This document shows, piece after piece, positions 1 through 64,000 of a stretch of 64,000 nucleotides of DNA (within the stretch, counting starts at the first letter, position 1; every line of letters begins with the position of its first letter). The translations under genes and the position numbers were made by a program. Origin of the DNA: Tolypothrix sp. PCC 7910 (GTDB lineage: Bacteria; Cyanobacteriota; Cyanobacteriia; Cyanobacteriales; Nostocaceae); assembly GCF_011769525.1 (NCBI RefSeq), contig NZ_CP050440.1, positions 745,501 through 809,500 of the forward strand, given 5' to 3'. The notes beneath the pieces were generated by a model. That model searched no databases. It worked only from the letters and a program-made list of their open reading frames with translations, and was not told the origin of the DNA.

Positions 1-2
1 CC

Positions 3-680
3 TTAGAAACCTTAGTAGCAGCGGCGCAGTCAGCAGCTACATCCTCAAATCTCCAAACATGGAGTGTGGTAGCGGTAGAAGATCCCAGCCGGAAAGAAAA
101 GTTATCTCAACTCGCTAATAATCAAGCCCATATTCGCCAGGCTCCGTTATTTTTGGTGTGGTTGGCAGATTTAGCGAGACTAGCACATATTGCAGAAAGT
201 CGGGGGTTACCCCATGAGGGTTTAGATTATCTCGAACTGTTTTTGATGGCGGCGATTGATGCAGCGTTAGCAGCGCAAAATGCTGTAGTAGCGGCGGAAT
301 CGTTAGGATTAGGAACAGTGTATATTGGTGCGTTGCGTAACAAGCCAGAAGAAGTGGCGCAGGTTTTAGAGTTACCAAAACAAGTATTTGCTGTTTTTGG
401 CTTGTGTGTGGGTTATAGCGATCGCACTGTGGAAACAGCGATTAAACCACGCTTACCCCAAACAACTGTATTGCATCGCGAAACATACAAACTAGCAGAC
501 AAGGAAGAGGATATCGCTTCTTATAATCAAGCAATGGAAGCTTTTTACCAGTCTCAGAAGATGAATGTTCCTGGTGATTGGACAGAACATTCGGCTAAAC
601 GCGTGGCTTTTGCTCAGTCTTTATCCGGACGCGATCGCTTGCGGGAAGTTTTGAATAATTTGGGTTTTGAACTACGATAA
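3..680 (+). CDS. Nitroreductase-family NAD(P)H:FMN oxidoreductase, 5'-truncated by window edge
   Basis: The reading frame is open from the first complete codon at position 3, so the N-terminus lies outside the window and the GTG at 66 is internal. The first visible residues, LETLVAAAQSAATSSNLQTW, match the FMN-phosphate-binding start of the nitroreductase fold (usually P-S-S-x-N-x-Q-P/T-W). Further on, AAIDAALAAQNAVVAAESLGLGTVYIGALRN corresponds in style to the helix and glycine stretch typical of NfsA-like and FMN-reductase enzymes. Such proteins are cytoplasmic flavin enzymes that reduce FMN, quinones or nitro compounds with NAD(P)H. It precedes the sulfonate genes on the same strand but is separated from ssuB by a terminator and 582 bp, so it may be independently transcribed. 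Substrate unknown; family call is firm. Confidence 0.85.
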   Translation, partial: LETLVAAAQSAATSSNLQTWSVVAVEDPSRKEKLSQLANNQAHIRQAPLFLVWLADLARLAHIAESRGLPHEGLDYLELFLMAAIDAALAAQNAVVAAESLGLGTVYIGALRNKPEEVAQVLELPKQVFAVFGLCVGYSDRTVETAIKPRLPQTTVLHRETYKLADKEEDIASYNQAMEAFYQSQKMNVPGDWTEHSAKRVAFAQSLSGRDRLREVLNNLGFELR

Positions 681-719
681 TTTTTCCCCGCTTTATTTGC
701 TCAATCTATTTTGAGAATT

Positions 720-760
720 AACCCTACTTTCAACGCTTAGAAAGTGGGGTTAAATTTTTA
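720..760 (+). terminator. Rho-independent terminator after the nitroreductase gene
   Basis: A 12-bp stem with one G-U pair (arms 720-731 and 740-751, loop of 8 nt) is followed by an A/T run containing TTTTT. It lies 40 bp after the stop codon. Confidence 0.7.
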
Positions 761-941
761 AGTTTCCTCTTCTGCATCCTCTGCTTCTCTGCAAAAGGAT
801 ATTTATTGGTTGATATTCCTCCAATTATGTAGCTATTAACACATTTTGTAAGTTTTTTTGTTACAAGCTACTTGCCTTTTTGCCCCACCTATGTGAGACT
901 ACTAGAAATATACTACTAAAGTTCGACCAATTTACCGTAGT

Positions 942-955
942 TTGCTGATCAGCAA
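942..955. promoter_or_regulatory. Perfect 14-bp palindrome upstream of ssuB, possible operator
   Basis: TTGCTGATCAGCAA is a perfect dyad about 310 bp before the ssuB start. A half-copy, GATCAGCAA, occurs again near 2600 upstream of ssuA. No regulator is identified, so the role as operator is inference. The rest of 761-1262 shows no gene that I can support. Confidence 0.25.
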
Positions 956-1262
956 TTATCAAAAATCAGGCAAATTACTACTGTAAATGTCTTCTAGGAA
1001 AGTTTTGAGATTACCGAAGCTTAAGGGAGGAAAAGCAATGTCACTCAAAATATGTTGTTGTAGCGCTAGTTAATGACATTCTTTTCAGATGTTTGCTTAG
1101 GTAATAGGTCTTCATACCGCATCAATCAGATGAGAAATAGAGTTACAGAAGACCATATAAGTGTATTTTGCTGGTATTTTTTCTGACTACTAGACCTGTC
1201 TAGCCATCTAGAGACAGTTAATAAGTTGACTGACATGAGAAGAAAAAAAGGAGATTTGTGGA

Positions 1263-2066
1263 ATGACATATCCAGTACGAGGAATGCATTTAAAACTACA
1301 AGGGTTAAGCAAGTCTTTTGGAAACAAGACTGTTTTGCAGGATATTGATTTAGATATTCAGCCTGGGGAATTTGTCGCCATAGTTGGGCGCAGTGGTTGC
1401 GGTAAAAGTACAATGTTACGGCTAATTGCTGGGCTAGATGCACCTACTGGCGGCGGTGTGTTTTTAAACGATCAGCATTCCCATCATCGGATTAACCCAG
1501 ATATTCGGATGATGTTTCAGGATGCGCGATTATTACCTTGGCAACGGGTAATTGCAAATGTGGAGTTAGGTTTATTAGGTGCTAACTCAAAAGTTTATGC
1601 CAAGCAAACAGCTTTACAAGTTTTGCGCGCTGTAGGGTTAGAAGATAGGGCTAACGAATGGCCTTCTGTTCTTTCTGGAGGACAACGCCAACGGGTAGCA
1701 TTAGCTAGAGCCTTAGCAAGTAGTCCGGCTTTATTGTTATTAGATGAACCGCTAGGTGCATTGGATGCACTCACACGCATAGAAATGCAGCAATTACTAG
1801 AGCAGTTATGGCAAGAACAAGGATTTACTGCATTACTAATTACTCACGATGTGGAAGAAGCTGTTGTAGTAGCAGACAGAGTCTTACTAATTGAAAATGG
1901 CCAGATTGGTTTAAATTTAGAGATTAATTTGCCACGTCCAAGAGTTAGAGGAGATATTGCACTAGCTCAGACAGTGGAGAAAATTTTACAACGAGTGATG
2001 GGTCAGCCAGAACGCGAACCAGGATTACCAGCAGATTCATTTATCTTCTCATCTACAACAGTGTAA
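1263..2066 (+). CDS. ssuB: Aliphatic sulfonate ABC transporter, ATP-binding subunit
   Basis: ATPase subunit of a SsuABC-type importer, acting on the cytoplasmic face of the inner membrane. Visible motifs in order: Walker [10 protein letters not shown] (near residues 43-51), Q-loop region [11 protein letters not shown], signature [15 protein letters not shown], Walker [16 protein letters not shown], and the switch histidine in [16 protein letters not shown]. The length (267 aa) and the [11 protein letters not shown] wording fit the nitrate/sulfonate/taurine (NitT/TauT) branch. The ATG at 1263 has AAAGGAG about 10 bp upstream; an internal ATG at 1284 is a less likely start. Sulfonate specificity is inferred from the SsuA, SsuC, SsuD and SsuE genes that follow on the same strand; unlike E. 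coli, ssuB lies ahead of the binding protein and well apart from it. Confidence 0.9.
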
Positions 2067-2252
2067 GAGATTTCCGCTTCATCTTATATCTGGCTACTGT
2101 GCAAAAATCGGAAAACTCTTTCTCCCCCAACTTCTACTTACTTGCAGCCTTAATGATAAGTATGTAACCGAACAAGACATCATTGCCATCCATATTCTGA
2201 GACTATCTTGAGTTCGTGGGTGGAATGACGATTTTTGATTGCTTTCAAGAAA

Positions 2253-2447
2253 ATGTACCTGATGCTTTTCGTAGTAATTTTCGTAGTAAATGGTTCAATG
2301 AAATCCACTACCCACTCTTTCGGTATGGATCGAACTACGTACAGTTCTAGTTCTAATTATCAGTACAACTATATTGAACCAAGCTTATTAGATATTTTGC
2401 CTCCGTCAGGGAAGTGTTGTGTAAATCTCTATTCTTTGAAGGCATAA
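2253..2447 (+). CDS. Possible small secreted or membrane protein, uncertain
   Basis: A 64-residue frame from ATG 2253 opens with a hydrophobic segment (MYLMLFVVIFVVNG) that could be a signal peptide or anchor, followed by a Ser/Tyr/Asn-rich tail and a Cys-Cys pair. There is no convincing ribosome-binding site and I recognise no family. It sits between ssuB and ssuA on the same strand. It could equally be a chance frame; its stop codon lies inside the loop of the hairpin at 2411-2458. Confidence 0.25.
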   Translation: MYLMLFVVIFVVNGSMKSTTHSFGMDRTTYSSSSNYQYNYIEPSLLDILPPSGKCCVNLYSLKA

Positions 2448-2458
2448 CACAACACTTC
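2411..2458 (+). terminator. Hairpin between ssuB and ssuA
   Basis: Perfect 11-bp inverted arms GAAGTGTTGTG (2411-2421) and CACAACACTTC (2448-2458) with a 26-nt loop. There is no T-run directly after it, so it is a weak terminator candidate or an RNA-processing hairpin. Confidence 0.35.
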
Positions 2459-2682
2459 TCTTCCCTAAAAACAGCCTTGAAATTGGTAATTACTTGTTGC
2501 CAAAATTTTAAATTTTGAAAATAGCTGATTGATTGTTTCCTATCTTAATTAGCATTATATTTCTAACGCAAGATTAAATATTTAAATAAAGTTACGAGGT
2601 CGATCAGCAAAAAAATAACCTATTGTATATGCGTCATAATCAATACAATTTTCCAACACAGTAACCCTCTCATAAATCTATC

Positions 2683-2706
2683 TTAAGGTGGATAATTCCA
2701 CCTTAA
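2683..2706. repeat. Perfect hairpin in the ssuA upstream region
   Basis: TTAAGGTGG (2683-2691) and CCACCTTAA (2698-2706) form a perfect 9-bp stem with a 6-nt loop. Together with the palindrome at 2865-2876 it makes the 470-bp ssuA leader rich in dyads. No gene is seen in 2459-2920. Confidence 0.4.
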
Positions 2707-2864
2707 TTCCCCAACTAAACATCAAGAATAAATAATAATTATATTTTGATTTAGAGATTATTTTATTGATTACGCTGCACCCAAGCTTAACAACATCCCA
2801 TGAAATTAACATTCAAGACACCAAAAAATATATATAACCGAAGTTCTTAGGAAATTAGGTTATG

Positions 2865-2876
2865 ATTTCGCGAAAT
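2865..2876. promoter_or_regulatory. 12-bp palindrome ATTTCGCGAAAT before ssuA
   Basis: Perfect dyad 45 bp upstream of the ssuA start codon, close to where a promoter or transcript start would lie. Function as an operator is inference from position and symmetry only. Confidence 0.3.
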
Positions 2877-2920
2877 TTTTAGCTTTTGTTACGATTTTCA
2901 AGGTGGAGGAAAGCCGATTA

Positions 2921-4051
2921 ATGCAAGGTCTAAAACATAAATTTGAATCCTGGAAACGCGGAAATATTACTCGTCGTTCAGCGTTATTTGCTCTTGGTTA
3001 TAGCTTAGCTTTATCTACAACGCTATTTAGTTGCAGCACACCAGATAAAACTAAAACTTCTCAAAAACAAGGTGATTCAGCTTCATCTAATACAGCTACT
3101 ACGGCTAATACCACAAATACAGCTAGTAACTCTAGCAGCCAGAAAGTTATTAGAATTGTCCGTTCTAAACAATTAACTGCTTTAGCTGTTGTTGAAAAAC
3201 AAGGCAAACTCGAAAAAAGATTAGCAGACTTAGGATACAAGTTAGAATGGCCTGAATTTGCAGCAGGCCCACAACAATTAGAAGCGTTAAATGCCAATGG
3301 TTTAGATATTGCTTCCACAGCCGAATCACCCCCAGTTTTTGCCCAAGCTGCGGGAACACCTTTAGTTTATTTAGCTGCAAACTCCTCTGATGGTCAAGCA
3401 GTTTCGCTCTTAGTACCTAACAACTCAACTATTAAAAGTGTCAAAGACTTAAAAGGGAAGAAAGTTGCTTTTCAAAAAGCATCTATTGGTCATTACCTAT
3501 TAGTTAGAGCTTTAGAAAAAGAAGGGCTAAAACTATCTGATGTACAGTCAGTTTTTCTCCCACCTCCAGATGCAAATGCAGCATTTAGCCAAGGTAAAGT
3601 AGATGCTTGGTTTATTTGGGAGCCATTTGTCACGAGAAATGTTCAGAAAAAAGTCGGTCGCGTGCTGATAGATGGCGGTAATGGTTTGCGAGACACTAAC
3701 AATTTTTACTCCACAAACCGCAAATTTTATCAAGAAAATCCAGAAGCAATTAAAGCCTTTTTGGATGAACTACAAAAAGCTCAAATCTGGTCTAAACAAA
3801 ATCCAAAAGAAATTGCAGAATTACTAGCACCTGTGACACAACTAGATGTCCCAACTTTAGAAGCAATGCATAGTAAATATGATTTTGCTTTAGAACCTAT
3901 TACTGACAAAACTATTGCCAAACAACAACAAGTGGCAGACAAATGGTATTCACTGGGATTGATACCTAAAAAAGTGGATGTCAAAGAAGGGTTTTTGACA
4001 CCTGAAGAGTATGCCAAAATTACGCCTCAAGATGTTTTGGCGAAGCAGTAG
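2921..4051 (+). CDS. ssuA: Sulfonate ABC transporter substrate-binding lipoprotein
   Basis: Periplasmic solute-binding protein that delivers aliphatic sulfonates to SsuBC. The start is ATG 2921, with GGAGGAAAG 8 bp upstream; the earlier GTG at 2903 would overlap that ribosome-binding site. The N-terminus has a twin arginine (ITRRSALFA) followed by a hydrophobic stretch and a lipobox LFSC, so Cys38 is the probable lipidated residue. A Ser/Thr/Asn linker follows, then the NMT1/SsuA-like fold: GLDIASTAESPPVFAQAAG, VKDLKGKKVAFQKASIGHYL and GKVDAWFIWEPFV are typical of the family. Length (377 aa) is normal. Position between ssuB and the desulfonation genes supports sulfonate rather than nitrate or taurine as ligand, but the exact ligand is not readable. 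Confidence 0.88.
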   Translation: MQGLKHKFESWKRGNITRRSALFALGYSLALSTTLFSCSTPDKTKTSQKQGDSASSNTATTANTTNTASNSSSQKVIRIVRSKQLTALAVVEKQGKLEKRLADLGYKLEWPEFAAGPQQLEALNANGLDIASTAESPPVFAQAAGTPLVYLAANSSDGQAVSLLVPNNSTIKSVKDLKGKKVAFQKASIGHYLLVRALEKEGLKLSDVQSVFLPPPDANAAFSQGKVDAWFIWEPFVTRNVQKKVGRVLIDGGNGLRDTNNFYSTNRKFYQENPEAIKAFLDELQKAQIWSKQNPKEIAELLAPVTQLDVPTLEAMHSKYDFALEPITDKTIAKQQQVADKWYSLGLIPKKVDVKEGFLTPEEYAKITPQDVLAKQ

Positions 4052-4167
4052 GTAGATGAGGGGGATGAGGGAGAGAAACAATTCAAAATTATCCCCTGTT
4101 CTCTGTTCCCTCTCACAATTACCCAACACCAATTACCAATTACCCATTTTCAAAAGTCAAGAATACT

Positions 4168-5031
4168 ATGCCCACGCTAACGTTAACTGAAGTTAAAATC
4201 ACGCCATTAGATGCGCCTTTGGGTGCTGTGGTTACAGGATTAGATGCGAGTCAAGCTGTTGCGCCGGAAATTATTTTGCAACTAAAGCAAGCATTGCGCG
4301 ATCGCCATATTCTCATCTTCAAGAATCAACAGCTGACTGATGAGCAGTTTTTGAATTTTGCATTCTACTTTGGCTCTCTATTTGTACCACCGCAGGATAT
4401 CCCGGTGTTGGCTTCAGACAAAGGAACCACACCAGCGATTATTCCTGTGTCTAATGTTGATGGTGGTTATACAGGTACGGGTGAATTAGCTTTTCATGCA
4501 GATCACCATTGGACTCCTTACCCTTCTAGCGGTTCTCTACTCTATGCTTTAGAAGTTCCTTCTCAAGGCGGTGAGACTTCTTGGCTGAATTTGAATTTGG
4601 CCTATGAGACTTTAGATGAAGCTACCAAAAAACGGATAGCAGACTTACAGTTGATTACTTACAATCCATTTTTGCGCGATCGCAATGCACCTCGTTCCTA
4701 TTATCGTCTTGATCAGAGTATTCCATTAATTAGCCCTGTCTATCCCCATCCTCTGGTACGCACACATCCAGAAAGTGGGAAAAAGATTCTATATCTCGAT
4801 TACGCCACAGAAGTAGAAGTAGTTGGATTAGAACCGCAAGCAGGAGCAGAATTAATTGCTCAATTGCGTCAGCATCTCAATCAGCCTCGATTTTATTATC
4901 AACACAAATGGTCTGTGGGTGACATTGTTTATTGGGATAATCAAGCTACTTTGCACCACAGAACACCATTTGATCCCAGCGAAAGACGGGTATTAAAGCG
5001 TGTAAGTTTAGCTGGAAGCCGTCCGTTTTAG
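4168..5031 (+). CDS. TauD/TfdA-family 2-oxoglutarate-dependent dioxygenase (taurine or sulfonate dioxygenase-like)
   Basis: Cytoplasmic non-haem Fe(II) enzyme that would couple decarboxylation of 2-oxoglutarate to oxygenation of a sulfonate, releasing sulfite. The iron triad is visible: His110 and Asp112 in FHADHHW, and the distal His in NQATLHHRTPFD, with the 2-oxoglutarate-binding Arg in SERRVLKRV. The opening TEVKITPLDAPLGAVVTGLD is the usual TauD start. The length (287 aa) is typical. It lies 116 bp after ssuA and before a methyltransferase. TfdA, AtsK (alkylsulfatase) and TauD share this architecture; the context makes a sulfonate or sulfate ester the likely substrate. Confidence 0.85.
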   Translation: MPTLTLTEVKITPLDAPLGAVVTGLDASQAVAPEIILQLKQALRDRHILIFKNQQLTDEQFLNFAFYFGSLFVPPQDIPVLASDKGTTPAIIPVSNVDGGYTGTGELAFHADHHWTPYPSSGSLLYALEVPSQGGETSWLNLNLAYETLDEATKKRIADLQLITYNPFLRDRNAPRSYYRLDQSIPLISPVYPHPLVRTHPESGKKILYLDYATEVEVVGLEPQAGAELIAQLRQHLNQPRFYYQHKWSVGDIVYWDNQATLHHRTPFDPSERRVLKRVSLAGSRPF

Positions 5032-5166
5032 CTATTAAGATTGTGAGTAGATAACTGCTATTTTTTTGATTGAATCAATATCATTATTAAAATTATTGCA
5101 GTTAATCACTCACATAAAAAGCATATTTTTGAACTTAAATTTTGGCATTAATTTGACATTAAATAT

Positions 5167-5985
5167 ATGACCACAATTCCTGCTTATGACCCAACTTTAT
5201 TTGAAGGTGCAGCTTGGTACTATGCTCGTTATCGACCTCAATATCCACCTGTATTATTTGATTTGATCACAGAAAAGTTTCAATTAGATGGTCAAGGAAG
5301 GCTACTAGATTTAGGTTGCGGTGCAGGCTTAATTGCTATTCCTTTACGGGATAAGTTCAAAGAAGTTATCGGTTTAGATCCCGATGCAGATATGCTTTTG
5401 GAAGCTCAACGCCAAGCCGCAGAAGTAGGCGCAACAAATATAAGTTGGGTAAAAGATAGAGCAGAAAATATTTCTCTTGCTGTTGGTAAATTTCAACTAG
5501 TAACAATTGGTAGAGCTTTTCACTGGATGCAGCGAGAATTAGTTATAGAACATATCTACAGTTTACTTTCTAATAATGGTGGTTTGGCAATTATTAAAAC
5601 CTATGAAGACCCCTGGAATAGTGAGCATCCGTGGAAACAAACTGCGATTTCAGTGGTGAAGCGCTGGTTAGGTGAAAAACGCCGCACAGGCCAAGGTGGT
5701 CAAGGAGAATGGCAACCTTTAGCAGTTTCCCATGAAGAAATCATAGAAAAATCGTCTTTTAGTCGCCAAACTAACTATGAAGTTAAATATGAGAAATCTT
5801 GGACAATTGACTCATATATTGGGTATCTATATTCTACAGCTTTTTGTTTACCATCTTTCTTTGGAAGTAGAGAAAATCGGCAAAAATTTGAAGACGACCT
5901 CAGAGAATCTCTATTACAAGTAGAGCCTTCCGGTAAATTTACAGAAGAACTTCCTATTACTGTAATAGCTGCTTGGAAAAGTTAA
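5167..5985 (+). CDS. Class I SAM-dependent methyltransferase
   Basis: Rossmann-fold methyltransferase. Motif I is LLDLGCGAGLIAIPL (residues ~46-60), followed by the acidic SAM-ribose contact VIGLDPDADML and motif III-like LVTIGRAFHWMQRE. FHWM is typical of the type-11/25 methyltransferases related to trans-aconitate and ubiquinone/menaquinone enzymes. The N-terminus FEGAAWYYARYRPQYP is a hallmark of a small family of unassigned methyltransferases. It is embedded between tauD-like and ssuC genes, 43 bp before ssuC, so is probably cotranscribed. I cannot assign a substrate; methylation of a sulfur metabolite is a guess from context only. Confidence 0.8.
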   Translation: MTTIPAYDPTLFEGAAWYYARYRPQYPPVLFDLITEKFQLDGQGRLLDLGCGAGLIAIPLRDKFKEVIGLDPDADMLLEAQRQAAEVGATNISWVKDRAENISLAVGKFQLVTIGRAFHWMQRELVIEHIYSLLSNNGGLAIIKTYEDPWNSEHPWKQTAISVVKRWLGEKRRTGQGGQGEWQPLAVSHEEIIEKSSFSRQTNYEVKYEKSWTIDSYIGYLYSTAFCLPSFFGSRENRQKFEDDLRESLLQVEPSGKFTEELPITVIAAWKS

Positions 5986-6028
5986 TCCAGCAAGTATGTA
6001 AACAATTATTTACTCATAGAAAATTCTC

Positions 6029-6877
6029 ATGAAAACCATCTCATCTTCTTCTAATACTTTTCCGTCAAGGCAGACAATGAAAAATCAAAAGCTAAGATAC
6101 CGATTTCTCAAAAATCGCCAAATTCAATCTTTGATTCCTTGGTTAGTACCCATATCCATTATTATTGTGTGGCAATTACTATCTTCTATTGGTGTAATTC
6201 CCACCCGAATTTTACCAGCGCCTTTAAGTGTGGTAGGTGCTGCTATTCATTTAGCTCAAACTGGTGAATTATTTAAAAATATCACTATTAGTGCTGCCAG
6301 AGCAATTTCAGGCTTTTTAGTAGGTGGCAGTATTGGCTTTACTTTAGGTTTAGTTAATGGCATTTCTCCCATTGCTGAGAAATTGCTAGATACTTCTATT
6401 CAAATGTTACGTAATATTCCTAACCTAGCATTAATTCCCTTGGTAATTTTGTGGTTTGGTATTGGGGACGAAGCTAGATTATTTCTTGTCTCTTTGGGTG
6501 TAATGTTCCCTATTTATTTAAACACTTTTCATGGTATCCGGAGTGTAGATTCTGGATTAATTGAAATGGGAAAAGTTTATGGTTTAAATACCTGGGGTTT
6601 ATTTTGGCGAATTATTCTCCCTGGCGCATTATCTTCTATTTTAGTGGGTGTGCGTTTTTCTTTAGGTATCATGTGGTTGACACTGATTGTTGCTGAAACC
6701 ATCGCCGCTGATTCTGGGATTGGTTATATGGCAATGAACGCCAGAGAATTTATGCAAACAGATGTGGTGGTATTAAGCATTTTGCTATACGCCTTATTTG
6801 GAAAATTAGCAGACGTAATCGCCAGATCCTTAGAAAGCTACTGGTTGCAATGGAATCCCAGTTATTTGAAGGGATAG
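6029..6877 (+). CDS. ssuC: Sulfonate ABC transporter permease
   Basis: Inner-membrane channel subunit of the SsuABC importer. It has about six hydrophobic segments, beginning at SLIPWLVPISIIIVWQLL, and the EAA coupling loop (IEMGKVYGLNTWGLFWRIILPGAL) that docks to SsuB. The C-terminal SESYWLQWNPSYLKG-like tail is typical of SsuC/NrtB/TauC. The ATG at 6029 gives 282 aa; the ATG at 6077 is an alternative start that removes a polar N-terminal extension. It is separated from ssuB by about 4 kb but lies in the same directional cluster. Confidence 0.88.
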   Translation: MKTISSSSNTFPSRQTMKNQKLRYRFLKNRQIQSLIPWLVPISIIIVWQLLSSIGVIPTRILPAPLSVVGAAIHLAQTGELFKNITISAARAISGFLVGGSIGFTLGLVNGISPIAEKLLDTSIQMLRNIPNLALIPLVILWFGIGDEARLFLVSLGVMFPIYLNTFHGIRSVDSGLIEMGKVYGLNTWGLFWRIILPGALSSILVGVRFSLGIMWLTLIVAETIAADSGIGYMAMNAREFMQTDVVVLSILLYALFGKLADVIARSLESYWLQWNPSYLKG

Positions 6878-6923
6878 GGTAATGGAAGGAGACAAGGGGA
6901 AATAATTTTTGATTTTTGAGTAC

Positions 6924-6943
6924 AGACGCGATTGATCGCGTCT
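6924..6943. repeat. Palindromic repeat after ssuC
   Basis: AGACGCGA (6924-6931) and TCGCGTCT (6936-6943) around a TTGA loop. The wording (GAGACGCGAT... GCGTCTCT) is of a type dispersed in Nostocales genomes. It may act as a transcript-end or mRNA-stabilising hairpin between ssuC and ssuD. Confidence 0.45.
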
Positions 6944-7083
6944 CTCCAAATTTTGACTTTTTAAATTGTTGCTTTCCCTGTTCATCTGTGTAATACTTTG
7001 AAGATGTCAATAAGTACGGTATCTTGATAAAAATACTGTAGTTTGTAAAAATCTGAATTTTGCAGCCACATTAAATAGGGATT

Positions 7084-8244
7084 ATGCAACTACTTTGGTT
7101 TATCCCCACACATGGAGAAGGACGCTATCTTGGCACTGCTATTGGTGGGCGAGCAGTAAACTTTGATTACTGGCGACAAATTGCTCAAGCTGTAGATCAC
7201 TTGGGCTTTGCAGGTGCTTTATTACCTACAGGGCGTTCTTGTGAAGATGCGTGGATTTTGGCATCCACACTAGTAACCCATACGAAAAATATGCGGTTTT
7301 TAGTCGCTATTCGTCCGGGATTGATGTCACCAGGGGTAGCTGCAAGGATGGCTGCGACGTTCGATCGCATTTCCGGCGGGCGCTTATTAATTAACGTGGT
7401 AACAGGAGGAGATCCTGTAGAGTTAGCTGGGGATGGCTTACATCTTTCCCATGACGATCGCTATAAACTCACAGATGAGTTTTTGACAGTGTGGCGACAA
7501 ATAGCAGCTAGTGAAGTTAGTAACTTCCAAGGCGATTATCTCAATATCCAAGATGGCAAGATACTATTTCCGCCTGTACAAAAACCCCACCCACCGTTGT
7601 GGTTTGGTGGTTCTTCACCCATCGCCCAAGAAATTGCTGCTAAACACGTAGATGTCTACTTAACTTGGGGTGAAACACCGGCACAGGTTGCAGAAAAAAT
7701 TGCTTCAGTTCGTAGGCTAGCAGAAGCACAAGGACGGACAATTCGCTTTGGTATTCGCCTGCACGTCATTGTGAGAGAAACTGAAAGTAAAGCTTGGGAT
7801 GCGGCGAATGATTTAATTCGCTACGTAGATGAAGATGCGATCGCCAAAACTCAACAAGCATACGCCCGCATGGACTCTGAAGGACAGCGCCGCATGCAAG
7901 AATTACATAAAGGTAGCCGCGACGCTTTAGAAATTAGTCCAAATTTATGGGCGGGAATTGGTTTAGTGCGGGGTGGTGCGGGGACTGCTTTAGTCGGCGA
8001 TCCTGATACTGTCGCCAAGAGAATGTTGGAGTATGCAGACTTAGGGATTGAAACTTTCATCTTTTCTGGTTATCCCCATTTAGAAGAAGCATATCGCGTT
8101 GCTGAGTTACTCTTCCCACATTTGCCTTTAGAAAACTTACCTGTGATTGAACCGCAGATGACAAGTCCATTTGGCGAAATCGTTGCTAATCGCGAATTTC
8201 CCAAACAGCCAGTTCATAAAGCAACAGCCGCGACAGTAGATTAA
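7084..8244 (+). CDS. ssuD: FMNH2-dependent alkanesulfonate monooxygenase
   Basis: Luciferase-like flavin monooxygenase that cleaves the C-S bond of alkanesulfonates to aldehyde and sulfite, using FMNH2 supplied by SsuE. The start [17 protein letters not shown] is characteristic of Ssu[24 protein letters not shown] and [25 protein letters not shown] match the family's active-site regions; the last is a near-signature of SsuD. The 386-aa length is normal. ssuE follows after 32 bp, consistent with a translationally linked pair. Confidence is high. Confidence 0.93.
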
Positions 8245-8276
8245 CTGAAAAACAATTCCCAGGAGAACTAAAGAAA

Positions 8277-8840
8277 ATGCCTCATATTTTAGCGATCGCA
8301 GGTAGTCCTTCCCATCCTTCTCGGACTTACTCTTTACTGGAGTATGCAAGCAAAATCCTTGTACAGCAAGGCATTACAGTAGATATCATCTCCGTTCGTG
8401 ATATTCCATCTGAAGATTTAGCTTACGGACGTTACGATAGTCCAGCTTTAGAAAAACCAAAGGCGCTTTTAGAAAAAGCTGATGGTGTAATTATTGCTAC
8501 ACCCATTTATAAAGCGGCTTACACAGGTGTATTAAAAGCATTTTTGGATCTGTTACCTCAAAAAGCCTTAGTGGGAAAAGTAGTACTACCCTTAGCGACA
8601 GGTGGCACAATCGCCCATTTATTAGCAATTGAATATGCATTAAAACCTGTCCTATCAGAATTAGGAGCTAGGCACATCCTCAGTACTATCTACAGTATAG
8701 ACAAGCAAATTCAAGTACAATCTGATGGCAGCATTGAGCTAGATGCAGAAATTGCCCAGAGGTTGCAGGATGTCTTGTCTGATTTAGTCAAAGCGATCAA
8801 TATTTCTGCTGCTACCAAAGAAGTCGCTCACGCCAATTAA
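8277..8840 (+). CDS. ssuE: NADPH-dependent FMN reductase
   Basis: Flavodoxin-like FMN reductase that supplies FMNH2 to SsuD. The phosphate-binding loop is visible as ILAIAGSPSHPSRTYSLLEY (residues 3-22), and IIATPIYKAAYTGVLKAFLDLL is the family's flavin-ring contact region, with the conserved P-x-Y-x-x-x-Y-x-G. It has AGGAGAA about 10 bp before ATG 8277. 187 aa is the usual size. It ends the sulfonate cluster and is followed by a strong terminator. Confidence 0.9.
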   Translation: MPHILAIAGSPSHPSRTYSLLEYASKILVQQGITVDIISVRDIPSEDLAYGRYDSPALEKPKALLEKADGVIIATPIYKAAYTGVLKAFLDLLPQKALVGKVVLPLATGGTIAHLLAIEYALKPVLSELGARHILSTIYSIDKQIQVQSDGSIELDAEIAQRLQDVLSDLVKAINISAATKEVAHAN

Positions 8841-8867
8841 CAAATAATCTTAATTCTTTCTGCTCCC

Positions 8868-8908
8868 AGTAGCAGTTTGGCTGCTCTTCCCAAACTGCTA
8901 CTTTTTTT
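8868..8908 (+). terminator. Rho-independent terminator of the ssu cluster
   Basis: A perfect 13-bp stem (8868-8880 with 8890-8902) followed by a run of T residues from 8902. It is the clearest intrinsic terminator in the window and marks the end of the ssuD-ssuE transcript. Confidence 0.88.
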
Positions 8909-9014
8909 ATTAGACAAAATTCAGAAGAGAAAAGCTTTACCCATTAGCCTTTCACCTTTTCCCTAAAAAACATCTGCCACTATGAAAATGGGATAATTTA
9001 TTTTCTGGCAGTCC

Positions 9015-9647
9015 CTAACTAAAATAACTTTGCAAGTAGTTTAAGGTGAACCGTTTAGTTTCTGCTACTAGTCGCTGCCGAAATGCTTTTTCTTGACTGA
9101 GGGAAAGCCACATTAATGTACCGATCGCTTTCACCAACACAAAGGCGATCGCTTCATAGTCCGCAGTATCTAACTCTGCTTGGCGTTGCGCGAGTAAGGT
9201 TGCGAAATCTCGGATTAGTTGAGCATCAGCAGCATCTCCGACTGCTTGCACTTCCGGTAGCGTACCCTGAACTTCCATGAAAATCGCGTAGTAGCCTGGA
9301 TTCTCAGTGAAATGCTGCTCGGTGATGTCGATCATTTGTTCCACCAGCGTAGATAAAGGCAGTTTTGCCAGTTCAGGATTATCGAGTATTGCCAAACGTT
9401 GATGTAGACGTTCCTCATACCGCAGGGCTAAAGCCTGTACTATTGCTGTCTTGTCTGGGAAAAATTGGTAAAGAGACCCGATGGGTATCTGAGCGCGAGA
9501 TGCGATCGCATTGGTTGTGGTCGCGCTATAACCTTGAGAAATAAATAGTTCTTCTGCCACATCAATAATGCGGTTCACCCGCTCCTGACTGCGGGCTTGC
9601 CGGGGTTTGCGGCGCATTCCGCCTGGGGTTGATGGGCTTTCTGTCAT
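9015..9647 (-). CDS. TetR/AcrR-family transcriptional regulator
   Basis: DNA-binding repressor type. The N-terminal helix-turn-helix is visible: RIIDVAEELFISQGYSATTTNAIASRAQIPIGSLYQFFPDKTAIVQAL (in blocks, residues ~25-72), with the SLYQFFPDK signature of the family. The C-terminal ligand domain is poorly conserved, as usual. The ATG at 9647 has AGGAAAG upstream. It faces away from the response-regulator gene, with a 231-bp divergent region that includes a dyad at 9704-9724. Target genes are not readable; the ssu cluster or the adjacent oxygenase are possible. Confidence 0.88.
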   Translation of the reverse strand: MTESPSTPGGMRRKPRQARSQERVNRIIDVAEELFISQGYSATTTNAIASRAQIPIGSLYQFFPDKTAIVQALALRYEERLHQRLAILDNPELAKLPLSTLVEQMIDITEQHFTENPGYYAIFMEVQGTLPEVQAVGDAADAQLIRDFATLLAQRQAELDTADYEAIAFVLVKAIGTLMWLSLSQEKAFRQRLVAETKRFTLNYLQSYFS

Positions 9648-9703
9648 AAGTTACTTTCCTAACTCCAATCAATACATGAGGATTAATCACGTTTACTCTC
9701 ATC

Positions 9704-9724
9704 AACATGAATGATAATCATGTT
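9704..9724. promoter_or_regulatory. Candidate TetR operator in the divergent intergenic region
   Basis: AACATGA (9704-9710) and TCATGTT (9718-9724) are perfect 7-bp arms with a 7-bp centre, 57 bp upstream of the TetR start codon. Spacing and length suit a TetR dimer. Autoregulation is inferred from position. Confidence 0.45.
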
Positions 9725-9878
9725 CTGCATATGTGAGCAATACTCATATATTACCCCAGTTCGTTATGGAGACCCTTGCAATGACATAGGGTTACCTTTT
9801 ATTGTGTCAAAACAGAAAGAGAATCCTGAAACTGAGCAAGACCGGGGTACCGCTATCGAAATAGACTAGAAAGGAGAA

Positions 9879-10418
9879 ATGATAAATCCTAATGCAAGTT
9901 TAGGTGACTGGAGAGAAGGTTTTCCACCAGAACAATCATTGATGGGGAAACTGTTAGTTTCATCTTCTGCCCAAAACCAGCGAGAGATGGAATATACCTT
10001 AAACCTATTCTTGAGTACGCCAATATCCAATGAAGGTGAATCTGTGCAAACCAAGCGGATTTTAATTATTGATGACGAAGAAACCATTCAAACCGTTGTG
10101 CAATTTGGCCTCAAAATAGCGGCGGGATGGGAAGTATTCACTGCTAGTTCAGGCCTTGAAGGTATCCAGATTGCCCAAACTCAAAAACCTGATGTGATTT
10201 TGTTGGATGTGATGATGCCAAATATGGATGGTATTGCTACTTTTAAAAAACTCCAGGCTCATTCGGAAACAGAACAAATTCCGGTGATTCTTTTAACCGC
10301 CAAAGCACAAACTGCAGAAAAGCATCAGTTTAATGATTTGGGAGTTAGTGGTGTTATTACCAAACCCTTTAACTCCTTGGAGCTACCGGAGCAAATTAGT
10401 AGAATTCTCAATTGGTAA
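9879..10418 (+). CDS. Single-domain response regulator (receiver protein)
   Basis: The CheY-like receiver domain runs from about residue 59 to the end. Motifs: acidic pair in RILIIDDEE, phosphorylation Asp in PDVILLDVMMPNMDG, Thr/Ala in VILLTAKAQT and the Lys in VITKPFNSLELP. No output domain is present. The start is uncertain: ATG 9879 has AAGGAG only 2 bp away and adds about 55 residues of unclear value, while GTG 10044 (VQTKRILIIDDEE) has AAGGTG at proper spacing and would give a canonical 124-aa CheY-like protein. It precedes the Rieske oxygenase by 93 bp on the same strand. The partner histidine kinase is not in the window. Confidence 0.85.
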   Translation: MINPNASLGDWREGFPPEQSLMGKLLVSSSAQNQREMEYTLNLFLSTPISNEGESVQTKRILIIDDEETIQTVVQFGLKIAAGWEVFTASSGLEGIQIAQTQKPDVILLDVMMPNMDGIATFKKLQAHSETEQIPVILLTAKAQTAEKHQFNDLGVSGVITKPFNSLELPEQISRILNW

Positions 10419-10511
10419 CTGCATCAATGAACACAAGTAGCTCAGTGTTCAAAATTATTGTGATTAAAAATTTCAAATTAGCTAAATTTAATTTAATTAC
10501 TTGTTAGAAAA

Positions 10512-11843
10512 ATGGAACATAAATTCAACTTTTTTCAACAGTGGTATCCGCTCTCACCAGTAGAAGATTTAGCATTAGATAAACCAACTTCAGTAACGCT
10601 TTTGGGACTGCGTTTAGTTATCTGGAAACCCAAATCATCTCCAAGTTTTCGAGTATTTTTGGATCAATGTCCCCACCGTCTTGCACCTCTCAGTGAGGGG
10701 CGCATTGATGAGAAAACGGGGAATTTAATGTGTAGCTATCATGGTTGGCAATTTGATAAGCAAGGAATTTGTACTCATATTCCCCAAGCAGAAAATCCAG
10801 AAATGGTGAGCAATAATAAAGATAATTTTTGTACTGTAACACTACCAGTTGGTCAAGAACAGGATTTACTCTGGGTTTGGCCGGATGCAAAATCCAGCGA
10901 ACAAGCGGCTAACACACCTTTACCTTTATCACCGCAATTGGATACTACTAAAGGCTTTGTTTGGTCTTCTTATGTACGGGATTTAGAATATGACTGGCAA
11001 ATCCTTGTGGAAAATGTGGCAGATCCCAGCCATGTCCCTTTTGCTCATCACGGCGTGCAGGGCGATCGCACAAAAGCAAGACCTATACCTATTAAAATAT
11101 TGCAATCGACACCAAATTTAATTGAAGCAGCAACAGTTGGGCCTTTTGAAACAGTAATCACTTTTGAACCACCTTGTCGCTTGGAGTATGCAATCAAGTT
11201 TGGTAACGCTGAAAAGCAGGCGGGACTGGTCACTTATTGTATACCAGTATCTCCTGGTAAATCTCGGATTGTGGCTCAATTTTCCCGTAACTTTGCCAAA
11301 ACACTCCATCGTTTAATACCCCGTTGGTGGGATCATCTTAGCGAACGCAATGAAATTATTGATGGAGATATGGTGCTGTTACAACAGCAAGAGTATTTTC
11401 TACAACAGACACAATCATCCCAAAGCTGGAAAAGTTCTTATAAACTACCTACAAGTTCAGATAGGCTAGTGATTGAGTATCGCAATTGGTTTGATAAGTA
11501 TTGTCAAGGAGAACTACCCTGGAATCAAGTAGGAATAATTGTTCCAGAAATCAGGAATATAAATGACAATCGCGAACAAGTTTTGGATCGCTACAAACAG
11601 CATACGCAGCATTGTAGTAGCTGTCGCCGGGCGCTGAAAGTTGTGCAGCGTTTGCAGGGAGGGCTTTTGATATACTTTGCTATTACTGTTTGTGCTGTTG
11701 CTCTCCTTAGCGATACATTACGAATTCAGTTGGGTTTACCCCTAATGGTGACAGCACTACTAAGTTTAGGAGCTTATGCTTGGTTAAAATTCTGGCTTAC
11801 TCCGAGGTTTTACTTTGTAGACTATATCCACGCACAAAGATAG
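10512..11843 (+). CDS. Rieske non-haem iron oxygenase, pheophorbide a oxygenase (PaO)/Tic55/Ptc52-like
   Basis: Membrane-anchored Rieske monooxygenase. Rieske cluster ligands are Cys53-x-His55 (DQCPHRLAP) and Cys74-x2-His77 (CSYHGWQF). The mononuclear iron site is N-V-A-D-P-S-H-V-P-F-A-H (Asp172, His175, His180). The C-terminus has a CxxC motif (QHCSSCRRAL) followed by two transmembrane helices, the arrangement of the plant and cyanobacterial PaO/Tic55/Ptc52/CAO-related group; the CxxC is regarded there as a thioredoxin target. Members oxidise tetrapyrroles (chlorophyll catabolites, protochlorophyllide) or other hydrophobic substrates. Substrate here is unknown. The preceding receiver protein may be cotranscribed. 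Confidence 0.85.
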   Translation: MEHKFNFFQQWYPLSPVEDLALDKPTSVTLLGLRLVIWKPKSSPSFRVFLDQCPHRLAPLSEGRIDEKTGNLMCSYHGWQFDKQGICTHIPQAENPEMVSNNKDNFCTVTLPVGQEQDLLWVWPDAKSSEQAANTPLPLSPQLDTTKGFVWSSYVRDLEYDWQILVENVADPSHVPFAHHGVQGDRTKARPIPIKILQSTPNLIEAATVGPFETVITFEPPCRLEYAIKFGNAEKQAGLVTYCIPVSPGKSRIVAQFSRNFAKTLHRLIPRWWDHLSERNEIIDGDMVLLQQQEYFLQQTQSSQSWKSSYKLPTSSDRLVIEYRNWFDKYCQGELPWNQVGIIVPEIRNINDNREQVLDRYKQHTQHCSSCRRALKVVQRLQGGLLIYFAITVCAVALLSDTLRIQLGLPLMVTALLSLGAYAWLKFWLTPRFYFVDYIHAQR

Positions 11844-12173
11844 AGGCCACGATCGCGTAATGCACCATCAAGTTTTCTGCTGTAGATACTTCAAATTGGG
11901 AACAGGGAATAGGGAACACAGAATAACTAATAATGAGATGCAGAAGCGTTTTGGAAGACGAATTTAAAAGTGGGCTGAGGATTTGGTATTCAGACGTGCT
12001 AAGTTATACTAGGTTCAACAGTCGCATCCGGAAAAAATTGTCTCAGTTTAATTACTTGCAAGATGCGATGCAGGGTGTCCATGCTAAGTCTCCTAAAATT
12101 TACTTAAATTTCACATAAAAAGAGAACTTAAGTAAGTTTCAATAAATTTCATCTGTTAATTATATTTTTCAAG
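11844..12173. other. Gene-free stretch
   Basis: A 61-codon frame at 11933-12118 starts without a ribosome-binding site and resembles no family. I see no credible gene, promoter or repeat in this 330-bp interval. Confidence 0.4.
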
Positions 12174-15100
12174 ATGAAACAAATTGCTCAGAAAATTTTA
12201 ATTTCTAGTAGTACAGTTATTTGCTGTCTATTAACTAATATTATCGCTCAGGCACAAATTTCCTCAGATGGAACACTGCCAACACCAACCAGCGTTAATC
12301 AAATTAATAATATTTTTGAAATTACAGGAGGAACACAAGCTGGTAATAACCTATTCCACAGCTTGAAAGAATTTTCTGTTTTTAATGGCAGTGAAGCTTT
12401 TTTTAAACAAAATCCTAATACAAGTAATATCGTCAATATTATTACTCGAGTTACAGGTGGCTCAATTTCTAATATTGATGGATTAATTAGAGAAAACTAT
12501 GGCGCAAATTTGATTTTAATTAATCCGAGTGGGATTAATTTTGGTGCTAATGCTCAACTAAACATAGGTGGTTCTTTTTTAGGAACTACGGCTAGTAGCC
12601 TCACTTTTGCCGATGGCACAGAATTTAGCGCTAGCAATGTTCAAAGTTCTCCTTTACTGACAATCAGCGTTCCAGTTGGCTTGCAATTTGGGCAGAATCC
12701 AGCAGCAATTCGCGTACAAGGTACAGGTCACAATTTTACGGTGAGCAATCCCATCTTCTCACCTGTAACCAGAAGCAATAGTTTAACAGGTTTGCGGGTA
12801 CAACCAGGGCAGACTCTAGCTTTGATTGGTGGCAATCTCAGCTTAGATGGGGGTACTCTCACCGCAGAAGGTGGGCGAATAGAATTAGGTAGCGTAGCTG
12901 GAGGTTTGGTTAACCTCAATCCGATTGTTGGCGGTTGGACTTTCAATTATCAGGGAGTACTTAGTTTCAGCGATATTGAGCTATCTCAAAAAGCCTTAGC
13001 AGATACTAGTGGTAGTAATGGTGGCTTTATCCAGGTGCAAGGGCGAAACTTTGCGGTACGTGATGGTTCACTGGTTTTGATTCAAAATCAAGGGTTTCAA
13101 CCAAATGGCAGCATCCAAGTGAATACTTCCGAGTCTGTCAGAGTCAGTGGTGTCAGTACAGATGGAAATATTCGCAGCAGTCTGACAAATGAAACCTTGG
13201 GAATTGGTAGTGGGGGAGATGTTGCTGCTTCTACTAGAAATTTAGTTGTGGAAGGTGGAGCCAGCATCGTTGCGAAAACCTTCACTCCAGCCACAGGTGG
13301 CAACATCAATATCAATGCCTTGGATTCGTTACAAGTCAATGGCGCAAGTGTGGTTAATCCTAGCGTTACTAGTTCTATTGTTGCTGCCACTTTTGGCCCT
13401 GGAAACTCTGGCAATAACACTATATCAACTAGAAATGTCAGCGCTACAGGCGGAGGAACGATTACTTCTGCTTCTTTTGGTAGCGGTAAAGGTGGAAATT
13501 TGAATGTTAATGCTGCTGATGCTGTGGAAATTATGGGTGTGGAACCGAACTTTTTTGCACCCAGCGCTTTATTTGTGACTGCATTCAATGCTGGAGATAG
13601 CGGCAATTTGACACTCAATGCCCCTAGATTAACAGTTCAAGGTGGGGGGAGAGTAGGGACTTTAACCTCTGCCAGTGGAGCAGCTGGGAATGTTACCATC
13701 AATGCCCCCGAGTTCGTGGAAGTTAAAGGTACAGTACCAGGATCTGTCAATCCTAGTCTGATTGGCTCCGCAGCTAATTTAGTCGATCCCAGCTTGCAAC
13801 AGCTTTTGGGTTTGCCTCCCGTACCCAGTGGAGCTTCTGGAAATGTGACAATTAATACGGGTACGTTGCGGGTTGCAGATGGTGCTACAGTCACAGCCAG
13901 AAATGATGGCTCCGGAAATTCCGGCTTTGTGAAAGTGAATGCTGACTCTATTTTTCTAGATAGCGGAGGTAGTATTACATCCGAATTGGGAGGAGGCATC
14001 AGACTAGGACAGTTTTTATTCTTTTCTCCTGTAAGTTTGTTGGGCGACCAGGGAGGAGACATTGCAATTTCCACCCAAAATTTAGTTGTCCAGGGAGGAG
14101 CCAGCATTTCAACAGCTACCTTTACAGATAGAGCAGGTGGCAATGTCAATGTGAACGCCTCAGATTCAGTCGAAGTGAGTGGATTTATACCATTTAATCC
14201 CAATGCAATCAGTTTTATCAGTGCTTCAACCTTCGGTTTGGGTAAATCGGGAAATGTCAACCTGTCTACAGGAAAGCTGACCATTGCTGATGGGGGAACC
14301 GTGGGTGCTGCAACCTTTGGCATTGGTTCCGGCGGAGATATTAGCATCAATGCAACTAATTCTGTAGAAGTCATCGGTGTAGAACCGAGCTTTTTGAAGC
14401 CTAGCATTGTGGGAGTTTCAACTTTCAATGGTGGCAATGCTGGTAACTTGACTATCAATACACCCAGGCTATTTGTGCGGGATGGTGGCAGGGTTGATGC
14501 TTCCACTGTTGCTACTGGCTCAGCCGGAAGTATTACAATTAACGCTCCCCAATCTGTAGAGGTAACTGGCACAATTGTAGGAACTTCTATTCCCTCTCAG
14601 ATCAGTTCTGGAGCCAATATAGAAAGTGAAATCACCCGACAGTTGTTTAGACTACCGCCTGCACCAAGTGGAGCTTCTGGTGGTGTGACGATTAACACTA
14701 ATCGATTAGTGGTCAAGGATGGAGCGCAAGTAACCGCCCGCAACGAAGGCTCAGGTAATGCCGGAGACCTCAAGATTAATGCTCGCTCTACTTTTATCGA
14801 TACTAAAGGTAGCATCTCAGCTGCAACCACATCCGGCGAAGGTGGCAACATTTTCTTGCAGACAAATTCTTTATTGATGCGTAGTGGCAGTCAGATAACC
14901 ACAGAAACAGGCGGATCTGGTAATGGAGGTAACATTACAATTACTGGATACAGCCCTGCTGATTTTGTGGCTTTGCTAGAAGGTAGTAAAATTATCGCCA
15001 ATGCCTTTCAAGGGAATGGCGGCAACATCAGTATTAATACTCAAGGTCTGTTTGTTTGCCCAGAATGCCAGATTAGTGCCAGTTCTCAATTCGGCCTTGA

Positions 15101-15503
15101 TGGTCAAGTAAAAATATTGACATTCGACACTAGTAGAAATCCAGAAGTTTTGGACTTATCGCCAGAAATTGCTAAACCCGAAGAAGTAGTAGCACAAGCC
15201 TGTCCAGCACAAAAGAACCAGAGTCGGAGTCAGTTTATCATCTCTGGACGCGGAGGATTACCACCCCGCCCCAGTGAAGCACTCAGCAGTAACGCCTTGA
15301 TTAGTTTTGAGTCTACTTCTACTCAAGCAGAATCCTCAACAGCTGCGATCGCCACAGCCAAAACCCACGTCTCCCAACTACCACCCCCAGCCCAAGGTTG
15401 GTATGTGAACCCCAAAGGTGTACTGATCCTGACCGCAGATTCTCCTACAGCTATCCCTTACGCTTCTCACTTAACTTCAGCATCCTGTCATGCTACTAAT
15501 TAA
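12174..15503 (+). CDS. Two-partner-secretion exoprotein with filamentous haemagglutinin N-terminal domain
   Basis: Large secreted beta-helix protein (1109 aa). A signal peptide (MKQIAQKILISSSTVICCLL, then cleavage after AQA) precedes the TPS domain; NPSGINFGANAQLNIGGSFL is the conserved NPNGI/GA-like core. From about residue 230 the protein is Gly/Asn/Ser-rich with short beta-strand repeats. Two long repeats of about 281 residues can be aligned: each starts GGD-A-ST-NLVV-GGASI (near 347 and 628) and contains VEVIGVEP, then LPPxPSGASG, then VTARN-GSGN. The C-terminus (PPPAQGWYVNPKGVLILTA) is the standard tail of cyanobacterial members. A TpsB/ShlB outer-membrane partner would be needed for export; none is in the window. 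Likely role is surface adhesion. Confidence 0.9.
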   Translation: MKQIAQKILISSSTVICCLLTNIIAQAQISSDGTLPTPTSVNQINNIFEITGGTQAGNNLFHSLKEFSVFNGSEAFFKQNPNTSNIVNIITRVTGGSISNIDGLIRENYGANLILINPSGINFGANAQLNIGGSFLGTTASSLTFADGTEFSASNVQSSPLLTISVPVGLQFGQNPAAIRVQGTGHNFTVSNPIFSPVTRSNSLTGLRVQPGQTLALIGGNLSLDGGTLTAEGGRIELGSVAGGLVNLNPIVGGWTFNYQGVLSFSDIELSQKALADTSGSNGGFIQVQGRNFAVRDGSLVLIQNQGFQPNGSIQVNTSESVRVSGVSTDGNIRSSLTNETLGIGSGGDVAASTRNLVVEGGASIVAKTFTPATGGNININALDSLQVNGASVVNPSVTSSIVAATFGPGNSGNNTISTRNVSATGGGTITSASFGSGKGGNLNVNAADAVEIMGVEPNFFAPSALFVTAFNAGDSGNLTLNAPRLTVQGGGRVGTLTSASGAAGNVTINAPEFVEVKGTVPGSVNPSLIGSAANLVDPSLQQLLGLPPVPSGASGNVTINTGTLRVADGATVTARNDGSGNSGFVKVNADSIFLDSGGSITSELGGGIRLGQFLFFSPVSLLGDQGGDIAISTQNLVVQGGASISTATFTDRAGGNVNVNASDSVEVSGFIPFNPNAISFISASTFGLGKSGNVNLSTGKLTIADGGTVGAATFGIGSGGDISINATNSVEVIGVEPSFLKPSIVGVSTFNGGNAGNLTINTPRLFVRDGGRVDASTVATGSAGSITINAPQSVEVTGTIVGTSIPSQISSGANIESEITRQLFRLPPAPSGASGGVTINTNRLVVKDGAQVTARNEGSGNAGDLKINARSTFIDTKGSISAATTSGEGGNIFLQTNSLLMRSGSQITTETGGSGNGGNITITGYSPADFVALLEGSKIIANAFQGNGGNISINTQGLFVCPECQISASSQFGLDGQVKILTFDTSRNPEVLDLSPEIAKPEEVVAQACPAQKNQSRSQFIISGRGGLPPRPSEALSSNALISFESTSTQAESSTAAIATAKTHVSQLPPPAQGWYVNPKGVLILTADSPTAIPYASHLTSASCHATN

Positions 15504-15719
15504 CGCCTTGCAGAACCAGGGAATTCTAATTAATAAGGTACAAATAGACTCATTTTGAGGCAGGAGACAGTCACAATGAAAAAATTTTTATCAGCGGAAA
15601 TAGTGTTTCGGCGTACTGTGGAGTTCTACGTTTAAATAAAGAGCGTTGCTAATTAAATTGACTCTTTGTTATGTTTACCCTGGCTGTATGCAAAGGATTA
15701 AAATTCATCAAAACACCGC

Positions 15720-16052
15720 ATGGAACCTATTTTTGTTTATGTCACTTGTAAAGACCGTGCCGAGGCTTTTCAGGTGGGCAAAGCCCTAGTTGAAGAACGC
15801 CTCGCTGCCTGTGCCAACGTGATTGATGGTATGGAAAGCATTTATTGGTGGAAAGGTCAATTGGAGGTGGGCAAGGAAGCAGTTTTAATTCTGAAATCCC
15901 GCTATGATTTGCTGGAGGAGCTAACGAACAAAGTCAAATTGGAGCATAGCTACGAAGTTCCTTGTGTGGTAGCTATGCCCATTAAAGGAGGGAATCAGGA
16001 CTATATGAATTGGCTACTAGCAGAAACTTCAAGGGGCGACAATCGCCTCTAA
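15720..16052 (+). CDS. cutA: Divalent-cation tolerance protein CutA
   Basis: Small trimeric cytoplasmic protein of the CutA1 family. Diagnostic segments are FVYVTCKDRAEAFQVGKALV, RLAACANVIDGMESIYWWKG and SYEVPCVVAMPI, with the C-terminal NWLLAET. The length of 110 aa is normal. CutA is linked to copper and other divalent metal tolerance, although the mechanism is unsettled. It is monocistronic here; 216 bp upstream and an insertion sequence downstream. A 19-codon frame at 15575 with AGGAGA upstream is the only other item in the upstream gap and I do not support it as a gene. Confidence 0.92.
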   Translation: MEPIFVYVTCKDRAEAFQVGKALVEERLAACANVIDGMESIYWWKGQLEVGKEAVLILKSRYDLLEELTNKVKLEHSYEVPCVVAMPIKGGNQDYMNWLLAETSRGDNRL

Positions 16053-16147
16053 ACCCAGCCAGCTAAAGGTGTGAGGGGCGAATGGCACTAAGAAAAGCTA
16101 TAAGCTATGCAGAATAAGCACCACAGCTTTTAACGCTATGGAACAAT

Positions 16148-17296
16148 AGACCCGTCCGAAAACTCGCAAGCCTATATTTACAAGGCTTTGAGACCAGTCC
16201 TTGCAGATTCTGTTGCAATGGAACAATAAGTGTTTGATATAGTTACTGATAGTTTAGAGCAGAAAAATACATAATCTTGCCTAACGCAAACACAATTTTT
16301 AATTGATACTAATTTATGGCGCTATTCGGTAATACGAAAGTGCCAATTCGCAGTCTTACTAGACCACAAACTAACAAAACTATTTCATTATAAACATCAG
16401 CATTTAATCTAAATCTTTGTGATGCCACTTGGAAAATTTTTACAATACGTATTAAATGCTCAACAAATATACGCTTACTTGATAGAGCTTTATTTTCTTC
16501 TTTTTGTTGTTCATTTAATTGTTGTTTTCTTTTCTTCTTATGAGGGGTAGTAATATTATTCCCACCTTGATACGCTTTATCTCCCGTAAATTCTTGTTTT
16601 TCATCAAATTTTGTTTGTTGCTCTCTAAATAATTTTATGTCTGCTGTTGGCCCTGGAGAGCCTACTGTAACATCAATAATATCTTTTCCCTCTGGCAAGG
16701 AAACTATCTGGTTTTTTATAGTATGCTGTTTTTTCTTTCCCGAAAAGAACTTTTTCTGTTCTTCGTTGTCAGATGGTCTATCTATAGGCTGTTCTACGCT
16801 ATCAACTAGCAACTTAAAATTCGTTAATATTTCTTGTATAATGAGCAAATCTCCTTCTTTATTTTCTACTTGCTCTATTAAACTAGAAGGGAGAATCTTA
16901 CGTAATATTTTTCTCCAGTAATGAAAAGTATCATTAGATAAAGTTTTTGATATACCAAACATTATTCCTAAAACTTCAAATGTGGGTATTTGTCTCAGAT
17001 AAAACAAGCACAAACATACTTGTTCTGGGATGGATAATAATTCTTTGCGTCCACCTCCACGACGATGTATTCTAACTTTCTTCTGTTCCAATTTGAGTTG
17101 TTCTTCTTCATGACTGTTTTTAGCATAGTTTACAAGGTCAGTAAATTGGTCATAATTAATCCCCAAAAGTTGCTTTGCTCTTCGTGGATACTTTTGTATA
17201 TAATCAAATATACTAATCATTTAATTAAATTTTGGTAGAGGGTCAATTTTACTTTCTACCATTTTTTTGTACCCAATTCATATTCCGGACGTGTCT
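16148..17296. mobile_element. Insertion sequence, IS5-like, with terminal inverted repeats and AAT target duplication
   Basis: The left end AGACCCGTCCGAAAA (from 16148) matches the reverse complement of the right end (AGACACGTCCGGAAT, ending at 17296) at most positions, giving terminal inverted repeats of about 14 bp. The element is flanked on both sides by AAT, a 3-bp direct repeat as expected for IS5 relatives of the ISL2/IS1031 type. Total length is about 1149 bp with one transposase gene. A second AGACCAGTCC near the left end, and two copies of ATGGAACAATA 80 bp apart (16138, 16218), suggest a small local duplication at the left boundary. Confidence 0.75.
16309..17220 (-). CDS. IS5-like DDE transposase
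   Basis: Intact 303-aa transposase of the DDE_Tnp_4 (HARBI1-like) type. An N-terminal helix-turn-helix region (LLSIPEQVCLCLFYLRQIPTFE, GIMFGISKTLSNDTFHYWRK, in order) precedes the catalytic core: first Asp in LLVDSVEQPIDRP, second Asp in EFTGDKAYQGG, Glu in RIFVEHLIRIVKIFQVAS. It catalyses cut-and-paste transposition of the surrounding element. No frameshift is visible, so it may still be active. Confidence 0.88.
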   Translation of the reverse strand: MISIFDYIQKYPRRAKQLLGINYDQFTDLVNYAKNSHEEEQLKLEQKKVRIHRRGGGRKELLSIPEQVCLCLFYLRQIPTFEVLGIMFGISKTLSNDTFHYWRKILRKILPSSLIEQVENKEGDLLIIQEILTNFKLLVDSVEQPIDRPSDNEEQKKFFSGKKKQHTIKNQIVSLPEGKDIIDVTVGSPGPTADIKLFREQQTKFDEKQEFTGDKAYQGGNNITTPHKKKRKQQLNEQQKEENKALSSKRIFVEHLIRIVKIFQVASQRFRLNADVYNEIVLLVCGLVRLRIGTFVLPNSAIN

Positions 17297-17551
17297 AATG
17301 GAAGGATGACTCAGGTGATTGTACTTGATGCAGTGTGCAAGACTTGCGTTCACGAAGTGTGCCGCAGGTATCGCAATGTTTCCGAGAGCTTTTTGGGATC
17401 TTGTACTCACCCATAGTGCGATCGCTGTGCCGATGAAATGTATGAAAAAAGCATGTGGGGGCGGTACCAAAACTTTTTGTAGGTAGAAAAAGCTTACTCA
17501 TTCATGAAATACTTTGTTTGAGACGAGCAAGCAAATCTAACTATTACTACT

Positions 17552-17638
17552 ATGACACTGCGAATACAAATCCTCAAAAATAAATTTAATCAAAGCCTGG
17601 GATTACCTTTTAATGAATTATTACCGTTCCTATTTTAG
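17552..17638 (+). pseudogene. N-terminal fragment of an IS4-like transposase
   Basis: A 28-codon frame, MTLRIQILKNKFNQSLGLPF then NELLPF, resembles the start of cyanobacterial IS4-type transposases (in which LGLPF-E-LP is common) and then stops. It runs directly into an unrelated transposase tail in another frame. Short, so the family call is tentative. Confidence 0.4.
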
Positions 17639-17802
17639 TGATTGCGTACTATCTGATTTTACGTAATACACCTTACTCCGACTTAGGCGCTTCTCACTTT
17701 GAACGTTACGAAAAACCTCAACTTAAGAAACAGCGCTTAGTCAAGCAGTTACAAAAGCTTGGTTATCAAGTTAATTTAACTGAGATTGCAGTCGCATCCT
17801 GA
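17617..17802 (+). pseudogene. C-terminal fragment of an IS110-like transposase
   Basis: The frame has no start codon and reads ...ILVIAYYLILRNTPYSDLGA, then SHFERYEKPQLKKQRLVKQL, QKLGYQVNLTEIAVAS, stop. This is the usual C-terminal pattern of IS116/IS110/IS902 transposases (hydrophobic helix, PY-DLG, R-L-x-LGY-V-L). About 60 residues survive. Together with the preceding fragment it shows a decayed insertion hotspot beside the intact IS element. The rest of 17297-17928 holds no gene that I can support. Confidence 0.6.
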
Positions 17803-17928
17803 TTCACTCCATTATTTTTCTCGTTTCATTCTCTGCTGTTCAGTCATTGTTTCTGAGTACAGCAAAACATTTGCGCTACCTACCTCCGCCCTCAGCTATT
17901 TTTCAAGCTAGAAGTGAGGAAACTCTGG

Positions 17929-19761
17929 TTATTTTTTGACTTGGAAGCTCCTAAGTCGCTTTATACTTCTTTGTAAAACTTGTTTGACAATATATTGGCC
18001 AGTTTCATGAGTAATTGGTATCATCAAAATTTTGGCGACTGCTTGTGCTATTTGTATGGAGTCAAATCCTGGCAATTTTTGCAATAGTATCCAAATACGT
18101 TTGAGGTATTCCAGCATCTCTGGATCAATATTTACTGCTAAATTTTGGTGATGAGAACTCATCTGCATCCCAAAAATAACTGGTGTTTTAGATAGCAAAG
18201 TTTCGCCAAAAGCATCTAAGAGGTTGAGTAGCTCATCCGCTAAACGGATGCGAACAAACTTCCCTTGTTCTGATAATAAATAACTAACACCCTGGTCTAA
18301 TGCTTTACCAAAGTTAAAATCTTTAGTATTACTAAAGTTCATTAATATTGTTTCTAGACGATACCACCGAAAACTACCATTGTTAAAGAGTAGATTATTA
18401 AAAGTTGGTTGTAATTGTGGGGCTGGATCAGTTAAGAGGCGTTTGAGAACGTAAGGGTATGCCGAAACTAAAACTTTAAAATCTGGGTCTATACTGATTG
18501 CAATTCCCTCTAATGCTACCAACGAACGAATAATTAATGCATAGTACGCAGGTACCTGGAAGGAATATTGGTACATCAACTCTGACAGCTGTTGAATAAT
18601 TACCTGAAAGTTGAATTGAGCAACGCTAGATGTTAGCGCATCATTAAACAGCTTTGTCAATGCTGCACTGATGGGAGTTATGTCTGCATCAGGAGGTAAA
18701 AACTCCAATTCTATATAGTCTTGTACCAATGTGGAAAAGTCTCGATTAACAATGTGAACAACAGCATTAATCAGAGCGTACCTTTGATCAGGCTTAATTT
18801 CGCTCATCATCCCAAAGTCTAAATAAGCTAGCTTGCCATTTTCCATTGCCAGCAAATTACCTGGATGAGGATCGGCATGAAAAAAGCCATGTTCTAGCAA
18901 TTGTCTGAGAGTACACTGTACTCCAACTTCAACTAAGGAACGAGCATCAATTCCTTGAGACTGAATTTCGGCTAGGTGAGTTAATTTTGTTCCCTTAATC
19001 CATTCCATCGTCAAAACACGACGATTAGTATATTCCCAGTAGATTTTGGGTACATAAATATCAGTCAACTCACCATAAAGATTAGCAAATTGTTCGGCAT
19101 TTTTCCCTTCTTGAATGTAATCCATCTCTTCAAACAGACGGGTAGCAAATTCATCCAAGATAGTAACTAAATTAGTAGGAATTTCTTGATATCGCTTTTG
19201 GAAAAAAGTAGCCAGATTTCGCAATATATATATATCTAAAGCAATTTTTTCTGCTAAATCAGGTCTTTGAACCTTAACAGCAACTACCTCTCCTGTTGGC
19301 AATCGACCTTGATAGACTTGTCCTAAAGAAGCGGCGGCGATTGGTTCAGGAGATAATTCTGCATAAATTTGGTCTGGAGTTTTCCCTAATTCTTCTTGAA
19401 TAAATTTGTATGCTAGTTCATTAGAAAAACTAGGCAACTGATCTTGCAGTTTAGCAAGTTCATCTATATAAACTGAGGGCAGTAAATCAGAGCGAGTAGA
19501 TAGGGCTTGACCAATTTTAATATAAGCAGGGCCAAGACGAGTGAGGATTTCTCGTAGTCGCACGGCTTGACGTAGCTGCTTTTGTTTAGAAAGTCCTATC
19601 TTGCGGTTTAACCACCATTTAAAAGTAAAGTCAACGATCGCCAGTAGAACTTGTAGTGATCGTTTGAAGACTTGCATTTTTTGCTTGCAGTATTTTTGAG
19701 CGATCGCCTCTGGGTCATAGCGTAGAGGCTTTTCTAATGGAATCGTGACTTTACTACTCAT
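17929..19761 (-). CDS. ABC1/AarF/UbiB-family atypical kinase
   Basis: Atypical protein-kinase-like ATPase of 610 aa. Family signatures: KxGQ motif in LGPAYIKIGQALSTRSDLLP, the Ala-rich loop replacing the P-loop (AAASLGQVYQGRL), the Lys in VAVKVQRPDL, catalytic region FFHADPHPGNLL and the metal-binding YLDFGM. Cyanobacterial members are tied to quinone/tocopherol metabolism and plastoglobule-like or stress functions; the substrate here is not known. The ATG at 19761 has AGGGAT upstream. It is followed upstream (in transcription order) by the small acidic protein gene, 219 bp away. Confidence 0.9.
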   Translation of the reverse strand: MSSKVTIPLEKPLRYDPEAIAQKYCKQKMQVFKRSLQVLLAIVDFTFKWWLNRKIGLSKQKQLRQAVRLREILTRLGPAYIKIGQALSTRSDLLPSVYIDELAKLQDQLPSFSNELAYKFIQEELGKTPDQIYAELSPEPIAAASLGQVYQGRLPTGEVVAVKVQRPDLAEKIALDIYILRNLATFFQKRYQEIPTNLVTILDEFATRLFEEMDYIQEGKNAEQFANLYGELTDIYVPKIYWEYTNRRVLTMEWIKGTKLTHLAEIQSQGIDARSLVEVGVQCTLRQLLEHGFFHADPHPGNLLAMENGKLAYLDFGMMSEIKPDQRYALINAVVHIVNRDFSTLVQDYIELEFLPPDADITPISAALTKLFNDALTSSVAQFNFQVIIQQLSELMYQYSFQVPAYYALIIRSLVALEGIAISIDPDFKVLVSAYPYVLKRLLTDPAPQLQPTFNNLLFNNGSFRWYRLETILMNFSNTKDFNFGKALDQGVSYLLSEQGKFVRIRLADELLNLLDAFGETLLSKTPVIFGMQMSSHHQNLAVNIDPEMLEYLKRIWILLQKLPGFDSIQIAQAVAKILMIPITHETGQYIVKQVLQRSIKRLRSFQVKK

Positions 19762-19789
19762 TGGTTATCCCTAGACTTCTAACTAGTCA

Positions 19790-19841
19790 ATCACTTTGAA
19801 ATTGATACATTTAGGCAAGCTCCAGGAGCAGAGGGGACAGG
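19790..19841. repeat. Half-copy of the ATACC MITE-like repeat
   Basis: TCACTTTGAAATTGATACAT-TTAGGCA followed by GGAGCAGAGGGGACAGG resembles the left half of the repeats at 32790 and 35551, without their terminal ATACC or right half. It lies in the ABC1 kinase leader. Confidence 0.5.
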
Positions 19842-19980
19842 AAGCAGAAGTTTTTGACTCTTGACCTTTGACCAAAACTCATTGGCCCACCCATATATAA
19901 CAATGAAATTCGTCTATTAGCTAAATTCGGCAACTCCTTCTGTTTTAATCTAGTAACAGTAAAGTATTTATGTAAAAAGT

Positions 19981-20190
19981 TTAATCATCTTCATCATCCT
20001 CGTCATCGTCGTCATATTTATTCTTAAAATCTTTCTTATTCTTTTCATCTTTTGCCTTATCAAATTCATCTTTTGCCTTATCAAAAAGACTTTCTGTTTG
20101 AGTTATTAATTCTTCTAACTTTTGTTTGATTTCGTCTAAAAATGCACTATCTGGAGAATTTTGAGTTTCTTTTTCGTTTTCTCTGCTCAT
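19981..20190 (-). CDS. Small highly charged hypothetical protein with poly-Asp/Glu tail
   Basis: The probable start is ATG 20190, with AAGGAG 10 bp upstream; an ATG at 20220 would overlap the upstream region. The 69-residue protein has a helical, Lys/Glu-rich middle (IKQKLEELITQTESLFDKAK, then two DEFDKAKDE-like heptads) and ends in a run of Asp/Glu (KYDDDDEDDEDD). It is probably soluble and partly disordered; the acidic tail could bind Ca2+ weakly. It lies between the ABC1 kinase and the Ca2+-ATPase on the same strand. No family recognised. Confidence 0.65.
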   Translation of the reverse strand: MSRENEKETQNSPDSAFLDEIKQKLEELITQTESLFDKAKDEFDKAKDEKNKKDFKNKYDDDDEDDEDD

Positions 20191-20282
20191 TTTAATTTGA
20201 CTCCTTGTATATATAGCCATAATTACAAAATAATGACTAATTTCTAAGACTAAAATCTTGCAAATTACAAATTATTTTGTTA

Positions 20283-20361
20283 TGCCTAATTGGGCGTAAA
20301 TTACTATCCTAAAAATAGGATATAGAGAAAGAAAGGTTCATTCTCTTGCCCAATCGGGCAT
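20283..20361. repeat. Imperfect inverted repeat between pacL and the acidic-protein gene
   Basis: TGCCTAATTGGGC (20283-20295) and GCCCAATCGGGCA (20349-20361) pair with two mismatches around a 53-nt loop. It follows the pacL stop on its downstream side, so it could be a weak transcript-end structure. Confidence 0.35.
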
Positions 20362-20373
20362 GAATTTCTGCGT

Positions 20374-23211
20374 CTACTGAGTGTTTCTACGCCAACGGAT
20401 AAACAACTTCTCTAGTTCAATCCACACAAAGGTAAGCGCACTAAAACCAATAGAAATCATTAATTCTATCAAGGTAAGGTAGTGGGTGTTGAAGAAGTTC
20501 CGTAATGGTTCAACGTAAATCAATAGTAGCTGCAGTATTGATGTCAATATTACCGATACTAGAATATAGGGATTAGAGAAGGGATTAATCTCCATAAACA
20601 GACGGGTATTAGAGCGAATTGCTAGAGCATGCCCCATCTGTGACAAGCACAGAGTAGTAAAGACCATTGTTTTCCAACGGTCTGGATCAAGAGTACCGCC
20701 TGCCGTATATGTCTGGGTGTATCCATAAGCCCAGGACATCATAGCGATAGTAATGATCGCTAAAACAATTCCGATCCGAATCATGTATGATCCTAAGCCA
20801 CGGGCAAAAATATTCTCCTTGGGATTTTTGGGAGGTTGTTGCATCACAATTGATCTACCTGGTTCCACAGCTAGCGCAAGGGCAGGAACTCCATCTGTAA
20901 CAAGGTTCATCCAAAGGATTTGTAGGGGTGATAGGGGTACACCACCTAAACCCATTAAAGGTGCTGCAGCAATCGTGAGTACTTCCCCAATATTACTACC
21001 GAGTATATAGCGGATAAAGCGACGGATGTTGATATATACGACACGTCCTTCTTCTGCTGCTGCCACAATGGTAGAAAAGTTGTCATCTAATAGCACCATG
21101 TCGCTGGCTTCTTTACTGACATCAGTGCCGGTAATACCCATTGCTACACCAATATCTGCTTGTTTGAGAGCTGGAGCATCATTAACCCCATCGCCAGTCA
21201 TAGCTACAACATGACCCCGATGTTGGAGTGCTTGCACAATCTTTAATTTATGTTCTGGAGAGACGCGGGCGTAGACGCTAACGCGGTCTACGTGTTTTTC
21301 TAGTTCTGCCATGCTGAATTTTTCGAGTTCTCGCCCGGTGAGAACTTCATCTTTAGGACTGGCAATACCTAAATCTTCAGCGATCGCTTTTGCTGTTAGT
21401 TGGTGGTCGCCTGTAATCATTATCGGACGAATTCCCGCAGTCCGACAGCGAGCAACTGCATCCCGCACTTCTGGACGAGGAGCATCTAACATACCGACTA
21501 ACCCTAGCCATGTCAGACCGTTTTCGGAAACGTCTTCAGAACCTTCAGGTGGTAGCTCAGTTAATAGTTTGTTAGCAAAGCCAAGCACCCTTAGCCCTCG
21601 CATTGCCATCTTGTTATTTTGCTCTAAAATACGGCTTCGTTGTTCTGCTGTTAGTGGCTTAACATCGTTACCAACTTGGATGTGAGTGCATCGTTCTAAT
21701 GTCAATTCAGGAGAGCCTTTAGTAAACATCAGATGGGGAGTTGCGTGCAAATGGAAGGCGCTGATACCTGCACCAGATCCTTCTGCTTCCACCATAACGC
21801 TCATACGTTTGCGTTCTGAGGAGAAGGGAAACTCTGCCACCCGTGCAAAGCGATTATCTTGCTCGTCTTTGCGGAAAGAACCTTTACCTGCCAATGACAA
21901 CAATGCACCTTCTGTGGGGTCGCCTAAAATTGACCACTCGCCATTTTCTTTTTGTAAGATGGCATCATTACAGAGTACGCAAGCTAGTAATAAGGCTTGC
22001 AGTTCTGGGTGAGCTTGGGAAAGATGGGTTTTATCTTGCCATTGAAATTCACCATTAGGAGTATAGCCATCTCCGGTAACGTGGGCTGTATTGCTGGCTG
22101 TGCAAACAGCTTGTACTACCATTTTGTTTTGAGTCAAAGTTCCGGTTTTATCAGAACAAATGGTGGTCACAGAACCGAGGGTTTCTACCGCAGGCAACTT
22201 GCGAATCAGTGCATTTCGCTTCACCATACGCTGGGTTCCTAGTGCCAGCGTCACTGTAATGACGGCAGGTAAGCCTTCTGGGACTACCGCCACCGCCATA
22301 CTCAGAGATACTTTGACTAGTTCCTCAAACAAACTTGGTTTGAACAGAGTACCACCAGCAATTACAATCACCACTAGCACTAATGCACCTGTAACTAGGA
22401 CATTGCCTAGTTGAGTCATACGTTTTTGGAGTGGGGTAGGTTCCGACTCAACCGACTGTAAAGCACTGGCGATTTTTCCTAATTCTGTCTGCATTCCAGT
22501 GCTAGTCACAAGCACTGTTGCTCGTCCTTGCACTACTTCCGTACCTGAAAAAACTAGATTGATGCGATCGCCTAACGGTGCATCTTCTGGTAATTGTACT
22601 TCGGCTTGCTTGTTAACTGCATGAGCTTCTCCTGTTAAGGCAGATTCTCTCACTTGCAAGTTTACTGCCTCCAACAATCGCCCATCGGCAGGAACCTTAA
22701 CACCAGCTTCTAGTAACATGACATCTCCGGGTACTAATTCTTTAGACTCCACCTCTAGGGTTTTGCCATCTCGAATTACCCGCACCTTAGAAGATGCCAA
22801 ATTTTTCAGGGCTGCTAAAGCTTTTTCTGCACCACTTTCCTGTAGGTAGCCCAATATGCCATTCAAAATCACTACTACAAAAATGGCGACGGCATCTTTA
22901 GGAAAGACGAATATTCCTTTAGTTAAAGCTTCCCGCACATCTAGAACAGCAGAGATAATTGCCACTGCAATTAACATCAACAACATGATGTTTTTGAATT
23001 GATCCCAAAGGATTTCTGCAGGAGTGCGGGTTCCACCTTCTGTTAGCTCATTTGAACCATAACGTCCGAGATATTCTGTAACTTTTGAGGTCGTTAAACC
23101 AAATGTGCGATCGCTTCCTAATCGCTTAATAGCTTTAACAACTTCTAAGGTATGCCATGCAGACGTTTCAGCTGGTTGAGTGAACCCAGAGTCTGACGTA
23201 GTAGAAGTCAT
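20374..23211 (-). CDS. pacL: P-type Ca2+-transporting ATPase, PacL/SERCA-like
   Basis: 945-aa type II P-ATPase that exports Ca2+ at the cost of ATP. Actuator motif [11 protein letters not shown] (TGEA, 193-196), TM4 PEGLP (311-315), phosphorylation site DKTGTLT (354-360), nucleotide domain KGSPE (498-502), and hinge TGDGVNDAP (672-680) are all present. TM5 [12 protein letters not shown] and TM6 [13 protein letters not shown] keep the SERCA Asn/Glu and Asn/Thr/Asp ligands, so two Ca2+ sites are plausible. A soluble N-terminal cation_ATPase_N segment (residues 17-70) is present. It stands with CaCA exchangers in the same orientation (20-26 kb), which supports Ca2+ as substrate. Symbol given by family; Mn2+ is an alternative for such pumps. 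Confidence 0.9.
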
Positions 23212-23441
23212 AGATATTCTCTTTTAAATCAAAAACTTGAACTTACATAGCATTATGATCAAATGCTATGAATGCGTTTATTGGTACCATTAAATATTAC
23301 AATCTTTGTTGAGTCAATAAGACAATGTAAAGATAAATAAATGTAAAAAGGAAGGTAGGAGGCAGAAGGCAGAAGTTAGCAGTTATTCCCCTTCCTTCCA
23401 TTCCCCTGTTTTCTGTGCCTTATTTTCAAGTCAGTTTCGAT

Positions 23442-23834
23442 TCATTTTAGATTCTGATTGGCGGTTTCCACAAATGTAAAACGTTCCCATTCACCGTATA
23501 AAGTTTCAGTTCGGAAGCGAATTTGACTAGCAGCCAGTTCCAATCCTTTAGAGGTGGCACAAGTACCAAATGTATGCATAAATACAGGCATAGCTGCTAT
23601 ACCTCCTGGAGTAAAGCCGGCAAATGCTGCTCCGGCGGCTGCAAGCATGATGCATTGTCCAAAAGCTTTCCAAGTTTCCTCATTAACATTATCAGACCGT
23701 TCAATACTCACAAAAGCTTTAAGAGTTGTTTTTCTGGTTTCAAGTACTGGCAGTAAAAAGCCATTACTGTCCATCACAACTCTAAACTCTGGCAAACCGT
23801 CTATACTCCCCAATTCAAAATCTCTAGTAGTCAT
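23442..23834 (-). CDS. Conserved-looking hypothetical protein with Ala/Gly-rich hydrophobic centre
   Basis: A 130-aa protein of unknown family. The N-terminal half is polar with beta-strand-like sequence (FRVVMDSNGFLLPVLE, KTTLKAFVSIER). The middle CIMLAAAGAAFAGFTPGGIA is hydrophobic and glycine-rich and could enter a membrane; the C-terminus is charged. Upstream ATGs lie inside a heptamer repeat (23843-23873), so the start is uncertain: ATG 23834 or ATG 23846. It lies between pacL and a CaCA exchanger in one direction, 82 bp from the latter, so is probably in the same operon. Confidence 0.6.
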   Translation of the reverse strand: MTTRDFELGSIDGLPEFRVVMDSNGFLLPVLETRKTTLKAFVSIERSDNVNEETWKAFGQCIMLAAAGAAFAGFTPGGIAAMPVFMHTFGTCATSKGLELAASQIRFRTETLYGEWERFTFVETANQNLK

Positions 23835-23842
23835 TTTTATTG

Positions 23843-23873
23843 TCATTAGTCATTAGTCATTAGTCATTTGTCA
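23843..23873. repeat. Tandem heptamer TCATTAG, about 4.4 copies
   Basis: Three exact TCATTAG units plus TCATTTG and TCA. On the minus strand each unit carries an ATG, and the array touches the start region of the 23442-23834 gene. Heptameric tandem repeats of this kind are common in Nostocales. Confidence 0.85.
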
Positions 23874-23915
23874 AGAGTTAAAACCTGTCCCCTTGTCTCC
23901 TTGTCCCCTGCCTCC

Positions 23916-25097
23916 TCAAGTTGGATCATAAAAGAACAAGACACTAATAACGCCAAAGAAAATCAGCATTTGCAGTCCATTTAACCAATTACATCGCCCA
24001 TCCTGAGAAACTTGAGTCATGATGAGAACACTACCGATAAGCGCAGCGATTTGTGGAGGCGAGAAGAGAAAATCAACAGGTTTACCCACCACAGAAGAGG
24101 CAATAATTAGAGTCGGAATCACTAACAATGCGACTTGAGAAGCAGCATTCATGCCAATCTCAAAACTCAGATCCAATTTATTTTTATAAGCGACCAGAAC
24201 AGCACTCATAATTGCACCCACATTGCCAATAATGCCAATTACAATCGCCCCCACAAACATCTCAGTCCATCCCAGTCCAGCAGTCACAGAATCTACGCAA
24301 TCAGCAACAAAATTAGATAAAAAAGCCATCAAAACACTAGAAGCGGCAAGTACAGTAATAGAAAGGGGGATACCCCAAGATATTTCTACATCTTCTTCTG
24401 GCACAAAAACATCCGCGAGATTTTTGGCTTGTGGTGCTGACTCGGAATGCACAAAAGCTCCCACGAGATTCTTAGCTTGCAGTGCTGGTTCGGAATATCT
24501 AAATCTAGCCAGGGTATAGATTATGCTCCCGCCATAAGCCATGAGCAGAAATACAGATAACCAAACAGAGACATTCTTGATGACATCAGTAGCACTGACA
24601 CTTTCACTAGAAAAATCAACTGCATGGGCATAAACTGACGGCATAAGAATTGCCACCGCCGCAATCATTAATCCTGCGGCTGCATCTTTGGCTCTATCTA
24701 AGGGAAATGTCACCGTACCAAAGCGATAGCCTCCAACCATAATGGCTGCACCAACAGCAACCAACATATTGCTGATAATTGCACCTGTCCAGGCAGCTTT
24801 TGCTAGCGGCCCTAACCCTTTAGCTACGGCTATTAAACCAAAAATTAGTTCGGGTAAGTTACTGAAGGCAGCATTCATCATTCCGCCCCATGTGGAACCA
24901 ACTTTGTCTGCTAATTGTTCTGTGGCATTGCCGAGCCAGTAGGCAACGACAACCATCGCCAAGCAAGAAGTAAAAAACAGGAATATCTCATTCTGAAATC
25001 CTGGTAGGTACGCTATCACTAAACTTATTGGCAGAAAGATTGCTAACCAGTGAATACTAGGTTGCCTTAATACTTGCTTAACTTCTTGAAGCTGCAT
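23916..25097 (-). CDS. CaCA-family cation exchanger (CAX-like) with divergent second alpha-repeat
   Basis: About eleven membrane helices arranged as two CaCA halves. The first alpha-repeat GGMMNAAFSNLPELIFGL keeps its Glu (residue 83), but with SNLPE in place of GNATE. The second, VIGIIGNVGAIMSAV, has GNVGAI (291-296) where relatives have GNAAEH or GAAVEI, so the acidic residue expected to bind and exchange Ca2+/H+ is missing. The central loop carries a 16-residue tandem duplication (SEPALQAKNLVGAFVH then SESAPQAKNLADVFVP). The start is ATG 25097; a TTG at 25112 is possible. The gene lies 101 bp downstream of another exchanger gene. It may transport a different ion, or be a regulatory partner. 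Family firm, activity doubtful. Confidence 0.85.
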   Translation of the reverse strand: MQLQEVKQVLRQPSIHWLAIFLPISLVIAYLPGFQNEIFLFFTSCLAMVVVAYWLGNATEQLADKVGSTWGGMMNAAFSNLPELIFGLIAVAKGLGPLAKAAWTGAIISNMLVAVGAAIMVGGYRFGTVTFPLDRAKDAAAGLMIAAVAILMPSVYAHAVDFSSESVSATDVIKNVSVWLSVFLLMAYGGSIIYTLARFRYSEPALQAKNLVGAFVHSESAPQAKNLADVFVPEEDVEISWGIPLSITVLAASSVLMAFLSNFVADCVDSVTAGLGWTEMFVGAIVIGIIGNVGAIMSAVLVAYKNKLDLSFEIGMNAASQVALLVIPTLIIASSVVGKPVDFLFSPPQIAALIGSVLIMTQVSQDGRCNWLNGLQMLIFFGVISVLFFYDPT

Positions 25098-25198
25098 AAT
25101 TTTAACGCTCAAGCTATAACATTGTTAAAAATTGCTCTCCAAATTTCTACAAGATTGAATCATTGTTTAGATTGATTCAGGTTGTGATTTTGAATTGC

Positions 25199-26380
25199 TT
25201 ATCCTGCTACGCTAGGATGTAGGAAGAATGCTGTGGCTAGCATTAAATAAGTCATCAACAGCATGATTCCTTCTAGCCAATTGGAATAACTGTTTGGTCT
25301 GACTGAGTTGGTCATGAGGACGGCAATACCCACTCCTAGAACTGTAAAGTTATCAAAGTCTAGGTTCATTGGTTTGCCAATTATGAAGCCACTAAAAACC
25401 AAGATAGGTGTGACGAACATTGCAATCTGTAAGCTGGAACCAATCGCCACTGAAGATGCAAGATTGACTTTGTTCTTCGCGCCACAAATCCCACAAGTGA
25501 TTATTTCTACAGCTGCACCAAAGATGGGAAGCAGGATTACTCCGGTGAATAAGCCACTCATACCAGTAGTAGCGATCGCCTCTGATAAACTATCTACCAG
25601 GACTTCGGAGACAAACACTAAAACAATTGTTGTGCCTAAAAGCAAGCCAATATGCAGCTTTAACCCATATTTCTCTCCTCTAGCTTCACTACCGTAACTC
25701 TCAGGTTCGGCATCCTCATCTAGTCCATAAAGATGGCTGTGAGTTTTCATAGAGAACAACAGCATGAGGATGTAACTAGTTAAGAGCAGTGCTGATGCGA
25801 TGTAGGAAAACGCGTTAGTTGTCTGGAGGTGTAGTGCTAAGGAAGTAACTTCAATGGCGGTGGGTGCTAGTAAAAAAACAATCACCAAATTAAGCAAAGA
25901 GGCATTTACACGACCAACAGCACTCAGGTGTTCTGGGTTAATACGGGAGTTTTGCTGATTGATTCGCAACCCTCCAAAAAACAGGGCGATACCTAAACCT
26001 AAAAGCAGATTGGCAATCATAGAACCCATCAAACTGGCTTTGACTACATCTATCAGCCCAGCTCGGAGAGCAACAATAGAGACAATCATCTCAGTAGCAT
26101 TGCCAAAAGTAGCATTAAGCAAACCACCCATAGCAGGGCCAACGCGAGAGGCGATCGCTTCTGTAAAGTTAGCTGTCCATGCTGCTAGGGGAATAATCGC
26201 CAAACCTGCTGTTATGAAGACAATTGTCGGATTTACATCCAGATGGTGCAGAATCAGGCAGATAGGAATAAAAACCAGCATCCGTAAGAGTAAGGCATCC
26301 TTACGGGACATTGAACTAGGTTGCTTGGTTTTTTTGGTTGTTGGTGAGCGCGATAATCTGCCGGGCTTTGTAACTGACAT
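25199..26380 (-). CDS. Ca2+/H+ antiporter, CAX type
   Basis: 393-aa CaCA-superfamily exchanger. Both alpha-repeats are intact: GGLLNATFGNATEMIVSIVA and LPIFGAAVEIITCGICG, each with its Glu. KNKVNLASSVAIGSSLQIAMF follows the second repeat as in typical CAX proteins. An acidic loop (LDEDAEPESYGSE) separates the halves, as in plant and bacterial CAX. ATG 26380 has GGAGG 7 bp upstream. It would remove Ca2+ from the cytoplasm in exchange for H+. First gene of a run with the divergent exchanger and possibly the 134-codon gene and pacL. Confidence 0.9.
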   Translation of the reverse strand: MSVTKPGRLSRSPTTKKTKQPSSMSRKDALLLRMLVFIPICLILHHLDVNPTIVFITAGLAIIPLAAWTANFTEAIASRVGPAMGGLLNATFGNATEMIVSIVALRAGLIDVVKASLMGSMIANLLLGLGIALFFGGLRINQQNSRINPEHLSAVGRVNASLLNLVIVFLLAPTAIEVTSLALHLQTTNAFSYIASALLLTSYILMLLFSMKTHSHLYGLDEDAEPESYGSEARGEKYGLKLHIGLLLGTTIVLVFVSEVLVDSLSEAIATTGMSGLFTGVILLPIFGAAVEIITCGICGAKNKVNLASSVAIGSSLQIAMFVTPILVFSGFIIGKPMNLDFDNFTVLGVGIAVLMTNSVRPNSYSNWLEGIMLLMTYLMLATAFFLHPSVAG

Positions 26381-26459
26381 TGTTCAGCCTCCAAGACCTT
26401 GTTATTTTTCGAGATGGTATGGAAATTTGGCGATCAAGAACAGGGTGTTGGGAGTAAGG

Positions 26460-26504
26460 AAGATTGTATTGGTGGGGCATCCTCGCCCCCGCCAATACAA
26501 TCTT
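26460..26504. repeat. Dispersed palindrome
   Basis: AAGATTGTATTGG (26460-26472) and CCAATACAATCTT (26492-26504) form a perfect 13-bp stem; the 19-nt centre also contains GGGGC/GCCCC. It is typical of Nostocales dispersed palindromic repeats. The remaining 26381-27270 interval has an AT-rich tract (ATATATATATAT near 26900) and no supported gene. Confidence 0.7.
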
Positions 26505-27270
26505 CTTGAAAAGACAGGGCTTGTATCTCAAGGGTGGTTGGGGCATCTCTTCCCCCACACCCCTGCTCACTTCGCTAGTGAACGATCGCAATTGGGAGCA
26601 ATACCCTATTGATTTGATGACAATAGTTTTAGTCTTCCGGGCTTCTCTGTTGAAAATTTATGGAGTAAGGGCATAATCCTGGCACTTACAAAATACGACG
26701 AAATAAAAAGGTACAAGTCCCTAAATTTATTTATGGGGTTCAAAATTTTTGACTTTTGATTTTCTTGAAGGGGCTGACCCTATCATACCCCTGTTTTTTT
26801 AATACTTTTGGCTTAGGTTTGCCCCTTTTAGAAATAAATTGAACGATAAACTCCTACTTTAGGCCAACACGATAAATATCACTTATTGTTAATAATATAT
26901 ATATATGCGTTTGCCTTTTGATAACCGACCCAGGTAATCTATGCGTTGGTAATCACCAGGAGATACTAGTTCAACCTTGGAATAGGTGCTTACTTGTAGC
27001 TTACAGTAATCACCGAAAGAAAGAGATGAAAAAGCTGCTTACACTAATACAAATTTTTAATCAAAGATATAATGTGAAGCAGACATTTTGCCTTCAAGAC
27101 CTACACAACACTCGATATATTTTGACTGCTGACAAAAGGGCAAATAATTAGTAATTCGTAATTAAAGGGGTACAAGCTCCCTAGAAGTGCAGCTACGAAT
27201 TACTTAGCTTGCTTGTTGTGGAACGAGTATTATTAACTACGAATTATTTTGACTATCAACTGTAAACAGT

Positions 27271-27774
27271 CTATACGTTAAATCTTACTGTTTGCCTTTC
27301 TTGAATACCTACAGCACCAAGTTGTTCTGGGTTTTGGATGATGAGTACTGAGCAAGGAGCATTGTGGGTGACATAGTTGCTGACACTGCCCAAAATTAGT
27401 TCGCTCATACCAGAAAGCCCCCGGCGGCCGATAACAATTAATCCCGCCTCCCAGATGCGGGCAGTTTTGCAAATAATATGACCAGGACGGCCTAAACCTT
27501 GGTAATATTCAGTCGGGACTCCGAGGGCTATTGCTTGTTGTGTGAAAGATTTGAGTAAATCCAGACCGGGTTTTTCAAACTCTTCCCAGCGTTTTTTATT
27601 CTCTAGAGTATTAATTAAGGTCAAGATATTTGGGCTTTCTTGTTCGTCAACAGATAGAATATGGAGCAGTTTTAAAGATGCCTTAGTGGCTTTTGCCAAC
27701 TCCAGTGCTTCTCGAAAGATATACTCGCTGGTATCGTCATAGCGATTGAGGGCAACGAGAATTTTACGAAACAT
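27271..27774 (-). CDS. Universal stress protein, UspA family
   Basis: 167-aa Usp-fold protein. The start MFRKILVALNRYDDTSEYIF and the ATP-binding pattern GRRGLSGMSELILGSVSNYV followed by H-x-A-P-C-S-V-L-I-I are diagnostic of ATP-binding UspA proteins. It lies 67 bp downstream of the HMA2-type P-type ATPase gene on the same strand, so the two are likely cotranscribed; a stress or nucleotide-sensing role for the pump is an inference from that. Confidence 0.9.
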   Translation of the reverse strand: MFRKILVALNRYDDTSEYIFREALELAKATKASLKLLHILSVDEQESPNILTLINTLENKKRWEEFEKPGLDLLKSFTQQAIALGVPTEYYQGLGRPGHIICKTARIWEAGLIVIGRRGLSGMSELILGSVSNYVTHNAPCSVLIIQNPEQLGAVGIQERQTVRFNV

Positions 27775-27841
27775 AAAACCTCATAAGCAATTCAAAATTT
27801 AACAAAAGGAATGGGCACTCCAAAGTGCCCAATATCTTCTT

Positions 27842-30259
27842 CTAAACTATGTTTGCTGTTTCTAATTTAGACTTACTCACACCCAAATCATTAGTACGAG
27901 GTTCTTCCACATCAGACGAAAGAACAACTACTTCAGTCTCTACTTCTATAGAAGTTGCTGCAACATTAATTGCTTTGGATTTATGACTACGTTCTTGTAA
28001 TCGCTTTTCTTCCTCAGCAATTTCAGCTGCACTTAACTGATGTCCTAGTGGCATAACTTCACCAGGGCCGATCAGCGGACGTAGACCATTGAGTTCTGCC
28101 AGGATTGCAGTACCGTTGTTGATTACTACCGCTAAAAGTGGGTCAAGAGCGAAGAAAATACCGGAGATCAACGCACCTAAGTTGGGAACTGCCACAATCA
28201 TGGTGTTCTGCCAAATAATATCCATTGCTTGACGCGCACATTTAACTGCCATGATTAAGCCGCGCAGGTCATCTTCCATCAGTACCACATCGGCTGTTTC
28301 TCTAGCGATATCGGTGGCACCTGCAAAGGATATTGAGGCATCGGCGTAAGCCAAAGCGGCAGAGTCATTAATACCATCGCCGCAGAATGCCACAACTTTA
28401 CCACTGTCGTGCAATCCTTTAACTACTTCTACTTTCTTTTCTGGGAAAGCTTCAGCAGTGACGTGATTGGGATGGATGCCGAGATTATTGGCGATAGAGT
28501 GAGCAACCCGTGTCACATCACCTGTGAGCATATGCACAGTAATGCCCATCTCCTTGAGTTCGCGGATGACTTCTTTGCTTTCTGGACGTGGTGGATCACT
28601 GTAACGGATCACGCCAAGTAGTCTACCATCACCTGCTACGTAAACTAGGGATTGACCGCCTGATTTGGCATCGGGATAGCGAATGTCGTATTCCTCCAAA
28701 TCCACGTTTTCTTGCTTCATGAATCGGGGGCTACCGACGATGATATTCATACCGTCGATTTTTGCTACAGCACCCAGACCAACTTTATATTCCCACTCTT
28801 CACATTCTTTGAGGGCAACGCCTGTATCTTTAGCGTGATGAACGATCGCCTCAGCAATGGGATGGGTTAGACCTTTCTCAGCACTAGCCGCATAACACAA
28901 AATTTCATCTTTGGTGAAGCGGACTTCCATCACATCAATATCATTGACACCTGCATGGCCAATAGTGAGTGTTCCTGTCTTGTCGCAAACAACGGTGTCA
29001 ATGGTCGCTAACATTTCAATAGCGCGACCACTACGGATCAGTACGCCATTGCGAGCAGCATAGGTGAGAACTGACAAAATTGTCGTCGGTACAGAAACCC
29101 GAATACCTGTACCAAAGTCTAAAGTGAGTAGTGCGATCGCTCGGCTGAGGTTGCCGCTAAAAATACCCACACCTGTACCAATTAGCAAGGTGGGAATTAC
29201 CATTTGGTTTGCCACTGTTGCTGCATAGTTCTCAACCCTTGTATCATGCACAGGTGCAGCTTGCATCAGGTTGACAATCACACCAGCACGAGTATTGTTG
29301 CCAACTCGTTCTGACAGGATGGTTAATGTACCATCGACCAATAAGGTAGAAGCAAAGACTTCTTCTCCGATTGTGCGTGTTACAGGTACTGATTCACCTG
29401 TAAGTTTGCACTGGTCAATAATCCCTGTCCCTTCTACAACAACGCCGTCAACGGGAATCTGGTCTCCAGGATAGACTATGACATGATCGCCGACAATCAC
29501 ATCTTGAGTGGGAATCTCTACAACTTGTCCATCGCGGATGACAAAGGCAGTCTTGCTCAAGCAATCTAAAAGGTCGAGAGATGCTCTCTCACTACCCCTC
29601 GCCGTCATATCTCGGATGGCTTCGCCTCCTTCTACCAGACCTAACATGAAGGATGGAGCAAAGAAATGTCCTGTTGCTGTGTGCAACGCGATCGCTAAAC
29701 CATCCAAGAAGTCAATAGTTAATTGGCGCTCTTCTTGAATAGCATCCCAGGCTCGTTTGAATACTGGAATTGCACCAACAAATACAACAGCTCCAATCAA
29801 AACAGGAGGAATTGGCAGCCCAATCATTGCACCCAAACTGAGTACTAAACCTGCGACAGGAAAGCCTAGACGTTCTACAAAGTCTACTTCGTTGTTAGCT
29901 TTTTCTTTCTCTTCACCAGTCCATCCTACAGGAACTTCAGCAGTCGCAGCCTGCTGAATCGCACTAAACAATTTCTCTTGAATAGTAGCGATTGCGATCG
30001 CAGTTGGCTTGTGCTCGTAGTTAAGAATTAACGAACTAGCTTTAGCGTTAATTTGAACTTCCGTTGCAAAATCTAATTTACCCAGAACATACTTTAGCTG
30101 TTGAGCATATTCTTCATCCCAGGCAAGTTGGGGAATGCGAATGCGAAACCGCCCCGGAACCCAATGAACTACCTCGTAATGTATAGCTTCAGCGTGACTT
30201 AACGGATAAGTCTCAATAACGGTTATAGCAAGCTTTTCAGCAGTGGTTTGACCTGACAT
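27842..30259 (-). CDS. HMA2-domain P-type ATPase without CPx motif, apparently catalytic
   Basis: 805-aa membrane ATPase. An N-terminal HMA2-like domain (VHWVPGRFRIRIPQLAWDEE through INAKASSLILNYE, ~28-82) replaces the CxxC metal domains. Catalytic motifs are complete: TGES 287-290, DKTGTLT 426-432, THP 465-467, TGD 579-581, GDGIND 627-632. The helix before the P-domain reads DFGTGIRVSVPTTILS where P1B pumps have CPC/SPC, so the usual transition-metal site is absent; C-terminal membrane helices contain DPLLAVVINNGTAILAELNG. The ion is unknown; relatives are the CtpE/CtpI-like and unassigned cyanobacterial pumps. The C-terminal 80 residues are polar. It leads an apparent operon with the Usp gene. 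Confidence 0.88.
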   Translation of the reverse strand: MSGQTTAEKLAITVIETYPLSHAEAIHYEVVHWVPGRFRIRIPQLAWDEEYAQQLKYVLGKLDFATEVQINAKASSLILNYEHKPTAIAIATIQEKLFSAIQQAATAEVPVGWTGEEKEKANNEVDFVERLGFPVAGLVLSLGAMIGLPIPPVLIGAVVFVGAIPVFKRAWDAIQEERQLTIDFLDGLAIALHTATGHFFAPSFMLGLVEGGEAIRDMTARGSERASLDLLDCLSKTAFVIRDGQVVEIPTQDVIVGDHVIVYPGDQIPVDGVVVEGTGIIDQCKLTGESVPVTRTIGEEVFASTLLVDGTLTILSERVGNNTRAGVIVNLMQAAPVHDTRVENYAATVANQMVIPTLLIGTGVGIFSGNLSRAIALLTLDFGTGIRVSVPTTILSVLTYAARNGVLIRSGRAIEMLATIDTVVCDKTGTLTIGHAGVNDIDVMEVRFTKDEILCYAASAEKGLTHPIAEAIVHHAKDTGVALKECEEWEYKVGLGAVAKIDGMNIIVGSPRFMKQENVDLEEYDIRYPDAKSGGQSLVYVAGDGRLLGVIRYSDPPRPESKEVIRELKEMGITVHMLTGDVTRVAHSIANNLGIHPNHVTAEAFPEKKVEVVKGLHDSGKVVAFCGDGINDSAALAYADASISFAGATDIARETADVVLMEDDLRGLIMAVKCARQAMDIIWQNTMIVAVPNLGALISGIFFALDPLLAVVINNGTAILAELNGLRPLIGPGEVMPLGHQLSAAEIAEEEKRLQERSHKSKAINVAATSIEVETEVVVLSSDVEEPRTNDLGVSKSKLETANIV

Positions 30260-30982
30260 AGGGCTTTCTTTGTGTTTGTATTGGGTTTGTACACATTAAG
30301 AAAAATTGCACAGCAGTAGCTAGGCTTGAAATTTTTAGCACAGCCTATCCACAAATAGACACTTTTACCTGAAATTTCCGAGGACAAAAACTAGTAAACA
30401 ACTATTTCCTACTTCGATTGGTAAAATTGTCAGAATTACTGATTAGCAAGCATTCCGTAACCTAAGATTCTCAAGTCATCAAATACTTACCATAGTAAAG
30501 TTCTATTGCTTTCCTCTTGGTGAAACACATTTTACAAGCCTTGAAATTTAGGATTCTGGAAGATTGTGTTTCGTTCGCAATGTTGCTAGTTGAGTTTGCC
30601 GCTAGTTGTCGGCTGATATGCACCAAAATTTAGCTCTCAGATCAACTAAACACAGACAAAACAATATTTAGGTTAACAACAAGAGGTTAAGCATATGTTT
30701 ATAGAGTATGGTATCACTCTATTGGTCTACTGCTAATAAACAAAGTCTACAGTATATTCTGGCTGAATAAAAACAATGTTTACGAAAGTCAACTCAAGTC
30801 TAAAGTATGAAGTATGAAACTTTCCTGCCTACTGGAAGCGAGGCATATAGTAATTTAATTTCATCCTTTTTCCTTTACACTTTTTGGGCAAAACCCGCGC
30901 TGACTACTTAGAACACATTATTAGGCATAATGCCAACCATTGTATTTCACGACAGAGCGATTCATTTCAGACACAAAAAGTT
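30260..30982. other. Gene-free stretch upstream of the P-type ATPase
   Basis: A 720-bp AT-rich interval between the ATPase start and the Nif11-domain gene stop. I see no frame with a ribosome-binding site and no clear repeat; it probably holds the promoter and leader of the ATPase-usp transcript. Confidence 0.4.
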
Positions 30983-31186
30983 TCAAGCAAACTGCCTCAT
31001 TAGTATCAGCATATTTTGGTTTATGTAGACTTCGACTTCAGAAGAAGTAAAGCTGTAACCATACTCTGCACCTAATTGTACCGTTAACTCTACAAAGTCT
31101 TCTCGGTTAGATGCACTTTTTAGCTTCTCTACTAGAGTTGGATTTTGGCTAATCAGTTCGTGAAACTGTTTGACCTCTTTTGACAT
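30983..31186 (-). CDS. Nif11-domain protein
   Basis: 67 aa from ATG 31186, which has GAGGAT 6 bp upstream; an earlier GTG (31198) would lie within that site. The sequence MSKEVKQFHELISQNPTLVE, KLKSASNREDFVELTVQLGA, EYGYSFTSSEVEVYI matches the Nif11 helical domain (M-x-x-E-x-x-x-F, then L-x-x-KL, then A-x-x-x-G-Y-x-F-T). There is no double-glycine cleavage site and no Cys/Ser/Thr-rich core, so it is not an obvious RiPP precursor. It follows the FGE gene by 17 bp, so the two are almost certainly cotranscribed. Role unknown. Confidence 0.8.
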   Translation of the reverse strand: MSKEVKQFHELISQNPTLVEKLKSASNREDFVELTVQLGAEYGYSFTSSEVEVYINQNMLILMRQFA

Positions 31187-31203
31187 ATTTATCCTCACTT
31201 TAA

Positions 31204-32574
31204 CTAGTGCTGAGTTGTCATTTGTGATTCTCCTTGCCTTACACTAGAACAGACCACTCGAAAACCAATACCACTACCCGCGTGATCGGCTTTATCCCAA
31301 TGGCGTTGAGCAGAACGACAAAGGCTTGGTAGACAATACCAAGAACCACCCCGCAACAGGCGATGCTCTTGAAGTTCTGCTTGCTCCCAAACGCTACCAT
31401 CACAGGGAGCTTGTTGATAGTTGGCATGCCAAACATCGGCACACCACTCCCATACGTTGCCATGCATATCGCATAGTCCAAATGCGTTAGCAACTTGAAA
31501 ACTTCCTACTGGTACTGTTCGTTGGCGATATTGACCTACAGGTTCTAGGTTGTAGATATAACTACCGTCATAATTGGCTAGTTCGGGTGTAATCGTTTCC
31601 CCAAAATGGAAAGGTGTTGTTGTTCTGGCGCGACAGGCGTACTCCCATTCTGCCTCGCTTGGTAAGCGATAATCTCGTCTGGTGAGTTTGGTTAGTCGGG
31701 CACAAAATTCGATCGCATCGTGCCATGAAACTTGTTCTACAGGTTGGTTTTCGCCTTTAGTATGGGCTGGATCAGGATTGAGAGAGCGATTAATAGATGG
31801 TAAATTTGCGATCGCCCGCCATTGTGCCTGAGTAATTGTAAATCTTCCCATACAGAAAGGCTCAATTGTTACCTGATGCAGAGGTTCTTCGTGACTTTCT
31901 CGCCCTTGTTCTGTCTCTTTTGAACCCATCCAAAAGACACCCCCTGGCAGGATAATCATATCTAAAGCAACGTTCTCTAGTTCTTCCTGGAAGTAGTGAA
32001 CTTCACTGCCATAACAACTAGCCAGTTGTCCCTGTGTATCAACAGTCACTACCTGAAAAATCAAAGTTTGCACCTTGATTGGTAAAGCTGTTGCAATTTG
32101 GGACTGTTCCAGTTCTAAAGGAGTTTGAGCTTGAGATTCGGCTTCAATGAGTTCCGGTGTTGGAGATTGAACTTGTAGTTGATTTGTTTGCTCTAGTTGT
32201 CTTTGTAAGTCACTTAATTCATGGTTTAACTGGTCTGATTTGGAAACCAGATTTGCTAAATCTGATTCTCGATGTTGTAAGGTAGCTAGAAGTTTCTGAC
32301 ATTGTTGGTTTGCTTGCTCTAACTCAGAATGGAGTTGAGCTATGGTTTGGTCTGCTTCTTGCAGCTGAGACTGAAATTGCTGGACTTGTTCGCGAGCAGG
32401 TTTGAGCATTGCCCAGATCTTTTGTGCCCATTCCAATCTCGCCTGCTCTTTCAAGGAGACTTCTGGAATCAGCGCTATGACCAAAGAGTGCGCTTGGAGA
32501 TTCCAACCACACAGTGAGCAATTCTCGGTTTGATCTGCGACGTATTCAGTTTGGCAAACAGGACATCGAGGCAT
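31204..32574 (-). CDS. FGE/SUMF1-domain protein with N-terminal zinc ribbon and coiled coil
   Basis: 456 aa. An N-terminal zinc ribbon (Cys4-x2-Cys7 ... Cys19-x2-Cys22) is followed by a Gln/Leu-rich coiled coil (~45-135), then a formylglycine-generating-enzyme-like domain from about residue 195: MIILPGGVFWMGSKETEQGR, EQVSWHDAIEFCARL, RLPSEAEWEYACR, GNVWEWCADVW, LLRGGSWYCLPSLCRSAQR, GFRVV. Cys414 and Cys419 occupy the positions of the two copper-binding cysteines of true FGEs; many bacterial SUMF1-like proteins have Asn at the first. It may therefore be a real oxidase acting on a cysteine, or a binding domain of unknown role. No sulfatase is in the window. Next gene is the Nif11 protein. Confidence 0.85.
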   Translation of the reverse strand: MPRCPVCQTEYVADQTENCSLCGWNLQAHSLVIALIPEVSLKEQARLEWAQKIWAMLKPAREQVQQFQSQLQEADQTIAQLHSELEQANQQCQKLLATLQHRESDLANLVSKSDQLNHELSDLQRQLEQTNQLQVQSPTPELIEAESQAQTPLELEQSQIATALPIKVQTLIFQVVTVDTQGQLASCYGSEVHYFQEELENVALDMIILPGGVFWMGSKETEQGRESHEEPLHQVTIEPFCMGRFTITQAQWRAIANLPSINRSLNPDPAHTKGENQPVEQVSWHDAIEFCARLTKLTRRDYRLPSEAEWEYACRARTTTPFHFGETITPELANYDGSYIYNLEPVGQYRQRTVPVGSFQVANAFGLCDMHGNVWEWCADVWHANYQQAPCDGSVWEQAELQEHRLLRGGSWYCLPSLCRSAQRHWDKADHAGSGIGFRVVCSSVRQGESQMTTQH

Positions 32575-32730
32575 AATAGTTTCCTCTGAACCTGAAGCAG
32601 TATTTAAATTAATGAATACCTAGTAAAGCAATTGTACGATGGAATCATATATATTCCACAAAAGTTTTAAGAAATTATTAGCGGCGTTGCTGATTAAAAA
32701 TATGAATTTAGTTTATGCACAGTCGTAGCG

Positions 32731-32767
32731 AAAAGTCAGAGCGGAGGTTTCCTCCGCTCTGACTTTT
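32731..32767. terminator. Perfect 17-bp palindrome, bidirectional terminator-like
   Basis: Arms 32731-32747 and 32751-32767 pair perfectly around a 3-nt loop, with AAAA/TTTT at the outer ends. It lies downstream of the 33031-35334 ATPase in its direction of transcription. Its core GCGGAGGTTTCCTCCG recurs at 42033, so it may also be a dispersed repeat. Confidence 0.65.
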
Positions 32768-32789
32768 CATAACAGAGTCGTAGAGAGTA

Positions 32790-32904
32790 ATACCGTTTCA
32801 CTTTAAAAATTGATACAAATAGGCAGCAGGGGGGCAGGGAGCAGGGGGCAGGGGGAAAGAATTAGAGATTAATCATTTGTATCAGGCATTTCGTGAAATG
32901 GTAT
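32790..32904. mobile_element. ATACC MITE-like repeat, copy 1
   Basis: Starts ATACCGTTTCAC and ends GTGAAATGGTAT, giving inverted termini with one mismatch in 12. Internal inverted pair TGATACAAAT and ATTTGTATCA. The middle is a G-rich GCAGGGGG tract. Nearly identical to 35551-35664. Confidence 0.75.
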
Positions 32905-33030
32905 AAGAGTTGAGAAGAGTTGATTTTTGAATTTTATATTTAATTTCAGCAACACTTTATTAACTGAGGGCACTTCGACTCTTCTCTAGGAGATGCTACT
33001 TTGTCGCTTGCTTCTTGAGGGGGAATAGGC

Positions 33031-35334
33031 TCAGGGCATCGCTGAGGGCTGGGGACTAGGAGTAAGTACTTGCAATTCCCTAGCATCAGCAGGGGGTTCA
33101 GCAGATTTAGCAGGAGGTTTATTATCGGGTATAGGTTTTACCACAACTGAATCGAAGCTAGGAACTGCTTGGTTATTAAACAGGGGGCGGAAACTGTTCA
33201 ACTCGGCAATCAAGGCTGAGCCATTACTGACGATGACACCTAAAACTGGATCGAAAGCAAATAAAATGCCTGCAAGGACTACACCAATATTTGGTATGGC
33301 GATGAGGGCAGTATTTTGGTAAATAATATCCATTGCTTGTTTGGCGATCACAATAGCATGAGGTATGCCCCGCAGATCATCATCTAAAAGTACTACATCT
33401 GCTGTTTCTCGCGCAATATCAATACCACTAGCAAAAGAAATAGAAACATCCGCATGTGCTAAAGCTGCGGCATCATTGATACCTTCTCCAATGAAAACCA
33501 CAGTCCGCTCTTGGCTTTGAAGTTGGCGAATGACATCGACTTTTTGATCAGGAAATGATTCTGCATAAATATGACTACTTTTAATGCCCAGCTCCTGAGC
33601 TACATGATTAGCAACTCGTTGGCTATCGCCACTTAACATATAGGTCTGCTGACCTTGGCTTTCTAAGATGGAAATTACTTCGGCACTTTCTGGACGGACA
33701 GGGTCTGTATACAAAATCACGCCTAACAACTCACCACTCATAGCCACATATACTGTAGATTGGCTGCCCGATCTTAGCTCTGGATGATGTTGATGAATGG
33801 GATTTACATCAACGCCTTCTTGTAGCATGAGACGATGGCTACCTGCTAAAATCCGTTTTCCAGAAATTTGGGCAACAACACCAAAGCCGATGCGATAATC
33901 CCAAGCTTCACAAGGTCGAGTTTTGATATTATTCTCTTGGGCATAACGTAGAATTGCACTAGCTACAGGATGAGTGTTACCTTGTTCTGCCGACGCGGCA
34001 ACTTCTAAGACATAAGCTGAAGAAATTTCTGCTCTGGCGGTTTTGATCGCTACAACTTCGGCATTACCTTGGGTTAGTGTCCCAGTTTTATCAAAAACAA
34101 CTGTATTTGTCCGTGCTAAGATTTCCAGCGCACGTCCGCTACGGATATAGATACCATGCCGCGCCGCATAGGTAAGCGCCGCTAAAACCGTAGAAGGTAC
34201 GGCAATGCGAATGCTGTGGCTAAAATCGAGGTGCAAAGGAGCAAGCGATCGCGATACATCTCTAGTAAAAGCAAAAATTGCACCGCTTAATAGCAGGGTT
34301 GGTACAATGGTCGCATCAGCAACTTTGGCGGCATAATCTTCAACACGTGTATCATGAACTGGAGCAGATTGCAAGAGTTCGACTGTCACTCCTAAGCGGG
34401 TATTTTTGCCAACTCGTTTTGTTAATATGCAAATCTTGCCTTCTAACAACAAAGTCGAGGCATGAACTACCTGTCCTTCAGAGCGAGAAACTAACATAGA
34501 CTCTCCGGTGAGTTTATGTTCATCAATTAATGCTGTACCCCGCAGTACTCTCCCACTCACTGGAATCATTTCACCTGGATAGACAATAACGCGATCGCCT
34601 TTTTGTACATCTTTTAGGGGAATCTGTACTTCTTGTCCATCTCGTTCCACCTTGGCAAATTTATCCATTCCCATGAACAAATCCATAAATTGCCTTTCCG
34701 AAGCGCGGGCGGTGGCATCTCGCAGCGCATCCCCTGTTTCCATTAAACTCAACATCAGTGACGGAGCTACAAAGTCTCCTTTAATGGTGTAAAGACCTAG
34801 CCAAAGTGCGTCAAGAATATCCGCGTCTAATCGTCGTTCTTTTACAGTTGTTTCTATAAGCCTAGCCACAAAGGGTGCAGCAGCCACAACAATTAAGCCA
34901 CCAATTACTAAACCTGAGATAGGTAGCGTCAACTGGCTAGAAAGCACAGCCAAACCTAAGCTGAGCATAGGTAGTCCCAGCCGCTCTATCCAGTCAATTT
35001 CTGGCCTTAGTTCTGTTTTTAGTGGTACTGTCCCCGGCGGCAGATCAACGACACTAGCTTGCTGAATGCTATTTAACAAGCTTTTTTGTACCGTTGTTAC
35101 AGATACGTCGGGTTCATAGTAGACAATTAACGAGCTAGATGGCTGGTTGATCCGCACACTAACGATAAAATCAAAAGATTCGATCAGCCAAGTCAGCAGA
35201 CTTGCATACTCTAGATCATCGGCTAGTCGAGGTATACGAATCCGAAGTCGCTCTTGAGTAATGTGGACAATTTCAAAATCTATTTCCTGAAATTGATTGT
35301 TTATCGGAATTTCATATTCTATTGGCGCAGGCAT
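33031..35334 (-). CDS. HMA2-domain P-type ATPase without CPx motif, altered hinge motif
   Basis: 767 aa, clearly paralogous to the 27842-30259 pump. The HMA2-like domain is residues ~20-75 (EIVHITQERLRIRIPRLADD, then VRINQPSSSLIVYYE). TGES 276-279 and DKTGTLT 415-421 are intact, THP at 454-456, SGD at 568-570. The hinge reads GEGIND (616-621) instead of GDGIND, replacing the Mg2+-coordinating Asp by Glu. The transport-site helix is FSHSIRIAVPSTVLAAL, again lacking CPx. A Pro-rich tail (KPIPDNKPPAKSAEPPADA) follows the last helix. The start has AGAGG 9 bp upstream. Activity may be slowed or abolished; ion unknown. The gene is bracketed by two copies of the ATACC repeat. Confidence 0.87.
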   Translation of the reverse strand: MPAPIEYEIPINNQFQEIDFEIVHITQERLRIRIPRLADDLEYASLLTWLIESFDFIVSVRINQPSSSLIVYYEPDVSVTTVQKSLLNSIQQASVVDLPPGTVPLKTELRPEIDWIERLGLPMLSLGLAVLSSQLTLPISGLVIGGLIVVAAAPFVARLIETTVKERRLDADILDALWLGLYTIKGDFVAPSLMLSLMETGDALRDATARASERQFMDLFMGMDKFAKVERDGQEVQIPLKDVQKGDRVIVYPGEMIPVSGRVLRGTALIDEHKLTGESMLVSRSEGQVVHASTLLLEGKICILTKRVGKNTRLGVTVELLQSAPVHDTRVEDYAAKVADATIVPTLLLSGAIFAFTRDVSRSLAPLHLDFSHSIRIAVPSTVLAALTYAARHGIYIRSGRALEILARTNTVVFDKTGTLTQGNAEVVAIKTARAEISSAYVLEVAASAEQGNTHPVASAILRYAQENNIKTRPCEAWDYRIGFGVVAQISGKRILAGSHRLMLQEGVDVNPIHQHHPELRSGSQSTVYVAMSGELLGVILYTDPVRPESAEVISILESQGQQTYMLSGDSQRVANHVAQELGIKSSHIYAESFPDQKVDVIRQLQSQERTVVFIGEGINDAAALAHADVSISFASGIDIARETADVVLLDDDLRGIPHAIVIAKQAMDIIYQNTALIAIPNIGVVLAGILFAFDPVLGVIVSNGSALIAELNSFRPLFNNQAVPSFDSVVVKPIPDNKPPAKSAEPPADARELQVLTPSPQPSAMP

Positions 35335-35550
35335 AAGGTTTTACCTCTTAGGGATAATTAACTAAATAAGTTTGAAGTGTAAACGATAAAAAATAAAATG
35401 AAAATTAGGGTCAAGGGGTATGGAAAGTCAAATTAGCACAATAATCCTACTGGTATTTATCAAGGTTTACACTGCTTGCATGTTACAAAAATCATGCATT
35501 TTCTTATAGGTCTTAGCTTCTAGCTATAGGATGAAAATGCAAAAGGGGTT

Positions 35551-35664
35551 ATACCGTTTCACTTTAAAATTGATACAAATAGGCAGCAGGGGGGCAGGGA
35601 ACAGGGGGCGGGGGGAAAGAATAAGAGATTAATCATTTGTATCAGGCATTTCGTGAAATGGTAT
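35551..35664. mobile_element. ATACC MITE-like repeat, copy 2
   Basis: 114 bp, near-identical to copy 1 at 32790-32904, same orientation and same ATACC...GGTAT ends. It sits about 215 bp upstream of the ATPase start codon, possibly in its promoter region. Confidence 0.75.
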
Positions 35665-36053
35665 TAGCTAATTGCAGCATTAGCAATATTTACATTGCTT
35701 AAACAGCCTAATTACCTGCTCAATGCCGAGTACTCAGTAATGAATGTAGAAAATGCCCAGTATTCTTCATGACGCTGCCTGAGCAATGATGTTCTTGGAA
35801 AGTCTCTTAAATCTTTAACTACAAAACAGAACACTTCCGATCTTCTTCCGGATTAATGCTTTTCCTCCTTACGGTATAAGAAATTAGCCAAGAGATACTA
35901 GCCGAAAGATACTGTTATAATTTTGCTGATTTTTATATACTCTTAACTTAAGATTATGCTATAAAAAGCGTTCTTCATTTGATACAAAACTTTTACAACA
36001 TAGTTAAGTTAACATGATGAATAAAAGCCGAACAAGGCAGAGGGCAGAAGGGC

Positions 36054-36092
36054 TGCAATGCAGTGTAGGTCTGAAGCCTACACTGCATTGCA
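36054..36092. repeat. Perfect 16-bp palindrome
   Basis: TGCAATGCAGTGTAGG (36054-36069) and CCTACACTGCATTGCA (36077-36092) with a 7-nt loop. A frame at 36058-36273 is generated largely by this repeat and is not a gene. The rest of 35335-36445 has no supported gene. Confidence 0.75.
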
Positions 36093-36302
36093 AGACACCA
36101 AATTGAAAATTTTGGTGTGGGGCTTAAACCCTCACTTTCTACCCTACCCTGCGGGAACCCTCTTCTCCTGCAAAGACGCTAACGCGAACGAGGGAATGGG
36201 AACGTCTTCAACGAACGGTCGTAGCAGAGGACAAGAGGCAGAATTCCCGAATGCCTTCTGCCTTTGTTGCTAAATTTATTAAATTTTTGTGTTCCTTCAT
36301 AG

Positions 36303-36323
36303 TACTTATGTTCTACATAAGTA
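36303..36323. promoter_or_regulatory. 21-bp dyad upstream of the ParB-like gene
   Basis: TACTTATGT (36303-36311) and ACATAAGTA (36315-36323) around TCT, about 120 bp upstream of the ParB-domain start. A possible autoregulatory or ParB-type binding site; inferred from symmetry and position. Confidence 0.4.
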
Positions 36324-36445
36324 TAGAACTTTACAATTTAATTCCAAAGGAAGTGTAAAGAAAGATTACTATAGTTGTTGTTTTGCTATATTTTCTATAG
36401 TATCCATAAAAAATATATCCCTACTTAAATTATTTGGTAGCTTTT

Positions 36446-37786
36446 ATGTCTTTTATTGCCATTGATAGGGTTAGTATCCAGCCCAACAGGCGTCCTCTGA
36501 ACGACCAAAAAGTTGCTGAGTTGATGCAATCGATTAAGGCGAACGGACTCTTGAACCCTATAACCCTCGATCAAAATTTCAATCTAGTTGCAGGGTTACA
36601 CCGCCTAACTGCTTGCAAGCTTTTGGGGCTGGAACAGATTGAATACCGGATTATTGCTTATCAAGATGTAGACCATGCCAGATTGGCTGAAATCGATGAA
36701 AACCTCATTCGTAATGAACTAGAAGCCTTAGAACGAGCTGAACTCTGGCTAGAGAGAGACCAAATTTTAGAGCGGATAGGTTTGCGTGCTCAATCTGGAG
36801 AGAACCAATACACCAAAAAAGGGGGTGAATCAATTTCACCCCCTCCTAAAACGACAGTACAACTAGCTCAAGAAGCAGGTTATAACAAGCGGACATATCA
36901 ACTAGGCAAGCAAATTGCTAAAAATATTGACCCTGAAGTTAAGGAGGTGATTAAGAAAACACCTATTGCCAAAAGTCACTCAACTTTGCTAAAAATAGCC
37001 AGAGCGGGTAGTAAAGAGCGAGAGCAGGCAGAACAGGCAGAACAAAAAGCACAAGAAGCAAAACATCAGCAAAAGCAAGAAGAAATGGAAACACAAGCTA
37101 AGTTAGCAGCAGAAGCTAGAACTAAGCTCAAAGAAAAGCAGTTGATTGCACTACAAAGCTCTACTGCTCAAAAGCAGGCAAAACAGTCTATAAGATCTGC
37201 TAGGACACAAGTTGAAAAAAAAATCAATACTACTCCAATTCTACCGGGGGCAGAGTTAGGAGATGAGTGGATACTTGGTAGGCATTTAATTTACTGTGGT
37301 GATACGGCTGAGGATAAATTTATTGGACTTCTGCCTTCCAATGCCGCTTTAGCGATCGCTACTCTTTCATTTGAGTGGAATCATGATTATCTCATCGATG
37401 AAGCTCACATCGTCGCTGTGCTAGCTCGTGAAGGACATATCCAAGATTTTTGTGCTCGCCATCGTATGCCCTTTAGATTTGAGTGGGTCTTGGGTGAATT
37501 ATACGTCGGGATTTACTCTCAAGATCCCATTCTCAAACCAGAGAAGCCTGTTGGTATTGAGGGTGTAGAAGGAATTGTTGCTTATTTAATCAGTTTGTAT
37601 ACAAAACATGATAACTTTATACTTACACCTTCTTTGGGTCACGCCGAAGTACTAATTGCCTGTGAACGGATGGGACGCATCTGCTTTGCTGGTGACAAAG
37701 CCACAGAGAATGTTGATCGAGCGATCGCTCGGTGGCAAAAGTGGACAGGACAAGAAGCGAAAAAAGAAAAACACTGTTATACGTAA
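36446..37786 (+). CDS. ParB-like protein with C-terminal degenerate DNA-methyltransferase domain
   Basis: 446 aa from ATG 36446; a TTG at 36434 is an alternative. Residues 1-110 form a ParB/sulfiredoxin-like domain: IQPNRRPLNDQKVAELMQSI, NGLLNPITLDQNFNLVAGLH, RLTACKLLGL, with DENLIRNELEALERAE. A helix-turn-helix region (VQLAQEAGYNKRTYQLGKQI) and a long Gln/Glu/Lys-rich coiled coil (~190-260) follow. The last 170 residues resemble N6-adenine methyltransferases fused to ParB (GRHLIYCGDTAED; LIACERMGRICFAGDKATEN; ARWQKWTG), but the catalytic DPPY position reads ATLSFEW and the SAM loop is PSLGHAEVL instead of GSGTTL. Probably a DNA-binding protein with an inactive methylase fold. Confidence 0.8.
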   Translation: MSFIAIDRVSIQPNRRPLNDQKVAELMQSIKANGLLNPITLDQNFNLVAGLHRLTACKLLGLEQIEYRIIAYQDVDHARLAEIDENLIRNELEALERAELWLERDQILERIGLRAQSGENQYTKKGGESISPPPKTTVQLAQEAGYNKRTYQLGKQIAKNIDPEVKEVIKKTPIAKSHSTLLKIARAGSKEREQAEQAEQKAQEAKHQQKQEEMETQAKLAAEARTKLKEKQLIALQSSTAQKQAKQSIRSARTQVEKKINTTPILPGAELGDEWILGRHLIYCGDTAEDKFIGLLPSNAALAIATLSFEWNHDYLIDEAHIVAVLAREGHIQDFCARHRMPFRFEWVLGELYVGIYSQDPILKPEKPVGIEGVEGIVAYLISLYTKHDNFILTPSLGHAEVLIACERMGRICFAGDKATENVDRAIARWQKWTGQEAKKEKHCYT

Positions 37787-38038
37787 GAGGACTGAAAATA
37801 AAAAAACATTATATTATCTCTGTTGAGGCCAATTGTTAAATGCCAACTGTCAACAGCGAACAAAATCAATTAGTTTTTACTAAGCGAAAGTTAGGAATAA
37901 CTGAACTTTCACATCTTTAATATTGCAAGTGGAGCAGTCTATAATATCGTAATTCGTGAGGAGAAACTATCACCAGAATTACTAAGGCTGCTGTTTTTTT
38001 GTTTTAAAAATCAATTGTAGGGTTCAGTAGGTAAAGCT

Positions 38039-38072
38039 AGGAGGTATTATGTCTTCAACAATTGCAGGCTGA
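38039..38072 (+). other. Seven-codon leader frame with strong ribosome-binding site
   Basis: AGGAGG at 38039-38044 is followed after 4 bp by ATG (38049) and the frame MSSTIAG, stop at 38070-38072. It lies 70 bp before the 38142 gene. It could be a translated leader peptide or the remains of a broken gene start; no attenuator hairpin was seen. Confidence 0.35.
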
Positions 38073-38141
38073 CTAAGAAATTTTTGATGCACAAGTTAGA
38101 GAATTATCTATCGTCCACTTTACTCGAAGGCGTGTGGAAAT

Positions 38142-38444
38142 ATGGCATTTATTAAAGTTGGTAATATGATCATTAATACCACTTACATTGCTGCTATCAG
38201 GCTAGAAGGTCAAGACACCTTTGGAGAGGAGAAAGTTTCTTTATTAATTGCAATCCCTACTTTTCCTCTGAATCAGCAAGAAAAGACCTCTACCACTTCT
38301 ACTAATTTTTATCAGTATGAATGGGTCGAATTTCATGGTTTTGCTGCCATTGCTCTGCAAGACTACTTCAGCAGCTTTAACAATGTGATTGATTTAATGC
38401 CCCAAAATAACCGACGAGTGCTATCCAATTCTAAGGAATGTTGA
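38142..38444 (+). CDS. Hypothetical protein, 100 aa
   Basis: The N-terminus MAFIKVGNMIINTTYIAAIRLEG looks like a strand-rich domain used by small cyanobacterial proteins; it is followed by VSLLIAIPTFPLNQQE and a Phe/Tyr-rich segment (NFYQYEWVEFHGFAAIALQD). No signal peptide or membrane helix is evident. Its ribosome-binding site is weak. No family recognised; retained because codon content and length are reasonable. Confidence 0.5.
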   Translation: MAFIKVGNMIINTTYIAAIRLEGQDTFGEEKVSLLIAIPTFPLNQQEKTSTTSTNFYQYEWVEFHGFAAIALQDYFSSFNNVIDLMPQNNRRVLSNSKEC

Positions 38445-38502
38445 GGAAGTTAAATTAAATCTGTAGCAAAAAAGGAATATTTACTCATGAAAGATGTGAG
38501 GT

Positions 38503-38535
38503 CTAAAGAATGTGGAGTAAATCCACATTCTTTAG
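38503..38535. terminator. Perfect 14-bp hairpin between convergent genes
   Basis: CTAAAGAATGTGGA (38503-38516) and TCCACATTCTTTAG (38522-38535) with a 5-nt loop. Position between the convergent genes ending at 38444 and 38585 suits a bidirectional terminator, although the T-run is short. Confidence 0.6.
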
Positions 38536-38584
38536 TGTCTTTAGCATTATCATCTGTTATTGATATCCAAGAACGATCACAAAG

Positions 38585-39280
38585 CTAAGGCATAATGAAA
38601 TATTCATACACCCCAGTAATGATAACTAGAGCTGCTGAAAGGATACCAGCCCAAAGTCCAGATATCTTGGTCGTAAAGCGATCGCCTAGAAAGTACCCGC
38701 CTGATATTCCCAACAAGCTAAGGATAAAAACTAAAAAGGTGGTAATAGCCACATTTAAGTTAGAAATTCCGCCACCCAATCCTGAACCTAGATTATTGAG
38801 AGTCAAGCCAAATGCCAGAGCAATAGATTCTCGCACATCAATATAACCTGAGTGGTCTAAATCTGCTTTTTCAGGATCTTCCAAGAATTTTTCGTAAGAA
38901 AATTCGTGCAAGAATTCTTGTGAAGCATCACTGTGGGAGCTATTAGATATCGCCCGGTTTGAACCTGCTGCAACTAAAAATCTCATTTCTTGACGCATCT
39001 TGACTTTTCTGTGTTGGCGTTTGAGTGTTTTCCAAATACTCCAAATTCCCACGGCTATCAAGATAAAGCTACCTAAGGCATTGGCGACATTTACAGACAA
39101 GTAATTTTTAATGTCATTGCCGACGGAAATCGCCAGATATGTGCCGGATGCGGAGATTAAACCAATAAATAGGTTAGTTAGCCAGCCGATTTGGAGTTTT
39201 TTAATTCCGTAAGCGATACCAACCGCAAAATTATCGACGTTAGCCGCGATCGCAAGTAATAGAGCAGATAGGATATGCAT
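38585..39280 (-). CDS. YtaF/MntP-like membrane transporter with EF-hand loop
   Basis: 231-aa protein with six hydrophobic segments in two repeats: MHILSALLLAIAANVDNFAV-GIAYG and SIALAFGLTLNNLGSGLGGG carry the paired Asn/Asp signatures (ANVDNF, LNNLG) of the YtaF/MntP family, putative Mn2+ exporters. The central cytoplasmic loop contains a textbook EF-hand sequence, D-L-D-H-S-G-Y-I-D-V-R-E (140-151), which suggests Ca2+ or Mn2+ sensing; a related motif is usual in YtaF proteins. It is the last of three same-strand genes with gaps of about 40 bp (two DUF1345 genes before it). Confidence 0.8.
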   Translation of the reverse strand: MHILSALLLAIAANVDNFAVGIAYGIKKLQIGWLTNLFIGLISASGTYLAISVGNDIKNYLSVNVANALGSFILIAVGIWSIWKTLKRQHRKVKMRQEMRFLVAAGSNRAISNSSHSDASQEFLHEFSYEKFLEDPEKADLDHSGYIDVRESIALAFGLTLNNLGSGLGGGISNLNVAITTFLVFILSLLGISGGYFLGDRFTTKISGLWAGILSAALVIITGVYEYFIMP

Positions 39281-39319
39281 AATAAAGGATGAAGAAGTGA
39301 AAATTGTTGAACAGTAGAG

Positions 39320-39979
39320 TTACATCAGTCCAGAAACAATACTGATCCCTAGAGTGAGAATGACGCTGTAGAAAAAGAATGACATAACTGTATGTCCTAA
39401 AACTAATCGTCGCATAGCAGATGTAACAATCGCTGTGTCAGAAGTTTGGGAGGTCATTCCCAAAGTAAATGTGAAATACATAAAGTCCAAATAGTCAGGC
39501 TGTTCTCCACTGGAAAAATCTAGCCCTCCTATATATTCTGCCTCTGGAGCAAAAGAATGCTTACGGTAATAAAATGCAGCATAATGCAGCGCAAAAGTAG
39601 TGTGCATCAGCAGCCAAGAACAGATAATTGCCACTATGGACAGCCCAACTTCAGGAGTAAAACTATCTTTATGTTTTGCTAGCACGGCTGCAATAATAAA
39701 CAAACTAGCAAAAGCTATAAAAACAATCAAAATAAAAATTGCCAGATGGTCAATTTCCTGTCGCTGTGCGCGATCGCGTGTCTGTTCATGATTCGCGCCA
39801 ATCATCATTAAACCCACTAGTATTAGAAAACATAAAATTCCCGTATCCCAAGCAGTAAGCAGGCGCAATTCCAAGCTTGCAGGCGATATCAACAGAAAAA
39901 CGACCCCAGCTAGTACCAATGATAACAGCAAACGAGATTTGGAATTTTCAATCGGACTAAGTAAAATGCGAAATTCCAT
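39320..39979 (-). CDS. DUF1345 membrane protein (copy 1)
   Basis: 219 aa from ATG 39979, with about five membrane helices. The family signature is clear: ALHYAAFYYRK, then GGLDFSSGEQPDYLDFMYFT, FTLGMTSQTSDTAI, MRRLVLGHTVMSFFFYSVIL. Function of DUF1345 proteins is not established; the DYLDFMYFTFTLGMTSQTSD segment recalls a pore helix of channels but that is speculation. It lies between a paralogue and the YtaF-like gene in one operon. Confidence 0.85.
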   Translation of the reverse strand: MEFRILLSPIENSKSRLLLSLVLAGVVFLLISPASLELRLLTAWDTGILCFLILVGLMMIGANHEQTRDRAQRQEIDHLAIFILIVFIAFASLFIIAAVLAKHKDSFTPEVGLSIVAIICSWLLMHTTFALHYAAFYYRKHSFAPEAEYIGGLDFSSGEQPDYLDFMYFTFTLGMTSQTSDTAIVTSAMRRLVLGHTVMSFFFYSVILTLGISIVSGLM

Positions 39980-40016
39980 AACTTTTTCTACCAATGATCA
40001 TCATCAATTCACCGCT

Positions 40017-40790
40017 TTAAATCAGCCCCGATGCCACATTTACGCTCGAAGCTAAAATCACCATGTAGAAGAAAAAAGAAATCATTGCATGTCCTATAGC
40101 AAACCTTCGCATTCCCAAGCCTGGAAGCGAAACATCTGAGGTTTGAGCTGTCATGCCGATAGTAAAAGAGAAATACATAAAGTCCCAATAGTCAGGTAAC
40201 TCATCCCCTGGAAAACTCAAGCCGCCAACATATCCTGTCTCCTCGTTCAAGAAATCTGGATAGTAGTAGCAGGTGGCATAGTGAAGCGCAAACATAGTGT
40301 GAGTAAGAAACCAAGAACAGATCACAGCTACTAAAGACAGCGCAATTTGCAATGCTAAGGTAGATTCTGGAATATTTTTGCTGTCGTTAATTGCTTGCAT
40401 TAGCCCAATCGCAAAGATACTTGTACAGGCAGTAATGACCACTAAAAGAAAAACAGCTAAATGTTGAGCTTCTTGACGTTGAGCGCGATAAAGCGTTTTT
40501 TGGTGAGTTGCACTGCACATCATCAACACTACTAATGCCAAAAAGCAGAAAACTCCTAAAATCCAAGCTGTGAGAATGCGATTGGCTAAATGCATAGTAT
40601 TTGGCAATCGTAAGAAAACTGTCATTGCCAACATAATACTTAAGCCCAGGCGGGTTTTTGAATCTAAATGCGAAAGCAAACTATGCCCAAATAAAAGACC
40701 ACTCATCAATACTCTACTCTTCGACCTCAGAGAAGATTTAGTATTTTGATGAGGTTGAGGATCGGATGTGTTGTGTTGTGTAGTTTTCAC
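40017..40790 (-). CDS. DUF1345 membrane protein (copy 2)
   Basis: 257 aa from GTG 40790. Paralogue of the next gene: FALHYATCYYYPDF, GGLSFPGDELPDYWDFMYFS, FTIGMTAQTSDVSL, MRRFAIGHAMISFFFYMVIL. It has an extra polar N-terminus (residues 1-30). A tandem duplication produced the pair; they are separated by 37 bp and are probably cotranscribed with the YtaF-like gene. Function unknown. Confidence 0.85.
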   Translation of the reverse strand: MKTTQHNTSDPQPHQNTKSSLRSKSRVLMSGLLFGHSLLSHLDSKTRLGLSIMLAMTVFLRLPNTMHLANRILTAWILGVFCFLALVVLMMCSATHQKTLYRAQRQEAQHLAVFLLVVITACTSIFAIGLMQAINDSKNIPESTLALQIALSLVAVICSWFLTHTMFALHYATCYYYPDFLNEETGYVGGLSFPGDELPDYWDFMYFSFTIGMTAQTSDVSLPGLGMRRFAIGHAMISFFFYMVILASSVNVASGLI

Positions 40791-41614
40791 AGTTTTGACA
40801 TCTCACTATTTTTCCCAATATGAAATGCAGTTCTAATAGGTCTTGATTGATATCTGGCTGGGCGATCGCTAACTAATTAGCAAGCTACATTGTTAACACC
40901 AGCTATCGAAAAGCCTATTAAACTCAGTAAATTGCTTGTCTATTACAATTACGGCATTTTGATGATACATCAATGCCGAGATTACTTAATAGCGCTTGGT
41001 CTTCACTATGACAGAAGAGTACAAAATCTGGTTACTCTTTAGAAAATTATATGCTGTGAGCTTCAAAATAACAAAGCTATCTCAACTGATTTTTACTTAG
41101 CATTACATTAATCACATCAATTATCAATCATTATTGATGACATACCAAAAAGCTATTAATTTTAGCTGATTTGAGAAGTTATATCACCATTAACATTGTG
41201 CCATCAATACTGGGGATATAGCACTTTGAGCGATCACCACGGATGATATATACCTAACAAGACTACTAGTATTATTAAGTAAAATTAATATTTACTGTAA
41301 TATGTATAGGTATACTGACTAATATTTTTATACTTAACAATTTTTCATTGATAGAGCATTATAATTACTTGTATCATTGGTAAGTATGGATGTAGAATCA
41401 AATTCAAGAAGAGATTCTTCCTACCTGCTAATATATTTCGTCTAACCGCCGTCAAGGTTGAGCAGTATTCTGTTTCCATTTTTCAATACATGGTTTAATA
41501 AGGTAAAGCCAACTCAGACTTGATGATATTTGGAAATCAATACCGTCATCTGTAGCGTATGGTGGCGAATACGAATCATGATTAGCGATATACCTTTTTT
41601 GGAGGATATTGAGA
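40791..41614. other. Gene-free stretch
   Basis: About 820 bp of AT-rich DNA between divergent genes. No frame with a ribosome-binding site and no strong hairpin was found; it probably carries the promoters of the DUF1345 operon and the 41615 gene. Confidence 0.4.
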
Positions 41615-41926
41615 ATGTTTGAACTAGAAGCTTTATTGTTAGGACTAGAGCCAATGACTGCTGCGGTAATTGGTGTTGGGGCGCTGGCTATTGCACCTAT
41701 CCTTGGTGCTGTAGATGCTGCCACGGGTCACAATTTATCTGACTCAGCGCGATCAACAGCTAAGACTGGATTAATTTGGGCTTTTGAAGCCTTTGACAAA
41801 GTACAAGCTAGTGCTGCTGAAGCTTCCGAATCCTTCCAAGATTTGATAGCAGAAGCTAAATCTGATCTCAGGTCTTCTAAGAATGGCAAAAGTGAAGTAG
41901 CTCCCCGTGAGGTAACGATTGGATAA
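41615..41926 (+). CDS. DUF5132-like small membrane-associated protein
   Basis: 103 aa from ATG 41615, with GGAGGA 8 bp upstream. It opens MFELEALLLGLEPMTAAVIG, followed by a hydrophobic Ala/Gly helix (VGALAIAPILGAVDAATG) and an amphipathic, Ala/Glu-rich C-terminal half ending in ESFQDLIAEAKSDL. This matches cyanobacterial DUF5132 proteins as I know them (start MFELE, late D-L-x-AEA). The role is unknown. It lies among P-type ATPase genes and small membrane proteins. Confidence 0.65.
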   Translation: MFELEALLLGLEPMTAAVIGVGALAIAPILGAVDAATGHNLSDSARSTAKTGLIWAFEAFDKVQASAAEASESFQDLIAEAKSDLRSSKNGKSEVAPREVTIG

Positions 41927-43211
41927 GCCCTAAAGAGTAAACGGTTGCTTAGTTTGTGAAAAGTTACAAAGCGCAAGCAAAGTCGAGCCACTGCGTTCCT
42001 GTCGCCTTGCGTCGGAATTTTGTGGGTTTGAGCGGAGGTTTCCTCCGTAGGGCTTGCCGCAGGCATCTGAACTCTGTAAGAGATGACTTGTTGTTAGTTG
42101 AAAAACTAGGGGTGTGAGGAAGTAAGAGTGTAGGGCTATAGGGTCACGCTATTAATAACAGGGCTTACGCAATGACGGAAATACATTACCTTTGCGTAAG
42201 TCTTAAATAAATTGAGGTGGCTCAAACCTTTTGATGCTCTAAACCTAATATCTTCATACTCACACCCCTTCTCAATCATTTATTCAGTCTTTAAGCTGTT
42301 ACGCAAATAAAAATTGCACATTCTCTGGTTGAGGGTGTCAAGAGTCCAAAGGAGCCAGTGCGTTGGTGAGGCAGTCCGGCGAGTCCAGCACTGCGGGAGG
42401 GTTTCCTGACTTGTAGCAACTGGTGTTCCAGAGTGCAAACTAAAACTTGACCGGACGCGGAGCATCTCTGGTTCCGCTTTTAACTCTGGACTATCTTCAT
42501 GAGTAAATATGCAAAATAAATGTGTTTTAGCTTACTTAATCTAAGAGCTGATTCGTAAAGAAAATCTGGCGTTGCTGATTGATGGGATGATTTTTACCTC
42601 ACGCAAAGACGCAAAGGCGCAAAAAATAGACTTTGAGTGTTGCTCAAAATTCTGAATTCATCCCGCAAATATGCAACGCCGAAAATCTTAAGGATACTCA
42701 ATTCATTGCTGGGTATGATTTTCAGGGAATAAACCCTCTTATAGGGTCAGATTCCTGAAACCCTTACAAGGCAAAGGCTTTACTTTAGTTTATAAATTAG
42801 CTCTAAGAGTAAAGATTTTCTGGAATATGGCACTTATTCTATAGATGCAATGTCTGATTTGATAGGCTTTTGACTAATTCCCCTACTGTCACACTCTTGT
42901 TAGACATTACCAGTAATAAAATAAGGGTATAGCTTCCTTCTTGTGTTATGCCATTTCCATGTGAAGATGCATAGAAAGAAACCCACCGCAGGGGTCAGAA
43001 TAATGTACAGATTCACAAAGAATTGGTATTAGGATTATAACCGTTCCTCTCTACAAAAGGTTTTAGTGAACGCATAATTAATTTCTGGAGATGTCTATTC
43101 TCCTAATTAACCTTCTGTGTGTATCTGGAGCGTGGGCAAACTATACCGTCATCCAGCAATGCCGATAACTACTATTGATGACAACAACTACCTCTTCTCA
43201 AAGGAGACATC
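41927..43211. repeat. Repeat-rich gene-free region
   Basis: Contains GGAGGTTTCCTCCG near 42034, a dispersed Nostocales repeat around 42340-42440 (AGTGCGTTGG ... GTAGCAACTGGTGTTCC), and a small inverted-end element at about 42573-42685 (GGCGTTGC...GGGATGA at one end, TCATCCC...GCAACGCC at the other) that encloses ACGCAAAGACGCAAAGGCGC repeats. Frames here (for example 42280-42465 minus) are generated by the repeats. No gene is supported. Confidence 0.6.
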
Positions 43212-43415
43212 ATGATTGATCATCCAGATTTCTTAAATGTGCGTAAATTAGCATTTGCTTTTGTCTTCGGCCCATTGGGTTTGCTGCTGCTATTCTTTAT
43301 TCTTGACGTTACACTGCCTCACGATAAATTATTGCAAGTTTCAGAGCGATCGTGCTTGACAAGTAAGATGACAGCAAGTGTCGCAACGCTGAACACAAAT
43401 AAGTGCGAGAATTAA
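43212..43415 (+). CDS. Small single-span membrane protein
   Basis: 67 aa, ATG 43212 with AAAGGAG 7 bp upstream. A polar start (MIDHPDFLNVRKLA) leads into one strong hydrophobic helix (FVFGPLGLLLLFFILDV), then a Ser/Thr/Cys-containing tail of about 33 residues. No family recognised. Being a short anchored protein amid ion-transport genes, a regulatory role is possible but unproven. Confidence 0.6.
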   Translation: MIDHPDFLNVRKLAFAFVFGPLGLLLLFFILDVTLPHDKLLQVSERSCLTSKMTASVATLNTNKCEN

Positions 43416-43625
43416 TATCATATCCGACTTAATACTTATGTCATTGTGAGCGTAAAGCCTTCTTTTAAGGAAGAAGCGTGGAAATCCCAAAGCCTTGCGA
43501 TTCCTACCCTTCAAGAAGGCTTCGCCTACGTTCCACTTCATTGCACTGGCAATGACATATCATAAGTGATTTGCCGGGCTTGACATAACATACTTTCATC
43601 ACTAACTAATGGTGTAGTTTTTAGT

Positions 43626-43650
43626 TTAGGTTGAACTTCGTTCAACCTAA
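43626..43650. repeat. Perfect 11-bp palindrome
   Basis: TTAGGTTGAAC (43626-43636) and GTTCAACCTAA (43640-43650) around TTC; dispersed-repeat type. The interval 43416-43857 otherwise holds no supported gene. Confidence 0.65.
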
Positions 43651-43857
43651 CAAATCAAAAAAATTGTGTTGGGCAAAGCAACACACCCACTCAACCTACA
43701 AATTCTTAACACTTATCAGTGTCTCCATTTGAGTTGATCGTTTCCCAGCATACTCAGTTTGCAACTGATAACTGTTCACTGAATTGATAGTGAAATCTCC
43801 AGTACTTAATACACAGGCAGATTATCCATCAGCACAGATGCTCTCCTTACAACCGGG

Positions 43858-44298
43858 GTGAGAGAATTTCTTGGAGGTAGGACACAAAGAGAATTTTTAA
43901 TTTTCTTCTATTTATATAGTGATGGAACACTAATCATGGTCAATATATTTCCACCAATTCCATTCTCAAAATTTAAGATTGGTAAATGGGGTTCTAAGAT
44001 AGAAGACGAGAAGTGGATATCTACACAACCGATCACCACAACAACAGCAGCAGCTATGCAGATTGTAGCAAGTGTACCTAGAATTGCATATTGCCGCCCA
44101 AACTTGATTAAATATTCTCAGTTTAAGTTTATCCTCAGAGATGGGACTGTAGTTAGAACCTGGACAAGCCCACTTTTTGGAGACGATTATATATTCTTAG
44201 CTGATCCTGATGGAAAAATGATTTATGGCGGCTTTGTTTGGAAATACAAAGAACTACTCAAAGATGCCATAGAACTAATTCGCAGAAGCTTTACTTAG
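43858..44298 (+). CDS. Hypothetical protein, up to 146 aa
   Basis: No family recognised. The start is uncertain: GTG 43858, or ATG 43936 giving 120 aa. A central TTTTAAAMQIVASVPRIAYC and a C-terminal half with strand-like sequence (YSQFKFILRDGTVVRTWTSP, then DYIFLADPDGKMIYGGFVWK) suggest a soluble alpha/beta protein. It precedes the carbonic anhydrase gene by 123 bp but an inverted-end repeat (44301-44391) lies between them. Confidence 0.5.
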   Translation: MREFLGGRTQREFLIFFYLYSDGTLIMVNIFPPIPFSKFKIGKWGSKIEDEKWISTQPITTTTAAAMQIVASVPRIAYCRPNLIKYSQFKFILRDGTVVRTWTSPLFGDDYIFLADPDGKMIYGGFVWKYKELLKDAIELIRRSFT

Positions 44299-44300
44299 TA

Positions 44301-44391
44301 ATACCGTTTACTCTATAAAGTTGTACTATATTTAACTCCCGCTATGACCAAGGGAGGTAGAATTAAGCGCATCTTTACATAGAATTGGTAT
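44301..44391. repeat. ATACC-ended repeat, distant variant
   Basis: Begins ATACCGTTTACTCTA and ends ATAGAATTGGTAT, so the termini resemble those of the 32790 and 35551 repeats while the interior differs. Possible decayed or related element in front of the carbonic anhydrase gene. Confidence 0.4.
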
Positions 44392-44421
44392 AAGGTTCCA
44401 ATTATTGGAGTTTTTTGAATA

Positions 44422-45063
44422 ATGAAAAAGTTAATTTCTGGGTTGCATAAATTTCAAACCAATTATTTCAAAGAACACCAAGACTTGTTTGAGCATCTTG
44501 GGCATGAACAGCACCCTAGAGCTTTATTCATTACCTGCTCTGACTCGCGGATTGATCCAAATTTGCTAACTCAAACTGAACCTGGAGAACTTTTTATTAT
44601 TCGTAATGCTGGTAATATCATTCCGCCTTATGGTGCGACTAATGGTGGTGAAGGAGCAGCAGTTGAATACGCAGTTCAGGCTTTAGAGATTAAGCAGATT
44701 ATTGTCTGCGGTCATTCTAACTGTGGAGCAATGAAGGGATTATTGCAATTGGGGAAATTAGCTGATGAGATGCCATTGGTTTATGGCTGGTTAAAACATG
44801 CAGAAGCAACTCGTCGGCTGATTCAAGATAATTATCAGGAGTATGAAGGAGAAGAATTATTGAATGCCACAATTGAAGAGAATGTAATGACCCAATTAGA
44901 AAATTTGCGAACTTATCCAATTATTCACTCTAAACTCCATAAAGGGGAAATTAGCCTTCATGGATGGGTTTACAAGATTGAGACTGGAGGAGTTTTTGTT
45001 TATGGTATGGATCGTTGCAATATCCAGGCAGAGCATGAAGCAGAGCCCGCACCAATTTGGTAA
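44422..45063 (+). CDS. Beta-class carbonic anhydrase
   Basis: 213-aa zinc enzyme interconverting CO2 and bicarbonate. The zinc ligands and dyad are visible: Cys39, Asp41 and Arg43 in ITCSDSRIDP, His98 and Cys101 in VCGHSNCGAMKG. RNAGNIIPPYGATNGGEGAA is the conserved substrate-side segment. There is no signal peptide, so it is cytoplasmic or carboxysome-independent. It is of the CynT-like length, shorter than the carboxysomal CcaA. In this ion-transport region it could serve pH or bicarbonate balance. Confidence 0.93.
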   Translation: MKKLISGLHKFQTNYFKEHQDLFEHLGHEQHPRALFITCSDSRIDPNLLTQTEPGELFIIRNAGNIIPPYGATNGGEGAAVEYAVQALEIKQIIVCGHSNCGAMKGLLQLGKLADEMPLVYGWLKHAEATRRLIQDNYQEYEGEELLNATIEENVMTQLENLRTYPIIHSKLHKGEISLHGWVYKIETGGVFVYGMDRCNIQAEHEAEPAPIW

Positions 45064-45297
45064 CATTATGCAATTCTTAATTAGACCTATCTTAAAAATG
45101 GGTGTAGAAACTTAGGGGGAATAAATTTTTCTACCCTCGTTGTGAATTCTATTTAGTAATGTCTCTTACAAAAGTACCTTTTGCAAGAGGTGGAAAAAGG
45201 AAATTCAATCCCTTTTCCCCTTCCCCCTTTTCCGATTTCTTGTAAAAGTCATGATTTTTTCATTGGTTGTCAAGACTTGCAAGCACTCCCACAGTAA

Positions 45298-46506
45298 CTA
45301 ATTCTGCTGAGATTCTTGTTCACCAGACTCGCTGTTAACTATTACTTCTTCCTCAAGTATTTCTATAACAGCCGAGCCAATTTTTTCGCCCATATCTTTA
45401 CCAATTACTCCACCCTCTTCTCCTAACAAAACCTCACCGACTATTTCTCCCATAGTCTCACCAATTTTTCCTCCTATTGTTTCACTCGCCGAAACTTCTA
45501 TTTCTTCTTGCGTTTCTGACTCAGCGTGCTTTTGCGCTTCTGGATGATTGACGTTTTCGGCTTGTTTATCTAAATCCTCTCCTAAGATTGCACCCATGAC
45601 AGTGCCTACTTGTTCACCAACAACCATTCCTATCGGCCCTGCAATTACACCACCTACAGTTTCGCCGACAATTCCTCCGACTATTCCACCTAACACTTCA
45701 CTTCCAACTTTTTCTACTTCCGTCTGCATCCTCTGTTCCTGAAGATTAGACTGATCTGTACTTACCGTTAACTGGGTTGGGCGAAAGATTTTTGAGACAC
45801 TATCATAAGTCCAAGCAATGTTGTTTGGGTCTTTTTTCTGGCTCCACAGGCTAAAGTCCGGTTTTGACTTATATCGGCTTAAAGCTTTAGGATGTACCTC
45901 TAAACGCCTTGCCAAAGCTGATGTTTGCAACGGTGTTACATCAGAATTTACCTGCTGTGTAACAGTGTCTACTAACTCATCCTTGGCTTGGTCGTCTTCT
46001 ATCGTCGATACCTCCGGCGTAGATAAATCTCCTGGGACTTCATCGCTCGGTGGTTCAATTACTGGAGTCGTCTCCTCTTCCCAAGGGTCTTTATCTAGGT
46101 CAACTTGTTCTACACTATAAGCAAACTGCGCTTGTGCAACTCCTGTTGAAACCTCAGGGGATTTCTCTTCTACTGCTAGTTCTGCTGTAGGAGATGGAGA
46201 TGGAGACGGTGAAGAAGTCACTTGTGTAACTTTTGGTTCTGATGCAGGAGGTGCAGACGGGGGCTGTGGAGAAGCTACTTGTGCGATCGCTTCTTGAAGA
46301 TGAGTCTGCATCTCGGTACATGAAACAAACTTATATTTATAAGTGACAATCATTGACTCAGCTAGAGGGTTAATCCGAACATTGGTAACATAGTTCAAGG
46401 ACTCAACCCGCTTTTGCAATTTACTAGCATACTCTGCTTCCTCAGCTAATAAGGGAATCCGGATGCGAATCCGTCCTTCAACAGCATGAACAATTTGATA
46501 ATCCAT
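45298..46506 (-). CDS. HMA2-like domain protein with glycine-zipper tail
   Basis: 402 aa from ATG 46506 (a TTG at 46530 is less likely). Residues 1-75 match the N-terminal domain of the three P-type ATPases here: QIVHAVEGRIRIRIPLLAEE, then VTNVRINPLAESMIVTYKY. A long Pro/Ser/Glu-rich linker follows, then a short basic segment (LARRLEVHPKALSRYKSK) that looks like a small DNA- or peptide-binding helix pair, and a C-terminal glycine-zipper region (GGIVGGIVGETVGGVIAGPI, then GEQVGTVMGAILGED) with very acidic ends. No ATPase core is present. It may be an adaptor that shares a partner with the pumps, or a membrane-inserting protein. Function unknown. Confidence 0.75.
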   Translation of the reverse strand: MDYQIVHAVEGRIRIRIPLLAEEAEYASKLQKRVESLNYVTNVRINPLAESMIVTYKYKFVSCTEMQTHLQEAIAQVASPQPPSAPPASEPKVTQVTSSPSPSPSPTAELAVEEKSPEVSTGVAQAQFAYSVEQVDLDKDPWEEETTPVIEPPSDEVPGDLSTPEVSTIEDDQAKDELVDTVTQQVNSDVTPLQTSALARRLEVHPKALSRYKSKPDFSLWSQKKDPNNIAWTYDSVSKIFRPTQLTVSTDQSNLQEQRMQTEVEKVGSEVLGGIVGGIVGETVGGVIAGPIGMVVGEQVGTVMGAILGEDLDKQAENVNHPEAQKHAESETQEEIEVSASETIGGKIGETMGEIVGEVLLGEEGGVIGKDMGEKIGSAVIEILEEEVIVNSESGEQESQQN

Positions 46507-46660
46507 AGCGGATTTGTCTAATATCAACAATTTTAAGCTGCGGTGAAAAGTTGTGTTCCAAGAATGGAACGCAGTCCGTACATATCCTTTCTGAGGACTT
46601 ATTTAAAGTAGGGACGCAAGACTTTACGCCCCTACTTATCTCTAATTCGTTAAACTTACT

Positions 46661-46858
46661 CTAGATCATAATAAACAAAAATGGAATTACTGGAATACCG
46701 ATGGCAGCATTGAGCCAATATGTTAATCCAGTCAGCACAATCGAACCGACAATAGAGATACCCAAAGATAAAACTAAATTGGGTAATAAAATCCGCAGGT
46801 TATCCAATGCCCCAGACACAAAGGAAGACTGCGGGGCATAGCTTGTAGAATAAGACAT
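46661..46858 (-). CDS. Small two-span membrane protein
   Basis: 65 aa from ATG 46858, with GAGG 5 bp upstream. A Ser/Tyr-rich start (MSYSTSYAPQSSFVSG) precedes two hydrophobic helices (ILLPNLVLSLGISIVGSIVL and LNAAIGIPVIPFLFIMI). It lies 155 bp upstream of the HMA2/glycine-zipper gene in the same direction. No family recognised. Confidence 0.6.
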   Translation of the reverse strand: MSYSTSYAPQSSFVSGALDNLRILLPNLVLSLGISIVGSIVLTGLTYWLNAAIGIPVIPFLFIMI

Positions 46859-46983
46859 AAGCACCTCAAATGTGATAGTAAATGAAAATTCATGCAGCTT
46901 GTTTTATATACTGCTCATAATTGCATGATTACCTGATACGCTAAATTAAACAAGCAATTTTAACAACTTGTAGGATAACTCCT

Positions 46984-47130
46984 ATGCTCAAGCAAATCAG
47001 AAACGCCGGCAGAATTATTGTTGGTTCCATTTGCACTGTTTTGGGTATAATTGGGATAATTCTCCCCTTAGTCCCTGGTACTCCTTTTCTTCTTGTTGCT
47101 GCTTACTGTTTCAGTACTTTGGAATCATAA
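46984..47130 (+). CDS. Truncated DUF454 (YbaN-like) membrane protein
   Basis: A 48-codon frame, MLKQIRNAGRIIVGSICTVL, then GIIGIILPLVPGTPFLLVAA, then YCFSTLES, stop. The G-x-x-G-I-x-LP-x-x-P-x-TPFLLLAA-x-CF pattern is the N-terminal signature of DUF454 inner-membrane proteins, which are normally about 120 aa. It stops just after the CF motif, so it is either a truncated remnant or a surviving micro-protein. A weak AGGA lies about 10 bp upstream. Confidence 0.6.
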   Translation: MLKQIRNAGRIIVGSICTVLGIIGIILPLVPGTPFLLVAAYCFSTLES

Positions 47131-47236
47131 GAATCAGTTAACTAATAGTTAACTAATAGCTAACTGATAAAGACCTCACTCTTCTCGCTAAAGAGTAAAC
47201 TTCAGTCCTTGAAAAAGACATAAGGGCTATGCCTTG

Positions 47237-48340
47237 ATGAGCAGAATTATTACATTTTTAGGCAAGGCGGATACGAGACACACCACACTGGCGATCGCCA
47301 CTGCTAAATGGTTTGCTCAGTATTCTCAAAGGGTGCTACTAGTAACCCACAATCCCAATCCCAGCGCAGAACTGCTGTTAGAAACTTCCCTCAAAGCAAC
47401 TCCTAAAGAGATTGCGCCTAATCTAAGTGTGGTACAGTTGCAAGCAACAGTACTATTAGAACAAGTTTGGGAAGAAGTCAAAAAGTGGTTGGCTCTCTAC
47501 CTCCCGCCCTCTGTAAAAATGGAGATCTATTCGGGAGAGATGATTATCGTACCGGGTTTTGATAGCCTTCTATCCTTCAACGCTCTGCGAAAGTACTATC
47601 AAAGTGAAGACTATGATGTCATCATCTATGATGGGCGGGGAGATTTAGAATCATTGAGAATGCTGGGAATTCCCAACATTGCAGATTGGTATTTTCGTCG
47701 ATTTCGTGAAGCATTAGAATCTCTCGACTTGAGTAAAATCGCCGACTCGATTGGGGGGCCTCTCGCCAGTGCTTTGTTGAGTGCAAATATGGATACTCGA
47801 AAAGTGCAAGATGCGATTGTGCAAATTCAAGATTGGATTGCTAAAAGCGTTGCCGTTGTCGGAGATGCTAAAAGGTTAAGTGCTTATTTAGTAACTACAG
47901 ATGAACCAGCAGCCATCGCTGAGGCTCGTTGGCTTTGGGGTAGTGCACAGCAGGTTGATTTGCGAGTGAGTGGGGTTTTAGCTTATCAAGGTTATGAAGC
48001 GGCTAACAAAACTGAACTAGAGCAAGCTTTTGCTCCTCTGGAAGTTAACATAATTCCAGCGTTGCAAAAACACAATTGGCAACCCCTACTAGATGCACTA
48101 CCAGATTTTAAAACTATTCCTGATGTTCCCCAACCTTTAACAGTTGATTTGGCGCAACGTCAGGTACAAGTATTCTTGCCAGGATTCAGCAAATCGCAAG
48201 TTAAGCTTACCCAGTTGGGTACAGAACTCACGGTTGAAGCAGGTGATCAACGGCGAAATATTGTTTTACCAGACGAACTACGAAATCAGCCAGTTACCGG
48301 AGGCAAATTTGAAGAACCTTATTTGGTGATTTCATTTTAG
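47237..48340 (+). CDS. ArsA/Get3-like protein with degenerate P-loop and C-terminal Hsp20-like domain
   Basis: 367 aa from ATG 47237. The N-terminal deviant Walker A position reads FLGKADTRHTTLAIATAKWF, whereas ArsA/Get3 proteins have GKGGVGKTT and cyanobacterial members usually GKGGTGRTT; the loop glycines and lysine are lost. VIIYDGRGDLESLRMLGIPN occupies the switch region. The C-terminal ~85 residues (RQVQVFLPGFSKSQVKLTQL, TELTVEAGDQRRNIVLP, GGKFEEPYLVISF) form the alpha-crystallin-like ArsA_HSP20 domain. ATP hydrolysis is doubtful. It converges on a CaCA exchanger gene. Could act as a chaperone-like or targeting factor. Confidence 0.82.
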   Translation: MSRIITFLGKADTRHTTLAIATAKWFAQYSQRVLLVTHNPNPSAELLLETSLKATPKEIAPNLSVVQLQATVLLEQVWEEVKKWLALYLPPSVKMEIYSGEMIIVPGFDSLLSFNALRKYYQSEDYDVIIYDGRGDLESLRMLGIPNIADWYFRRFREALESLDLSKIADSIGGPLASALLSANMDTRKVQDAIVQIQDWIAKSVAVVGDAKRLSAYLVTTDEPAAIAEARWLWGSAQQVDLRVSGVLAYQGYEAANKTELEQAFAPLEVNIIPALQKHNWQPLLDALPDFKTIPDVPQPLTVDLAQRQVQVFLPGFSKSQVKLTQLGTELTVEAGDQRRNIVLPDELRNQPVTGGKFEEPYLVISF

Positions 48341-48359
48341 GTTGTGATCCGGTATTTGT

Positions 48360-48390
48360 AGTAGAGACGTTGCATTGCAACGTCTCTACT
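48360..48390. terminator. Perfect palindrome between convergent genes
   Basis: Arms 48360-48374 and 48376-48390 (AGTAGAGACGTTGCA and its complement) form a 15-bp stem. GTAGAGACGTTGCA palindromes are dispersed repeats in Nostocales; here it is positioned as a bidirectional terminator. Confidence 0.7.
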
Positions 48391-48393
48391 GGT

Positions 48394-49479
48394 TTATGGA
48401 TGAAAATAGAATGCTGCTCCTAGAACTGCGTAGGTGATTAGCAGTAAGGCTCCCTCTAGCCAGTTAGAGTTTCCATCTGTGCTGATGGAGTTGGTAATTA
48501 AAACAGCGATCGCCACTGCCAATACTTCAAACGGGTTAAAATCTAGATTCATCGGTTGCCCCATCAACTGACCCACTAACACCAAAATTGGAGCAACAAA
48601 CATCGCAATTTGCAGGCTAGAACCCATCGCCACTGCCACTGATAAATCCATTTTATCTTTCATGGCAAAGGTAGCAGCAGTAATATACTCTACAGCACCT
48701 CCAAAAAGTGGAATCAGAATTACCCCTGTAAATAAACTAGTAAAGCCTAAAGTCGTAATTGCTTTTTCTAAACTGGCAACTAAGACATCAGAAACAAATA
48801 CCAACGCAATGGTACAAATTAGCAAGATAGCAATATTCTTCCACAAAGATGTTTCATGTTGATGAGACTTATCTGCCTGTTCTGATTCATCAAGCTCAGT
48901 AGCTCTAAGTTCATACATATCCCTGTGGGTTTTCATAGAAAACAGCAGCATCAGCAGGTAAAACACTAACAACAAAATTGCCGCAACCGCAGAAAAATTA
49001 TTGATAGTTGTAGCCTGTAATCCTTTAGATGTGAAGTCGATAGCAGTAGGCGTAAGTAGTACTACCAAAGCCAGATTTAGTGAAGAGGCATTAATTCGGG
49101 CTACTTTAGGCTGAAAATTTTGCTCTTTAAAACGTAACCCTCCCAAGAAAATTGCTGCTCCTAGAGCCAGGAGCAGGTTAGCAACGACAGTACCTGTAAT
49201 ACTAGCTTTTACTACCTCCACCAAACCTGCATGAAGGGCAACAATAGAGATAATCATCTCAGTTGCGTTGCCAAAAGTAGCATTGAGCAACCCGCCAAGA
49301 GATGGCCCAACAACAGCAGCAATTTCTTCCGTAGAATTAGCAATCCACGCTGCTAAGGGGATAATTGCTAAACCAGAAATAACGAAAACAATCACAGGAT
49401 GTAAATGCAGCCATTCCGTTATAAAAGAAATGGGCACAAACACTAACATATAAAGCAGAATTTTATCTTTTGTTGTCAT
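48394..49479 (-). CDS. Ca2+/H+ antiporter, CAX type (third copy)
   Basis: 361 aa from ATG 49479, which has AAGGAG 8 bp upstream (a longer frame to 49527 is unlikely). Both alpha-repeats are intact: GGLLNATFGNATEMIISIVA and IPLFGGAVEYITAATFA, each with Glu, followed by KDKMDLSVAVAMGSSLQIAM. It is a close paralogue of 25199-26380. An acidic/His-containing loop (DESEQADKSHQHE) links the halves. Likely Ca2+ efflux driven by H+. Confidence 0.9.
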   Translation of the reverse strand: MTTKDKILLYMLVFVPISFITEWLHLHPVIVFVISGLAIIPLAAWIANSTEEIAAVVGPSLGGLLNATFGNATEMIISIVALHAGLVEVVKASITGTVVANLLLALGAAIFLGGLRFKEQNFQPKVARINASSLNLALVVLLTPTAIDFTSKGLQATTINNFSAVAAILLLVFYLLMLLFSMKTHRDMYELRATELDESEQADKSHQHETSLWKNIAILLICTIALVFVSDVLVASLEKAITTLGFTSLFTGVILIPLFGGAVEYITAATFAMKDKMDLSVAVAMGSSLQIAMFVAPILVLVGQLMGQPMNLDFNPFEVLAVAIAVLITNSISTDGNSNWLEGALLLITYAVLGAAFYFHP

Positions 49480-49666
49480 TTGGCTTACTCCTTGAGAAAT
49501 ACTATAAATAATTTTGATCAATCTCAAATAATGAACTAGGTAGTAGTTATTTACTTACTAATTTTCTTACTTTGGGCGGAGAGTATTTGCCTATTTCAGT
49601 AGAAGGCAACTAAAAGATAATTTTTTACTATTTAAATGTAACTAACAATTATTTTGTTTAAAGATA

Positions 49667-49807
49667 ATGAATTACATTGTTATAGTTTCTGTCGCTGCTT
49701 ATTTAATCTTGTCGCTTATGGCTTTTCAGGTAATTGAAACCTGTCAACAGGAAACTCAAGAAATTTACAAGCGATATATGGCTCGTGCAAAATACTCTGT
49801 TATTTAG
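49667..49807 (+). CDS. 46-residue single-span membrane peptide (tandem member 1)
   Basis: MNYIVIVSVAAYLILSLMAF is one hydrophobic helix; the tail QETQEIYKRYMARAK is charged and amphipathic. There is no strong ribosome-binding site, but it is supported by similarity to the next small gene (QETQEIYKRYMA versus EESRQIARRYRK). No family recognised. It faces the degenerate P-type ATPase gene. Confidence 0.5.
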   Translation: MNYIVIVSVAAYLILSLMAFQVIETCQQETQEIYKRYMARAKYSVI

Positions 49808-49952
49808 TAAAAGCTCAATAAATATTTATTTTTGAGAATAAACAAAAATAGAGATTTGCGTTTATTATGTTATGGCAGACCGTAATTACCCTTAAATGGT
49901 CTGTAGTAAAGAAACAATTTATTCAAATAGAGTCAAGCTAGGGAGAATAAAA

Positions 49953-50084
49953 ATGGATACCATAGTTGTAGTTGCTTTGGTTGGTTACGTTGTTTTATTT
50001 TGTATAGCCTTGTGTGTAGTTCAAGTGTACTTGGAGGAAAGTAGACAAATTGCTAGAAGATATAGAAAAGCCCGTCAGCATTAA
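49953..50084 (+). CDS. 43-residue single-span membrane peptide (tandem member 2)
   Basis: ATG 49953 has GGGAG 7 bp upstream. MDTIVVVALVGYVVLFCIAL forms the membrane helix, and the tail YLEESRQIARRYRKARQH is basic. The arrangement (short N-terminus outside or in membrane, Glu-Glu-Ser/Thr then Ile-x-x-Arg-Tyr) repeats that of the preceding 46-residue peptide. Its size and form recall P-type ATPase helper peptides such as KdpF, but that is comparison only. Confidence 0.6.
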   Translation: MDTIVVVALVGYVVLFCIALCVVQVYLEESRQIARRYRKARQH

Positions 50085-50131
50085 TCTGCTTTCATTATGA
50101 ATTATTGATCAGCCAATTTACCTTGGTTATA

Positions 50132-52009
50132 TCATTGAGTTAAAGGTTGTTGATTCAAGTTTTTACCGTTCAAAATAGGTAAAGGTAACTCGGTAGAAGT
50201 AGCAGGAATAGTCAGAATATTTGTTTTGTGATTATTTTTATGTTGTGATGGCACAATCGAATCAAAAATGGGACGCGAACCATTTAAGAATTCAGCAATA
50301 AATGCCGAGCTATTATTTACAATCACATTCCAAATTGGATTGACACCCAAGACCATACCACCACCAATTTGCATCATCAGGTTGGGAACAACAATTGTTG
50401 CCGTATTTTGGTAAACTACCTCCATTGCTCGTTTAGCGATCGCAATAGCATAAATTAATCCTTGCAATTGCTGATCGAGTAGCACCACATCTGCTGTTTC
50501 TGTACAAACGTTCCCCCTAAAGGCAAGTGAGACAGAAATGTCTGCATGACAATCACCATTTCCCAGCACTGCTACGCACCCTCCTTGGCTGCGGAGTCCA
50601 TCAACCAAGTTTGCTTGTTGTTGGGGATGAGATTCTGCAAGAATATGGTTAGCATGAATGCCAAATTTTTTCGCGAGCATGGTAGTCTTTGCTAAACTAT
50701 CTTCACTGACAAGATAGATAGTAATGCCTTGTTCTTGTAAGGTAGCGATCGCCTGAATACAGTCTGATGCAGTTGTATTTATATACAATAGTGCAGAGTC
50801 ATAAATGACAAGGGTATTTAACTGAGTCAACAACTCCACAACACGACCACTACGGATATAAATGCCATTTTGGACTGCGTAAGTCAAGGCAGAGAGTATG
50901 GTTGTTGAGATAGAAATAGGAATACCACTACCAAAGTCAAACTGAAAAGGAGAAATAGCAGCTCCTAAATTACCTGTTGCAGCGAAAATAGTGCCGCCTA
51001 AAACTAAGGTTGGCACGATGGCATTTTTCACAAACTCTGCTTGTTGTACACCAATATGCGTATCATGCACCGGCGTAGATTGCATCAGATGAGCAATCAA
51101 TCCCAAGCGAGTATTTTCACCCGTCCGTTCTACTGAGATAGATAACTCTCCTTCCAATAACCGAGAAGAGGCATAGATTTCTTGCCCTAAAGAATAATGA
51201 ATAGGTGTATCTATACTTGTGAGGTAAGAGCAATCTACTAAACCACTACCAGAGAGAATCCTACCATCTACAGGAATTATTTCACCAGCATGAATCGTGA
51301 TGCGATCACCCACTTGCAATTCTATTGCTCTGACTGCTGGCTGTAATTGATCACGCTGTACCCAAATATCTTCATGCAAATAATTTAAAAACTCTAGAGC
51401 TTTTTGTTCTCTGGCTTCTTCAACTGTACCGCGCAAGCTTCTACGGATTTCTACTAAACTGGTTTTCAAGGATGGGGCAATATACTGACCTTGGATGACT
51501 TGTAGAGTCATCCACGCCGAGTCTAAAAGATCTATATTAGGATGACGTTGATTAACAATGCTGTCAGCTGCTCGATTGAACCAAGGCATTGCCGCCCCCG
51601 CGATCGCCATTATAATCAACAGAGGTGGTAACTCCAACGGAGCTGCAAATATTGCCAAACTCAGACTGAGCAGAGGTAAACCTAAATCTCTCCATTGGTT
51701 AACTTCTGGAATCAAGTCAGATTCTTCTATCGCTTCTTCATTAGAAGTTTCAATCAAATTTGCTTGTTGAATACAACTCGCCTTTTCAATACAGGTTGAC
51801 AGATATTTTTGGGCATCTTCAAGATTAACCCTACTCACTTTGTAGTCAACAATCAGCGAGCTAGCTGCGGGATTAATGCGAACCTTTGTGACAAACTGCA
51901 ACGACTCAACCAAGCGATTGAGATTTTCAGCAAACTCTAAGTCATCTGCCAGTCTGGGCACACGAATACGGCAACGCCCCTGGGTGCTATGAACGACTTG
52001 ATAAAACAT
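50132..52009 (-). CDS. Degenerate HMA2-type P-type ATPase-like protein lacking catalytic motifs and nucleotide domain
   Basis: 625 aa from ATG 52009 (a longer frame to 52120 adds an unlikely extension). The HMA2-like domain (FYQVVHSTQGRCRIRVPRLA, then INPAASSLIVDYK) and the membrane helices match the 27842 and 33031 pumps, as does the C-terminus (NPIWNVIVNNSSAFIAEFLN). The actuator TGES is TSID (264-267); the DKTGTLT site reads YDSALLY (403-409); the gap from there to the TGD-equivalent VSED is about 30 residues instead of about 150, so the nucleotide-binding domain is deleted; GDGIND is GNGDCH (483-488). The frame is intact throughout, arguing for retained, non-catalytic function. Confidence 0.85.
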   Translation of the reverse strand: MFYQVVHSTQGRCRIRVPRLADDLEFAENLNRLVESLQFVTKVRINPAASSLIVDYKVSRVNLEDAQKYLSTCIEKASCIQQANLIETSNEEAIEESDLIPEVNQWRDLGLPLLSLSLAIFAAPLELPPLLIIMAIAGAAMPWFNRAADSIVNQRHPNIDLLDSAWMTLQVIQGQYIAPSLKTSLVEIRRSLRGTVEEAREQKALEFLNYLHEDIWVQRDQLQPAVRAIELQVGDRITIHAGEIIPVDGRILSGSGLVDCSYLTSIDTPIHYSLGQEIYASSRLLEGELSISVERTGENTRLGLIAHLMQSTPVHDTHIGVQQAEFVKNAIVPTLVLGGTIFAATGNLGAAISPFQFDFGSGIPISISTTILSALTYAVQNGIYIRSGRVVELLTQLNTLVIYDSALLYINTTASDCIQAIATLQEQGITIYLVSEDSLAKTTMLAKKFGIHANHILAESHPQQQANLVDGLRSQGGCVAVLGNGDCHADISVSLAFRGNVCTETADVVLLDQQLQGLIYAIAIAKRAMEVVYQNTATIVVPNLMMQIGGGMVLGVNPIWNVIVNNSSAFIAEFLNGSRPIFDSIVPSQHKNNHKTNILTIPATSTELPLPILNGKNLNQQPLTQ

Positions 52010-52263
52010 ATTTCTCGATTGCTGTCGGGAAGATATTGAACTTCCATTATGATCAATATAATAAGTCACAATCAGAAAAAAATAAATTGAATCTTCGCCA
52101 TGTCGGATAACTCTTAACATAACCCGATAACTTCTCTAGCCGTGATGTCTAAGCTCGACTGAGTAAAGTAATCGCATATTTAGCAGGAGAAGAAGTAGAA
52201 ATTCCTTCAACACTGCGATCGCCTAAGAACAACTGGTACATTCTGGATATAAAATACCGAACG

Positions 52264-55200
52264 GTGCGAAAATTATCATTAGTGGATATAACGCGCCTAA
52301 TAATCACCATGAACGCTTTTGAGGTTGATCAGCAAAAACTACAAGCGCAACTCGCCCAAGCATACTCCCAGCTACCACCCTTAGAGCAAAAAATTGTCCA
52401 ATTATTCTCAGTAATATACGAACCTGTCAACAGAACTTCGTTTTTAGAATGTTTGAACTACATCGGTGCGCGTGATACAAATTACAAATATTTAATCAGC
52501 TCCACCTTAAAACCTTATATCGATGGATTACTAACAGCAGGTTTGCTGATTCAAGGACAAGGACAGGGGCCTCAGTGTCATCCATTACTGGTAGAAATTG
52601 CTACGCGCTCGGCAGTAAAAGCAGGCTGTTTTGAAGTCATGGTCAAAGCAGTGCAAGACAAGCTAAAAGTCAAGAGTCGTTGGCAAGATGGGCCACTGTA
52701 TTTCCAAAGCGATCGCCAATTTATCCGAGAAATTCGGATTGGTCTTTACAGCCAAAACCTCAGTTACATTAATAAACAAATTGAAGACTATAACAGATAC
52801 AATTACAACGACGACAAGATATCCATAGAAAATATCTTCGAGCAGATTTGCACTAACCCATTCGATGCAGATTGGTTTCGCACCCTGCCACAAGAATTGT
52901 ATGACAACTGTATATCAATCATCCTCATAAATGCCACACTAAAATGTTCTCCTGCCGATGAAGCCTTTACTCTACTTCAAGAAGAATGCGCTACAGAAGG
53001 TGGACATAACTCAGATTACCTGCACATAGTTTTGACAGAACAACTACTACTGCGGGGTTGTATTCAAGAAGCACAGCAGAGTTTAGATTCCATATCCGAA
53101 GATTATCGAGATAATAGCCTTGTATACAGAGGTTGGTTGAATTTTTTACGCGGCGATAATCAGCAAGCGATCGCAGATTACACTGCTGGTCTCAAAGCCA
53201 TCAAAAAAGCCACAGGCAAGCGACAGGTGTATTTTAGCACTATAGGCGGCTTGTTTTTTATCTTGGCACTAATCAAAGATGGTTCGCGGGAAAGTCAAGA
53301 GGAAGCACTTGATTATACAAGTTTACTGGTACGTCAATCAGACCATTGGCTGAAGTCGATTTATGCTCAATTAAAAATCCTGCTGCAAGTCCAATTAGGC
53401 GACATCGCGCAAAAAGAATTCATCACTAGCAACCGCATTCTATTCCCTGAAGAACACAACAGCCTAGAAACCCTGTTTTTCGCTCTTTGTCATTACTGGG
53501 TAGATGCAGACAGAGCCAAAAAGCACTTGCCCAGGTTGTTAGAGGAATTCTACCAACAAGCTGTCGCATCTGGTTATCACTGGTTGGCAATGGAGAGTGC
53601 AGAACTCTTGTCCCGACTCAAACCAAACAGCAGTTATGAAACCCAGGCAGAAATCCTGCGGGAAGATATCGGCATAGACAGCATCGTTGACTTGATGCAG
53701 CCACAAGAACCTTGGGAAATGTGCTTAAATGCACTAGCGAATCTTCAGAAAGCATCGCCAACACCTGTAAAGGCTCAAGCAGAACTACGCTTGGCATGGT
53801 TTATTACTTTCTATCCGAGCAAATGCATTTTGCAACCCCGCGAACAAAAGGTTAATGCCAAAGGTGAGTGGAGTAAAGGCCGTCCCATAGCCATCAAGCG
53901 TCTAAGCGGAAATTTGGGTGAGCTTGATTATCTTACATCTCAGGATCTGAGAGTATGCGGCTGCATTGAAACATTTACTTCCTATGATTATGGATATCGT
54001 GGCAAAGTTGAGTATACCTTCAGCGCCAAGGCCATTTCTGCATTAATTGGACACCCCTTGGTATTTTGGGAAGATGCACCCAATACCCGTGTGGAAATTG
54101 TCAAGGGAGAACCGGAACTAATTGTCAAAAAAGGAAAACGCGATCGCTTAACTTTAGAATTTTCTCCCAAACTAGAGCCATCACAGAATATCCTCACTAT
54201 TAAAGAAACCCCAACCCGCATTAAGGTAATTGAAATTACTGCCGAACACCGACGCATCGCTGAGATTATCGGCAAGGAAAACCGACTCTTAGTCCCCGCC
54301 ACTGCCGAAAAGCAAGTCTTAGCAGCCATCAATGCTGTGTCTGGCATTGTCACCGTGCATTCTGATATTGGTGGTGGATTAGAAGGCGCAGAAGAAGTAC
54401 CAGCCCAAACTATACCCCACATTCACCTGTTACCTGCCAATGCCGGATTGAAAGTATCCCTACTATCTCGCCCCTTTGCCCAAGGTGGCCCCTACTACCG
54501 CCCTGGTACGGGTGGTGAAACTGTGATTGCAGAGATAGAAGGTAAGCGTCTGCAAACCAGACGAAATCTGCAACAAGAAAAGCAACTTGCCAATGCCGCA
54601 ATCAATGCCTGTCCTACCTTAACTCATGCTGAAGAACAAGATAGGGAATGGCTCATAGAAGACCCAGAAGACTGTTTAGAACTGCTGCTGGAACTGCAAG
54701 CATTAGGGGATACTGTAGTACTGGAATGGCCCGAAGGAGAAAAACTGCGTGTCAGGCACCAAGCAGACCTCAAAGATTTTCAGATGACTATTCAACGCCA
54801 GCAGGACTGGTTTGCTGCTACTGGCGAGTTGAAACTGGATAAAGACCTAGTGCTGGACATGCAGCAACTACTAGAACTCTTGGATAAAACCCCTAGTCGT
54901 TTTATCCCCCTTGGTGACGGTCAATTCCTGGCTTTAACCCAAGCGTTTCGCAAGCGCCTCGATGAATTGCGGACGTTTTCAGAAAAACATAGTAAAGGGA
55001 TACGCTTTCACCCACTGGCAACATTAGGCTTAGAGGATTTTGTGGATGAGGTGGGCAAGGTAAAAGCAGACAAACACTGGAAGGCACATATCCAGCGTTT
55101 GAGGGAGGTGCAGAATTTGCAACCTGAACTCCCTTCTACCTTCCAAGCAGAACTGCGCGACTACCAGATGGAAGGATTCAACTGGATGGCGCGGCTGGCA

Positions 55201-56526
55201 CATTGGGGTGTGGGAGCTTGTTTAGCAGACCAAATGGGACTGGGCAAGACCGTGCAGGCGTTGGCTGTTATCTTGATGCGTGCCCATGAGGGGCCAACCC
55301 TGATTGTTGCTCCCACTTCGGTGTGCATGAATTGGGTGAGTGAGGCTTCTAGGTTTGCGCCTACTCTGAATATTGTGCAATTTGGTGGGAGCGATCGCCA
55401 GCAACTACTCAAAAACTTACAACCGTTTGATATGCTGGTGTGCAGCTACGGTCTTTTGCAGCAAGAAGAAGTATCGCAAATGCTGTCCCAGGTGCAGTGG
55501 CAAACGATTGTGCTGGATGAAGCCCAAGCAATCAAAAATATGACCACCAAACGTTCCCAGGCGGCAATGAACCTCAAAGGTGGTTTCAAGCTGATTACTA
55601 CCGGCACTCCCATTGAAAACCACCTTGGCGAATTGTGGAATTTATTCCGCTTTATCAATCCTGGGCTTCTGGGTTCCTTTGAAAGCTTCAATCAACGTTT
55701 TGCTATCCCCATTGAGAAATTTCAGGATAAACTTGTACGCAACAAACTCAAAAAACTAATTCAACCATTCCTGTTACGTCGCCTCAAAAATCAAGTGCTG
55801 GAAGAATTGCCCTCCCGCACCGAAATTCTGTTGCACGTAGAGTTGAGTCAGGAGGAAATGGCGTTCTATGAAGCGTTGCGCCGTGAGGCAATATGTAAAC
55901 TGACCGAAACTGATGCAACTGCTGGTCAGAAACATCTACAAGTGCTGGCAGAAATTATGAGACTGCGGCGGGCTTGTTGTAATCCCAGCCTCGTTATGCC
56001 TGATACTGAACTATCCAGCGCGAAGCTGCAACTGTTCGCTGAGGTGCTGGGAGATTTACTGGAGAATCGTCATAAGGCTTTGGTGTTTAGTCAGTTTGTT
56101 GACCATTTGCAGATTATCCGCAATTATCTGGATAAACAAGGTATTAATTATCAGTATTTAGATGGCAGTACCCCAGCCGCAGAACGGAAAAAACGGGTGG
56201 ATGCTTTTCAGGCTGGGTCAGGCGATGTGTTTTTGATTAGCCTCAAGGCGGGGGGTACGGGACTTAATCTCACCGCTGCCGATTACGTCATCCACATGGA
56301 CCCTTGGTGGAATCCTGCTGTAGAAGACCAAGCCTCAGACCGTGCCCATCGTATCGGTCAACAACGCCCGGTGACTATCTATCGCTTAGTAGCAAAAGAT
56401 ACTATTGAAGATAAGATTGTGGCCTTGCATCACCACAAGCGAGATTTGGCAGATAGCTTGCTCGAAGGTACTGATATCAGTGGCAAGATATCCACAGAGG
56501 CGTTACTGGAGTTGATTGGGGTATGA
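52264..56526 (+). CDS. SNF2-family DEAD/DEAH helicase, 1420 aa
   Basis: Large ATP-dependent DNA translocase. The SNF2 core is in the last 450 residues: LADQMGLGKTVQALAVIL (Walker A, ~990), PTSVCMNWVSEA, VLDEAQAIKN (DEAQ, ~1084), TGTPIENHLGELWNLF, and helicase C motifs LVFSQFVDHLQII, SLKAGGTGLNLTAADYVIHM, DRAHRIGQQRPVTIYRL. The first ~500 residues look TPR-like and alpha-helical; the middle has a beta-rich segment of the kind seen in bacterial SNF2-associated proteins. GTG 52264 or ATG 52309 are both possible starts, neither with a good ribosome-binding site. Cellular role unknown (repair, transcription recycling or defence are all seen in the family). Confidence 0.9.
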   Translation: MRKLSLVDITRLIITMNAFEVDQQKLQAQLAQAYSQLPPLEQKIVQLFSVIYEPVNRTSFLECLNYIGARDTNYKYLISSTLKPYIDGLLTAGLLIQGQGQGPQCHPLLVEIATRSAVKAGCFEVMVKAVQDKLKVKSRWQDGPLYFQSDRQFIREIRIGLYSQNLSYINKQIEDYNRYNYNDDKISIENIFEQICTNPFDADWFRTLPQELYDNCISIILINATLKCSPADEAFTLLQEECATEGGHNSDYLHIVLTEQLLLRGCIQEAQQSLDSISEDYRDNSLVYRGWLNFLRGDNQQAIADYTAGLKAIKKATGKRQVYFSTIGGLFFILALIKDGSRESQEEALDYTSLLVRQSDHWLKSIYAQLKILLQVQLGDIAQKEFITSNRILFPEEHNSLETLFFALCHYWVDADRAKKHLPRLLEEFYQQAVASGYHWLAMESAELLSRLKPNSSYETQAEILREDIGIDSIVDLMQPQEPWEMCLNALANLQKASPTPVKAQAELRLAWFITFYPSKCILQPREQKVNAKGEWSKGRPIAIKRLSGNLGELDYLTSQDLRVCGCIETFTSYDYGYRGKVEYTFSAKAISALIGHPLVFWEDAPNTRVEIVKGEPELIVKKGKRDRLTLEFSPKLEPSQNILTIKETPTRIKVIEITAEHRRIAEIIGKENRLLVPATAEKQVLAAINAVSGIVTVHSDIGGGLEGAEEVPAQTIPHIHLLPANAGLKVSLLSRPFAQGGPYYRPGTGGETVIAEIEGKRLQTRRNLQQEKQLANAAINACPTLTHAEEQDREWLIEDPEDCLELLLELQALGDTVVLEWPEGEKLRVRHQADLKDFQMTIQRQQDWFAATGELKLDKDLVLDMQQLLELLDKTPSRFIPLGDGQFLALTQAFRKRLDELRTFSEKHSKGIRFHPLATLGLEDFVDEVGKVKADKHWKAHIQRLREVQNLQPELPSTFQAELRDYQMEGFNWMARLAHWGVGACLADQMGLGKTVQALAVILMRAHEGPTLIVAPTSVCMNWVSEASRFAPTLNIVQFGGSDRQQLLKNLQPFDMLVCSYGLLQQEEVSQMLSQVQWQTIVLDEAQAIKNMTTKRSQAAMNLKGGFKLITTGTPIENHLGELWNLFRFINPGLLGSFESFNQRFAIPIEKFQDKLVRNKLKKLIQPFLLRRLKNQVLEELPSRTEILLHVELSQEEMAFYEALRREAICKLTETDATAGQKHLQVLAEIMRLRRACCNPSLVMPDTELSSAKLQLFAEVLGDLLENRHKALVFSQFVDHLQIIRNYLDKQGINYQYLDGSTPAAERKKRVDAFQAGSGDVFLISLKAGGTGLNLTAADYVIHMDPWWNPAVEDQASDRAHRIGQQRPVTIYRLVAKDTIEDKIVALHHHKRDLADSLLEGTDISGKISTEALLELIGV

Positions 56527-56601
56527 GATGAGCACGAGTTTTATGACATAAAAACCGCTATTTCATTTATTTTGGCTATCATTTGTTATCACCCAAATAT
56601 T

Positions 56602-56772
56602 CTAATTTTGATAAAAATCCCCACGCTGCTCCACAGTAAATCCACGCAGTAGCAATCCTAACCATACCTCAACAATCAGCATTTTCAAAGCATTTTGAAG
56701 TTGAGGGAGCGAAATTTCATCTTGAATATCTGCAAGGTAGTTGTGATTTGAACTAAAAATTGAGATTTTAAC
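56602..56772 (-). pseudogene. Possible C-terminal remnant of an unknown protein
   Basis: A frame open for 56 codons without a start: NYLADIQDEISLPQLQNALK, then MLIVEVWLGLLLRGFTVEQR, then GDFYQN, stop. It has protein-like composition and an amphipathic pattern, but I recognise no family and see no promoter or start. Kept as a low-confidence remnant. Confidence 0.3.
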
Positions 56773-56835
56773 TCATGATATGCTTCAGAAATGAGTATCC
56801 AATTTATAGTTCACTTTTAATATTCGAGTTTTTTT

Positions 56836-56921
56836 AATAATAATGATTATCGTGTAAGGAATAAAAAGATTGATACGAGTGACGTTTGTATCAATTATTT
56901 GGCTTGATTATCATTATTATT
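56836..56921. repeat. Nested palindrome
   Basis: Outer arms AATAATAATGATTATC (56836-56851) and GATTATCATTATTATT (56906-56921) pair with few mismatches; inner arms ATTGATAC (56869-56876) and GTATCAAT (56888-56895) pair perfectly. The outer arms resemble Fur-box half sites in composition. Confidence 0.6.
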
Positions 56922-56940
56922 CAGCTACGATTTGAGGTTA

Positions 56941-57825
56941 GCGATCGCTCTGTTGTTAGGCGATCGCTTGGACAATGAAATATTTGATTTTTACTCAGAT
57001 ATCTACTAAAACAAAAATTTTGAACCATAACATGGGCATTTGAACCATATTTTGAATTGAAAGTTTAAGTTAGAGCAATTTTAAGAGAGATTTTTTGTGC
57101 GAGTTTTGTCCAATTGTGTTTTTTCAACTCATTCTTGAATTATGCTTCAGAATTTCAACTCTCTCTCATATATGAATGCAAAGTTTAATTTTGTGATTGG
57201 CGCAAAAGCCTGAAATTTCGTTAACTTTTTTCTAATTTATGGATCAAGATTTTTCTCACATTATGATTCAAAGCATAGTAGTAAGCGATCGCATTGTGCC
57301 AGTTGCGTAAGTCCTGACATTCTGAACGAAAAAAACAGCAATATAATTCACCTTGTTGTATTTTTATTAGCTGGAATCAAGAGATAGCTGGATTACTTCT
57401 CTTCTTAATACAAATAGTAGACTGGAAAGATTGGGTTACAAATTAATTATATTTAGCTATCAAGAGAAGAGATAATTAATTATTTTTAGCTTTTAGTTAT
57501 TACTTAATATCCTAAAAATCTGGATATATAAAACAATAATGTGCAGGGTTATTAAATGCAGCAATATTACAAAATAGTTTAAAGAGCTTTTCATAATAGT
57601 CTTCAACTTAGTATTAAGCGGAAAAGAATGAATTATAAAAGTCATTCATACTACTGCTTAACTGAGATAACTAATTAGGCGATCGCTTTTAAAAGTCAGA
57701 CGTAGTGCAATTGAAATTAGTTATCGCAAAAATAGCGATCGCACTTTGCAAGCACAGTTAATCAATCTGCTGAGAAGCGATCGCACTTTTTATCTCAGAG
57801 TTAGAGAGTGCGATCGCACTTGTCT
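56941..57825. repeat. Cluster of HIP1 sites in a gene-poor region
   Basis: At least six GCGATCGC octamers, several extended as GCGATCGCACTT (near 57736, 57776, 57812), within 900 bp of non-coding DNA between the helicase and the small helical-protein gene. No gene is supported in 56773-57855. Confidence 0.7.
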
Positions 57826-57855
57826 AGCTATTTGACAACTAACTTGGGCACATTG

Positions 57856-58101
57856 TCACACAGATGGCGATTGCGATAAGCTTTTTAGTTCTTCTTTTGC
57901 CCTATTCAAATAGTCTGCCGCTTCAGGGTCTATCTTTTCACACGGCGTTAAGATATTTATTGTTGATTGGAACTTTTCGCGAGCAGCAGTATACTTCTTT
58001 TGTGCTGCTAATTTTCTAGCATCTTCATATTCTTTTTTACCCTTTTCAACGGAACTTTCATTGCCAGTAGGTTCGGGAGGATTCTCACTTTTGTATACCA
58101 T
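57856..58101 (-). CDS. Small helical protein, TPR-like, unknown function
   Basis: 81 aa; ATG 58101 with AAGGAGAT upstream. After a disordered N-terminus (ENPPEPTGNESS) come helices GKKEYEDARKLAAQKKYTAA and REKFQSTINILTP, then DPEAADYLNRAKEELKSL. The spacing resembles one and a half tetratricopeptide repeats. It follows the caspase-STAND-WD40 gene by 119 bp on the same strand and may be cotranscribed with it as a small partner. Confidence 0.65.
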   Translation of the reverse strand: MVYKSENPPEPTGNESSVEKGKKEYEDARKLAAQKKYTAAREKFQSTINILTPCEKIDPEAADYLNRAKEELKSLSQSPSV

Positions 58102-58220
58102 ATTTAAATCTCCTTTTTATTGATAATGCTTTCTAATTTTTCCAGACATTTGGTATAAATTCAAGAATTATTCTACATGTGCTATTCCTCAACTTTTATA
58201 TAGATGTAATTAACATTAGC

Positions 58221-61200
58221 TTATGCAACTTTTAGCCACAGATTTGGTAAATAAGAAGAGTGTTTACAAACATTCGGTATACTGTCTTGGCTATCCTGGT
58301 TATATATCAGGTAGTCATGCAGCCAACTACAACTACGTTCTAACAACTTATCCAAATCAAAATTCCACACAATTACTTTATCAAAATCAGATGAAACAAA
58401 GGTTTTACCGTCTGGACTGAAGCTGATATCAAGAACATCTTCCTCATGTCCATGCAAATCTAGCAACAGATCGCCGTCTAAGTTCCAAAGCTTAATTTCA
58501 TTTTTACTTGCCGAAGCTAAAGTTTGACCATTGGGGCTGAATTTTACTCGAAAAACATCATCTTTATGAACCGGAAAAACCTTAGTTTGCTGAACATTTA
58601 GATGCCAAAGTATTGTATTGAGATGCCAAAGTATTACAGTTTTATCTTCACTAGCTGAGGCAATCATCTTCCCGTTGGGACTAAAACTGACATCTAAAAT
58701 GGCTTTTGTGTGCCCTGTTATAGTATGAAGTAGTTTTCCATTTAAATCCCACAGTTTCACCGTAGAATCGCGACTGCCTGAAGCAATCATTTTGCTGTCA
58801 GGACTGAAGCTAACGCTTGTAATTGAATCTTTATGACCTCGTAAAGTATACAGTAGTTTTCCATCTAAATTCCACAGCTTCACTGTCTGATCTCCACTAG
58901 CAGAAGCAATCATTTTGCTGTCAGGACTAAAGCTAACGCTGGTGACTGAATCTTTATGACCTCGTAAAGTATGCAGTAGTTTTCCATCTAAATCCCACAA
59001 CTTCACCGTCTGATCTGCACTAGCAGAAGCAATCACTTGACCATTTGGACTCAAGCTTACCTTAGTAATCAAGTTATCATGCCCTAAAAACTTTTTCAGC
59101 AGACGACCATTGACCTGCCAAATGCTGATAGTTTCATTTTCTCCTGTCACAATCATTTGACCGTTAGGACTAAAACTCAGACTATCACCCTTGAGTACCG
59201 ATGCAACATTATCAAAATTCCAAATTCTGAGTGTATTATCTTGACTTGCAGAAGCAATGATTTTGCTGTTGGGGCTGAAACTAATATCTGTTACAGAACC
59301 TTGATGACCTCGTAAAGTATGCAGTGGTTTTCCTTCTAAACTCCAGATGATAACAGTACGATCATCGCTAGCAGAAGCAATCATTTTACCATCGTGACTC
59401 AGAACCAAACGCGAGATATCATCAGAATGATGAGATGGAAATTCCATCTGAGTTTTGCCCTCTTTTAAATTCCAAAGTTTTATAACTCTATTAGCGCCAG
59501 CATACGCAATATTTTGGTTATTGATAAAACGTACCGCAAACATCATACTGCTTTCTGAAATTGTGTTGATTAATTTAGCGTCCTTGCTTCTCCACAGCTT
59601 GATGGTTTTATCTGTACTAGCAGAAGCAATAGTTTGACCATCTTTACTAAAGCTCAAATCATTAACGCGATCGCTATGTCCTTGAAAGGTTTTCAATAGT
59701 TTGCCATCCAAGCTCCAAAGCTTAATGGTACTTTTACGATCTAAACCAGCAGTAGCAATAGTTTTCTCATCAGGACTTAAAGCAACAACCATTATCTTAT
59801 CTGGGTCAAGTATAGATTTATAAAAGGTGAATTTACCATCAGGCTGACGCTGCCAAATATTGATACCTTGGTAGCTAGCGGAAATTAAGGTTTGACTTTT
59901 ACTACTAAAAATAACCTTAAAAAGGTTACCAGAATTATCCTTCTGGTGCTGAGTAAGTGTTTGGAATAATTTACCATTACTGTACCACAACTTGATAGTT
60001 CCATTGCTACCAGCAGCAGCAATTATCTTGCCATCTGGGCTGAAACTCACAGTCGAAAAATTCATCTCATTTCCTTGTAAACGGTTGCGCTCCTTCAGTC
60101 TGTAGACTACCTGTTGCAAACTAGTTAACACTTTAATTTTGATATCTTCATTGGCATTAAAAGTGTTTTTTAACATTTCCCCTGTTTCGGTTGCTTTTAC
60201 TAAAGCATCCAACTCTCTGCCTGATGTAAATAAGTTGTTTACTAGGGAAATATTAGATTCAAGCAGCTTATTACGAGCATCTATAGCATTATTAATTGCA
60301 ATAATTGTGGTACCACTTAACAATAGTAATGCTCCCAGTGCAATTCGCCAGCGCCAACTATGATTCTGGCGTTTTTGCAATAAGCTTTTTTGCACAAATT
60401 CAGTTTCTAGTTGGTTCAACCAGTTTTTATTAGAATTAAGTTCTTTATGTAACACTTCAAGATAAGGATCTGTATCCCACAAAAACTCTGTGGATTTATT
60501 TCTCCGTTGTCCTTGCTGATTCTCATCGCGTCCTAATCTTCGATATAATTTTTCAGGAATTTTATTCACGGAGTTTTCAATAGGCAAGAGTATTCGATCT
60601 AACGCCACTAAAACAGGTGCAGCTTTATCTAAAATTCCTTGTTGTTGTTCTTTGTCCTGATTTTTAAAATTTGCCCACTCCTGTACCTCCGGAGTTAACC
60701 GCCGTTGCAGAACTAAAATTTGTTCATCTTCTTGCTTCCACCCCAGCAGTTTTTGCCATCCCCTCACTAAAGCATCATGGGCAGGTTCTACATAGTTATT
60801 ACCTTCAGCATCTTCTCCTGTAACTAGTAACCTTGCTTTGGTAAAACGCTCAATTACTTCTTTCACTAAATCATGTTTAGGAGGCGGATATTCTAATTCC
60901 GATAACGGTACTCGTCTGCGTGCTAATTCACCTCCACCAAGGGCAACCATCCGCAACATTACTTGACGGATAATTTGGGCATAAGCCGGATTTTCCTGAA
61001 CTAACGCCTCATATTCTGCATCAGCTTTTTGAGTCAATGATTGGATGACTCCACCTAAATCTTGATAATCTGCTTGAGTTAAGGCTCGGTCAATTGTGAT
61101 ACCTCTAATTTGGGCATCTCCTTGTCGCTGTAAATATCTCAGATAAAGTTCGCTCAAGGCAAAAGACAGCAGAGGTAATGCTCCCGGCATATCCGCTACT

Positions 61201-62783
61201 TCATCAATCAATTGTTCTACTAATTCGTAGGGCTGAAAATACATTACCCGTGTTTCTGCGGGTTTCTCAATTGCTTCGCGCAATTCTCCTCTTGTCATCG
61301 CTGGTACAATAAATCGTCCGCTGTACCAACGACTTTTAAGCTCAGTATTTCCCGCGTTATAGTTTGTGGGGACAAACTTTAAACCAGCATCTCTGATTTG
61401 AGGTTCAAAGTCAGAACGTAGGGATAGTACTACCCGTAATTTATCCCGATGGGCATTAATTGCTGTGAGTATTTCTTGAAAAAACTGCTTGCGCTCATCC
61501 TCATTTTGACAGAGTGTTATAACTTCTTCGCTTTGGTCAATAAACAGTAATAACTTAGATTTAGGGTGATTTTTAGCCCAAGCATCAATACTCATTGCCA
61601 AGTTCTGCTCTGGGTTTTGGGCTGGTATTTCTGGTAATTGGGCTTTTTTTAAGGCATTATTTAACGCTTGTAAGGGAGTCTCACCAGGACGGATAGGTTC
61701 TAAGATTTCCCATTTTTCAGTATTATCTTGCCGGAGTTGGGGAATTAATCCTGCTTTGACTAAACTAGATTTACCCGAACCAGAAGCACCCAAAACTACT
61801 GTCAAAGGATGACTTTTAACAAACTGATGTAATTTTTCTACCAGTTTACTTCTGCCAAAAAACAGTTCGCTGTGTTCCTCGTCATAAGATTCCAAACCTC
61901 GGTAGGGATTTTTAGCAGCATCCAAAGGTGGTGCAGGCGGTAAGTTAAGTTCATGTCCAGGGGTCAGGAAAATATACTCGCCTTTATCATGCTTCTTCAA
62001 AGGCCAAATTCCAGGGGTTTGGCGTTGGCGATTTCCTTCCGTGGCTGGTTCTACTGCATCCCGTAAATATAAGTAGAGTTCAGTAGCAGTAATTACTCCA
62101 TCCCCTGGAGGCTTACCATTGGTAGAAGGAGGATAGGCATCAGCTTTGCCTGCAAGTGCTTCTATTAATGCTGCTGCAAAGGGCGAATGGTTGCCTACTT
62201 GACCGCGTTCCGATTTGAGTACAAAGGCATCTAAAGCTTTTTGATCGTAAGCAGCACTAGTAATTACTTGCCAAGCGGGATCGGTAATAAAACGATCGTA
62301 GCGTTCTCTGTGGATGACTTCTGGCGTAGTTAATAAATCTCTGGTGCTTGTTGACCAACGAAATGCTCCCGCAAAACAGCAATCCAGGATTCCTAAGAAA
62401 TGACGACAAGGTAATTTCTCTAAGGATTCCTGCAATTTGGTCATAGGGAGATAAGTTTCAGTAGCATTCAATTTGGCATCTTGGGGAATTAAATAACCTG
62501 TTGGGCCATCATCGCCATTTAAAGCTATCCCATGACCAGCAAAGTAAAACAGCAAGCGGTCATTTTCACTTACTTGTTCTGCTAATGTTTTTTCTAAAAG
62601 TTGATTTAAATTTTTTAGGGTAGCTACTTCGTCTAGACATACAAATACTTGATATTCATGCTTTTCTCGCAATATTTCAACTAACTTTTTGGCATCATTG
62701 ACAGCATTCTGTAAAGGAGAAATACCGTTTGTGTAATTATTGATGCCGACGATAAATGCTAGATTTCTAGAGAACTCAGACAT
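58221..62783 (-). CDS. Caspase-like peptidase fused to STAND NTPase and 14 WD40 repeats
   Basis: 1520 aa. Residues 1-270 are a caspase/metacaspase (C14) domain with His84 in FYFAGHGIA and Cys136 in ILDCCFAGA. A linker leads to the nSTAND1-type NTPase: NPYRGLESYDEEHSELFFGR, Walker A GASGSGKSS (332-340), Walker B KLLLFIDQSEEV, and an LRSDFEPQ arginine region. A membrane-like helix follows near WRWRIALGALLLLSGTTIIA. The C-terminal ~580 residues hold 14 WD40 blades, enough for two seven-bladed propellers; blades 9-11 are nearly identical and blade 12 has an in-frame 21-bp duplication (LWHLNTI repeated). Such proteins are predicted sensors that release a death protease when the propeller binds a trigger; the ligand is unknown. 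Confidence 0.9.
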   Translation of the reverse strand: MSEFSRNLAFIVGINNYTNGISPLQNAVNDAKKLVEILREKHEYQVFVCLDEVATLKNLNQLLEKTLAEQVSENDRLLFYFAGHGIALNGDDGPTGYLIPQDAKLNATETYLPMTKLQESLEKLPCRHFLGILDCCFAGAFRWSTSTRDLLTTPEVIHRERYDRFITDPAWQVITSAAYDQKALDAFVLKSERGQVGNHSPFAAALIEALAGKADAYPPSTNGKPPGDGVITATELYLYLRDAVEPATEGNRQRQTPGIWPLKKHDKGEYIFLTPGHELNLPPAPPLDAAKNPYRGLESYDEEHSELFFGRSKLVEKLHQFVKSHPLTVVLGASGSGKSSLVKAGLIPQLRQDNTEKWEILEPIRPGETPLQALNNALKKAQLPEIPAQNPEQNLAMSIDAWAKNHPKSKLLLFIDQSEEVITLCQNEDERKQFFQEILTAINAHRDKLRVVLSLRSDFEPQIRDAGLKFVPTNYNAGNTELKSRWYSGRFIVPAMTRGELREAIEKPAETRVMYFQPYELVEQLIDEVADMPGALPLLSFALSELYLRYLQRQGDAQIRGITIDRALTQADYQDLGGVIQSLTQKADAEYEALVQENPAYAQIIRQVMLRMVALGGGELARRRVPLSELEYPPPKHDLVKEVIERFTKARLLVTGEDAEGNNYVEPAHDALVRGWQKLLGWKQEDEQILVLQRRLTPEVQEWANFKNQDKEQQQGILDKAAPVLVALDRILLPIENSVNKIPEKLYRRLGRDENQQGQRRNKSTEFLWDTDPYLEVLHKELNSNKNWLNQLETEFVQKSLLQKRQNHSWRWRIALGALLLLSGTTIIAINNAIDARNKLLESNISLVNNLFTSGRELDALVKATETGEMLKNTFNANEDIKIKVLTSLQQVVYRLKERNRLQGNEMNFSTVSFSPDGKIIAAAGSNGTIKLWYSNGKLFQTLTQHQKDNSGNLFKVIFSSKSQTLISASYQGINIWQRQPDGKFTFYKSILDPDKIMVVALSPDEKTIATAGLDRKSTIKLWSLDGKLLKTFQGHSDRVNDLSFSKDGQTIASASTDKTIKLWRSKDAKLINTISESSMMFAVRFINNQNIAYAGANRVIKLWNLKEGKTQMEFPSHHSDDISRLVLSHDGKMIASASDDRTVIIWSLEGKPLHTLRGHQGSVTDISFSPNSKIIASASQDNTLRIWNFDNVASVLKGDSLSFSPNGQMIVTGENETISIWQVNGRLLKKFLGHDNLITKVSLSPNGQVIASASADQTVKLWDLDGKLLHTLRGHKDSVTSVSFSPDSKMIASASGDQTVKLWNLDGKLLYTLRGHKDSITSVSFSPDSKMIASGSRDSTVKLWDLNGKLLHTITGHTKAILDVSFSPNGKMIASASEDKTVILWHLNTILWHLNVQQTKVFPVHKDDVFRVKFSPNGQTLASASKNEIKLWNLDGDLLLDLHGHEEDVLDISFSPDGKTFVSSDFDKVIVWNFDLDKLLERSCSWLHDYLIYNQDSQDSIPNVCKHSSYLPNLWLKVA

Positions 62784-62858
62784 AAATTATTTGGTTAGTT
62801 ATTTTTTCTATTTGTTGAAAATCTATATCGTATTTCAGTAAATAAGTTACGCGCTTCA

Positions 62859-62914
62859 GGGCACGGCATTCATAATCTTTTGGTATATCAAATTATTTTA
62901 CTGGTGCCGTGCCC
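62859..62914. repeat. Inverted repeat upstream of the caspase-STAND gene
   Basis: GGGCACGGCA (62859-62868) and TGCCGTGCCC (62905-62914), perfect 10-bp arms with a 36-nt loop. It lies between the two caspase-family genes and could end the upstream transcript. Confidence 0.55.
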
Positions 62915-63070
62915 CTACAAATAATTTGAAAACGCAGATTTGGGACTTCTAGAAATTAAATTATTTAATTATCAAGGGCGAAGATATTTAGTAAATTCTT
63001 TCTCTCCCTCTGCTCCCCTGCTCCCTCTGCTTCCCCTGCTTGCCAAAGCGATTTATTATTTTGAACTCCG

Positions 63071-64000
63071 TTATGGCCTAGGGCGCACGGTAGTAATGTG
63101 GATTTGACTGGTAATCCAGTCATCATAGAGTTCTTCTTCCTCTGGTGCTGCTCTCAAGTCGCGAGATTGGACGCGCTTCATTAAGCGGTTGAGGGTTCCA
63201 TTTCCTCGTCCTACTGCTCTTTCAGGAAAGAAAGGTAAATCCAGTTCATTTTGTCTGAGTAAGCTAGCATCAAACTCAGCAGTGCTAACAATCAGCTTGA
63301 GAATATCTTGGCTTTGAGTGATTCCCTGTTTCCAAAGTTTTTCTCGCACAGTCGGATAGATGTTTTCTCCTCTTAATGCCCAAGCTTCTTCTCCTGGTTT
63401 GAGCCAGACACCTCCAGTTTCTAATAATTCTGGAATAACAGCATAGCTATCTGTCAAATCTAGGAGGGCGCAAAAAAGTTCTTGATTGCTAGTATTTTTG
63501 AGCTTGAGTTTAAAAGCTGGGCCTTTCCAATTACCATTTTGCAGTTGATAGTGCAAGTTAATCTGAGGATCTTTGAGTTCTTGCCCTTCTTGATAAATCA
63601 CTATTTGTACTGCATCTGCTGGAATACTACTGGTAGCAGGGCTGGAGAGTTCAGCAATATTTGTCCAACGAGTAATATGCTCTAATCGCTCAATTGCTTG
63701 CAAGGCATTTTGTTCTGTATAACCCTGAATTGGTGCAACTATTGGGCGATCGCCAGCTGGGCGAGTAATTGTATATTGTCCATTCCGTGCAAGTAACTTA
63801 AATTCCGCCTCTTCTGGGGTTGCAACTTCTTTTAAGTAGAGCGAGGGCTGGAAACCAGCGCTAATTGTCTGTAAGGCGGTGCGGGCTAGTTCTACTCCTG
63901 CTAATTCACCAGTAATCACAACTCCTTTAGGTGGTAAAGGTAGACTAGCGATCGCAGCTTTAAAAGTCATCCCTGGTTCTAAAGCTTCAATACCGTTAAT
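63071..64000 (-). CDS. C-terminal part of a caspase-family protein, cut by window edge
   Basis: The minus-strand frame is open through position 64000, so the ATG at 63970 is internal and the N-terminus lies outside. The visible ~309 residues contain PSLYLKEVATPEEAEFKLLA, RNGQYTITRPAGDRPIVAPI, then ALQAIERLEHITRWTNIAEL, a pattern I know from the C-terminal halves of cyanobacterial C14 caspase proteins; a beta-rich segment (NWKGPAFKLKLKNTSNQELF, CALLDLTDSYAVIPEL) follows. No catalytic residues are inside the window, so the caspase assignment rests on this C-terminal similarity. It lies upstream of the caspase-STAND gene on the same strand, 287 bp away. Confidence 0.6.
   Translation of the reverse strand: MNGIEALEPGMTFKAAIASLPLPPKGVVITGELAGVELARTALQTISAGFQPSLYLKEVATPEEAEFKLLARNGQYTITRPAGDRPIVAPIQGYTEQNALQAIERLEHITRWTNIAELSSPATSSIPADAVQIVIYQEGQELKDPQINLHYQLQNGNWKGPAFKLKLKNTSNQELFCALLDLTDSYAVIPELLETGGVWLKPGEEAWALRGENIYPTVREKLWKQGITQSQDILKLIVSTAEFDASLLRQNELDLPFFPERAVGRGNGTLNRLMKRVQSRDLRAAPEEEELYDDWITSQIHITTVRPRP

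Follow-up and report, generated by a model that had tools for sequence, protein, structure and literature searches.

A non-catalytic HMA_2 P-type ATPase paralogue in a cyanobacterial calcium/carbonate gene island: a candidate subunit of an active pump

In this study, we analysed a window of 64,000 nucleotides of Tolypothrix sp. PCC 7910 (the window being the whole stretch of DNA examined), which carries an island combining P-type ATPase-like genes with predicted calcium/carbonate genes, such as Ca/H exchangers and a Ca-ATPase. A preliminary description of this DNA had reported three HMA2-type paralogues in one island, and all three open reading frames (here named PUMP1, PUMP2 and PSEUDO) were confirmed on the minus strand at the coordinates below. 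The calcium/carbonate setting of the island was missing from that description. The features are as follows:

20374..23211 (-), P2A-type Ca-ATPase-like pump; top models Ca-ATPase, under their cut-offs; conserved cluster member
23442..23846 (-), small ORF without Pfam family, conserved in the cluster
23916..25112 (-), Ca/H exchanger CAX_A (TIGR00378, 229 bits)
25199..26380 (-), Ca/H exchanger CAX_B (TIGR00378, 336 bits)
27271..27774 (-), universal stress protein, directly downstream of PUMP1
27842..30259 (-), PUMP1 (P0001), HMA_2-domain P1B-like ATPase, catalytic motifs complete
31204..32574 (-), FGE-sulfatase-domain protein, between PUMP1 and PUMP2
33031..35334 (-), PUMP2 (P0002), paralogue with GDGIND replaced by GEGIND
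36434..37786 (+), ParB_N-domain protein, conserved cluster
38142..38444 (+), small ORF without Pfam family, conserved in the cluster
38585..39280 (-), MntP/YtaF-like membrane protein (profile match), conserved cluster
39320..40790 (-), two DUF1345 membrane proteins (39320-39994 and 40017-40790), conserved cluster
41609..41926 (+), DUF5132-like small protein (E 0.0025, under cut-off), conserved neighbour
44422..45063 (+), carbonic anhydrase, Pro_CA, beta type
45298..46530 (-), glycine-zipper protein (P0004), likely start Met at 46506; HMA_2 domain, 49-aa module and two glycine-zipper blocks; calcyanin-like
47234..48340 (+), NosAFP, Get3/ArsA-fold ATPase, putative tail-anchor factor (NF050088, 501 bits)
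48394..49527 (-), Ca/H exchanger CAX_C (TIGR00378, 418 bits), adjoining PSEUDO
50132..52120 (-), PSEUDO (P0003), paralogue without N-domain, TGES, DKTGT and GDGxND; likely start Met at 52009

The island is conserved in five genomes of four families, as well as in named Nostocales. The carbonic anhydrase lies at most 10 kb from PSEUDO in 9 of 24 PSEUDO loci, a tally over 10-kb flanks that includes loci shorter than the flanks and copied loci. Calcyanin (ccyA) is a marker-type gene for intracellular calcium carbonate storage in cyanobacteria; the protein is defined by three glycine zippers and is not known to be a transporter. Calcyanin and CoBaHMA proteins resemble the proteins studied here in an HMA-superfamily domain with conserved basic residues, in glycine zippers and in a cyanobacterial host. 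P0004 passes the gathering score of 30 for HMA_2 (PF19991) and has two zipper blocks, not three.

In the profile search, PUMP1 (481.5 bits) and PUMP2 (457.9 bits) passed the curated TIGR01525 cut-off of 346, and PSEUDO (168.6) fell below it. The N-terminal HMA_2 domain attributed to all three proteins was found above its gathering score in PUMP1 (36.7) and PSEUDO (34.4) and slightly under it in PUMP2 (28.4, E 1.9e-6). Helix order and the C-terminal NP/DP-xxx-V-I-x-N segment, the latter with small variation, are common to the three proteins in the alignment, and for PSEUDO the helix order is also seen in the AF2 model (mean pLDDT 77.7). The top structural matches of this model are P1B-ATPases (CopA 7r0g, E 4e-23, TM 0.56, identity 17%). 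PUMP1 and PUMP2 resemble the P1B-type ATPases ZntA and CopA (solved as 4umw and 7r0g) in fold and catalytic domains, but their HMA_2 domain belongs to a different family, and the CPx-type metal motif in M6, a feature of P1B-type ATPases, is absent from the alignment, where the pumps have VPT/VPS and P0003 has IST. Unlike ZntA and CopA, PSEUDO also lacks the N-domain and the catalytic motifs: in P0003, the 122 aa of the N-domain in the pumps correspond to 2 residues, and the pump motif columns read TSID, YDSALL and GN----.

The motif states do not reflect chance, as they are conserved among orthologues of each gene. Catalytic motifs are intact in 9/9 PUMP1 orthologues, and GEGIND is kept in 15 of the 16 PUMP2 orthologues (dN/dS 0.135-0.282 across five PUMP2 pairs). 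Among 36 aligned PSEUDO members, none has DKTGT, the N-domain or GDGxND and one retains TGES; Asp still occupies the phosphorylation column in 27 of them, and the rest of DKTGT in none. These counts, like the trees, exclude five loci sharing their sequence with contigs of the surveyed genomes (L131, L132, L135, L136 and L138) and a 280-aa fragment under the length limit (L137). A frameshift or assembly misreading of P0003 was excluded by its frame, which is open throughout its 662 aa (position 52009 being an internal Met of ORF 50132-52120), and by two close relatives, 92 and 90-91% identical, whose sequences come from separate assemblies and show an identical motif state. Four other shortened HMA_2 ORFs proved not to be PSEUDO: a pump broken into two frames (G022), a split pump (G282), a pump truncated at a contig end (G003) and a member of a different pump clade with a 412-aa deletion (G378).

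PSEUDO is monophyletic (36 rows, SH-aLRT 100, in a quick search without bootstrap), also when reduced forms are included (97/97 in a 16-row subset), and spans eight family codes. In the tree, PUMP2, PSEUDO and degenerate copies with an N-domain form an auxiliary clade apart from the active pumps. The 63-row tree holds 5 of 16 PUMP2 rows and 16 of 41 PSEUDO rows, with eight near-duplicates excluded and three proteins present twice; in it long branches (the minimal forms and G271) join, and their exact placement is unsure. The stepwise loss of motifs proposed previously is backed by this tree and by intermediates. The A-domain is gone in the reduced PSEUDO proteins of L139, L140 and L142 (452-564 aa), and the shortest forms have 403-409 aa. 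One 409-aa form (L163) scores 18.9 for HMA_2, below the gathering score; the structure of the 409-aa form, predicted without an alignment, reached a pLDDT of 36.5 and was set aside.

It could be argued that the three genes are pumps with different substrates and that PSEUDO is a fading relic held by linkage, as its loss of catalytic parts, the progressive shortening in some lineages and one split copy (G209) might suggest. The preliminary description had named frameshifts and relaxed selection as signs of simple pseudogenes. Across 15 PSEUDO pairs, dN/dS was 0.113-0.239, well under 1 in all 15, and apart from the split G209 copy and a contig fragment (G288) the remaining copies are open. Because PSEUDO forms a single clade, shows the catalytic loss in 36/36 members and has dN/dS of 0.11-0.24, it is not a decaying pseudogene, and the relic explanation, which also has to face one old clade with a membrane domain at about pump-level conservation, is very improbable.

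Selection has acted differently on the parts of the protein. Measured as mean top-residue frequency in 36 PSEUDO versus 36 pump sequences, conservation of the membrane domain is about that of the pumps (M1-4 0.68/0.63, M5-6 0.69/0.75, M7-8 0.67/0.70), whereas the cytosolic remnants are less conserved (A 0.50/0.69, P-remnant 0.44/0.73). Residues H44, G48, R49, R51 and R81 are invariant across 31 PSEUDO proteins; a basic face is known for CoBaHMA. Several membrane residues are remodelled: a pump-invariant Gly is Arg in 36/36 PSEUDO, and an Arg and a Pro of M6, invariant in pumps, are substituted in 36/36 and 34/36. Residues specific to PSEUDO include K219, R226, Q360, Q393 and N598.

With 3-5 candidates scored per genome, which leaves absences uncertain, PSEUDO was present in 26 of 388 genomes, comprising 20 long forms (including the split and the fragmentary copies) and six reduced ones. 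A pump with TGES, DKTGT and GDGIND was read in 26/26 of these genomes; the scatter of degenerate copies without an active paralogue, which the preliminary description had named as refuting its view, was not observed. The active-pump ORF of G016 begins downstream of the HMA part. An active gene is followed on the same strand by PSEUDO in L140 (overlapping), L139 and L141 (120 bp), and by a degenerate copy with an N-domain in G094 and G186:C27, more loosely in G149 and G272; the distance between PUMP1 and PSEUDO in the window is 20 kb. The 49-aa module, C-terminal in some proteins, matched 38 ORFs, of which three PSEUDO and one HMA_2/GlyZip match are copies and some are search seeds. This module is weak evidence because it is absent from PUMP1 and PSEUDO of the window and widespread in other cyanobacterial ORFs. 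Taken together, operon-like adjacency at some loci and the C-terminal module that some proteins share make the previously suggested hetero-complex, or regulation through the inactive member, more likely.

On the other hand, PSEUDO might be a self-standing membrane protein (a channel, a sensor or a scaffold reaching calcyanin through HMA_2) that has lost contact with any pump. Its remoteness from pump genes in Thermosynechococcus-like genomes, the 403-409-aa minimal forms, the remodelled membrane residues and, at the loci L125, L128 and L130, neighbouring genes for CAX and glycine-zipper proteins would fit such a role. However, the active pump found in every PSEUDO genome and the direct adjacency or overlap in L139-L141 speak against it, and we consider it rather unlikely.

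Calcyanin-like genes co-occur with PSEUDO. PSEUDO was found in 22 of the 25 genomes with a calcyanin-like gene among the 388 (genus-level Fisher 1.9e-12), where a match was counted if it reached into the glycine zippers. Matches of any kind occurred in 29 genomes, and G022, G149, G186 and G381 were dropped because theirs lie only in the HMA part. The matches are partial in G000 and G211, have two blocks in G095, are a broken remnant in G175 and fall in fragmented genes in G209 and G214; excluding G000, G211 and G095, the table becomes 20/6/2/360 (p 3e-26). The 388-genome PSEUDO model includes the reduced forms, which were first met in 19 genomes chosen mostly for zipper or pump matches. Long forms were found independently of calcyanin, and with these only, 16/20 genomes carry a calcyanin-like gene (table 16/4/9/359, p 1e-18; genus level 7/2/5/146, p 6e-8). 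Genomes are not independent in these statistics, and genus-level counts lessen the effect of kinship in part. No counted match was found in the PSEUDO genomes G186, G115, G161 and G288, a one-zipper protein of G161 being left uncounted. Among 74 pump-bearing genomes (G175 lying outside them), a calcyanin-like gene was present in 22/26 with PSEUDO versus 2/48 without, the latter including weak matches (G327, G358 and G285) that are possibly not HMA_2 pumps. Thus, among pump-bearing genomes, calcyanin-like genes follow PSEUDO rather than the active pump per se.

P-type ATPases with non-catalytic membrane partners include KdpFABC, Na,K-ATPase with its beta subunit, and the pumps that associate with CDC50, and none of these partners is known to be a P-type ATPase. 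The arrangement proposed here is similar in joining a catalytic chain to a non-catalytic partner, but here the proposed partner descends from the catalytic chain; to our knowledge, all known partners of this kind are unrelated to their pump. Pseudoenzymes with active paralogues are represented by pseudokinases and degenerate ABC sites, where, as here, a dead paralogue is retained beside an active one. In the titles and abstract openings of the literature searched, we found neither an N-domain-less P-type partner nor an example of a P-type ATPase pseudoenzyme, and the novelty of a dead P-type partner is limited to that literature; calcyanin and CoBaHMA papers may mention such pumps.

By analogy with pseudoenzymes, PSEUDO and the GEGxND paralogue might act as regulatory decoys that dimerise with PUMP1 and inhibit it until calcium or pH shifts. 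Repeated decay within one auxiliary clade, not seen without an active pump, and the kept HMA_2 domain are compatible with this idea; however, no dimer interface is known and the present evidence does not distinguish inhibition from structural support, and we regard inhibition as improbable.

Our preferred explanation, and a fairly probable one, is that the active HMA_2 pump, PUMP1, has PSEUDO as a non-catalytic subunit in the membrane and that the two act in calcium/carbonate storage; the complex, its substrate and the role in biomineralisation are each what we infer from sequence-based evidence. An ancestral active pump would have been duplicated, and the first parts to disappear from the duplicate would have been the N-domain, GDGxND and, in the phosphorylation loop, KTGT. 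TGES would have gone next, and at least two lineages would also have given up the A-domain, with selection keeping the N-terminal HMA_2 and the membrane domain. PUMP1 would hydrolyse ATP, which PSEUDO presumably cannot, and PUMP2 would be a second, catalytically altered partner. Within the membrane, PSEUDO probably packs on PUMP1 and determines where PUMP1 is located, in what stoichiometry it occurs or how it is regulated; alternatively, it may supply a section of the route taken by the transported substrate. As a group, these proteins would handle calcium (alkaline-earth) or carbonate together with the Ca/H exchangers, the Ca-ATPase and the glycine-zipper proteins that resemble calcyanin, and the process served would most likely be intracellular amorphous calcium carbonate (iACC) storage. 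A more specific form of this proposal, possible but doubtful, is a heteromeric alkaline-earth transporter made up of an active pump, its GEGxND paralogue and an obligate dead subunit, the last being a catalytic chain that has shed its ATPase domains. Such a transporter would load the carbonate-storing compartment of cyanobacteria, acting together with calcyanin and Ca/H exchange.

PSEUDO may thus be a missing subunit of calcium carbonate storage, and together with its pump it offers concrete, deletable candidate genes. It would represent a partner that apparently evolved out of its own pump, and intermediate stages are still extant: forms that keep the A-domain, forms that have lost it, and the minimum of 403-409 aa.

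The window contains three paralogous HMA_2-type ATPases, together with a further protein that carries an HMA_2 domain:

27842..30259, minus strand: PUMP1 (P0001), P1B-like ATPase of 805 aa with the full set of catalytic motifs
33031..35334, minus strand: PUMP2 (P0002), P1B-like ATPase of 767 aa, departing from the PUMP1 motif set in GEGIND
50132..52120, minus strand: PSEUDO (P0003), degenerate paralogue with an ORF of 662 aa (about 625 aa counted from the likely start Met at 52009)
45298..46530, minus strand: GlyZip protein (P0004), calcyanin-like, with an HMA_2 domain, a 49-aa module and two glycine-zipper blocks

The motif states assigned to the three paralogues in the preliminary description were borne out: PUMP1 is intact, PUMP2 has GEGIND, and PSEUDO, when aligned to the pumps, lacks TGES, the DKTGT loop, GDGxND and the N-domain (roughly 120 aa). 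PUMP2 and PSEUDO are 48% and 37% identical to PUMP1, respectively. The common N-terminal HMA2-like domain claimed earlier was recovered in all three proteins, the N-terminal match of PUMP2 falling slightly below the curated score. Against the NCBI heavy-metal P1B model, both pumps scored above the cut-off and PSEUDO below it. The metal motif CPx was absent from M6 of all three proteins, and its position in the pumps is occupied by VPT or VPS.

Orthologues were collected by searching 388 class-drawn cyanobacterial genomes and by scanning named genome contigs (24 loci, including Nostoc sp. FACHB-110, Calothrix, Fischerella, Chlorogloeopsis and Thermosynechococcus), and 36 PSEUDO, 16 PUMP2 and 9 PUMP1 proteins were aligned. 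The catalytic motifs are intact in all nine PUMP1 proteins. PUMP2 orthologues have DKTGT (16/16), TGES (15/16) and GEGIND (15/16), the only GEGIND exception being the first-branching PUMP2 of locus L141, which has GDGIND. The N-domain, KTGT and GDGxND are missing from all 36 PSEUDO proteins and TGES from 35 (L141 is the sole keeper), and a segment of A-domain size is present in 33. Since the phosphorylation column is still Asp in 27/36, the loss concerns the loop and the nucleotide machinery, and not always the phosphorylation-site Asp. Pairwise dN/dS, calculated with an in-house NG86 script, was 0.113-0.239 for PSEUDO (15 pairs), 0.135-0.282 for PUMP2 (5 pairs) and 0.096-0.126 for the Ca/H exchangers (4 pairs). 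With PSEUDO values well away from 1, near which the preliminary description had placed relaxed selection, and with motif loss shared across the 36 orthologues, the possibility that PSEUDO is a pseudogene was rejected. It is almost certainly a dead paralogue that still has a function.

The stepwise character of the motif loss, proposed earlier, was supported by intermediates. The least reduced PSEUDO (L141) retains TGES, the majority retain the A-domain without TGES, and in those of L139, L140 and L142 (452-564 aa) the A-domain is gone as well; a form of 520 aa occurs in genome G271, and minimal forms of 403-409 aa, consisting of hardly more than the HMA domain and helices, were found in G016, G035, G063 and G106, four genomes that share a genus. 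In a bootstrapped tree of 63 rows, a PUMP1-type active clade (21 rows representing 18 different proteins, all with GDGIND) was separated from an auxiliary clade (32 rows, support 100/99) containing PUMP2, PSEUDO (97/97) and a further group made up of four degenerate copies with the N-domain still in place, from G149 (L187), G186:C27 (L180), G272 (L167) and G094 (L188). The catalytic Asp is replaced by Ala in three of these four (ARTGTLT, ARTGNLT and AKTGTLT), and the G094 copy retains DKTGT and has GDSISD at the GDGxND site. GDGIND persists in three auxiliary rows (L141, G007 and G014), among which L141 alone has every motif, G007 and G014 having lost the M6 Pro. Because at least three GEGxND changes are required on this tree, the D-to-E replacement probably arose repeatedly inside the auxiliary clade. 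A 412-aa HMA_2 pump of a different kind with an internal deletion was also seen (L178, G378:C116, 4358-5596); it may have been reduced independently or may reflect faulty assembly.

A pump with TGES, DKTGT and GDGIND was read in all 26 PSEUDO-bearing genomes of the 388 (in G016, the start of its ORF lies past the HMA part), and also in G149, G094 and G272, which have auxiliary members and in which PSEUDO was not found. Thus, the degenerate copies were not scattered without an active paralogue, the pattern that the preliminary description had linked to simple pseudogenes. In several loci the two genes lie on the same strand, with the active gene 5' of the degenerate one: they overlap in L140, are adjacent in L139 (overlapping if counted from the ORF start but not from the likely Met) and are adjacent with 120 bp between them in L141. 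Each of the four N-domain keepers likewise has an active pump close by on the same strand, with the active gene first: the two overlap or abut according to the start chosen in G094, are spaced by 258 bp in G186:C27, and show this order also in G149 and, more loosely, in G272. PSEUDO and PUMP1 are non-adjacent in the window and in Thermosynechococcus-like genomes. A small HMA_2-like protein follows PSEUDO in L139 (3174-3764) and L140 (9526-10089), the latter matching DUF454 below the cut-off.

We compared conservation between the 36 PSEUDO proteins and 36 pumps, a set that comprised PUMP1, PUMP2 and further HMA_2 pumps. The membrane helices are about equally conserved (PSEUDO/pumps: M1-4 0.68/0.63, M5-6 0.69/0.75, M7-8 0.67/0.70), whereas the cytosolic parts of PSEUDO are relaxed (A-domain 0.50/0.69, P-remnant 0.44/0.73), all means being weighted by close relatives. 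One Gly that is invariant in the pumps is Arg in all 36 PSEUDO proteins, residue 219 is Lys in PSEUDO and Met or Thr in pumps, the pump-invariant M6 Arg is Pro or Gln in 36/36, and the pump-invariant M6 Pro is gone in 34/36. An AF2 model of PSEUDO (31 sequences, mean pLDDT 77.7) predicted an HMA domain, a membrane-helix bundle, an A-domain and a Rossmann-like P-remnant; its top PDB matches were P1B-ATPases, followed by KdpB.

The cluster with PUMP1, PUMP2 and PSEUDO is conserved in the window, G186, G115, G211 and G161 (four family codes), with fragments in G214 and G288. Its partners are Ca/H exchangers, a P2A Ca-ATPase (absent from the stretch fetched for G211), an HMA_2 protein, and NosAFP, MntP-like, DUF1345, DUF5132, ParB_N and FGE-domain proteins; the exchanger CAX_C is missing in the G115 and G161 clusters. 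Near PSEUDO, in a tally of 24 loci that includes short contigs and copies, we found DUF5132 (18), CAX_C (15), ParB (14), PUMP2 (13), NosAFP (12) and carbonic anhydrase (9), the last of which was not seen in the compared stretches of G186, G115, G211 and G161. Elsewhere in the window are an apparent sulfonate/taurine uptake and use cluster, judged by eye (1263-8840; ABC transporter, TauD-like, SsuD-like), a 1109-aa TPS (two-partner secretion) domain protein (12174-15503), a DDE_Tnp_4 transposase between it and the conserved cluster (16309-17220), and a 1520-aa protein with nSTAND1 NTPase and WD40 repeats, whose N-terminal part looks caspase-like by eye (58221-62783).

A glycine-zipper protein adjoins CAX_C and PSEUDO in L125, L128 and L130, with three zipper blocks in L128 and two each in L125 and L130. 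The 49-aa module of the GlyZip protein (residues 203-251; consensus about LAxRLxVxxxxLxRxRxKPxFxxWxxxxDPxGxAWxY) belongs to no Pfam family. When ORFs of at least 80 aa were scanned in 89 loci and the window, 13 PUMP1 and 14 PSEUDO ORFs (11 minus copies) carried it close to the C-terminus, 10 HMA_2/GlyZip ORFs (9 minus copies) carried it internally, and the only other carrier was a small HMA_2 ORF; the GlyZip protein is its only carrier in the window. The module hints at a common partner but, as it occurs in other cyanobacterial ORFs as well, is no proof of one.

Calcyanin has three glycine zippers and a domain named CoBaHMA. In cyanobacteria, its gene ccyA is the published marker linked to intracellular amorphous calcium carbonate (PMC11773610, PMC12836880). 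A calcyanin-like model built from five glycine-zipper sequences, all belonging to family f40 (four under the Thermosynechococcus genus code and one under g104), was searched against the 388 genomes, and its zipper part matched in 25, 22 of which have PSEUDO. Co-occurrence with PSEUDO was counted by genome and by genus, and also for the long PSEUDO forms only, which had been detected without reference to calcyanin.

Co-occurrence of PSEUDO and calcyanin-like proteins (both/PSEUDO only/calcyanin-like only/neither; all p inflated by relatedness)
All PSEUDO, genomes: 22/4/3/359, Fisher 8e-29
All PSEUDO, genera: 10/2/2/146, Fisher 1.9e-12
Long PSEUDO only, genomes: 16/4/9/359, p 1e-18
Long PSEUDO only, genera: 7/2/5/146, p 6e-8

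As an internal control, among 74 pump-bearing genomes the zipper protein was present in 22/26 with PSEUDO versus 2/48 without it (by genus, 49 genera, 10/12 versus 2/37, p 5e-7, inflated by relatedness). Therefore, calcyanin-like genes follow the dead paralogue, and not the active pump as such. Two PSEUDO loci of the named-contig scan are from Thermosynechococcus, a genus that includes T. elongatus BP-1, for whose clade carbonate nucleation at the septum has been reported (PMC6087745); a 2025 review mentions possible selective alkaline-earth ion pumps in Gloeomargarita lithophora (PMC12746419).

Considering that the paralogue is dead, that its membrane part is kept, and that an active pump is always in the genome and sometimes directly upstream, the best explanation is that PSEUDO would be a non-catalytic subunit of the active pump, which it may support, inhibit, target or join in forming the transport path. 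A literature search limited to open-access sources found no earlier description of an N-domain-less P-type ATPase partner. We somewhat favour a direct contact between PSEUDO and PUMP1. The neighbouring genes alone suggest calcium as the substrate, and it is somewhat more likely than not that the pump/PSEUDO set serves carbonate storage.
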